NCBI GenBank assembly: GCA_902796855.1
Contig: CADBQN010000047.1
Location: forward strand, 1-33,379
DNA from: an uncultured Bacillota bacterium
Lineage (GTDB): Bacteria; Bacillota; Dehalobacteriia; UBA7702
Length of the DNA stretch: 33,379 nucleotides
Reading direction: 5' to 3'
Of the stretch, positions 1-33,379 are shown in pieces; position 1 is the first letter of the stretch; every line of letters begins with the position of its first letter. Below the pieces are notes generated by a model, which saw nothing but the letters and a program-made list of their open reading frames with translations, did not search any database and had not been told where the DNA came from. Both the position numbers and the translations under genes were made by a program.

Positions 1-597
1 CGTCTGTTCCGTCGGTGTCGGAACCGGCGTATAGACAAAGTTAAATACATTCTGGCTCGTGTCCGCCTGGAGCGTACCCGTCAGGTTATAAGACTGAGGC
101 TGGTAACCTTCGACATACAGATGCGCGACCACCGGACGGTCGCCGACGTTGCCGAAATACGTTTCACTGGCCGCCAGGGCATTGCCGTTGGCGTCAACAT
201 AATTGACGGTGTATTCCACCGGCGTCCCAAGGATGCCGTAGGATACGATGTAATCCGCGTCGCCGCTCACCTCAAAGCTGGAGAGCGTCGGCACGCCTTC
301 TTCCTGGAAGTCATGACCGGAAAGCATCATGCCGCGGACATAATATTTACTGTCGGTGACGGTGGCTTCCCGCTGAGGACTGAAGGAGATGCGGTCCCCT
401 TTTTTCAGATTATCAAAGGTCTTTACCGTCTCGCCATCGATGGTGCCGTGGGCGCCGGCGAAGATCCGCACCGTATAGGTGGTTTCATCGGCCTTCAGAT
501 CGGCACTGCCGATACAGAGCACCGCCGGAACCATCAGCAGAACGAGAGCCAGCGAAAGCAGCGCGGAAAAAGCTTTTTTCATCAGTTGACCCGTCAT
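1..597 (-). CDS. Secreted MucBP-like surface protein, C-terminus beyond left edge
   Basis: The reading frame starts at 597 and stays open to base 1, so only the N-terminal 199 residues are visible. The ATG sits nine bases after AAAGGGGG, a good ribosome-binding site overlapping the end of the upstream gene, and only three bases separate the two genes. A second in-frame ATG at 582 lacks a comparable site. Residues 6-36 form a signal peptide (MKKAF start, then a Leu/Val-rich core). Residues from about 135 (YTVNYVDANGNALA) to 185 resemble a MucBP domain, a mucin- or glycan-binding fold with the pattern YTVNYVD.nG..L, followed by a Pro/Thr stretch (VYTPVPTPTEQT) typical of a spacer before more repeats or a wall anchor. 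It is probably the last or near-last gene of the pilus/TasA-like operon. The anchor type cannot be seen. Confidence 0.8.
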   Translation of the reverse strand, partial: MTGQLMKKAFSALLSLALVLLMVPAVLCIGSADLKADETTYTVRIFAGAHGTIDGETVKTFDNLKKGDRISFSPQREATVTDSKYYVRGMMLSGHDFQEEGVPTLSSFEVSGDADYIVSYGILGTPVEYTVNYVDANGNALAASETYFGNVGDRPVVAHLYVEGYQPQSYNLTGTLQADTSQNVFNFVYTPVPTPTEQT

Positions 598-600
598 GCC

Positions 601-1353
601 TCAGGCCCCCTTTCTTTCGTCGCGGTGCCGTTTCACCTGGAAGATGGCCAGGAAGAGCAACACGAGACCGCTGACGGCGGCAATGATCACATAGGGCAGA
701 ATACTCAGATAGTCACCGGTCTGAACCGCTTTTCTCGACGGGGTGGTGTTGTCCTTGCCGGTATCGGATTCGAGTTCAACGGCAAAGTTCATTTGCAGAT
801 CCGCCAGCGTATCCTGATAGAGGTTCCCCTGGCTTTCCCCTTCCAGCGCCACAAAGAGAGTGACGACACCGCCTTCGTTTTTCGCGAAGGAATCGAGATA
901 GAAGAAGTCATCCAGGGCGTTGGTGGCTTCGTTCAGACCTTCACCGGCGTCGCTTTTTTCAGCGCCGCCGACCTGGTCACTGTCGTAGAGAACGGTTTCC
1001 TTGTTGGTCTGGGAATTTTTGTAAGTCAGTTTGTAAGAATAGGCGCCGCCTTTGTCCTTTGCCGCGGAGACACTGTCTTCCAAAGAGCGAAGGACTTTGT
1101 TGGCCATATACCAATTCGTTCGTTCGGAGTGGGTGTTTTTCACCTGCACCGTGATGGTCAGATCATCACCGGGCTGAAGGCCGGCGGCTTTATCGGTCAG
1201 CTGACCGGTAGTGAAATTGCTGACCATTTTTTCCTGAGGCGTAAAGGTGACGCTCCAATTGTCATCACCGTAGTAATGTTCCGCCGATACCTGCGTCGGC
1301 ATGGCCCAGATCAGGCAGAACAGAAGAAGAATACTGAATAATGCTTTTTTCAT
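601..1353 (-). CDS. Exported membrane-tailed protein with QTGD sorting-like motif
   Basis: A 250-residue protein with a signal peptide (residues 1-24, ending VSA), an extracellular domain and a C-terminal tail made of KAVQTGDY (about 209-216), a hydrophobic span and a basic end (KRHRDERKGA). That tail has the shape of a sortase signal, but QTGD replaces LPxTG, so it may be used by another sortase or may simply be a membrane anchor. The body (DNWSVTFTPQ, NWYMANKVLRSLED, DTLADLQMNFAVEL) recalls a conserved uncharacterised family that, from memory, occurs with signal peptidases and TasA-like proteins in clostridial operons. The ATG follows GGGAGGCGG with suitable spacing. It lies 15 bases after the upstream TasA-like gene and 3 bases before the MucBP protein. 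The function is unknown; a base or assembly subunit of the fibre is an inference. Confidence 0.85.
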   Translation of the reverse strand: MKKALFSILLLFCLIWAMPTQVSAEHYYGDDNWSVTFTPQEKMVSNFTTGQLTDKAAGLQPGDDLTITVQVKNTHSERTNWYMANKVLRSLEDSVSAAKDKGGAYSYKLTYKNSQTNKETVLYDSDQVGGAEKSDAGEGLNEATNALDDFFYLDSFAKNEGGVVTLFVALEGESQGNLYQDTLADLQMNFAVELESDTGKDNTTPSRKAVQTGDYLSILPYVIIAAVSGLVLLFLAIFQVKRHRDERKGA

Positions 1354-1368
1354 CTTGATCCGCCTCCC

Positions 1369-2160
1369 TTACTGCGCCAGCGTCATCGTTTTATTGTCGC
1401 CTTCACCGCTGGTCGTGATCGTCTTGCCCCAGGCGCTGAGGGCGGCGTCGGCGGCGTTGTGATCCTGAACGGCATCAACTTCGGCTTCGAGGACAAAGCG
1501 AACGCCGTCATAATCATAAGTCGTCGTAATCGTCTTGCCGTCGGCGCTTCTCGTCTGCGTGACCTTCGTCGCCACGCTGCCGCTGATGGAAACACTTTCC
1601 GTCAGGGCGTTTGTTTCCGCGCCGGGCAACAGCACATTGTTATAGTAGAAAACGCGCCGTTCCGCCGTGGCCGAGGAAGTATCCTCGGTCCAACCGCTGT
1701 TCGCGGCATAGCCGACGGTAATCAGATCCGGCGAAAGATCCGGCCGTTTCGCGCCTTCGGCGTCGGTCCAATATTTGCGGATGGTGATGCGTACAAACTC
1801 GTTGATCGTGCCGCTGTTTGAGGCGGCGACATATTCGGGATAGACCTTGCCGGGAACGAGAGCTTCACCATCGCCCAGCATCGTTTCGAAAAGAGCGCCG
1901 GACTGGGTGACCCAGCGGCCGTCACCGGCGCCGCTGTAATTGCGGGAGGCGATGACGCTGTAATCCGCGGCGGGATCGGTCCGTTCCAGCAGGGAAACAC
2001 CGATATCAAACATCTGCACCTCAGCGGTGTACGTGTCGGAGTAATAAGCCAGGGCGGCTCTCGCCCCGCCGACGCCGGCAAAGAGCAGCAGCGCCGCGGC
2101 GAAGACGAACATCAGGCCCGTCGTTTTTGTGGAAGTGAGGATTTTCTTCATATGGCTCAT
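1369..2160 (-). CDS. TasA/camelysin-like exported protein with SipW-type signal (longer paralogue)
   Basis: A 263-residue protein. The N-terminus (MSHMKKILTSTKTTG, then a Phe/Ala/Leu core and GGARAALAYYSDTYTAEVQ) has the SipW-cognate layout: a long hydrophobic segment, a small-residue cleavage region and an aromatic-Ser/Thr-Asp motif right after it, as in TasA (AYFSD). The rest is a beta-rich domain with YVAASNSGTINEFVRITIRKYW, like the TasA/CalY jelly-roll family, and there is no sortase motif. The family forms or supports extracellular fibres in Bacillus. GGAGGGG lies eight bases before the ATG, and the upstream paralogue's stop codon lies in the same short junction, so the two are probably translationally coupled. 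A fibre subunit is likely by family, but the sequence is divergent. Confidence 0.8.
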   Translation of the reverse strand: MSHMKKILTSTKTTGLMFVFAAALLLFAGVGGARAALAYYSDTYTAEVQMFDIGVSLLERTDPAADYSVIASRNYSGAGDGRWVTQSGALFETMLGDGEALVPGKVYPEYVAASNSGTINEFVRITIRKYWTDAEGAKRPDLSPDLITVGYAANSGWTEDTSSATAERRVFYYNNVLLPGAETNALTESVSISGSVATKVTQTRSADGKTITTTYDYDGVRFVLEAEVDAVQDHNAADAALSAWGKTITTSGEGDNKTMTLAQ

Positions 2161-2163
2161 ATC

Positions 2164-2670
2164 TTATTCCCCTCCTTCCGTTTCCACTGTCGCCAGGGAC
2201 CAATCGGCGTAAGGTTCACCGTTGTCATTATAGAGCACCGGCGCCGTTTCGTAGACAACAGCCACGTCAAAGCTGGCGTCTTCCGTGGGCACGCCGTCTC
2301 TGGGCACGTTATTGATGCTCACGACGAGGCGGTCGGTGGTTTCCCCGGCCTGCAGGATATCGCTGTAGTAATAGTAGCCGTCGGCGCCGGGACTCCATTT
2401 TTCGGAGCCCTGATACTGGAGAGGATATTGGCTCGGGCCGAAGGCTTTCACCCGGACAAAGACCGGTGTGGAGGTTTCGCTGTTTTCAATGGCCACTGTT
2501 TTTTGCCAGTCATCGAATTCTTCGGTGATGCGTGTTTCCTCTCCCAGGGTCAGCGTTTGACCGCCCCGGGCCGTGGCGTAGGTGGTGAAGTAAGAGAAGG
2601 CCGGGCCGACGGACGCGCCGAGAACGAGGAGGAACGCTGCCAGCGCCATTATCGCGTATTTCTTTTTCAT
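2164..2670 (-). CDS. TasA/camelysin-like exported protein with SipW-type signal (short paralogue)
   Basis: A 168-residue protein with an N-terminal hydrophobic segment (residues 5-26) followed by GPAFSYFTTYATA. This again matches the SipW-cognate pattern of a small residue, an aromatic pair and a Thr/Ser region. The mature part carries STPVFVRVKAFGP and ILQAGETTDRLVVSIN, similar to the short strands of TasA/camelysin relatives. No membrane tail or sortase signal is present. The ATG lies 11 bases downstream of AAGGAG. It follows the pilin-like gene by 22 bases and ends 3 bases before the longer TasA-like paralogue. The tandem pair could be major and minor subunits of a second, non-covalent fibre; this is inferred from arrangement and family only. 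Confidence 0.78.
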   Translation of the reverse strand: MKKKYAIMALAAFLLVLGASVGPAFSYFTTYATARGGQTLTLGEETRITEEFDDWQKTVAIENSETSTPVFVRVKAFGPSQYPLQYQGSEKWSPGADGYYYYSDILQAGETTDRLVVSINNVPRDGVPTEDASFDVAVVYETAPVLYNDNGEPYADWSLATVETEGGE

Positions 2671-2692
2671 AGCACTCTGTTCTCCTTATTCC

Positions 2693-3739
2693 TTATTCTT
2701 TCGGGAGGTCGTTTTCCCAATCCCAGGCACCGCGTTCCGTGGAGTAATCAAAGGAGTTGATGACGGAACCGCCCTGAATCAGGTGGTGATCATATTGGTT
2801 GGTAAAGGCGGCGGTCATCACGGTATCCGCCGAGATCACACCGGTCACCGTTTCGTCGGTGGTCAGGGTGTAGCCCGCGCCGGAATAGACTTCCGTCACC
2901 GTCACCGTGGCGCCGATGGGGATTTTGTTTTCGATGAAAGCGATTTCCACATTATCCTCAGCGGCGGAGAATTTCTTGGAGACGACGGTGCTGAAAACGT
3001 TGACCGGGCCGTTGCCGTCGCCGCGGTCGAGGACGGCGTCAACCTGAAATACGAAAGTGATATCGTTGACTTCGCCTTCGTTGGTGGCTTCGCGGTCTTC
3101 ATAGTCGTTCAGCGTCTTCACGATGCGGAGGGAGCCTTTGCGTTCTTCGCGGGTGGCTTTCAGCTGGGTGGCGGCGTCGTTGACGATGGAGACCAGCATC
3201 GGCGTGAAGGTGTATTCATACGTGGCCGAATAGGCTTTGGTCGCCGTGGCGGCGGAGCCGTCGTCCTTGGTGGCCGTCGTCACGTAATCGGCTTTTTCCG
3301 TCCGATTGCTGTTTCTGGGAACCATCAGGTACATCCCGGCGTCCAGGCCGATGGCGTTTTCACTGAAAGCGGCGGTCTGAACCGGCTGGATATCCGCGTC
3401 CTCAGCGAGGATGATCCCGGCGCACTCATTGGCGAAAGTCTCATAGGCTTTGCTGTCGTTGGAAGCGGGTTTGACCTTTTCAAAATCACTTCCGTACGTC
3501 CAGGTGCCGCCGGAAACCGTGGCGACGCGGTAAATATCAAAGACGAGTCCGGCGCCGGCAAGATCCGCGGCGTATTCCCCGCCGTTCACCGTCAGCGAAT
3601 AGGGCGGGTCATCGGCAAACGACTGCCCCGCGGGTACGAGAATGGCCGCCGCCAGAACAAAGGTAAGAACCAGCGCCAGCGTCGTATACCATTTTTTCCT
3701 GCCTTTTCGGATTCTCAATGATTTTTCATCCTTAATCAT
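2693..3739 (-). CDS. Secreted pilin-like protein without a wall anchor (Spy0128-type domain)
   Basis: About 348 residues. A basic leader and hydrophobic core ending in SFADDPP give a signal peptide. The first half contains GLVFDIYRVATVSGG, the start pattern of pilin D1 domains that the LPSTG pilin of this locus also has (YTVYKIFDAT). The second half (KGSLRIVKTLNDY, DITFVFQVDAV, ending AAFTNQYD) matches the Spy0128/Q-patch type of isopeptide-forming pilin domain. The C-terminus ends in ENDLPKE with no LPxTG, transmembrane span or positive tail. Three ATG codons occur in tandem (3745, 3742, 3739). AGGAGG ends only two bases before the first and eight before the third, so 3739 was chosen. It follows signal peptidase by about 45 bases. 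It may be an accessory subunit held by non-covalent contacts. Confidence 0.82.
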   Translation of the reverse strand: MIKDEKSLRIRKGRKKWYTTLALVLTFVLAAAILVPAGQSFADDPPYSLTVNGGEYAADLAGAGLVFDIYRVATVSGGTWTYGSDFEKVKPASNDSKAYETFANECAGIILAEDADIQPVQTAAFSENAIGLDAGMYLMVPRNSNRTEKADYVTTATKDDGSAATATKAYSATYEYTFTPMLVSIVNDAATQLKATREERKGSLRIVKTLNDYEDREATNEGEVNDITFVFQVDAVLDRGDGNGPVNVFSTVVSKKFSAAEDNVEIAFIENKIPIGATVTVTEVYSGAGYTLTTDETVTGVISADTVMTAAFTNQYDHHLIQGGSVINSFDYSTERGAWDWENDLPKE

Positions 3740-3788
3740 CATCATCCCCTCCTGCGATAACTGTTTATGCTTTACAAGTAAGAATTTT

Positions 3789-4496
3789 TTATTTGATAAA
3801 CCTGAAATGGTTTAACGGCCATACACGCAGAACCGGCTTTGCCAGGAGCCGATCCTGTGTCACGCAGCCGATGGCCGCGTTCCTGGAGTCGCCGCTGTTG
3901 GCGCGGTTGTCGCTCATCACAAAATACTGTCCTTCCGGCACCACGTAGGGAAAGATCGTGGAGACATCGCCCCGCTGTTGATCCTTGACATAGGGTTCCT
4001 CCAGGGGCACCCCGTTCACCGTGAGATTGCCTTCCTCATCGAGGTCGACGCGGTCGCCGCCGACGGCGACGCACCGTTTGACCAGAATCTTGTTGTTGAG
4101 ATAGAAGGCGAGGACATCGCCCTGATCAATGTTCCCGGCCTTGCGGCAGACGACGATGTCGCCGCTGACGAGGGTGTCGTTCATGGAATTGCCGTAAATC
4201 TGCAGCACCGGCATCCAGAAGGTGGTGATCAGGATCGCCGCCGCGGCGACGATGACCAGCGCGTAGATGGTGGTGCGGATGGTGCGGTGATAGCGGCTGC
4301 GGTATTTTTCCCGGGAGAGCTCGTTTTCGAGGTCTTCCAGCTCGGGCTGAAGCCGTTCTTTTGCCGCCGTTTCGGCGGGAGCCGCTTCTTCCGACATTTT
4401 CGGCACTTCCGGTGTTTCGTTCGTTCCGGTTATCTCTGTCGCTTCCGGCGTTTCCGCCGGTTCGAGGGCCTCTTTCTGTTTCAGATCATCCGTCAT
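3789..4496 (-). CDS. lepB: Signal peptidase I (Ser/Lys type), island copy 1
   Basis: A 235-residue membrane-bound type I signal peptidase that removes signal peptides from exported proteins. Residues 1-68 are an acidic, Pro/Glu-rich cytoplasmic extension. Residues 74-97 form one transmembrane helix. The catalytic serine is S104 in YGNSMNDTL and the general-base lysine is K140 in ILVKRCVAVGGD. Box E reads VMSDNRANSGDSRN. The lysine marks the bacterial P-type family rather than the Ser/His ER-type SipW, although two neighbouring cargoes have SipW-type signals. Its ATG overlaps the sortase stop codon in ATGA (4493-4496), implying translational coupling and a dedicated role in pilin export. It is clearly similar along its length to the second copy at 14856-15497, suggesting an old duplication. 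Confidence 0.93.
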   Translation of the reverse strand: MTDDLKQKEALEPAETPEATEITGTNETPEVPKMSEEAAPAETAAKERLQPELEDLENELSREKYRSRYHRTIRTTIYALVIVAAAAILITTFWMPVLQIYGNSMNDTLVSGDIVVCRKAGNIDQGDVLAFYLNNKILVKRCVAVGGDRVDLDEEGNLTVNGVPLEEPYVKDQQRGDVSTIFPYVVPEGQYFVMSDNRANSGDSRNAAIGCVTQDRLLAKPVLRVWPLNHFRFIK

Positions 4497-5356
4497 CGCG
4501 CGTCACCCCTTCCCCGTTTCAAATCCAGAAAGGCGCGTTTCTGGCGTCTTCTGTCGGTGGAGACGAGAAGCATGATGAGGAGCACCATCAAAATCGGCGC
4601 CGCGACCAGCGGGGCGATGATGTAGGGCTCAAAGCGCATGGCGTCGGCGGTCACGTCGGCCTCGGCCTCGTTTTCCACGCGATGCCCCCGCACCAAAAGG
4701 CGGTGGGTATTGACGCCATAGGGCGTACACGTGATCAGCGTGCAGTAATCCTCGTTGTCGTCGATTTCCAGATCCTGAAGTTCCGTCGGCAGGACGATGC
4801 GAATCTGATCGACTTCATAGGTCATGGTGCGGTCCAACACCTGCACCATAAAGCGGTCACCGACTTCCAGCTGGTCGATATCGGAAAAGAGCTTTGCCGA
4901 GGGCAGGCCGCGGTGGCCCGAAAGCTGCGAGTGGGTGCCGATGCCGCCGACGGGCAGGGAACTCCCGGCGATGTGACCAATGGCGATCTGCAGAACGGCT
5001 TCGTCGGTGCCGTGGTAGAGGGGGTAGGAAACATGGATCTTGTTGATATCGATGTAGCCCATGATCCCGGTGCCCGTGACATCCAATATGCTGTTATATT
5101 CGGCTTCTTCCGCGTCGGACATGATGTAGCGGTTCGGTTTGGCGCGGAGGCGGACGTTATAGGCTTCCGCTTCGGCCCACATGCGGTCGATCTCTTCTTT
5201 ATCCATTTCCGAGACCTGTTCCACGTAGCTGGCGATGGCGCGGGTCTGGTGGAAGGAGTTCCACCAATCGCTGACTTTTGGATAAGCCAGAACGCAGAGA
5301 CCGATCACCATGATGCCGATGAGGATGAAGTTGGTGATGTTCTTTTTCTTTTTCAT
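4493..5356 (-). CDS. srtC: Class C (pilus-polymerising) sortase
   Basis: A 287-residue transpeptidase that joins pilin subunits through LPxTG cleavage and lysine attachment on the outer membrane face. Residues 9-25 form an N-terminal transmembrane helix and residues 246-268 a C-terminal one; the double anchor is typical of class C. The catalytic residues are H148 (LSGHRG), C210 (TLITCTPYG) and R219 (NTHRLLVRG), and the TCTPYGxNTHRLLVRG block is diagnostic of class C. The usual DP(W/F/Y) lid triad is not obvious in residues 60-95, so the lid may be atypical. Only a weak purine-rich site (AGAAGAA) precedes the start. It is coupled to signal peptidase by a 4-base overlap and separated from the major pilin by a 255-base gap containing a strong hairpin. 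Confidence 0.95.
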   Translation of the reverse strand: MKKKKNITNFILIGIMVIGLCVLAYPKVSDWWNSFHQTRAIASYVEQVSEMDKEEIDRMWAEAEAYNVRLRAKPNRYIMSDAEEAEYNSILDVTGTGIMGYIDINKIHVSYPLYHGTDEAVLQIAIGHIAGSSLPVGGIGTHSQLSGHRGLPSAKLFSDIDQLEVGDRFMVQVLDRTMTYEVDQIRIVLPTELQDLEIDDNEDYCTLITCTPYGVNTHRLLVRGHRVENEAEADVTADAMRFEPYIIAPLVAAPILMVLLIMLLVSTDRRRQKRAFLDLKRGRGDAR

Positions 5357-5436
5357 AAGATCAAATAGATTCTTCTGTCGTGTTGGGATTCATCCTTTTC
5401 CCACACCGCTTTTCATCAAAGGAATCGGAATTCCCT

Positions 5437-5468
5437 GATCTGACGTATTTATATTATCGGATCTGACG
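5437..5468. repeat. Pair of 9-base direct repeats
   Basis: GATCTGACG occurs at 5437-5445 and 5460-5468, 23 bases apart start to start (about two helical turns), on either side of an AT-rich stretch. The spacing would suit a DNA-binding protein, but no known operator was recognised. Confidence 0.35.
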
Positions 5469-5527
5469 GAAATCATCTTTTCATCCTCAAACAGAGGGTG
5501 GAAAGATCATGTTCGCTTTTTTTGATA

Positions 5528-5573
5528 ATTCCGTGTTTCCCGGCGCCTCAAAGGAGGCGCCGGAACACGGAAT
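5528..5573 (-). terminator. Strong hairpin after the major pilin gene, no U-tract
   Basis: The left arm (5528-5549) and right arm (5554-5573) pair over about 20 bases with two small bulges around a four-base loop. On the minus strand the stem is followed by AATTATC and a run of A, not T, so it is not a standard intrinsic terminator. Its place, just after the pilin stop and before the sortase, suggests a stability or partial-termination element that lets the pilin be made in excess of the enzyme. Confidence 0.55.
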
Positions 5574-5611
5574 CATGTTACTTCAGAATAGCTTTTTTAA
5601 ATTTGTTTCAA

Positions 5612-7174
5612 TTAGTTCTGATGCATTCTTCTGCGGGAGACCAGAACCACACCGGCACCGAGAACGAGAACCGCACCGACGATGTAGAAGATCGTGGTAC
5701 CGATACCACCGGTGGAGGGAAGTTCAGTGCCCTGCTGGTTCACAACTTCAACACCACCAGAAGCGTAGGTATCATTTTCAGTCGTCGTAGTGGTGAAAGT
5801 CGCGTCGTTGTTAGCATTGTTGATAGTTACTGCAACGGGATTGGCCAGGAGATTGTAGCTGTCGGGAGCTTTGGTTTCTTTCAGATAATACGTACCATTA
5901 CCCAAGCCAATGATTTCGGGGGTACCGGCTTCAATCGTAGCAGCGGTGAAGCCACTGGCAGCTTTTTCAGCAGCCGTCGCAACACGATACTGACCATCCG
6001 CGACCTTAACAAGAGCGATTTCGTTAGTGCACGCCTGTTCCTGATAGAGCTTGAATTCAGCCCCGGTCAGAACTTTCTTTTCGTTGTTATCCTTTACCAA
6101 CTGGAACTGATAAACGTAAACCTTAGGTTCATCCGGCGGGGTAGTATTGGGTTTACCATCACTCTTATGACCGTAATCAAGTGTACCGGTGTTTTTGTTG
6201 CCGTCACCAGCAATAACCGCTTTTTCATTAACAATCGCCGAATAGGTGATGGTAATAGTGGTATCAGCAGTGATGCTGTCCAAATAGGTCTTGGTAAATG
6301 TGATTGTGATATTGTCTTCTGTACCGTTAGTCGCATTATTCGCAAACTTGGTCAGAGTGTAATCAGTACCCTTTGTCAGAGTAGTGCTTCCAGCTTTAAC
6401 TACAGGCTCGGTAGTGGTCAGGCTCAGACCAGCACTCAGAATATCGTGATAAACATAACTGTCAGCACCCTTTTTTGCATTAATGGTAACCGTATAATTC
6501 ACGGTGTCACCGACATTAGCAGTCGCAGATTCACTGTTTTCGTTATCGGCACCGGTTTCATGGTTGCCACCGTTGGCAGAAGTCACACTGGCGATATCTT
6601 TGTCCAAAGTAGGCATTGTATTCTTATCATTAACGGATGCACTCGGGTTGGTGCTGTCGATTGTTACAACCGTACCGGAGGTAGTGGTGATGTAGAAATA
6701 GCCATAACTGCCAACATTAACCGTCTTCGACTGACTCTTACCGGTAATAGATACGGTACCGACGGTGGTCTTACCATTATAAGCCGCCAACGCCGCAATC
6801 ATTCCTTCACTGAGATCGGTATCAGTGGTGTTAATAGCATAATCATCGGTTTTCGCGGCACGTGTATAATAACGAACATTGCCCTGTGCATCGGCTTCGA
6901 ACTTCGAAAGTTCATCGGTTGCTTCAATTTTGGTACCAGCAGCAGCCTTATAGCTGATACCGGCACTTGTACCGTCACTCGTCGCGTCAAAGATCTTGTA
7001 TACAGTGTAGGTGAATTCGTCAGTTGCCTGCGCACTATCGGGTGTCGTAATGGTAATGGATTTCGCTGTACCCGCAGTGACTTCAGACAGATCAGCCGCG
7101 AAAGCGGTAGAGCCGATTGCCAATACCATCGCTACAGCAAGAAGTACGGCTAAAATTCTTTTTGTGTGTTTCAT
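5612..7174 (-). CDS. LPSTG-anchored major pilin (SpaA/FimA-type backbone)
   Basis: A 520-residue exported shaft subunit. The start at 7174 was preferred over an in-frame TTG at 7261 because AAAGGA lies seven bases upstream and a typical signal peptide follows (MKHTKRILAV to TAFAAD). The N-terminal D1 domain has FTYTVYKIFDAT. A D2-type isopeptide domain follows (about 205-350: MPTLDKDIASV, ANVGDTVNYTVTIN, YVYHDILSAGL). A CnaB domain comes next (FQLVKDNNEKKVLTGAEFKLY to YYLKETKAPDSY), whose KETKAP supplies the usual E-box glutamate. The sorting signal is LPSTG at 485-489 with a hydrophobic tail and RRRMHQN. Upstream lies a 709-base structured leader region with its own promoter; downstream is a hairpin and the class C sortase. 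The coding DNA looks more AT-rich than its neighbours, as often seen in exchanged surface genes. Confidence 0.92.
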   Translation of the reverse strand: MKHTKRILAVLLAVAMVLAIGSTAFAADLSEVTAGTAKSITITTPDSAQATDEFTYTVYKIFDATSDGTSAGISYKAAAGTKIEATDELSKFEADAQGNVRYYTRAAKTDDYAINTTDTDLSEGMIAALAAYNGKTTVGTVSITGKSQSKTVNVGSYGYFYITTTSGTVVTIDSTNPSASVNDKNTMPTLDKDIASVTSANGGNHETGADNENSESATANVGDTVNYTVTINAKKGADSYVYHDILSAGLSLTTTEPVVKAGSTTLTKGTDYTLTKFANNATNGTEDNITITFTKTYLDSITADTTITITYSAIVNEKAVIAGDGNKNTGTLDYGHKSDGKPNTTPPDEPKVYVYQFQLVKDNNEKKVLTGAEFKLYQEQACTNEIALVKVADGQYRVATAAEKAASGFTAATIEAGTPEIIGLGNGTYYLKETKAPDSYNLLANPVAVTINNANNDATFTTTTTENDTYASGGVEVVNQQGTELPSTGGIGTTIFYIVGAVLVLGAGVVLVSRRRMHQN

Positions 7175-7254
7175 AGTTTTTTCCTTTCTCGGGGGTTTTT
7201 CCGCCTGGCGGATCCCTTCCCCTGCTTTTGTGATTTCTTTGAAGACGCTCTTTT

Positions 7255-7280
7255 CGGACAACGGCGCTCACCGTTGTCCG
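7255..7280 (-). promoter_or_regulatory. Perfect 10-bp stem-loop in the pilin leader
   Basis: CGGACAACGG (7255-7264) pairs perfectly with CCGTTGTCCG (7271-7280) around a six-base loop, 80 bases upstream of the pilin ATG. A second perfect stem, ATCCGC with GCGGAT, lies at 7314-7329. Neither has a U-tract. They may stabilise the abundant pilin mRNA or form part of an unrecognised leader fold. Confidence 0.6.
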
Positions 7281-7568
7281 CGGAGGCCGTTCCGTCTTCT
7301 TTTAAGTTGTCTCATCCGCTGACGCGGATCGGAAGGTCGCCCCCCCGCGGGGAAGAATCCTCTCCCCCTTTGTTTTCACTTTGTGTCACCTTTAAGCTAC
7401 CGCTGAAGTTAATTTTTTACTCAGTTCGGTTTTTTCTCGCTTCCCCCTTCCGTTCCAACCAACGCGGGCTAATTTTCTCTGTCGCGGAGAGCCCTTTCCC
7501 AAAGGGTTTTGGCGTATCCGCGGAATCATGAAAAATGTAAACAACGGATCATTCATCCTTACGACACA

Positions 7569-7597
7569 ATTTTAGCACACGCCACGTCAACAAAACC
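7569..7597 (-). promoter_or_regulatory. Candidate extended -10 promoter for the major pilin
   Basis: On the minus strand TGCTAAAAT gives an extended -10 (hexamer 7569-7574), and GGTTTT (7592-7597) lies 17 bases upstream as a poor -35. A-rich DNA further upstream could act as an UP element. A TTGACG nearby is only 10 bases from the -10, too close to serve with it. Transcription would begin near 7562. Confidence 0.45.
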
Positions 7598-7647
7598 GTC
7601 ATTTTTGGGATTTTTTTTCGCCGGAACGTATGATTTTTTGCTTTTTT

Positions 7648-7718
7648 CCTGTTTCAGCCATTCAGCCGCCGTCCGCGGGGAAGCGCGGCAGCGTCGGCGG
7701 CGAAAGCGCCGAAACAGG
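7648..7718 (-). other. Long compound hairpin downstream of the tip adhesin gene
   Basis: CCTGTTTC (7648-7655) pairs with GAAACAGG (7711-7718). Inside, GCCGCCG (7665-7671) pairs with CGGCGGC (7695-7701), and innermost CCGCG (7673-7677) pairs with CGCGG (7684-7688). On the minus strand it is followed by A-runs, so it is not a standard U-tract terminator. It is the last of the hairpins that follow the adhesin stop codon. Confidence 0.55.
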
Positions 7719-7747
7719 TTTCATCGGCCCATAGGCTCAAAGGCCGC

Positions 7748-7833
7748 GGGGCCTGCCCGAAGGGAAACCCCTGTGAGCGGGGAAAACCCGCGGGGCGACA
7801 GCCGCCGCGAAGGTCTTCCCCGGCCGCGGGGAA
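7748..7833 (-). other. Cluster of tandem GC-rich hairpins 3' of the tip adhesin gene
   Basis: Four stems lie side by side: GGGG/CCCC enclosing CCC/GGG (7748-7771), GCGGG/CCCGC (7777-7791), CGCGG/CCGCG (7789-7809, overlapping and so mutually exclusive with the previous one) and TTCCCC/GGGGAA (7816-7833). They lie within 140 bases of the adhesin stop codon. I could not match the cluster to a known RNA family. Confidence 0.5.
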
Positions 7834-7883
7834 ATATTCTGTTCTTCACAATAGGCCGTCACCTCCTTTAAGGCAGGCGCTTT

Positions 7884-10800
7884 TCAGCGTTGTTCGCGTT
7901 TTTTATATCGAAGGGCAAGCGCTGTCCCGGCAAAGCCGATGAGCAGCAGCCCCAGCGCGCTGTAAATCATGGTTCCGATCCCCCCGGTGTTGGGAAGCTC
8001 AATACCGGCAGAGTTGGGAACTTCGATGGTAAACACTGTTACATACACATCATTTATTTTTTCCGTTCCCGAAGTAACGCTATAGGCGGTTCCCGTGGCG
8101 GATACTTCACCTGACGATACTGTAAACACAATATTTTCCGCCATCATGTTGTAACCGGCAGGTGCATCTGTTTCGGTTAAAGTGTAAGCGTTTTTGTTAA
8201 CGGGTACTTCAATGTAAATTGAATCATTGCATACCAGATAGCCATTGGCGTTTGTCCCAAGTTCTGTGTACGAAAAGTCTGTTCCCTGCGGCCCTGTTAA
8301 GGTGAACTCCGCACCCTCAAGAGCCTTCTTTGGAGTTGTACCTGTTTCATACTTGAAGACTTTAATCAGCTGTTTGCTTCTGGTGTTGGTGAATACCACT
8401 TCCGCAACACCGTTGGATACCGTTGTATCATTCACTGTGAATGTCGCGTTTGTGCCGTTTTGCGCGGCGGCACCGTTCACTGAGTAAGTTGTGGCAAAGA
8501 AGCTGTCCGGAGTTTCAGCCACGGTAATCTCTGTCCCATACGGAATGTTCGCGTAAGTTACGGAATGATTTTCGGCTTCCGTATTACCCACAAGCTGAGC
8601 ATCAACCGAAGATTCCGAGACACCTGTGACAGTGAAATTAAAGGGCTTATTCTGGTCTCCTTCCAGGCCGACAACATTCTTTGTGACTTTAACCGTCGCT
8701 GTTTTGCGGGTATTTTGAACGGTAATGGTATAAATCATTCCGTCTGTGCCGGACTCACCCGAGATCGCACTTTGGTCCGCCAGCGCATTTCCGGACGAAT
8801 CAACCAACCGGGCTTTCAGGCTTCCGTCAGTATCCTTATATACCCGGAAGTAAACGTCTTCTCCCGCTTCATAATTTGCGGGTGCGGCTGTTTCCGAAAG
8901 CTTATACAGCCCTAAGCCAAGTCCTCCCAGATCAATCGGGTTTTCAAGAATAACGTTTGATTCTTCTTGAGTATCTTCGTCAACTACAGTTTCCGTGCCG
9001 CCAGGCTTGATTTCAGTCTGTACATCATCCCAGGTTTCATTGGTCTCGTTATACCGCTGCAGTTTGAACGCCGAACCGCTCAATACACTTCCGTTTTCAT
9101 CAACTTTTTTCAGCTTCACATCGATTGTGTTCCACTTATTGGCAACGGTCACTTTGTAAGCGGATTCGGAAGAATCAATCGTTCCGGTTATACTCTGCCC
9201 TGACGGAGTTCCTGTTACCTCCGTCGTCCAGTCGTTGTTGATGCTCTTAGGCTTTCCGTTTTCTTCGTCAGTCACGTTTCCATCATCGTCATAATAGATA
9301 ATGTTTCCTTCTCCATCGGTTTCATATTCTATAACACCGCTTAAGTCATAGCCTCTTTCACCGGCAATGCTGACAAAGCTATAGCCATCGGCAGGCATTG
9401 TTTCAGACTCAGCAACCGTGTAGGTCGTTCCGGTCGGCAGATTCAGGAAACGAAGGCTGTAGCCATTCTGCATATCGACCGCTATAGAAGTGCCAGACGG
9501 TACGCAGAAGTAGCCATTGAAGTTTTCTGTTGGCTTGGTTTCAACTACCGTATCGTCATTCAGCTGATAGCGGATCCCTTCTGCCGATACCGCATCGGCA
9601 TCGGTAACCTGCGCATTATGGACCGTATCCCAAATGGAGATCCAGACCCAGGCATCACCGTTAACATCCTCCGGATCCGCGCCCTCGGCACGAGGGTTAT
9701 TTACCGTCATCGTGAATCCAAATTGATCGCCCTCGGGGACATTTGAACCGGTTACATTCTTTACAACATCCAGATAACTCCGGCGGTGGTTCGTAGCGTT
9801 CAGAGAAGCAGCGCCTTCATCAACGACATAGTATTTCACTTCACCGTCAATGGTCAGCTTGTAATATGTGTCAACACCCACAGTTGCCGTGGCGTTTGTT
9901 TCCGCCGCATTTTTAATTGCATCCGGCGCTTCAGCCGCGTCAATCAATTTGAGTGTCGTAATGTGGTTGTTGATCAGCATCGGACGAATCGTATCCGCCT
10001 CGATTTCCCAGTAGTACCCGACAGAAGCTTCCTCTGAGAAGGAATAGTCGTGACCGGTTGTCTTTAATTCAATCTCGCCCGTATCTCCGTCGACGGTCAT
10101 AATGCCGTAAGAAATCCAGGAGGCTGCCGACCAATCATTATCCGCATTCAGCGTTACATAGTTCCTCTCTGCCCCATCACGAGTTACGAATAGTTTGATC
10201 GTCTGTGAAATCCAGTTTGTGCGGCTATCGAGGGTATTGTTCCAGTTCTTGCTGACAGCCATTTCCTCCGCGGCACTGACCGGCTGGGGATCAGGATTCA
10301 CGTAATCGATTGTCTGTGAACCATTCTCTGTTCTGGAATCCGTATAAGTTAAGGTCGCCGTTGTATTGGTCTTCAGCTTATAATCTTCTGACAGGTATTT
10401 TTGAATTTCCGGATCCAAATCCGCATACTGAACGTATCCGTTCTTTAAATCCACGATTAAATCCAAAGTCCACTGACTCGGATAGCAGTCAAATGTCACG
10501 GTATAGGTCACACCGTCCAGCAGTGTTCCCAATCCGTTCAGATTCCAATCTACCGCGCTGTTTAAGCTGCTGAACGATGCAGCAGGCGGAGTGAAATTGT
10601 AAAAAGCAGTTGCCTGTGTCCACTCCAGCGTGAGCGTGTTCCCGGCGTTGACCGTTCCCTTATAAGTCGCGCTCTGACCATTACCCCAGCTTAACGTCAC
10701 GTTATCTCCACTGACAGAAGCGGTGTAAGCAACATCATCACCCGAAATTTTATCCGGCATGGTAAACGTATAAGTCCCGCCCGTTCCGGCGCTCACCGGA

Positions 10801-13800
10801 ATCGTCAGCCAGTACTGATAGGAGCTTTCATCCACTTCCAGCATGTGAGCAACACTTGTGCTGGTATTGACATTGCTTGTTGTGCCGTCAGTAATGGACA
10901 CGGCACCGACACCCAGCGTTTGAACAATCTTCTGGAAGATTTCGTTAATTGCCGATGTCAGAGCAGCTGTACTTGCAGCATTATAATAACCGTCCGTATC
11001 AAACGTGGTTCCACGTATATTGTTAGGAGGTTCGCTGTTATTGTAAGCATAATACATCAGTGAAGCAAGCCAGTCAGCTTCCTCACCGTAAGCATATATT
11101 CCAAAGAACTCCCCACCACTTTCGGTTGTCGAAGTATAAACAGCTCTTGCTTCGTCCCTCGCTGCTTCATAACACGGTTCCACATCTCTGTTCGAAGAAT
11201 TGTTGCGATTGGTTGGAGCCCCGTCAGTTATGAAAACAACGTACGTCGGATTATCATTTGTAATGGCATCTACAGCATCATTAGCTGCATCCAGAGCTGC
11301 TTCCCAGTTAGTACCGGATCCATACAAAGCATTATTATGAGTTGTCCCTGAGCTATTAAAATATCGTGTGATATCGTTTTCTGTTTGAGTCCATGTTACA
11401 GGAAGGTTGTTACGTGGTAAGGAATGGGCAGAAGCATCAAACGTAACTACCGCTGCGTTAATATTGTCTTTTGCTTCATTCTGATATCCAAACAGAGCAT
11501 GCGTAAAATCATATAACGTTTTTTCCGCGACATCAGCACGCCATAAGCTACTGTAGCGTTTTCCATTATATTCATTATACCTATATCTCCCGCCATACGA
11601 GTTTCCACTTCGGGTATATACAGTTCCAGTGTAAGTATCGTTATCTAATTGTTGGTACGTACCATTATTGGTTCGATAATATAACGTTGTATATGTTGTC
11701 GAGTATGTCGAAGTCGGAGCTCCATATCGCCCGGTTTCACTCGGCGCATGATAAATTGTCATGGAACTTGAAACATCATACACAATCAATACGTTTACAT
11801 TTGACGCTTCAGAAGTCGTATCTGCATCGCCAGTAACATTCAATCCAATTGTATAAGTCCCATCCAGATTGTCTCTCAGTGTTTTGGAATGAGCAGGTGA
11901 TCCATCCGAATTCAGTGCTTTCAGTACCGGAGCTTCTTGTGCTGCGGCGGCAATCTTCTGTGCGTTTAATGTTTTGACAGAAGAAACGATAGAATCATCC
12001 TGATTGGCTTCTTTTGCTTCATACACATCAAAATTCACAAAGTCATAATCTGAAAATTCAGGTGTGATTGCTACTGATTCAGTGATTGTGTTTTCGTATT
12101 TCTCATATGTTGAATCAAGAACCTGTGCGTTATCGTCCGAATAGTGGATTACATTAAAATGGCTTTCCATTTCCGGAGCTTCATATAAGCCTGCATATTC
12201 TCCCAGCCCCTCCGGATCTGTATTAACACTGTCCACAGTGTATTCCGTCGTTATCGCATCTGTGAATTCAACCTTAATCTCCACCGGAGCTTTGGGCTCG
12301 AATTCTTCTCCATCAACCATAATGCTGATATTTAAGAAACGGGCATCACTGATGAAGTAGTTTCCATATTCATTACTTAAAGTTTTCGCCAATCTGGCAG
12401 AGCGATCACCCCAGCCTTCATCACCTTCACTAATTTCATTGACTTCAAGCGTCGCAGTTTCAGGAATCTGTGCTTTTTCATCGTAGACAACAGTAACCTT
12501 TAAGGTCTCCCCGTCCGCCGTCAGATAATCCGCCGTGATCGTCTTCATTTCCGCGACGGCGTATACCGAGAACCCGTCGGTCAGGAATTCCGCGCCGTCA
12601 ATGGCGTTTTCTTCCTCGGTATGGAGGGAGACATTGTTCATGACGCGGACGCCGCCTTCGTCGGTGAAGTGCAGGAGGCGCACGGCGTTTTCGTCGGCGA
12701 CGGTCATCGGGACGAACTCAATATTGACTTTCACCGGGGATGCGGGTTCCAGGGGATTGCCCGCGGCGTCGGTGATGGTGATATCAAAGAACTTGGCGGC
12801 GGTCAGCTGCTGACCCTCGGCGAGGGACGCGGCGGCCTGATCCATATAAGTCTGATAGGCCGCGTCGTCCGCGGTGATTTCACGGACGGTGAGACCGGCG
12901 TCTTCGGGGATGCCGCTTTCCGCGTCATAGAACACGGAGACTTTATAGGTATCGCCTTCGTCGGTGATGACGTAGGTTTCCAGCTGAGCGTCGGTGACTG
13001 CAACGCGGATCGTTTCGCCGTCGTTCAGCTCGATGGTGAGCTGTTCCGTGGAGGTGAAGGGTTGCAGGCTTTCGAGGAGCCAATCTTTATCCTCAAAGAT
13101 GCCCCGCGCCGTCGTTTCGGGGGAGACTTTGATCAGTTCGGGGTCGCTGAAGCGGACGTCGGCCACTTCTTCCCGAACGAAGGTATCGGCTTCCAGCGCG
13201 GTTTTGATGCCCAGCTCCGTCAAGAGCGCTTTCAGGCTGACGGTGCTGCCGCCCTCGATGCTGTAAGCGTAATCACTGCCGTCAATGGTGTAGCTGAAGT
13301 CCACGGTATAGACGATGCCGTAGACGGAGAAGCTTTCGGCCTCGAAGCTGTAGGCGGCGTCTCCTTCGCTGACATCGGTCGCCATGATTTCAGCGGGTTC
13401 CGCCTCGGGCAGATGAACGGCGCTCACCGCCGCGTCCGCCGGAACGGATTCGGGATCTGTATATTCGATGGTGACGCTGACCGCGGCGGCGGGTTCGATT
13501 TTTGTATCTCCGTCCATGAAGGAGATATCGAAGAACCGGCCGTCGGTGACGTCGCTTTCGGCGGCAAAGGCGTTCCGCGCCTCGGCGAGATACGCGTTCC
13601 GCGCCGCTTCGTCGGTGATTTCGGCAACGGAGAGCGTAACGCCTTCGGGGAGGGCCGCGTCGGCGCCGTAGGTCACCGTTACGGTATAGTCGGCGCCCTC
13701 ATAGGAGAGGACCGACGGGATATCGGAATAGACGACGGGATGCTCGGTTTCTGCGGTTTCTGCGGTTTCTGCGGTTTCTGCGGTTTCGGCGGGTTCGGCT

Positions 13801-14714
13801 TTGGGAGCGGCGGAAGTCTGACCGCCGCTGAGCTTATCCTCAAAGCGGCTGTCGCCGCCGGCGGAAGAACCGTCCCCTTCTGCAACGGCGCAGTAACCGA
13901 GAATCTTATCGCTGGTTTTATAATAGAACGTTTTCTGAACGGCGTTGTTTCTGTCGCCCTCGATGACAAAGATCTTTTCCTTATCGGTTTTATAGACGAC
14001 GCCCATGTGGTCCGCGTCATCGCTTTGGAGGAAGACGATGTCGCCGGCGGCGGCGCTGTAATCTTTGCTTTGAAGTTTCTTTTCGCCTTGGAGCGCTTTC
14101 ATCCATTTGGCGGTGGATTCCGTATTCACGGCGACTTTTCCGTCGAGACCGGCGTAATGGAGAGAAAACGCGACAAAGGAGGTACTCCAGTTTTTATAAC
14201 CGTCGCCCTCCCAGGCGCCGTACCGGTTCCAGCCGCGGATCGTTTTGCCGTCGGCTTCCACCTGATAGTTTTCGGCGCTTTCACGATAGGAAACCTGGCT
14301 TTCGGCCACCGAGATCAGTTTCCCGGCGTCCGAACCGCTCAGATCCCGCGGAAGGGTGCTTTCCCAGGCGGCCTGTGTTTCCACATCGGCCTCGGGGTTG
14401 GAAAAGCAGGCGAGTGTGTGCTTGTGCTCATCCTTTCCGCAGACGATCTTTGTCTCATAGCAGGCTTCGCCGTGGCGGTGCGCTTCGGATTCTTCCAGGC
14501 CGCAGATGAGGGTCGTTTCATAGCAGCTTTCGCTGTGCGCGTGCTCATCCAGGCCGCAGTAAGTCCGACCGCTTTCGGCCAGCGCCGGCAGTGTCAGCTG
14601 TGAGACCGTGGCGAATACGAACAGCATCGCCATGACCACCGCGACAAGCCGGCGGCGTTCCGCTTTAGACTTCGCGTCCAGAAATTCCGTTGTTTTCTTG
14701 TTTATATGTTTCAT
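7884..14714 (-). CDS. Giant LPNTG-anchored VWA adhesin (probable pilus tip)
   Basis: A 2276-residue surface protein. The ATG at 14714 has GGAGGTG six bases upstream; an upstream in-frame ATG lacks this. A long signal peptide ends near A46. Residues 53-103 carry three Cys/His motifs (CGLDEHAH...CY and two more) that look metal-binding. Residues 130-275 resemble a CHAP/NlpC-type amidase, but NWSTSF has S177 where the cysteine is expected, so it is probably inactive. Three related beta modules follow (about 315-490, 600-725, 725-905; SFSVYGIVYTVDF is typical). A VWA domain (about 975-1250) has a full MIDAS: DVSSS, SGTNW and ITDGAP. Several CnaB/SpaA domains lead to LPNTG at 2240-2244, a hydrophobic span and KKREQR. 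The VWA plus CnaB plan matches RrgA/EbpA-type tip adhesins. The gene follows signal peptidase by 141 bases. Confidence 0.93.
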   Translation of the reverse strand: MKHINKKTTEFLDAKSKAERRRLVAVVMAMLFVFATVSQLTLPALAESGRTYCGLDEHAHSESCYETTLICGLEESEAHRHGEACYETKIVCGKDEHKHTLACFSNPEADVETQAAWESTLPRDLSGSDAGKLISVAESQVSYRESAENYQVEADGKTIRGWNRYGAWEGDGYKNWSTSFVAFSLHYAGLDGKVAVNTESTAKWMKALQGEKKLQSKDYSAAAGDIVFLQSDDADHMGVVYKTDKEKIFVIEGDRNNAVQKTFYYKTSDKILGYCAVAEGDGSSAGGDSRFEDKLSGGQTSAAPKAEPAETAETAETAETAETEHPVVYSDIPSVLSYEGADYTVTVTYGADAALPEGVTLSVAEITDEAARNAYLAEARNAFAAESDVTDGRFFDISFMDGDTKIEPAAAVSVTIEYTDPESVPADAAVSAVHLPEAEPAEIMATDVSEGDAAYSFEAESFSVYGIVYTVDFSYTIDGSDYAYSIEGGSTVSLKALLTELGIKTALEADTFVREEVADVRFSDPELIKVSPETTARGIFEDKDWLLESLQPFTSTEQLTIELNDGETIRVAVTDAQLETYVITDEGDTYKVSVFYDAESGIPEDAGLTVREITADDAAYQTYMDQAAASLAEGQQLTAAKFFDITITDAAGNPLEPASPVKVNIEFVPMTVADENAVRLLHFTDEGGVRVMNNVSLHTEEENAIDGAEFLTDGFSVYAVAEMKTITADYLTADGETLKVTVVYDEKAQIPETATLEVNEISEGDEGWGDRSARLAKTLSNEYGNYFISDARFLNISIMVDGEEFEPKAPVEIKVEFTDAITTEYTVDSVNTDPEGLGEYAGLYEAPEMESHFNVIHYSDDNAQVLDSTYEKYENTITESVAITPEFSDYDFVNFDVYEAKEANQDDSIVSSVKTLNAQKIAAAAQEAPVLKALNSDGSPAHSKTLRDNLDGTYTIGLNVTGDADTTSEASNVNVLIVYDVSSSMTIYHAPSETGRYGAPTSTYSTTYTTLYYRTNNGTYQQLDNDTYTGTVYTRSGNSYGGRYRYNEYNGKRYSSLWRADVAEKTLYDFTHALFGYQNEAKDNINAAVVTFDASAHSLPRNNLPVTWTQTENDITRYFNSSGTTHNNALYGSGTNWEAALDAANDAVDAITNDNPTYVVFITDGAPTNRNNSSNRDVEPCYEAARDEARAVYTSTTESGGEFFGIYAYGEEADWLASLMYYAYNNSEPPNNIRGTTFDTDGYYNAASTAALTSAINEIFQKIVQTLGVGAVSITDGTTSNVNTSTSVAHMLEVDESSYQYWLTIPVSAGTGGTYTFTMPDKISGDDVAYTASVSGDNVTLSWGNGQSATYKGTVNAGNTLTLEWTQATAFYNFTPPAASFSSLNSAVDWNLNGLGTLLDGVTYTVTFDCYPSQWTLDLIVDLKNGYVQYADLDPEIQKYLSEDYKLKTNTTATLTYTDSRTENGSQTIDYVNPDPQPVSAAEEMAVSKNWNNTLDSRTNWISQTIKLFVTRDGAERNYVTLNADNDWSAASWISYGIMTVDGDTGEIELKTTGHDYSFSEEASVGYYWEIEADTIRPMLINNHITTLKLIDAAEAPDAIKNAAETNATATVGVDTYYKLTIDGEVKYYVVDEGAASLNATNHRRSYLDVVKNVTGSNVPEGDQFGFTMTVNNPRAEGADPEDVNGDAWVWISIWDTVHNAQVTDADAVSAEGIRYQLNDDTVVETKPTENFNGYFCVPSGTSIAVDMQNGYSLRFLNLPTGTTYTVAESETMPADGYSFVSIAGERGYDLSGVIEYETDGEGNIIYYDDDGNVTDEENGKPKSINNDWTTEVTGTPSGQSITGTIDSSESAYKVTVANKWNTIDVKLKKVDENGSVLSGSAFKLQRYNETNETWDDVQTEIKPGGTETVVDEDTQEESNVILENPIDLGGLGLGLYKLSETAAPANYEAGEDVYFRVYKDTDGSLKARLVDSSGNALADQSAISGESGTDGMIYTITVQNTRKTATVKVTKNVVGLEGDQNKPFNFTVTGVSESSVDAQLVGNTEAENHSVTYANIPYGTEITVAETPDSFFATTYSVNGAAAQNGTNATFTVNDTTVSNGVAEVVFTNTRSKQLIKVFKYETGTTPKKALEGAEFTLTGPQGTDFSYTELGTNANGYLVCNDSIYIEVPVNKNAYTLTETDAPAGYNMMAENIVFTVSSGEVSATGTAYSVTSGTEKINDVYVTVFTIEVPNSAGIELPNTGGIGTMIYSALGLLLIGFAGTALALRYKKREQR
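13747..13791 (-). repeat. In-frame 9-base tandem repeat in the adhesin gene
   Basis: Four exact copies of GTTTCTGCG (13747-13782) are followed by a degenerate fifth (13783-13791). They encode repeated Ala-Glu-Thr between the CHAP-like domain and the first beta module. The unit is a multiple of three, so slippage would change linker length without breaking the frame. Confidence 0.85.
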
Positions 14715-14855
14715 CTGAACACCTCCTCCCACACACATGCCAGGACACGCGTATGGGTCGTGGTTCATGTTGGTTCACTAATAGGTATTATGTTCCATGG
14801 TTATTTCCTGCTTTCACGCTGATGTTATCGTTCTTGTTATGCTTTCTGTCCGTTT
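14715..14855. other. Leader between signal peptidase 2 and the tip adhesin
   Basis: A 141-base spacer containing the adhesin ribosome-binding site and a six-codon reading frame (MEHNTY, ATG at about 14794) on the minus strand. No convincing promoter or terminator was found, so co-transcription with the signal peptidase is likely. Confidence 0.4.
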
Positions 14856-15497
14856 TTACGAGCCGCCGAGTCCGCCGGGCGGCAGAACACGGAACAGCAG
14901 TTTGCCGACGATCTGTTCATCGGCGACACATCCGACGGATGTGTTTCTGGAGTCGATGGAGACGCTGCGGTGGTCTCCCATGACGAAAATCCGGTTTTCC
15001 GGAACCTGATAAGGAAGTCTGATATCGGTCTTCCCCAGAGACTTTTCCTCAACGTAGGGCTCATCAAGGAGCTCGCCGTTGACGTATACGTTGCCTTCCT
15101 CGTCGATGTCCACCCAGTCGCCGGGGTTCGCGATCACGCGCTTGACAAGAATCTGATTGTTGTAATAGAAAGCGATGACATCGCCGGTTTGGAACCGCGC
15201 GCCCTTGGAGGCGACAACGACATTCCCCTCGTGCAGAACGGGGGTCATGGAATTGCCGTGGATGCGCAGGACCGGCAGCCAGAGCGTAAAAATGAGAATG
15301 GCGATGGCGACCGCCGTGGCCAGAGCGAAGACCGTGCTCTGAATGACGCGGCGGCGGCGCTGCCGCTCCTTCACGATGGCGAGCTCTTCCCGAAGCTTCG
15401 GCAGATCGGGCCGGAGTTTTTCCTCTTCCGACGCTTCCGTATCTTTCGGGAGTTCCGTTCCTTCCATATACTCAGACTCGCGTTTTTCGTCCGTCAT
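14856..15497 (-). CDS. lepB: Signal peptidase I (Ser/Lys type), island copy 2
   Basis: A 213-residue type I signal peptidase. An acidic cytoplasmic N-terminus (1-50, with a basic QRRRRV stop) leads to one transmembrane helix at 54-76. S83 in HGNSMTP is the nucleophile and K119 in ILVKRVIANPGD the general base; box E is VMGDHRSVSIDSRN. It is shorter at the N-terminus than the copy at 3789-4496 but matches it closely from the helix onward (for example DIDEEGNVYVNG against DLDEEGNLTVNG). Its ATG overlaps the stop of the small coiled-coil gene in ATGA, so translation is probably coupled. Standing directly before the giant adhesin, it may process that protein or the pilins; the two copies may divide cargo between them. 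Confidence 0.93.
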   Translation of the reverse strand: MTDEKRESEYMEGTELPKDTEASEEEKLRPDLPKLREELAIVKERQRRRRVIQSTVFALATAVAIAILIFTLWLPVLRIHGNSMTPVLHEGNVVVASKGARFQTGDVIAFYYNNQILVKRVIANPGDWVDIDEEGNVYVNGELLDEPYVEEKSLGKTDIRLPYQVPENRIFVMGDHRSVSIDSRNTSVGCVADEQIVGKLLFRVLPPGGLGGS

Positions 15498-15760
15498 TGA
15501 GAATCAGCCCTTTCCGATACAAGCGATTCCAGTTTTTGGATGACCGCTTCCAGAGAGGCAACGCGATCCAGATCGGCCCGGCAGCGCGCCAATTCCTCTT
15601 TGAGGGTTTCGTTCTCCCTTTTCAGCGTTTCGGCTTCCCTTGTCTGATCCACCAGAAGTTCCAGAAGCTCCACTCTTGTCAGCTTGTGAATGGGATCGTC
15701 ACCGGCACGCTTACCGCCGAAGATGTTGGCAAAGCCCTTTTTTGTTTCTTTTTCCGGCAT
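15494..15760 (-). CDS. Small coiled-coil protein at the head of the pilus island
   Basis: An 88-residue cytoplasmic protein with no signal peptide or membrane span. The start MPEKETKKGF at 15760 follows AAGGAAGGGGAG closely; an in-frame extension to 15895 is mostly leader-like and has no site. Residues 24-80 (HKLTRVELLELLVDQ, then TLKRENETLKEELARCR and LEAVIQKLESLVSE) form a heptad-rich coiled coil. From memory, similar KLTR.ELLE.L proteins are common beside signal peptidase and pilin genes in clostridia, but I know of no assigned role. It overlaps signal peptidase copy 2 by four bases and seems to be the first gene of the operon. A scaffold or regulator of export is possible but unproven. 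Confidence 0.8.
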   Translation of the reverse strand: MPEKETKKGFANIFGGKRAGDDPIHKLTRVELLELLVDQTREAETLKRENETLKEELARCRADLDRVASLEAVIQKLESLVSERADSQ

Positions 15761-15866
15761 GTTGCTCCCCTTCCTTTGTTCTAAGTTACCTTTTCTCGTT
15801 TTCCGCGGCAGACGCGGAGTCACTTTCCCGATGTTCCTTCTATATAATGATACGAACGACCCATCT

Positions 15867-15926
15867 TTTATGAACGTTTTCGGGTTTTTGGGCAATCGCC
15901 CGGTGTATGCCCGGTTTGTTCATAAA
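15867..15926. promoter_or_regulatory. Inverted 9-base repeat upstream of the pilus island
   Basis: TTTATGAAC (15867-15875) is the exact inverse of GTTCATAAA (15918-15926). Between them GGGC and GCCC form a small stem. The repeat lies 107-166 bases upstream of the coiled-coil gene, next to an AT-rich possible -10 (around 15841-15852). It could be paired operator half-sites or the outer arms of an RNA fold. Confidence 0.4.
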
Positions 15927-15998
15927 CTTTGTTTCGTCACCCGATCATCACGGAACAGCACGCGAATTTTCATGCATTTTTCATCCTTGAAAATCATC

Positions 15999-16029
15999 CA
16001 AAAATAAACGCATGAAAGCCGTTTCGCGT
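15999..16029 (-). terminator. Weak intrinsic terminator of the orphan transcript
   Basis: On the minus strand ACGC-GAAA pairs with TTTC-GCGT around loop CGGC, with a two-base bulge, and the stem is followed directly by TTATTTTT. The stem is short but the U-tract is in the right place. Confidence 0.45.
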
Positions 16030-16511
16030 TTCGGCCTCTTTTTTTTCCGGGAAACAGGAGTTTTTTTTGACGGCGAACGTATAATAACGCATATTCGTCT
16101 TTTTTTTCTCACTTTGCCTCGGAACCGGCGGGCCGGAAGTCGATCACCGCAGCGCGGGCGTGTAACAACGCTTTCAGCGCGGGTTTTCTGACCGGCACGG
16201 ACGGAAAACATGCTTTTATCCCTTCCGCATTTTCATTTTATCACCGCTGACATCAAAACATCCGTCATTTTTCAGAGAAAAAACGGCAAACGGAAAAGAG
16301 TTTTACGGAAGCGTTTTTGAGATTTCCAAAAGCAAAATCAAAGTTTTCCCTGCTAAGGCACACACGAAACGTGCCGTTCCATCCCTGAACCGGCATCAGC
16401 GCGCGGCGGGAATGGGCTTTTATCATTATATGAAGTTTTTAGAGGAAAAGTCACAAGCGTATTCCCTTCCCGGGAGTTTCGTCCCTTGGACACGGGAACG
16501 CTATGATTTGT
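16000..16511 (-). ncRNA. Possible unannotated RNA of about 510 bases
   Basis: It is bounded by a near-consensus promoter (16518-16546) and a terminator-like hairpin (15999-16029), with no convincing gene between. Within about ten bases of the predicted start is a nine-base-pair stem: 16456-16466 pairs with 16494-16502 with a two-base bulge, enclosing a GTCC/GGAC hairpin. Another hairpin uses GGCAC/GTGCC near 16357-16375. No match to 6S, tmRNA, RNase P, SRP or a known riboswitch was recognised. It may instead be a long leader of the pilus operon. Confidence 0.35.
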
Positions 16512-16517
16512 CAATTC

Positions 16518-16546
16518 ATTATACCACCCGTCTGCCCCGATTTCAA
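16518..16546 (-). promoter_or_regulatory. Strong sigma-A promoter (TTGAAA, 17 bases, TGGTATAAT)
   Basis: On the minus strand TTGAAA (16541-16546) is separated by exactly 17 bases from a perfect TATAAT (16518-16523), which also has the extended -10 TG. A-tracts upstream resemble an UP element. Predicted start is near 16511, about 750 bases before the first pilus-island gene. Confidence 0.8.
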
Positions 16547-16748
16547 CAAAAAATTGCTCAAAACAATCAATTTTTTTTCACATTTATTCTACCGCATATC
16601 CACGCGGATGAAAACCGTATGAACGGGCAGCCGGCACAGAAAAAAAGGAACCGATATCCCCTGCCCCAAAAGGTACACCGTTTTCCCGGCGCGGCGGCGG
16701 TTTTTGGTACTTTTTGCCATTGCCGCCCGGACAGCGCGAAACAGGATT

Positions 16749-16785
16749 AAAAACAAAAAAGCTCCGACCTGAAGAGATCGGAGCC
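16749..16785 (-). terminator. Intrinsic terminator of the RNase J gene
   Basis: GCTCCGA (16761-16767) pairs perfectly with TCGGAGC (16778-16784). On the minus strand the stem is followed at once by TTTTTTGTTTTT. It starts about 18 bases after the RNase J stop codon. Confidence 0.93.
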
Positions 16786-16802
16786 TTGTTCGCGGCGGTT
16801 GC

Positions 16803-18464
16803 TCAGTCGAGTTCGATGATGATGGGAATGATCATCGGTTTGCGCTTTACGTTGGCGTAAAGGGTCTTGCCGACGGTCTCCTTGATGGACTGTTTGACGG
16901 CGGAAAAATCTTTGATGCGTTTGCCCTCGTATTTTTCCATCAGTTTCGTGATGTTCTCCCTGGCGGTGTCGAGGAGGTCTTCGGCCTCTTTGACATAGAT
17001 GAAGCCGCGGGAGATCATTTCCGGCTTGGCGGCCATCACGCCGTGGCGGTCCACGGTGACGATGACGACCATGATGCCATCGTTGGCCAGCTGGCGGCGG
17101 TCGTGCAGCACCACGCTGCCGACATCCTTATCGCCCATGCCGTCGATCATGATCTTGCCGACGGGAACGGAGCCTTTGATCGCGGCGCCCTTTTTCGTGA
17201 TTTCCAGCATGGAGCCGTTTTCCAGGACGAAAATGTTGTCGCTGGGAACGCCGATATGCTGGGCGATGGAAGCGTGCTTATAGAGCATGCGCTCCTCGCC
17301 GTGGACGGGGACAAAGTATTTCGGCTTGGCCAGCGCCTGGATGAATTTCAGCTCTTCCTGGCGGGCGTGGCCGGAAACGTGGATATCGGAATCGGCGTCG
17401 GCGACGACTTCGGCGCCTTGTTTCACCAAAAGGTCGATGTTGCGGCCGGAGGAGACCTCGTTGCCGGGGATCGGCAGCGCCGAGACGATGATGGTATCGC
17501 CGGGGATCAGCTTGATGTGCTTGTGCTCGCCGTTGGCGATGCGGGTCAGGGTGGACATCGGTTCCCCCTGGCTGCCGGTGGCGAGGATCGTTACTTTGTT
17601 GGGCGCCAGGCGGTCGATTTCGTCAATATCGACGAGGGTGTGCTTGGGCACTTTCAAATACCCCAGCTCCGTGGCGATGCTGACGACGTTGACCATGCTC
17701 CGGCCGACGATGGCCACTTTGCGGTTGTACTTCGCGGCGGTGGTAATGGCCTGCTGGAGACGGTGCACGTTGGTGGCGAAGGTCGCCACGATGATGCGCC
17801 CTTTGGCGCCGCGGAACGTTTCGTTGAAGGTGTTGCCGACGAGGCGTTCCGACTTCGTCAGACCGGGACGCTCGGCATTGGTGCTGTCGGCCATCATCAG
17901 AAGGATCCCTTTGCTGCCCAGAGCGGCGATGCGCTGGAGATCCATAACGGAACCGTCCACCGGCGTGAGGTCGATTTTGAAGTCGCCGGTGTGGAAGATC
18001 ACGCCGAGGGGCGTGTGAATCGCCATGCCGACGGCGTCGGGGATGCTGTGGTTCACCCGGATGAACTCGACCTTAAAGGGGCTGACGGAGAGGGTGTCGC
18101 CGGCGTTCATTTCGTGGAGATCGCCGCTGACCCGGGCTTCCTTCAGTTTGTGCTTGACGAGACCCAGCGTGAGCCGGGTGCCGTATACGGGTACGTTGAG
18201 TTCTTTGAGAACGTAGGGCAAAGCGCCGATGTGATCCTCGTGACCGTGGGTCAGGAAGATGCCTTTGATCCTCTTTTTGTTCTCCGTTAAAAAAGTGTAG
18301 TCGGGAATAACGGTGTCGATACCGAGCATATCGTCCTCGGGGAATTCCATCCCGCAGTCGATGACGATCATGCTGTTGCCGTAGCGGATCACCGTCATGT
18401 TGTTGCCGATCTCCCCGAGTCCGCCCAGGGGGATCAGCGTGATTTTGCTTTCTTTCTGTGCCAT
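16803..18464 (-). CDS. rnj: Ribonuclease J
   Basis: A 553-residue metallo-beta-lactamase/beta-CASP ribonuclease with 5'-3' exo- and endonuclease roles in mRNA turnover and rRNA maturation. The start MAQKESKIT at 18464 follows AAAGGAAG; an in-frame TTG 24 bases upstream is less likely. The zinc-binding HGHEDH is at 73-78, further metal ligands lie in RVNHSIPDAVG and FHTGDFKID, and the beta-CASP region holds VSGHARQEELK and FVPVHGEERML. The C-terminal domain ends in KRKPMIIPIIIELD. Length matches RNase J1/J2. Its place after dapA corresponds to Bacillus subtilis rnjB (ymfA), but the sequence alone does not separate J1 from J2. A large hairpin in the leader and a clean terminator frame the gene. 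Confidence 0.96.
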   Translation of the reverse strand: MAQKESKITLIPLGGLGEIGNNMTVIRYGNSMIVIDCGMEFPEDDMLGIDTVIPDYTFLTENKKRIKGIFLTHGHEDHIGALPYVLKELNVPVYGTRLTLGLVKHKLKEARVSGDLHEMNAGDTLSVSPFKVEFIRVNHSIPDAVGMAIHTPLGVIFHTGDFKIDLTPVDGSVMDLQRIAALGSKGILLMMADSTNAERPGLTKSERLVGNTFNETFRGAKGRIIVATFATNVHRLQQAITTAAKYNRKVAIVGRSMVNVVSIATELGYLKVPKHTLVDIDEIDRLAPNKVTILATGSQGEPMSTLTRIANGEHKHIKLIPGDTIIVSALPIPGNEVSSGRNIDLLVKQGAEVVADADSDIHVSGHARQEELKFIQALAKPKYFVPVHGEERMLYKHASIAQHIGVPSDNIFVLENGSMLEITKKGAAIKGSVPVGKIMIDGMGDKDVGSVVLHDRRQLANDGIMVVIVTVDRHGVMAAKPEMISRGFIYVKEAEDLLDTARENITKLMEKYEGKRIKDFSAVKQSIKETVGKTLYANVKRKPMIIPIIIELD

Positions 18465-18510
18465 AACTTCCTTTCTGTTTTTTCGCAAAGCCGCGAAAGC
18501 AGAGCGAAGC

Positions 18511-18573
18511 AGGGGTTCCCGAAACCGGGGCCGAAGGAGAAAACACTCCTTCGCCCGGCATTCTCAAACCCCT
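18511..18573 (-). promoter_or_regulatory. Large stem-loop in the RNase J leader
   Basis: AGGGGTT (18511-18517) pairs with AACCCCT (18567-18573), enclosing CCGGGG/CCCGG and GAAGGAG/CTCCTTC stems around a small loop. It lies 47 bases upstream of the RNase J ATG and 19 bases after the dapA stop. It lacks a U-tract, so a processing or autoregulation site is more likely than termination. Confidence 0.6.
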
Positions 18574-18592
18574 ATTCTCGCGCCGCTTTATC

Positions 18593-19474
18593 TTACGAAA
18601 GCAAGTCGTATTTACTCAGCAGGGTCCGGATCGTTTCGGTTTCTTCCGCCGTGGCTTCCGTCATCGGCAGACGGAACCCGCCGACGTTGAAACCGAGAAG
18701 GTTCAGAGCGGTCTTCACGGGAATCGGATTGGCGGTGATGAACATACCTTTGAACATCGGATAAAGGCCAAAATGAAGTTCCCTTGCTCTGTCTAAGTTG
18801 TCGTTCTTGATGCACTGAACCATCTCTTTGATCGCTTCGCCAACGATGTGAGACGCGACGCTGACGACACCGGCGGCGCCCATGGCGCAGGCGGTGAAAG
18901 TCATGTAGTCATCTCCGGAGTAAACAGCGAATTCTTTCGGCAGCTTTGACAGCAGCCGCGAAAGATCATCCACACTGCCGGTGGATTCTTTCAGCGCGTT
19001 GATATATTTTAGTTCGGCCAGTCGGAGAATGGTGTCCGTTTCCGCCTTGATGCCGCAGCGGCCGGGGATATTGTAAAGCATCACCGGGCGTTCCGCGGCG
19101 TCGTTGACGGCGGTGAAATGACGCACGAGCCCTTCCTGGGTCGGCTTATTGTAATAGGGCACCACCGACAGATAGCCGTCTAAACCAAATTGATTGTATT
19201 TTTCGATCTTCCGAACCACGGCGGCGGTATCGTTTCCCCCGGCGCCGGCAATGACGGCCCCCTTATCGCCGACGGCGGCTTTGACCTCGCGATAGAGGGT
19301 TTCCGTTTCTTCTTCCGTCAGCGTGGGATTTTCGCCGGTGGTTCCGCAGACAAGCACGCCGTCGGAACCGTGGCTCAACAGATACAGCGCAAGTTCCTGC
19401 GCTTTCGCGTAATCGACGGCGCCGTCCTCCTTAAAAGGGGTCACCATCGCGGTTATGACTTCACCGAAACACAT
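18593..19474 (-). CDS. dapA: 4-hydroxy-tetrahydrodipicolinate synthase
   Basis: A 293-residue cytoplasmic class I aldolase that condenses pyruvate with aspartate semialdehyde, the first step committed to diaminopimelate, lysine and dipicolinate. The Schiff-base lysine is K162 in NALKESTG, the catalytic tyrosine is Y134 in YNIPGRCG, and the TT pair is T45-T46 in CGTTGENP. Length is normal for the family. The ATG follows GAGGTGG at good spacing. It lies 36 bases after asd, so both are probably transcribed from the promoter at 20725-20753. The Asd product is the DapA substrate, and the DapA product feeds both DapB and DpaA/DpaB encoded just upstream. Confidence 0.97.
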   Translation of the reverse strand: MCFGEVITAMVTPFKEDGAVDYAKAQELALYLLSHGSDGVLVCGTTGENPTLTEEETETLYREVKAAVGDKGAVIAGAGGNDTAAVVRKIEKYNQFGLDGYLSVVPYYNKPTQEGLVRHFTAVNDAAERPVMLYNIPGRCGIKAETDTILRLAELKYINALKESTGSVDDLSRLLSKLPKEFAVYSGDDYMTFTACAMGAAGVVSVASHIVGEAIKEMVQCIKNDNLDRARELHFGLYPMFKGMFITANPIPVKTALNLLGFNVGGFRLPMTEATAEETETIRTLLSKYDLLS

Positions 19475-19510
19475 AATTCCACCTCGTTTGGTTCTTTCCG
19501 AAAGATCGGA

Positions 19511-20527
19511 TCAGTTCTTTGTGAGCAGCTCCGCGATCTGCAGAGCGTTGGTGGCCGCGCCCTTCCGGATTTGGTCGGCGACGACCCAGAGGGAAAGCCC
19601 TCTGTCATCCGGCAGGGAGATATCCCGGCGGATACGGCCGACATAGACTTCGTTCGTTCCGGAGGAATGGATGGCCATGGGATATTTCTTTTCCGCGGGA
19701 TCGTCAACGAGGATCACCCCGGGAGCCTTCGCGAACAGTTCTTTCGCCCGTTCCGGGGTCAGGGGGCGTTCCGTCTCGATGGTGACGGACTCGGAATGGC
19801 TGCGGAAGACGGGGACGCGCACCGCCGTCGCGTTGATGGCGATGGTGTCGTCGTGGAACATCTTCCGGGTTTCGTTGACCATTTTCATTTCCTCTTTCGT
19901 GTAGTCGTTTTCCAGGAAAACGTCGATGTGAGGAATGCAGTTAAAGGCGATGGGATAGGGAAAAGCCGAGGGGGTCAGATCCTTCGGGTCTTTGCCGGTC
20001 TCGATGTGTTCCTTTACCTCGTTTTCCAAAGCGTTGAGGCCGGCGAGGCCCGCGCCGGAAACGGCCTGATACGTTGAGACGATGATCCGGCGGATCTTCG
20101 CCTCGTCGTGGAGAGGCTTCAGAGCGACCACCATCTGAATGGTGGAGCAGTTGGGATTGGCGATGATCCCCTTGTGCCAGGAAACATCCTCGGGATTGAC
20201 TTCGGGAACGATCAGCGGCACGTCGGGATCCATGCGGAAAGCGGAGCTGTTGTCGATGACGACGGCACCGGAAGCGGCGGCTTCTTTGGCCAGCTCCCGC
20301 TGGGAACCGGCGGCGAAGAGAGCGATATCGGTACCTTTAAAGCAGCCGGGGGCGCAGGCTTCCACCGTAAATTCCTCGCCGCGGAAGACGATTTTCTTTC
20401 CTTTTTCCGAAGGATCCGCGAAGAGACGCAGTTTGCCGACGGGGAAATCCCGTTCCGCGAGACCTTTTAAAAGCTCCGTTCCAACGGCGCCGGTGGCGCC
20501 GACGATGGCTGCATTGTACAGTTTCAT
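19511..20527 (-). CDS. asd: Aspartate-semialdehyde dehydrogenase
   Basis: A 338-residue NADPH-dependent enzyme that reduces aspartyl phosphate to aspartate semialdehyde. The start MKLYNAAIVGATG at 20527 has CGAGGTGGG at good spacing; a longer frame reaching 20611 has no support. The Rossmann motif GATGAVG lies at residues 10-16, the catalytic cysteine is C127 in NPNCSTIQ, and the acid/base histidine is in VPVFRSHSES. The protein aligns with the family end to end by eye. It has its own near-consensus promoter overlapping the end of dpaB and a leader of about 190 bases with several stems. No aspartokinase gene follows, unlike Bacillus subtilis, where dapG sits between asd and dapA. Confidence 0.97.
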   Translation of the reverse strand: MKLYNAAIVGATGAVGTELLKGLAERDFPVGKLRLFADPSEKGKKIVFRGEEFTVEACAPGCFKGTDIALFAAGSQRELAKEAAASGAVVIDNSSAFRMDPDVPLIVPEVNPEDVSWHKGIIANPNCSTIQMVVALKPLHDEAKIRRIIVSTYQAVSGAGLAGLNALENEVKEHIETGKDPKDLTPSAFPYPIAFNCIPHIDVFLENDYTKEEMKMVNETRKMFHDDTIAINATAVRVPVFRSHSESVTIETERPLTPERAKELFAKAPGVILVDDPAEKKYPMAIHSSGTNEVYVGRIRRDISLPDDRGLSLWVVADQIRKGAATNALQIAELLTKN

Positions 20528-20742
20528 AAATAACCCACCTCGTTTTTGTTTTCTTTCCATCTCTTTATCGTTGAAGAAACCGCCGGGAGCAATTCTTTGC
20601 CTCCATATCACGGTTTTCCCGCTTTCAAAAGCGACGGACAGGCGTCACGGGCGGACGCCGTCCGGGGAGAATTTCTCTGTCCTCTGTTTGCGGAAAGGTC
20701 AACTCTCCTCCATTATCAAATCATATTATACTACATTTCAAA
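20528..20742 (-). promoter_or_regulatory. Structured leader of asd-dapA
   Basis: This contains most of the untranslated leader of about 190 bases. One stem pairs CGGAC with GTCCG and GCGTC with GACGC across an internal loop (20635-20664); next to it CGCTTT pairs with AAAGCG. No lysine-riboswitch core motif and no T-box sequence were recognised. A regulatory role is unproven. Confidence 0.4.
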
Positions 20743-20753
20743 TCAATATTCAA
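20725..20753 (-). promoter_or_regulatory. Sigma-A promoter of asd-dapA (TTGAAT, 17 bases, TATAAT)
   Basis: On the minus strand TTGAAT (20748-20753) stands exactly 17 bases from a perfect TATAAT (20725-20730). It overlaps the last codons of dpaB. It would free vegetative lysine and cell-wall genes from the sporulation genes upstream. Predicted start is near 20717. Confidence 0.85.
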
Positions 20754-21339
20754 TCAAAATCGGTTGAATTTGTTGGCCTTTTAACGCTTTTTCCGTCGTT
20801 TCCGGGAGGAGCTCCATCTTCGCCACAACGGAATTGGGCTTTTTCACGGGATCATCCTGGCCGAAGGGAACGACGTAGACGTTCTTCATGTTGCAGAGCA
20901 GGCCGATGTTTTTGCCGTTGATGCCGAGACCGTCGTTGGTGGAAACGGCGACGATCAGCGGGCCGCCGTTGCGCAGCTGCGCCTTGGCCGCCATCAGCAC
21001 CGCCGTATCGACGATGCCGCTGACGAGCTTCGCCACGGTGTTGCCGCTGGCCGGCGCGATGATCATGCCGTCAAAGAGACGCTTCGGGCCGATGGGCTCC
21101 GCCTCGGCAACGGCGGTGACGGCGCCGTGCCCCGACAGTGATTCCAGCTGCGCCCGCCAGGAAGCGGCGGTGCCGAAGCGGGTGTCGGTATCGCGGACCG
21201 AGGGCGAGAGCACCGGATGCAGCTCCGCCCCGTTTTCCGCGAGAACGGCGGCGGCGCGCATCACCCGTTTTAAGGTACAGTGGGAACCGGTGACGCCGAA
21301 CCCCAGGGTCACACCGGCGAGAGGTTTTCTTTCGCTCAC
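20743..21339 (-). CDS. dpaB: Dipicolinate synthase subunit B
   Basis: A 198-residue flavoprotein-like subunit (SpoVFB in Bacillus subtilis) that with DpaA makes dipicolinic acid, the spore-core chelator. It has the flavoprotein-family N-terminus LGFGVTGSHCTLKRV (residues 12-26), the FDGMIIAPASGNTVAKL segment (about 89-105), and NDGLGINGKNIG further on. Length fits the family. Its ATG overlaps the dpaA stop in ATGA (21336-21339), so synthesis of the two subunits is coupled. The end of the gene carries the asd promoter. Expression is expected in the mother cell late in sporulation, by analogy with the SigK-dependent spoVF operon. Confidence 0.95.
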   Translation of the reverse strand: MSERKPLAGVTLGFGVTGSHCTLKRVMRAAAVLAENGAELHPVLSPSVRDTDTRFGTAASWRAQLESLSGHGAVTAVAEAEPIGPKRLFDGMIIAPASGNTVAKLVSGIVDTAVLMAAKAQLRNGGPLIVAVSTNDGLGINGKNIGLLCNMKNVYVVPFGQDDPVKKPNSVVAKMELLPETTEKALKGQQIQPILIEY

Positions 21340-22205
21340 CGCGCCACCTCCTCCCCGCCGCCGTCAAAGAGCGCCGCGTAATAGGAACCGAGGATTTCCC
21401 CGGCGGAGACCGGCGCGTATTTTCCCGGCAGCCCCGGCAAAGCGACGTAATCAAGGCCGAGACGGCGCGCTTCTTCCCCGTCGATGCCGCCGGGTGACGA
21501 GGCAACCTCGATCAACAGGCTTTTTTCGGGAACGAGGCGGAGCAGTTCCCCGCCGACGACGGCGGCGGGAACGGTGTTGATGACGATGTCGGTTTTCGGC
21601 AGCAAAACGGAAGCGCCGCCGAGAAAACGCAGGTCAAATCCTTCTCTGCGTCCTGCGATGAGGTCCCGCTCCCGTCGGCAGAAGACCGATACGCGGCAGC
21701 CGACAGCGGTGAAAAGCTCGGCGCAGGCCCTGCCGACACGTCCAAAGCCGAAAACGGCGACGGTCTTGCCGCGGATCGTCTCGGCGAGACGGCCCATGAC
21801 AAAATGGAGCGCGCCCTCGGCGGTGAGTGCGGCGTTGGGAACGGCGACGGCGTCATTCTCCAGAACTTCCAGCAGCGGATGACCGGAGCGGAGCACCGTA
21901 TCACGAAGGGGCTTCGACGCGATGCCGCAGCAGACCGGCGCCGAAGGATTCAGCGCTTTCAGCGCCGCTTCCGTCAGCGTGACGGGACAAAGCGGCGAGA
22001 TCCCCGGGACGCGGCCGTTTTCGTCACCGCCGCGCGCAGGCAGGATCAGCGCGTCGGCGCCGTTCAGACACGATTCCAAAGACGCTGAGGGCGTCCCCTC
22101 CTCTCCCGCCAAACCGTAAGCGGTCACAAAATATGAATGGTCTCGGAGGACTCCGGCGGCGACGGCCTCGCGGCGGTCTCCTCCGACCATGGCGATTTTT
22201 TTCAT
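21336..22205 (-). CDS. dpaA: Dipicolinate synthase subunit A
   Basis: A 289-residue NAD(P)-binding dehydrogenase-like subunit (SpoVFA) that oxidises the DapA product to dipicolinate together with DpaB. The start MKKIAMVGGDRRE at 22205 was chosen because GAGGAGA lies at good spacing; a frame extending to 22229 has no such site. The Rossmann motif GFGRVG is in AVFGFGRVGRACAELF, and the C-terminal half has DIVINTVPA, LIEVASSPGGID and ALPGLPGKYAPVSAGEI, all typical. A dapB terminator and a SigK-like promoter candidate lie just upstream, so dpaAB appears to be its own sporulation unit inside the lysine block. It supports an endospore-forming host. Confidence 0.95.
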   Translation of the reverse strand: MKKIAMVGGDRREAVAAGVLRDHSYFVTAYGLAGEEGTPSASLESCLNGADALILPARGGDENGRVPGISPLCPVTLTEAALKALNPSAPVCCGIASKPLRDTVLRSGHPLLEVLENDAVAVPNAALTAEGALHFVMGRLAETIRGKTVAVFGFGRVGRACAELFTAVGCRVSVFCRRERDLIAGRREGFDLRFLGGASVLLPKTDIVINTVPAAVVGGELLRLVPEKSLLIEVASSPGGIDGEEARRLGLDYVALPGLPGKYAPVSAGEILGSYYAALFDGGGEEVAR

Positions 22206-22244
22206 ATACAATCTCCTCGATAGAATCATAGAACGATCATATTG

Positions 22245-22272
22245 AATCCTATGGAGGAAACCTCGTTTTCGT
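22245..22272 (-). promoter_or_regulatory. Candidate SigK-type promoter of dpaAB
   Basis: On the minus strand CATAGGATT (22245-22253) fits the SigK -10 pattern CATAnnnT, and AC (22271-22272) lies 17 bases upstream where the short SigK -35 is expected. The start would be about 33 bases before the dpaA ATG. In Bacillus subtilis spoVF is SigK-dependent, which supports the reading, but the motif is short. Confidence 0.4.
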
Positions 22273-22303
22273 GCGTGTCCTCACGGAAGGGTGCGGCGGC
22301 GCG

Positions 22304-22339
22304 AAAAAGGAAAACCCGAAACGGACGCGCCGTTCCGGG
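22304..22339 (-). terminator. Intrinsic terminator after dapB
   Basis: CCCGAAACGG (22315-22324) pairs with CCGTTCCGGG (22330-22339) over almost its whole length around a five-base loop. On the minus strand the stem is followed by TTTTCCTTTTT. It begins 19 bases after the dapB stop and separates dapB from dpaA. Confidence 0.88.
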
Positions 22340-22357
22340 AGAAAAATCCGCTTTTGC

Positions 22358-23137
22358 TTATAAGATGTTTTCCAGGCCGTAAACGAGCCCCGGCGTTTGG
22401 TCGGCGATGGAGCGGATCGCCAGATTCAGACCGGCGATGAAGGATTCGCGGCTCATGGAGTCGTGGCGGATCGTCAGCGTCTGACCTTTGCCGCCGAAAA
22501 TCACTTCCTGATGGGCGACGTATCCCGGCAGGCGGACGCTGTGAACGCGCATCCCCTCGTATTCGCCGCCGCGGGAACCGGGGATCTTCTCGATCTCATC
22601 GGCCTGTCCCTGACGGATCTTTTCCCGCTCCGCCGCCATCATTTCCAGCGTTTTCACGGCGGTGCCCGACGGAGCGTCCTTCTTCTGATCGTGATGGAGC
22701 TCAATGACCTCGACGTTGGGAAAGTACCGGGCGGCTCTGGCGGCAAAATCCATCATCAGCACCGCGCCGAGGGCAAAATTCGGCGCGACAAAGACGACGC
22801 GTTCCGCCGCTCTCGCCGCTTCGTCGATTTCCTTTAAATCGGCGGCGCCGAGACCGGTGGTACCGACGACGAGATGTTTCTTTAAAGCCAGCACCTTCAT
22901 GACGTTTTCCTTCACCGCCGAGGGAGACGTGAAATCCACGACGATATCGGGATCGGTCTTGCGGATCATCGCTTCCATATCCCCATCGATTTTAAGCCCG
23001 TCCACCGCGGCGACAGCGCTGCCGACACCGATCAGATCCATCGCGCCGACAACGGCGATATCACTCTCGGCGGCGACGCCTTCCATCATCGCCCGGCCCA
23101 TTTTTCCGTTCGCGCCCAAAAAAGCAACTTTCAACAT
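22358..23137 (-). CDS. dapB: 4-hydroxy-tetrahydrodipicolinate reductase
   Basis: A 259-residue NAD(P)H-dependent reductase, the second step from the DapA product toward diaminopimelate. The cofactor motif GANGKMGR is at 8-15. The catalytic and substrate block is IELHHDQKKDAPSGTA (about 145-160) with the His pair at 148-149 and K153. TTGLG near 93-97 and the C-terminal HDSMSRESF are also typical. The ATG follows AAGAGG. DapB competes with DpaA/DpaB for one intermediate, so its separation from dpaA by a terminator makes regulatory sense. From memory, dapB is not part of the Bacillus subtilis version of this cluster, so its position here is a local variation. Confidence 0.97.
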   Translation of the reverse strand: MLKVAFLGANGKMGRAMMEGVAAESDIAVVGAMDLIGVGSAVAAVDGLKIDGDMEAMIRKTDPDIVVDFTSPSAVKENVMKVLALKKHLVVGTTGLGAADLKEIDEAARAAERVVFVAPNFALGAVLMMDFAARAARYFPNVEVIELHHDQKKDAPSGTAVKTLEMMAAEREKIRQGQADEIEKIPGSRGGEYEGMRVHSVRLPGYVAHQEVIFGGKGQTLTIRHDSMSRESFIAGLNLAIRSIADQTPGLVYGLENIL

Positions 23138-23170
23138 AGCAAAATACCTCTTATTTCTTTTGATTCGTTC

Positions 23171-23208
23171 CCGGCCCGGTTTTGCCCGCCCCGCTCTTTC
23201 CCGGGCCG
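23171..23208 (-). other. GC-rich inverted repeat between ymxH and dapB
   Basis: GGCCCGG and CCGGGCC pair around a loop of about 20 bases in the 78-base gap. There is no U-tract. It could tune expression between the two genes. Confidence 0.3.
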
Positions 23209-23215
23209 CGGCGAA

Positions 23216-23464
23216 TCAGAGCCGCGCGCCGCCGGGAACGGCGCGGACAAAGACGATTTCCGGGCCGATTTTAACGACGTTTTCCCAGGGAATCGCCGTT
23301 TCCTGCCGTTCGCTCCGGATGAGGGAATGTCCCGCCGGGAGCAACAGAGAGACGATAGCGCCGGTGGCCTCGTCGATGAGCAGATCGGCGGCGGCGACGG
23401 TGCCGACGACCTCGCCGTCGTCGATGCTGACGATGACCTTGCCGGTCAGTTCGGAAAAAAGCAT
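23216..23464 (-). CDS. ymxH: YlmC/YmxH-family PRC-barrel sporulation protein
   Basis: An 82-residue PRC-barrel protein. The fold signature is visible in FSELTGKVIVSIDDGEVVG at the start, DLLIDEATGAIVSLLLP in the middle and ETAIPWENVVKIGPEIVFV near the end. A strong site, AAAGGAGG, precedes the ATG. Its position between the M16 peptidase region and dpaA matches ymxH of Bacillus subtilis. The molecular role of the family is poorly defined; annotation pipelines label it a sporulation protein because of its conservation in spore formers. The 142-base upstream gap holds a weak SigE-like pattern (CATATCCTT), but it is too degenerate to list separately. Confidence 0.88.
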   Translation of the reverse strand: MLFSELTGKVIVSIDDGEVVGTVAAADLLIDEATGAIVSLLLPAGHSLIRSERQETAIPWENVVKIGPEIVFVRAVPGGARL

Positions 23465-23606
23465 GAGGGATCCTCCTTTAAGGAAGCGCGGCGTCAGGCG
23501 GCGTTTCCTTGACCTTCGTTTCCTAAAGGATATGATTCCCTCCGCCTTCTTATACGGGGCGTGTCTCCCCCTTTTGGGGCGCGCGCCGCCGTTTTTTTCT
23601 TCTATA

Positions 23607-24074
23607 TTATCTCTTCAGACCGGTATGACCGAAGCCGCCCGCGCCCCGCTCCGTTTCATCGAGGGCGGAAACGACCTCGAAATCGGCACGGAGATAGGGA
23701 GCGATGACCCCCTGGGCGACGCGCATGCCCCGCTCCACGGTAAAGGGCTCCTTCCCCAAATTGACGAGAATGATTTTAATTTCGCCGCGGTAGTCGCTGT
23801 CGACGGTGCCCGGGGCGTTGGCGACGGTGACGCCGTTCTTCGCAGCCAAACCGCTTCTGGGCCGAATCTGAAGCTCCGTTCCGGCGGGAACGGCGAATTT
23901 TAACCCCGTCGGGATCAGCGCCCTGTCGCCGGGCTCGATGGTGACGGGAGATTCGACGGCGGCGAAAAAGTCAAAACCGGCGGAACCCGCCGTTTGATAG
24001 GACGGCAGCGGCAGATCGCCGTAAGAAGACAATATCTCAACGTTCACCGCGGCGGACTGAATGATACGTTCCAT
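23607..24074 (-). CDS. dut: dUTP diphosphatase
   Basis: A 155-residue trimeric enzyme that hydrolyses dUTP to dUMP and pyrophosphate, keeping uracil out of DNA and supplying thymidylate synthesis. All five family motifs are visible in order: [26 protein letters not shown] with the catalytic aspartate and the tyrosine that holds uracil, RVAQGVI, and [10 protein letters not shown] at the flexible C-terminus. GGAGG precedes the ATG. It sits 63 bases after the M16 peptidase gene and 142 bases before ymxH. It is not part of the Bacillus subtilis arrangement as I recall it, so it is an insertion or a lineage-specific order. Nothing suggests a phage origin. Confidence 0.96.
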
Positions 24075-24137
24075 GGACGTTTCCTCCGTAAAACAACTGT
24101 TGCGTTTCCGTTTAGCCGGTTTTTAAAGGCCTGTCCC

Positions 24138-25364
24138 TCAACGGGCGGCCGCGCCGAGAAACGATTCCGCGGCGTCTTCCCGGCGGAAGATATCACCGGC
24201 GGCGGCGGCAAAATCCGCCTCGCCGACGTTATTGATACCCTCGACGATTTCCTCAACGGGGATGTACCGGCGGAAAAAGAGCTCGTTGCGGCCGAGGCGG
24301 TTCAAACGGCTGCCGAGGCTGTCCACCGAAAGGCGCATCGCGCCGTTGATCTGCTGTTTCAGCGCCGCCAGTTCCGAAGCGGGAACGCCGTCGGCGGCGA
24401 TGGCGGCGCACTCTTCATAGCAGAACTCCGCCACGGTCTCACCCTGTCCCGGGGAAGTGCCGGCGTAGACCGTCATCATGCCGTTATCCTCATAGGCGGT
24501 GATGAAGGAATAGACGGAATAGGATAGAGCCAGATCCTCGCGGATCTTCTGAAAGAGCCGGGAGGAAGCGCCGCCGCCGAGATACTCATTGACGAGAACC
24601 GAAGCGTAATAGCGCGGATCGAAGACGGAATAGGCCGGGAAACCAATGGCGATGTGCTCTTGGGCGATGTCCTTTGTCCCCCGGTTCTTACCGCCGCGGA
24701 ATACCGGCGGCGGCGAAGCGGCGGCGACCGTTTTCCCCTCAAAGCCATCGAAGCGGCGATGCACTTCGGCGAGGATCGCGTCCCGGTCGAAGCTGCCGAC
24801 AATGGCGAGGACGGTGTTTTCCGGCGTGTACATCGCCGAACGGTATCCTTTCAGCTCCTCGGAAGTAAAAGACCTCACCTGCTCCTCATAGCCGAGGATC
24901 GGCCTCGCCAGGGGATGATCGCCCCAGCAGATCTCGTTGAGCATATCGATGACGGTATCCTCGGGGCTGTCGTCGTAGAGATTGATTTCTTCCAGCACCA
25001 CCTTTTTTTCCTTTTCCACTTCCACGGGATCGTAGAGGGAATGAAGGAACAGGTCGGAAAGGACATCCATGGCGAGGGCGTAATCTTCCTTGACCACGTG
25101 ACAATAGAAGTTCGTGTATTCCTTTGTGGTGTAGGCGTTGAGCTGACCGCCGCGGCACTCCAGCACCGAAGCGAGTTCCCTGGCGCTGCGCTTTGCCGTA
25201 CCCTTAAAGTTCATGTGCTCCAAAAAGTGAGATACACCGGCCTGGTTCAGCGTCTCGTGGCGGCTCCCGGCCTTGACCCAGAGCCCCATCAGCACCGACT
25301 GCGCGTAGCCGATCTCCTCGGCGACAACGGTCAGGCCGTTATCCAAAACGTGTTTTTCAATCAT
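24138..25364 (-). CDS. mlpA: M16 family zinc metallopeptidase (mlpA/ymxG-like)
   Basis: A 408-residue cytoplasmic M16B peptidase. The inverted zinc motif HFLEH is at residues 46-50 (VSHFLEHMNFKGT), and the third zinc ligand is expected in the VVLEEINLYDDSPED region about 75 residues later. The C-terminal inactive-like half contains YLGGGASSRLFQKIREDLALSYSVYSF, the glycine-rich and R/Y region typical of the family. Length matches processing-peptidase-like bacterial proteins. It begins three bases after the deacetylase stop, and the order deacetylase, peptidase, ymxH follows ylxY-mlpA-ymxH. The natural substrate is not known; a general peptide-processing role is inferred. Confidence 0.93.
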   Translation of the reverse strand: MIEKHVLDNGLTVVAEEIGYAQSVLMGLWVKAGSRHETLNQAGVSHFLEHMNFKGTAKRSARELASVLECRGGQLNAYTTKEYTNFYCHVVKEDYALAMDVLSDLFLHSLYDPVEVEKEKKVVLEEINLYDDSPEDTVIDMLNEICWGDHPLARPILGYEEQVRSFTSEELKGYRSAMYTPENTVLAIVGSFDRDAILAEVHRRFDGFEGKTVAAASPPPVFRGGKNRGTKDIAQEHIAIGFPAYSVFDPRYYASVLVNEYLGGGASSRLFQKIREDLALSYSVYSFITAYEDNGMMTVYAGTSPGQGETVAEFCYEECAAIAADGVPASELAALKQQINGAMRLSVDSLGSRLNRLGRNELFFRRYIPVEEIVEGINNVGEADFAAAAGDIFRREDAAESFLGAAAR

Positions 25365-25367
25365 AGA

Positions 25368-26069
25368 TTACCTTGGGGTTTCCCGAATCAATTCCGAAAC
25401 GGGAACGGTTTTTAAGTTCTTTTCCTCTAAAACGTCAAGAATCCCCGCCAGCGCCTTCACGGTGTTCTCCGTGGGATGGGCCAGGATGATATCGCCGTCG
25501 CCGACTTTGCTTTCCACCCGGGAGACGATGGTCTCGGGGTCGGGCTTTTGCCAGTCAATGGTATCCACGGACCAGAGGATCACCGCGCAGCCGCTGTCTT
25601 TGGCGGCACGGAGCACCTGCTCACCGCATTCTCCGGCGGCGGGGGCAAAGAGAGTCGTTTTGATGTGAAGCGTTTCCTCAATGATCTTTGCCGCCGCGGC
25701 GATATCGGCGGCGTTTTCCTCATAGCTCATCTTGTCGGGGCTGGCGTGCTTTAAGCCGTGGTTGCCGATTTCCATTCCCGCGTTTTTGATGCTCCGGGCG
25801 CACTCGGGGAACTGCTCCGTCCAGCGGCCCGTCAGGAAAAAAGTGGCCCGGGCGTTCCGCTCCGTCAGCGTCTTCAGGAGCGCCGGGACGCAGTCCTCTC
25901 CCCAATCGACATTGAAACAGAGGGCGACGCGGTTCTCCCCGGCGACACCGGTACGATAGGGCGACGACACGGCGGCGGTCTCTCCGTTGGCAAACGAGGA
26001 GATCAGAGCGGCCGCGGCAACAAACACCGCGGCGGCGGCCGCGACACAATGCTTTTTCCGAACAGTCAT
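25368..26069 (-). CDS. Polysaccharide deacetylase-like exported protein (ylxY-like)
   Basis: A 233-residue protein with an N-terminal signal or membrane anchor (MTVRKKHC then an Ala/Val-rich core to ISSFANG) and a NodB/CE4 domain. The start at 26069 has AGAGG at good spacing; an in-frame TTG at 26147 does not. The first CE4 motif reads FNVDWGED rather than TFDDG, the second is intact (NHGLKHAS, H-x3-H), and the third reads FAPAAGECG with no arginine where RPPxG is usual. This suggests altered or lost activity, as may be true of ylxY proteins generally. Synteny with pnp upstream and the M16 peptidase downstream supports ylxY. It may act on peptidoglycan or spore cortex, but this is uncertain. 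Confidence 0.88.
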   Translation of the reverse strand: MTVRKKHCVAAAAAVFVAAAALISSFANGETAAVSSPYRTGVAGENRVALCFNVDWGEDCVPALLKTLTERNARATFFLTGRWTEQFPECARSIKNAGMEIGNHGLKHASPDKMSYEENAADIAAAAKIIEETLHIKTTLFAPAAGECGEQVLRAAKDSGCAVILWSVDTIDWQKPDPETIVSRVESKVGDGDIILAHPTENTVKALAGILDVLEEKNLKTVPVSELIRETPR

Positions 26070-26091
26070 AATGCGCCTCTTTCTTTGAAGG

Positions 26092-26190
26092 AAGCGCTGA
26101 AACAACGGATCGGAACCGAGACGGTTTCCGGCGCGCCCGGCCGACAAAAAGGCCCCTCGGGCGCGGAATCGATTGATTCAGCGCTTTTTT
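26092..26190. other. Three-way-junction-like structured element between pnp and the deacetylase gene
   Basis: AAGCGCTGAA (26092-26101) is a perfect inverse of TTCAGCGCTT (26177-26186). Between the arms are two further stems: CGGAA/TTCCG with CCG/CGG (26111-26130) and GCGCCCG/CGGGCGC (26133-26164). Read on the plus strand, the outer stem is followed by TTTT to 26190. Read on the minus strand, it lies in the leader of the deacetylase mRNA. No known RNA family was recognised. Confidence 0.5.
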
Positions 26191-26289
26191 ACCATTCTAT
26201 GCGAAGAAAGAGGAGGCATGACCGGCGGGACGTATCGGCCGCCCCGCTGTTCTCGCTCCGTCCGCGCCGCTTCGCGGCGGCGGCGTTTT

Positions 26290-28494
26290 TTATTTCAAAA
26301 GTTCCGCGGCCTTGCTGCCGTGCATGCTTTCGACGATCCCTTCGGGGATGCCGTCGGCGACGGCGGCTTTGCGGGAGAGCTTGACCTTGCCCTGGGGATC
26401 CACGTTCAGAACCTTAACGGCGATGACGTCGCCTTCCTTCAGGAGGTCGGTCACTTTTTCCACGCGTTTGCGCATCAGTTCGGAGATGTGAACCATGCCG
26501 TCTTTGCCCGGGGTGTCGAGGATGCCGGGAATGATCTGGACGAACGCGCCGAAATCGGCGATCTTCACGACGGTGCCTTCGTAGATTTTGCCCACTTCCA
26601 CATCTTCGGTGATGGCTTCGATGATCTTCAGCGCGGCTTCGCCCTTCTGAGCGTCGACGGAAGCGATATAGACGGTGCCGTCGTCCTCGACGTCGATTTT
26701 GGCGCCGGTTTCCTCAACGATGCGTTTAATCGTCTTGCCGCCGGAACCGATGATTTCACGGATCTTATCGGGATGTACCTTCGTATTGAGGATCCTCGGG
26801 GCGTACTGGGAAAGTTCGGCTCTCGGTTCGCTGATGGCTTCCAGCATTTTGCCGAGGATGTGCATTCTGCCCTTTTTCGCCTGGGCCAGGGCTTCGACGA
26901 AAACTTCCCGGGTGATGCCGGCGATTTTCATATCCATCTGAATGGCGGTCACGCCCTGGGCGGTACCGGCGACTTTAAAGTCCATATCGCCGAGGGCGTC
27001 TTCCAGGCCCTGAATGTCGGTGAGGATGGTGATATCGTCGTTGTCCTTGATGAGCCCCATGGCCACACCGGCAACAGGAGCTTTGATGGGAACACCGGCG
27101 TCCATCAGCGACAGGGTGCTGGCGCAGACGCTGCCCATGGAGGTGGAGCCGTTGGAAGCGATGGCTTCGGAAACGAGGCGCAGGGCATAGGGGAAATCCG
27201 TTTCCGGCGGGATCATCGGCAGCAGGGCTTTTTCAGCCAGGGCGCCGTGACCGATCTCGCGGCGGCCGGGGCCGCGCATGGGGCGGGCTTCACCCACGCT
27301 GTAAGGCGGGAAATTATAGTGATGCATATAGCGCTTGGAGTCCTCAATGCCGAGGCCGTCCAGAATTTGCTCGTCACTTAAGGAACCCAAAGTACAGACG
27401 TTGAGGATCTGCGTTTCCCCTCTGGTGAACAGGGAGGAACCGTGGGTTCTGGCGAGAACGCCGACTTCGCAGCTGATGGGGCGGACTTCATCGACGTTTC
27501 TGCCGTCGACACGGAGTTTTTCCGAGGCGATGATGCGGCGGACCGTTTCCTTCTGGGCCGCGCCGATGATTTCTTTTACTTCGCCGATGAAATCGGCGTC
27601 GTCCGCGTGGTCTTCTTCATATTTCGCGACGATCTCATCCTGAACGGCGGCAAAGAGTTCTTCCCGTTCCTTTTTGGGGATTTTTTCGCCGGCGCATTTT
27701 TTATAGACTTCGTCGTATTTCGCCGCGGCGAGGGGCTTTACTTCCGCTTCCAGCGCCGGGTCGAAGGGCGGTTTCACGAATTCCAGTTTTTCGGCGGCGA
27801 TACCCCGGGCGAGGGCTTCGGCGCGGAAATCCTCGATGAAAGCGACGATCTTCTTAATGACTTCATGACCGAACATCAGACCGTCGAGGATCACGTCCTC
27901 GCTGACTTCGTCGGCTTTGCATTCCACCATGTTGATGGCGTCTTTCGTGCCGCACATGGCGATGAACAGATCGCTCTTTTCATTCTGTTCCACGGTGGGA
28001 TTGATGACAAATTCCCCGTCGACGCGGCCGACGCTGACAGCGCCGATCGGGCCCATAAAGGGGATAAAGGAGAGATGCAGCGCGGCGGAAACGGCGTTGA
28101 TGCCGAGGATATCCGGGGCGTTGTCCTGCTCCACGGACATCACGGTAATGACGACCTGGACGTCGTTTTTATACCCCTTGGGGAACAGGGGGCGCAGGGG
28201 CCTGTCCGTGATGCGGGCGGAGAGAATGGCCTTTTCGGTGGGGCGGCCTTCTCTCTTGATGAAACCGCCGGGGATGCGCCCGACGGCGTAGAGGCGTTCT
28301 TCATAGTCTACGGTGAGGGGGAAGAAGTCGATGCCTTCTCTCGGTTCAGTGGAACCCACCGCGGTGGCGAGGACCTGGGTATCGCCGTAACTTCCGAAGA
28401 CGGCGCCGCTGGCCTGACGGGCCATTTTACCAGTTTCCAACGTCAGCGTGCGGCCGCCGATTTCCAAACTCTTCTTCAATGCGTTTTCAAACAT
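26290..28494 (-). CDS. pnp: Polyribonucleotide nucleotidyltransferase (PNPase)
   Basis: A 734-residue phosphorolytic 3'-5' exoribonuclease, a trimer in the RNA degradosome. The first RNase PH core shows [16 protein letters not shown] and [10 protein letters not shown], and the second [19 protein letters not shown] and [18 protein letters not shown]. The KH domain has the IIGSGGKTI loop near residue 582. The S1 domain runs from about 636 ([20 protein letters not shown]) to 705. The S1 loop reads [17 protein letters not shown], a few residues longer than usual, and the total length is slightly above the typical 700-710. It is the first gene of the conserved block. rpsO, which usually lies upstream, is absent; the next gene is a giant adhesin ending 231 bases away. 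Confidence 0.97.
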
Positions 28495-28682
28495 ACTTCT
28501 TTTCTTGCCTTTCTATAAATATCCTGTATATCTTCTACAAAAACTACAAATCTCCTGCCGAAACAAAACAAAAAACATTTAAGTTTTCGATTTTTTCACG
28601 TTTTTCTTCGCCAGCCCCGCCTCTGCGACGCGGACGGCGTAAAACCCAAAAGATTAAAAAGATTGTTTCTCCCCGCGGCGGC
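28495..28682 (-). promoter_or_regulatory. Upstream region of pnp
   Basis: AT-rich DNA between the adhesin terminator and pnp. The last 60 bases contain several TATA-like and TTTTTG-like sequences (for example TATTTA near 28511-28516), but no pair matches consensus and spacing well. A promoter must lie here because the upstream gene ends in a strong terminator; its exact place is not resolved. Confidence 0.4.
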
Positions 28683-28716
28683 AAAAGAGAAGCCAGCCCC
28701 GAAGGGCTGACTTCTC
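28683..28716 (-). terminator. Intrinsic terminator of the right-hand adhesin gene
   Basis: GAGAAGCCAGCCC (28687-28699) pairs with GGGCTGACTTCTC (28704-28716) with one mismatch around a four-base CGAA/TTCG loop. On the minus strand it is followed by TTTT. It starts ten bases after the stop codon. Confidence 0.9.
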
Positions 28717-28725
28717 AGCGTTCTG

Positions 28726-31700
28726 TTAAATTGTCTTCCGTCTCCGGATCAGCAGCAGCGCCCCCGCGCCCAGCGCGAGAACGGAGCCGATCACCGCGAA
28801 CCCCTTCGTCCCCGCTCCGCCGGTGTTCGGAAGAGCGACACCGGGGGTGTTGGGAATGGTGAAAACAAAACCATCTATGATATCCGCGTCCGCGTCAATG
28901 GTCCCGTCGGAAAGAACCGTGATATCCCATCCGTCGTTCGCCACGATATAACCGGCCGGGGCTTCTTTTTCTATCAGCTTATACGTACCCGGCGCCAGTC
29001 CTTTAATCCTGACACCTTCAAGAGGCACTGTAAAACAATTGTCGGAATCCAGCGCTATAGCTCCTCCGCCCGCCGCTTTTGATTCCACCGCATAATCGGT
29101 AACGGTGGCGCTTCCGCTGGTCAAATAGAATCTGGCGTTTTCAAGCGGTTGGGCCGGGCTGCTGTCATCCACCTTATGGAGATCAAATTCCGTCTTCACG
29201 GTATTTGTTACCGTAAACACACCGGTTCCCGGTTCCGTTTCGGTGACCTGCCCGCCATAAGGATTTATACCGGACACATCAACAAAACCATCCGTCCACG
29301 GCAGTTTGACTTTTACTTCTTTCACGCTGTAGCCGCTGATATCCTGTCCTTTCAGGATCCAGACCGCTTCCCCGTTCCCGCTGATCGTCTGAGTGATCTC
29401 ACTCGTCGTATCAGCCGCGGTGGCCGGGTGATCACCGTTATAAAGAGTCAGCTGAATCTGATAGTCGGATTCGTTCTGAAGATCGACGAGCTCATTTGTG
29501 GAGGGATCCACCCACCGCTTTGCCGCCCGAATCTTTTTCTTTTCCGGCGTGTTGTTCGTAATGACAACATCGCCGCTCTCGGTCAGCGGGCTCACAGCCG
29601 AACCCATATTGCCCTCAATCGTTTGAATATTATAATTCGCCGGGGCATGGCTCACTTCTTTAAAGTAATACTGATACGGATAGCCGTTGTCATCCACCAC
29701 CGGAAGATTATGGAACGTCTTTTTCCAAAGTGTACCGGTGTCACCGGAACCTCCCTGTTCTTTGAGAGTGAACGGCTCATTTCCGACGACTTCATCTACC
29801 GTTGCCGCATTGCCGGCACTGTTAGAGACGTAAAGGACTGGATATTTATCGTTTTCGAAATAATACCGATTAGATCCGATGTAGGAAGTGCTCAATTGCA
29901 GCTGAACGACACCGGCAATAACATCCGACTGTTTGACAGTATATTGGCCATTAGAAGAAACGCTAAAAGTACTTATTTGCGTTTGCCAATTAGCAATCTC
30001 ATATATGGCTGTAGTACTGATCGTCCATCCAATATTATTACCACTTACACTAATCGTATCACTTGAAGTTCTTTCGTTATCCCCCCAAAAAACTTGCCAC
30101 CTACTGGGTTGATCCGTGTGATGCTGGAATGCGTTTGCTCCACTGTCGTATATCTTGATCGTGTCACCTACGAACGCGGACACCTCACTTAACTTATTCC
30201 CGTTTTTATCCAACAATTCCACTGTCACCGGCGGAATCGTCTTCACCCGATGCAGTTCGAAAGTCGCTTCGGCTCCGTCCGGCACGGTCATATCCCCGTT
30301 ATCGTTCCACTTCTTTTCCAGGGAAAGATCGATCGGAGGCAGCGGGCCGTTCAGCACCTGATATTCAAAAGTGTAATCGTTCGAGGAATCCGGCAGGACA
30401 AGCGCTTCTTTTTGTGCTTCATCGGCGGTCCCGTCCGCGTTCAAAGGCGTGATATACGGCACGAGCTGAATTTTATCCGTGGCGTCCTGTTTCTCAAGGG
30501 TGAGGAGCCACCGGTGCGGATCTCCCAAACTGTACCCTTTGGGCGCTTCTTTTTCTTCCAGGATATAGTGGCCCTCAACCAGATCGGGGAAAGTCAGGAC
30601 GCCCTGGGAAGACGTCGCGGTAACAGGAGCGGAGTGCCGGGTCACGCCACCCTCTTCATACTCTCTTACCACCCATTTGTCTTCCTCGTTCCGCATGGCT
30701 CTGGTCAGAGAGAACACAGCCCCGTCAAGCAGCTTCTGGGGAGTATCCGTGCTCTTTTTGATGACCTTCATGTTGACCGGTTTTACCACACCGTTCACAA
30801 AGCTGTTGAATTTTGAATCATCGGGCTGGCTGTATTCCGGATCGAGAAAACGGGTTTTTTTCAGTTCATACTTGCCGGAACCGGGAGATGTCTCTTTCAC
30901 GGTACCGATGAAATAGTATACTTTGGAATCATACGTTATGCCGTTTAATTCGAAGCCGCCTTCCGCTCTCATTTCCTCGGAGGCATCGGCCCAGCGGACT
31001 TTGTCCGCGTTGCGGGCATTGTCCGGCACGACCTCACGCACCATATACTTATACTGTTTTCCGGCATAGGCCGACGAGATCTCTTTATCGCCAAAGTTCA
31101 CGTTGCCGTCTTCCGTGTTGCCCATAATCAAAGATCGGTAAGCGCCCGTCGTTTCTGTTGCAGGCACCGTCTGCCAAAGCGGATTTTCAAAAGTGCCCAG
31201 TTCTTTTGATGCGTCACGCGTAACAGCATCCGGCATGACAGCGTGAACAAACTCTTCCCCCTCATCCGCATAAGAGGGGTTATCAAACCCAATCAATTCA
31301 AACTTGAACTGGTTTCTGGCAAGTCTGGGGTTTTCCGGAGAATGATAAGACTTGTGAGCGGAAAAATCTGTTGTGGTGATCAGGTTATAACGCAGATAGA
31401 GATTGGATTCACTGCCGCCGCGTTCCAGATAGAAAAAGTCGAAGGTGTGGTAAGTTCCGGAAGCAAAGGTATCCGGTACCCCATCATTGTTTGTATCTGT
31501 CCAAACCGTTTTTTCATCTGTGTTTGTATACTTGTCATCCCATTCTTCCTGGGAAATTATACCGCTGTTTTTAGCATTCAGAAACACCTGGTATATAGTC
31601 GTTCTGGAATAGACCGTAGTATTAGGGTTCGAGATATTTGTATACTTTCCGCCCTTTACCAATACTTCACCTGTCTGGAAATTGATGTCAAGCTCTGTTC

Positions 31701-33379
31701 TGTTATGAATACCGCCGCCATCCGCGACAAGGATTCCGTCGATATAGACCCAAGCGTCATCATCTCCAGAGAACTCAAACTGCATCGGCTGATAACTGCC
31801 CTGGGGATTCAGAACCTGACCGTTAGCGGGAATAGAGAACGGAGTTTCCAGATGCATTCCGTACCAGTAGTTGCGATCACCCATCGGCCAGAATCCAATT
31901 TGACCTTCTGATCCGTTATTGGAAGGCTGCTCGCTGACGGTAAAACTGTTTGTCGTGCCATCCAGCTTACTGACCCGATAATATTGGCTGTCATAGGTAT
32001 AATAACCAAGGGAATCGACGTACAGAAAATCATTGACTCCAGAATAGGTTTTTCTATAGGATGATTCAGAAGTGTTTTTCGGATCAAACAAATAACCCAG
32101 CGACTCTCCGCCTAAGGCTGAATTGAGTTTTGGATAACCGTTTTCGTCTACTTTATCACCGGTATACAGAGCACCTGCTACAATACCCGTAGTGGGTTCT
32201 CCGGTATACTCTGCGGAGTTGACCCAATTACCGTTCCAGCTGTTGATCCCATTTACTCTGCCGTTTTGCGTGTAACCGGGTGAAGTGCCGTTATTGACCC
32301 AATAATCCGTAGCGGTATTATCAGCGCCGGGCACAAACTTCAATTTATGACCATTGTTAATGCCGGCATTATCACCGCCATGTCTGTTTGTCCAGTTATT
32401 ATCGCCATTCTGTAAACCATTGCCAGTATAACCCGGCCACCCTTGACGAGCATATGCGCTCTCCGTATTGAGCCAATAGTCAAACATGGTAATTGTTGTG
32501 CCGGAGGGATTGGGGATCGTCTGGATCTCCCTGGTCTGCTCATCAATTATGATAGCGTCCGCGGCATCCGTTATTCTGATTACAATCTTTTCCCCGTTCC
32601 TCATCGTAACGGTCAGTGTTTCTTCCGTATCGAAAGGCTTCAGCGAAATCAGCGCCCAGTCGCCGGCGCGGACCTGCGACGCGTTGATTTCCGTGATCTG
32701 TTCTTCCGTCAGATCCGCGCTGTATTCACATGCCAGACCGAAGCGTTCCTTGATCGCGCCGACCGTGGTGTCTTCTTCCACTTTGCTGACGCTGACCAAT
32801 TCCGGATCGGAGAACTCGATGGCTTCAACATCATCCACCAGTTCGCGGATCTCGTTTTCTTCGGTGTTCACGTCATCCTTCGCGATGCCGAGGATTTCAA
32901 GAAGACCGCTGAACGAGATAAATCCGCCGCCGGGGATGCTGAAATCGTAGGTCTCACCGTCCAATTCCCAATGGAAGTCCACGGTATAGACGACGCCGTA
33001 AACGGAGAAACTTTCCGCTTTGAAGCAGACGCTGTCCGCCGCTTCCGCCCGGGGACGCAGCACTTCCGCTTCGCTCCCTTCGGGAAGGTGAACGACGTTC
33101 ACTTCACTGTCCGCCGCTTTCGTCATTTGATAGCTGATCCGCACGTCAACGGCGGCGACGGGTTCCACTTCCTTCCCTTCCGACACAAAGCTGATATCGA
33201 AGAAACGGGCGGCGCGAACGTCGCTTTCCGTTCCGAGAGCTTCCTTCGTCTGGGCGAGACATTCTTCATAGGCCGCGCCGGCGGCGATCTCACTGACGCT
33301 CAGTTCCGTTCCGGCGGGAAGATCCGCGCTTTCGTCATAGTAGGCCGTGACGGTGTAATCCGGACCCGCGAAAGTAAGA
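28726..33379 (-). CDS. Giant LPNTG-anchored adhesin with fibro-slime-like region, N-terminus beyond right edge
   Basis: The frame is open to the last base, so 1550 C-terminal residues are visible and the start lies outside; an internal GTG at 33186 is not the start. Visible residues 1-230 hold beta modules like those of the VWA adhesin (ARFFDISF, SFSVYGVVYTVDF). Residues about 400-670 form a fibro-slime/PA14-like domain: FSGDDDAWVYIDGILVADGG near 540 and HTFDFFYLERGGSESNLYLR near 650. CnaB/SpaA domains follow (for example KLLDGAVFSLTRA to YILEEKEAPKGYS near 886-940, and LENARFYLTSG to YKLIEKEAPAGY near the end). The sorting signal ALPNTGGAG is followed by a hydrophobic span and RRRKTI. It is probably a wall-anchored carbohydrate- or matrix-binding protein, not pilus-specific. 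A clean terminator follows. Confidence 0.9.
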   Translation of the reverse strand, partial: LTFAGPDYTVTAYYDESADLPAGTELSVSEIAAGAAYEECLAQTKEALGTESDVRAARFFDISFVSEGKEVEPVAAVDVRISYQMTKAADSEVNVVHLPEGSEAEVLRPRAEAADSVCFKAESFSVYGVVYTVDFHWELDGETYDFSIPGGGFISFSGLLEILGIAKDDVNTEENEIRELVDDVEAIEFSDPELVSVSKVEEDTTVGAIKERFGLACEYSADLTEEQITEINASQVRAGDWALISLKPFDTEETLTVTMRNGEKIVIRITDAADAIIIDEQTREIQTIPNPSGTTITMFDYWLNTESAYARQGWPGYTGNGLQNGDNNWTNRHGGDNAGINNGHKLKFVPGADNTATDYWVNNGTSPGYTQNGRVNGINSWNGNWVNSAEYTGEPTTGIVAGALYTGDKVDENGYPKLNSALGGESLGYLFDPKNTSESSYRKTYSGVNDFLYVDSLGYYTYDSQYYRVSKLDGTTNSFTVSEQPSNNGSEGQIGFWPMGDRNYWYGMHLETPFSIPANGQVLNPQGSYQPMQFEFSGDDDAWVYIDGILVADGGGIHNRTELDINFQTGEVLVKGGKYTNISNPNTTVYSRTTIYQVFLNAKNSGIISQEEWDDKYTNTDEKTVWTDTNNDGVPDTFASGTYHTFDFFYLERGGSESNLYLRYNLITTTDFSAHKSYHSPENPRLARNQFKFELIGFDNPSYADEGEEFVHAVMPDAVTRDASKELGTFENPLWQTVPATETTGAYRSLIMGNTEDGNVNFGDKEISSAYAGKQYKYMVREVVPDNARNADKVRWADASEEMRAEGGFELNGITYDSKVYYFIGTVKETSPGSGKYELKKTRFLDPEYSQPDDSKFNSFVNGVVKPVNMKVIKKSTDTPQKLLDGAVFSLTRAMRNEEDKWVVREYEEGGVTRHSAPVTATSSQGVLTFPDLVEGHYILEEKEAPKGYSLGDPHRWLLTLEKQDATDKIQLVPYITPLNADGTADEAQKEALVLPDSSNDYTFEYQVLNGPLPPIDLSLEKKWNDNGDMTVPDGAEATFELHRVKTIPPVTVELLDKNGNKLSEVSAFVGDTIKIYDSGANAFQHHTDQPSRWQVFWGDNERTSSDTISVSGNNIGWTISTTAIYEIANWQTQISTFSVSSNGQYTVKQSDVIAGVVQLQLSTSYIGSNRYYFENDKYPVLYVSNSAGNAATVDEVVGNEPFTLKEQGGSGDTGTLWKKTFHNLPVVDDNGYPYQYYFKEVSHAPANYNIQTIEGNMGSAVSPLTESGDVVITNNTPEKKKIRAAKRWVDPSTNELVDLQNESDYQIQLTLYNGDHPATAADTTSEITQTISGNGEAVWILKGQDISGYSVKEVKVKLPWTDGFVDVSGINPYGGQVTETEPGTGVFTVTNTVKTEFDLHKVDDSSPAQPLENARFYLTSGSATVTDYAVESKAAGGGAIALDSDNCFTVPLEGVRIKGLAPGTYKLIEKEAPAGYIVANDGWDITVLSDGTIDADADIIDGFVFTIPNTPGVALPNTGGAGTKGFAVIGSVLALGAGALLLIRRRKTI

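Follow-up and report, generated by a model that had tools for sequence, protein, structure and literature searches.

A sortase pilus locus coupled to a TasA-like module: a candidate composite surface appendage in an uncultured Bacillota bacterium

The locus described here probably encodes a single composite surface appendage, in which a sortase pilus is mounted on a TasA-like module in place of a wall anchor. We favour this reading with some reserve. Sortase pili and TasA-type fibres are usually treated as unrelated filament-building routes. One system replacing the anchor of the other in a conserved locus is a testable route to a mixed covalent and non-covalent fibre. If true, it would explain why some gut bacteria retain a pilus without a recognisable wall-anchored base pilin. 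It would also give a role to SipW-linked proteins that are widespread but unannotated in gut Lachnospiraceae, among them a protein with a V(K/Q)TGD tail.

The window, that is, the whole stretch of 33,379 nucleotides that was analysed, is an entire contig (C47) of a 2.11-Mb genome in 84 contigs. Hence the MucBP gene is cut at base 1. A sequence-only reading had described one same-strand run of pilus and TasA-like genes; all the genes it named were found, on the minus strand and about where it placed them. In the order of transcription the run reads cc, sip1, VWA adhesin, pilin, srtC, sip2, pil2, TasA1, TasA2, QTGD and MucBP:

15494..15760, minus strand: small coiled-coil protein (cc), about 88 aa, which leads the run; no family above cut-off
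14856..15497, minus strand: sip1, P-type signal peptidase I (TIGR02227, 122.9 bits)
7884..14714, minus strand: VWA-type tip adhesin of 2,276 residues with SpaA/Cna-B repeats and LPNTG (domain and motif searches)
5612..7174, minus strand: major pilin of the SpaH/EbpB family with LPSTG (NF033902, 144.4 bits, cut-off 95; GramPos_pilinBB)
5525..5576, minus strand: very stable hairpin in the interval between pilin and srtC (z = -5.87)
4493..5356, minus strand: SrtC, class C sortase, pilus polymerase (NF033745, 268.9 bits, cut-off 160)
3789..4496, minus strand: sip2, second P-type signal peptidase (TIGR02227, 123.2 bits)
2693..3745, minus strand: Pil2, unanchored pilin-like protein with a base-pilin-like N-terminal domain, DUF5979 (Cna-B-like) and a conserved tail
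2164..2670, minus strand: TasA1 (tas168), TasA/BsaA-like, 168 aa, SipW-type N-terminus SYFTTYATARGG (TIGR04090, 29.6 bits, sub-threshold)
1369..2160, minus strand: TasA2 (tas263), TasA/BsaA-like, 260 aa, homologue of TasA1 (hhalign; AlphaFold beta-sandwich)
601..1353, minus strand: QTGD-tailed membrane or wall protein with a beta-domain (weak TasA resemblance; family alignment)
1..597, minus strand: MucBP-containing protein, partial, broken at the contig end

The genes had been called overlapping or near-touching, and the measured spacing bears this out for the pair cc-sip1 and for the group that runs from srtC to mucbp. The pairs cc/sip1 and srtC/sip2 overlap by 4 bp, and the gaps from sip2 to mucbp are, in order, 43, 22, 3-12, 15 and 3 nt. 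The hairpin between pilin and srtC is strong, is followed by no U-run and is not of a terminator type. It is possibly an attenuator that holds the pilin above the downstream genes, or an mRNA stabiliser. An Rfam scan of the window gave zero matches. Beyond a block of housekeeping genes lies a second large LPNTG adhesin of the VWA-protein type (28726-33378, minus strand), cut by the contig end. It may be part of another pilus locus.

The window contains a class C sortase and a shaft pilin that has LPXTG as well as pilin domains, two marks of a SpaA-type sortase pilus. Two proteins of the run carry LPXTG anchors, the VWA adhesin and the major pilin. SrtC is 69-75% identical to homologues from Lachnospiraceae and Eubacterium. 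The proposed VWA tip adhesin has its LPXTG motif and a MIDAS-like DVSSS motif, but its VWA domain scores 21 bits against a Pfam cut-off of 27. At about residues 155-275 the same protein has an N-terminal CHAP/TIGR02594-like domain. This domain may be non-catalytic because the cysteine position of its WCxxF motif appears to be a serine (NWSTSF). The genome has only two sortases, one of class C and one of class B; no class A sortase was found in it. The class B gene lies on another contig (C83; L010:9423-11290), where it adjoins a gene for a PQTGD-tailed repeat protein near ethanolamine-utilisation microcompartment genes.

The gene that would link the two halves of the locus is pil2. In the window, Pil2 has a conserved K196, a DUF5979 domain with a K210/E285/N316 isopeptide triad and a conserved C-terminal tail. 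No copy in a 28-row alignment has an LPXTG motif or a C-terminal membrane segment. A PDB sequence search with Pil2 matched pilin backbones through the DUF5979 region. The W and K of the pilin motif are retained in 89% and 95% of 57 Pil2 proteins; in the window copy the W region is deleted and the K is kept.

Sortase loci without the TasA-like cassette offer a direct comparison. There, srtC often precedes a gene for a base pilin with LPxTGxLWWPV at its end, and a second small sortase usually comes next. The Pil2 N-terminal domain is matched by 22 of 25 of these base pilins (best E 1e-29), and 95% of base pilins have an equivalent of K196 in a pilin-motif-like setting. Where the base pilins have their LPxTGxLWWPV anchor and then the second sortase, Pil2 has its tail and then the TasA-like genes. 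In the 86 loci that have 4 kb or more of downstream sequence, the LPxTGxLWWPV anchor set occurs in 0 of 53 with the cassette, versus 18 of 33 without it (Fisher 7e-10, kinship ignored). In known pili the base pilin stops elongation, and a housekeeping sortase attaches it to the wall (PMC8244301). The best reading of these sequence patterns is that Pil2 would be a base pilin whose target has shifted from the wall to the TasA-like module.

Naming this module is less straightforward. TasA1 and TasA2 score 29.6 and 25.5 bits against the BsaA family TIGR04090, for which the cut-off is 60. Neither matches a Pfam family or the TasA model NF046066, and no protein of the window matches the SipW-signal model TIGR04088. 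By curated thresholds the small proteins of the window are thus outside TasA and BsaA. TasA1 and TasA2 are homologues of one another (hhalign probability 96.8), and TasA1 has 27 orthologues. The original description had them as two TasA-like proteins with SipW signals; the signal and TasA models do not recognise them.

The AlphaFold model of TasA2 is a high-confidence beta-sandwich, in which the mature N-terminus is conserved yet unplaced. A Foldseek search of the PDB with TasA2 returned only generic beta-sandwiches and no significant TasA match. By fold, the beta-domain of the QTGD protein weakly matched TasA (E about 0.006) and an archaeal thread filament (E about 0.03). We aligned 24 further members of its family, most of which terminate in V(K/Q)TGD and a membrane segment. 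When the PDB was searched by sequence with profiles of the TasA-like and QTGD proteins, no TasA match emerged. Profile and fold searches thus support the label "TasA-like" only weakly; judged by context, TasA1, TasA2 and the QTGD protein are part of a TasA-like module.

Part of this context is the signal peptidase. The two signal peptidases of the window had been described as serving the whole run. For the TasA-like proteins this does not hold: both Peptidase_S26 proteins are P-type (TIGR02227), so we rejected them as SipW enzymes. The genome has two ER-type (SipW-like) enzymes, both on contigs other than C47. The position of sip1 upstream of the tip adhesin is the usual one, and many relatives have it in the same place. 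Among the loci examined, no relative has a P-type peptidase immediately before pil2. We therefore also rejected sip2 as a regular cassette member; its insertion between srtC and pil2 is unique to the window among these loci.

The cassette does include a SipW-type enzyme. In relatives, a SipW gene is near 48 of 56 cassettes. In the genome studied here, one SipW gene lies at the end of contig C35, directly after a reading frame with a repeat-rich linker, a DxxDxxxPLA motif and a membrane tail, which resembles the C-termini of cassette MucBP proteins (both at L009:9557-10582). The best matches of this SipW are cassette SipWs (55-57% identity). Because C35 offers both a MucBP-like C-terminus and a cassette-type SipW, it most likely continues the window, and the break would lie in a GTT-coding repeat. 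No exact sequence overlap between C47 and C35 was found, so we infer the junction from protein homology. MucBP and SipW would thus be adjacent in this genome, across the contig break.

How general is the arrangement? With the class C sortase as query, a search of 84,980 species genomes gave 80 loci. The order srtC-pil2-tas168-tas263-qtgd-mucbp occurs in 27 of them, or in 27 of the 69 with room downstream. The hosts are metagenome-assembled genomes (MAGs) labelled Lachnospiraceae, Eubacterium, Solobacterium, Erysipelotrichaceae, Oscillospiraceae, Coriobacteriaceae and Atopobiaceae. The gene order is therefore common to two phyla, Bacillota and Actinomycetota, and to many gut and rumen bacteria. 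The genes are tightly packed in relatives as well, with median gaps of 21 nt between srtC and pil2 and of -4 to 14 nt between later genes. Pairwise distances of srtC and of the cassette proteins are correlated (r = 0.60-0.64; the compared genomes are mostly MAGs, and the linkage statistics ignore kinship).

A search anchored on TasA2 approaches the linkage from the other side. It covered 299 genomes of one family, 28 of which have TasA2, plus further copies in genomes already known as carriers. Among the high-scoring TasA2 loci with enough upstream sequence, 27 of 32 have srtC within 6 kb upstream, a fraction that is favoured by the search profile, which was built from srtC-linked loci. Among weaker TasA2 relatives srtC is upstream in 0 of 14. 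The sequence-only reading would have given way if the cassette were always apart from the sortase genes; the cassette is often beside them, and sortase-less cassettes do occur. Taken together, the comparative data show that sortase pilus and TasA-like module are coupled at the genomic level.

Could two horizontally mobile surface loci have become neighbours by chance? Within the own phylum the island is indeed an isolated find. In a sample of 398 genomes the TasA2 profile matched no genome other than the source of the window, and single-protein phylum searches with tas263 and qtgd likewise matched this genome only. Since SrtC is also 69-75% identical to the Lachnospiraceae and Eubacterium loci, the island was likely acquired horizontally. 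A chance neighbourhood is contradicted, however, by an order that is conserved across two phyla and by the counts from the sortase and TasA anchors, and we consider it extremely improbable.

Beside these loci, more distant ones of the BsaA family (L037-L039, L042, L043) combine a TasA/BsaA-like protein with a small sortase and sometimes with a gene like that of the QTGD protein. They point to a wider TasA-plus-sortase theme.

The cassettes without a sortase are informative about Pil2. In six of them (L138, L142, L165, L171, L172, L175) one large adhesin precedes tas168. The C-terminus of these adhesins is the DUF5979/Cna-B-like domain of Pil2 with its tail. Two of them (L142 and L172) contain a VWA domain, and the L172 adhesin is 41% identical to the tip adhesin of the window over about 730 aa. 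The isopeptide triad and the tail asparagine are kept in 7 of 7 long proteins; the W and K of the pilin motif are absent from 6 of the 7. The seventh, L154, is a partial reading frame in which the base-pilin domain is present. In three loci (L152, L154, L163) Pil2 is present but no SrtC is visible. Because triad and tail are kept and W and K are lost in the sortase-less long proteins, the Pil2-type C-terminal domain goes with the TasA-like module, and the lysine of the N-terminal domain goes with the sortase.

Alternatively, the sortase pilus and a TasA-like matrix fibre could be co-regulated for adhesion or biofilm formation and yet be physically separate. The mere existence of sortase-less cassettes speaks for this, as does the strong hairpin between pilin and srtC. 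In Clostridium perfringens, where a sortase gene lies beside sipW-bsaA, deletion of srtB left BsaA polymers unaffected, so that BsaA polymerises independently of the neighbouring sortase (PMC7395162). However, separate fibres leave three observations unexplained: Pil2 is a base-pilin homologue without a wall anchor, loci lack the LPxTG anchor and second sortase exactly where they have the cassette, and a Pil2 domain ends the sortase-less adhesins. We regard separate fibres as unlikely, though as the most serious competitor of a composite appendage.

For the composite appendage we propose the following assembly. SrtC would build a covalent pilus with the VWA protein at the tip and a shaft of LPSTG pilin. 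The pilus would end on Pil2, in this model a base pilin with K196 as the presumed linking lysine and without a sorting signal. The C-terminal Cna-B-like domain of Pil2 and its tail would dock onto the TasA1/TasA2 module, after the cassette SipW has cut the signal peptides of both proteins. The QTGD protein would probably be held in the membrane, or be attached to the wall by the class B sortase. The TasA module, the QTGD protein and the MucBP protein would thus replace the LPxTG base anchor and the second sortase.

These steps differ in standing. Gene order and linkage, the homology of Pil2 to base pilins, the exclusion of the anchor, the reuse of the Pil2 C-terminal domain and the associations with SipW and class B sortase emerge as patterns from the comparison of sequences. 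The contact between Pil2 and the TasA-like proteins, donor-strand-type assembly, the chemistry of K196 and wall anchoring by SrtB are what we infer from them. The shared locus had been taken to mean a mixed or coordinated fibre. Order, spacing, correlated divergence, anchor swap and domain fusion favour this idea, but the physical mixed fibre is what these patterns would predict. Weighing against it are the weak TasA-like identity, the loss of the motif W from the window copy of Pil2, the loci with Pil2 but no visible SrtC, and the sortase-independent polymers of C. perfringens BsaA, the closest case that has been studied.

TasA proteins polymerise via donor strands (PMC10151520), and in the predicted model the conserved, unplaced N-terminus of TasA2 fits such an assembly. 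The same N-terminus is compatible with a different role. TasA1, TasA2 and the QTGD protein could be assembly factors like TapA or CapP, which are known to assist TasA fibres (PMC10151520, PMC13082335), and could hold Pil2 on a short platform near the membrane without any fibre. Nearly all loci have two single-copy TasA-like genes and one gene for a membrane-tailed beta-domain protein, which speaks for such a platform. The sequence data accommodate the platform and the fibre version alike; we give the platform a small chance, below that of separate fibres.

How the QTGD protein is held bears on the composite appendage too. A class B sortase match was found in 28 of 28 cassette genomes, in five of them just after the cassette. 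Because class B is present in every cassette genome examined and adjoins the cassette in these five, this sortase may have the V(K/Q)TGD protein as its substrate. However, SrtB of C. difficile left an NVQTG peptide uncleaved in vitro (PMC4155245), which makes anchoring of AVQTG by SrtB doubtful. The QTGD protein may instead be retained in the membrane.

The locus has parts of three known systems. It resembles SpaA-type pili, such as lactobacillar SpaCBA, in having a class C sortase, an LPXTG shaft, a VWA-type tip and, beside the sortase, a base-pilin-like protein with a putative linking lysine (PMC8244301). Unlike in these pili, its base pilin lacks a Pro-rich LPxTG tail and is followed by a TasA-like module, the locus has no second sortase, and no class A sortase was found in the genome. 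The sipW-bsaABCRSD genes with srtB of C. perfringens likewise place SipW and BsaA/TasA-like proteins near a sortase gene, but no pilus sortase, pilin or Pil2 is reported for that locus (PMC7395162), and the window proteins fall under the BsaA family cut-off. Finally, tapA-sipW-tasA of Bacillus subtilis and TasA/CalY/CapP of B. cereus share a SipW-type peptidase, beta-sandwich proteins and a conserved mature N-terminus with the cassette (PMC10151520, PMC13082335), and B. cereus also has two TasA paralogues. TasA fibres of both species are described as sortase-independent, explicitly so for B. cereus TasA/CalY/CapP (PMC13082335), and neither PMC10151520 nor PMC13082335 describes a sortase pilus, Pil2 or a QTGD/KTGD protein with them. 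In the open-access literature searched, we found no paper that joins a sortase pilus to a SipW/TasA-like module.

A broader version of the proposal would extend the composite appendage across gut Bacillota and some Coriobacteria: a covalent sortase pilus, mounted via a re-targeted base pilin on a non-covalent, donor-strand-type TasA-like stalk and interchangeable with single-chain VWA adhesins. We give this version an even chance.

In some cassettes (L088, L091, L109, L128, L118) the gene after sipW encodes either a class B sortase or a protein that resembles a lipoprotein, and next comes a gene for an apparent type II secretion/Tad F-like membrane protein.
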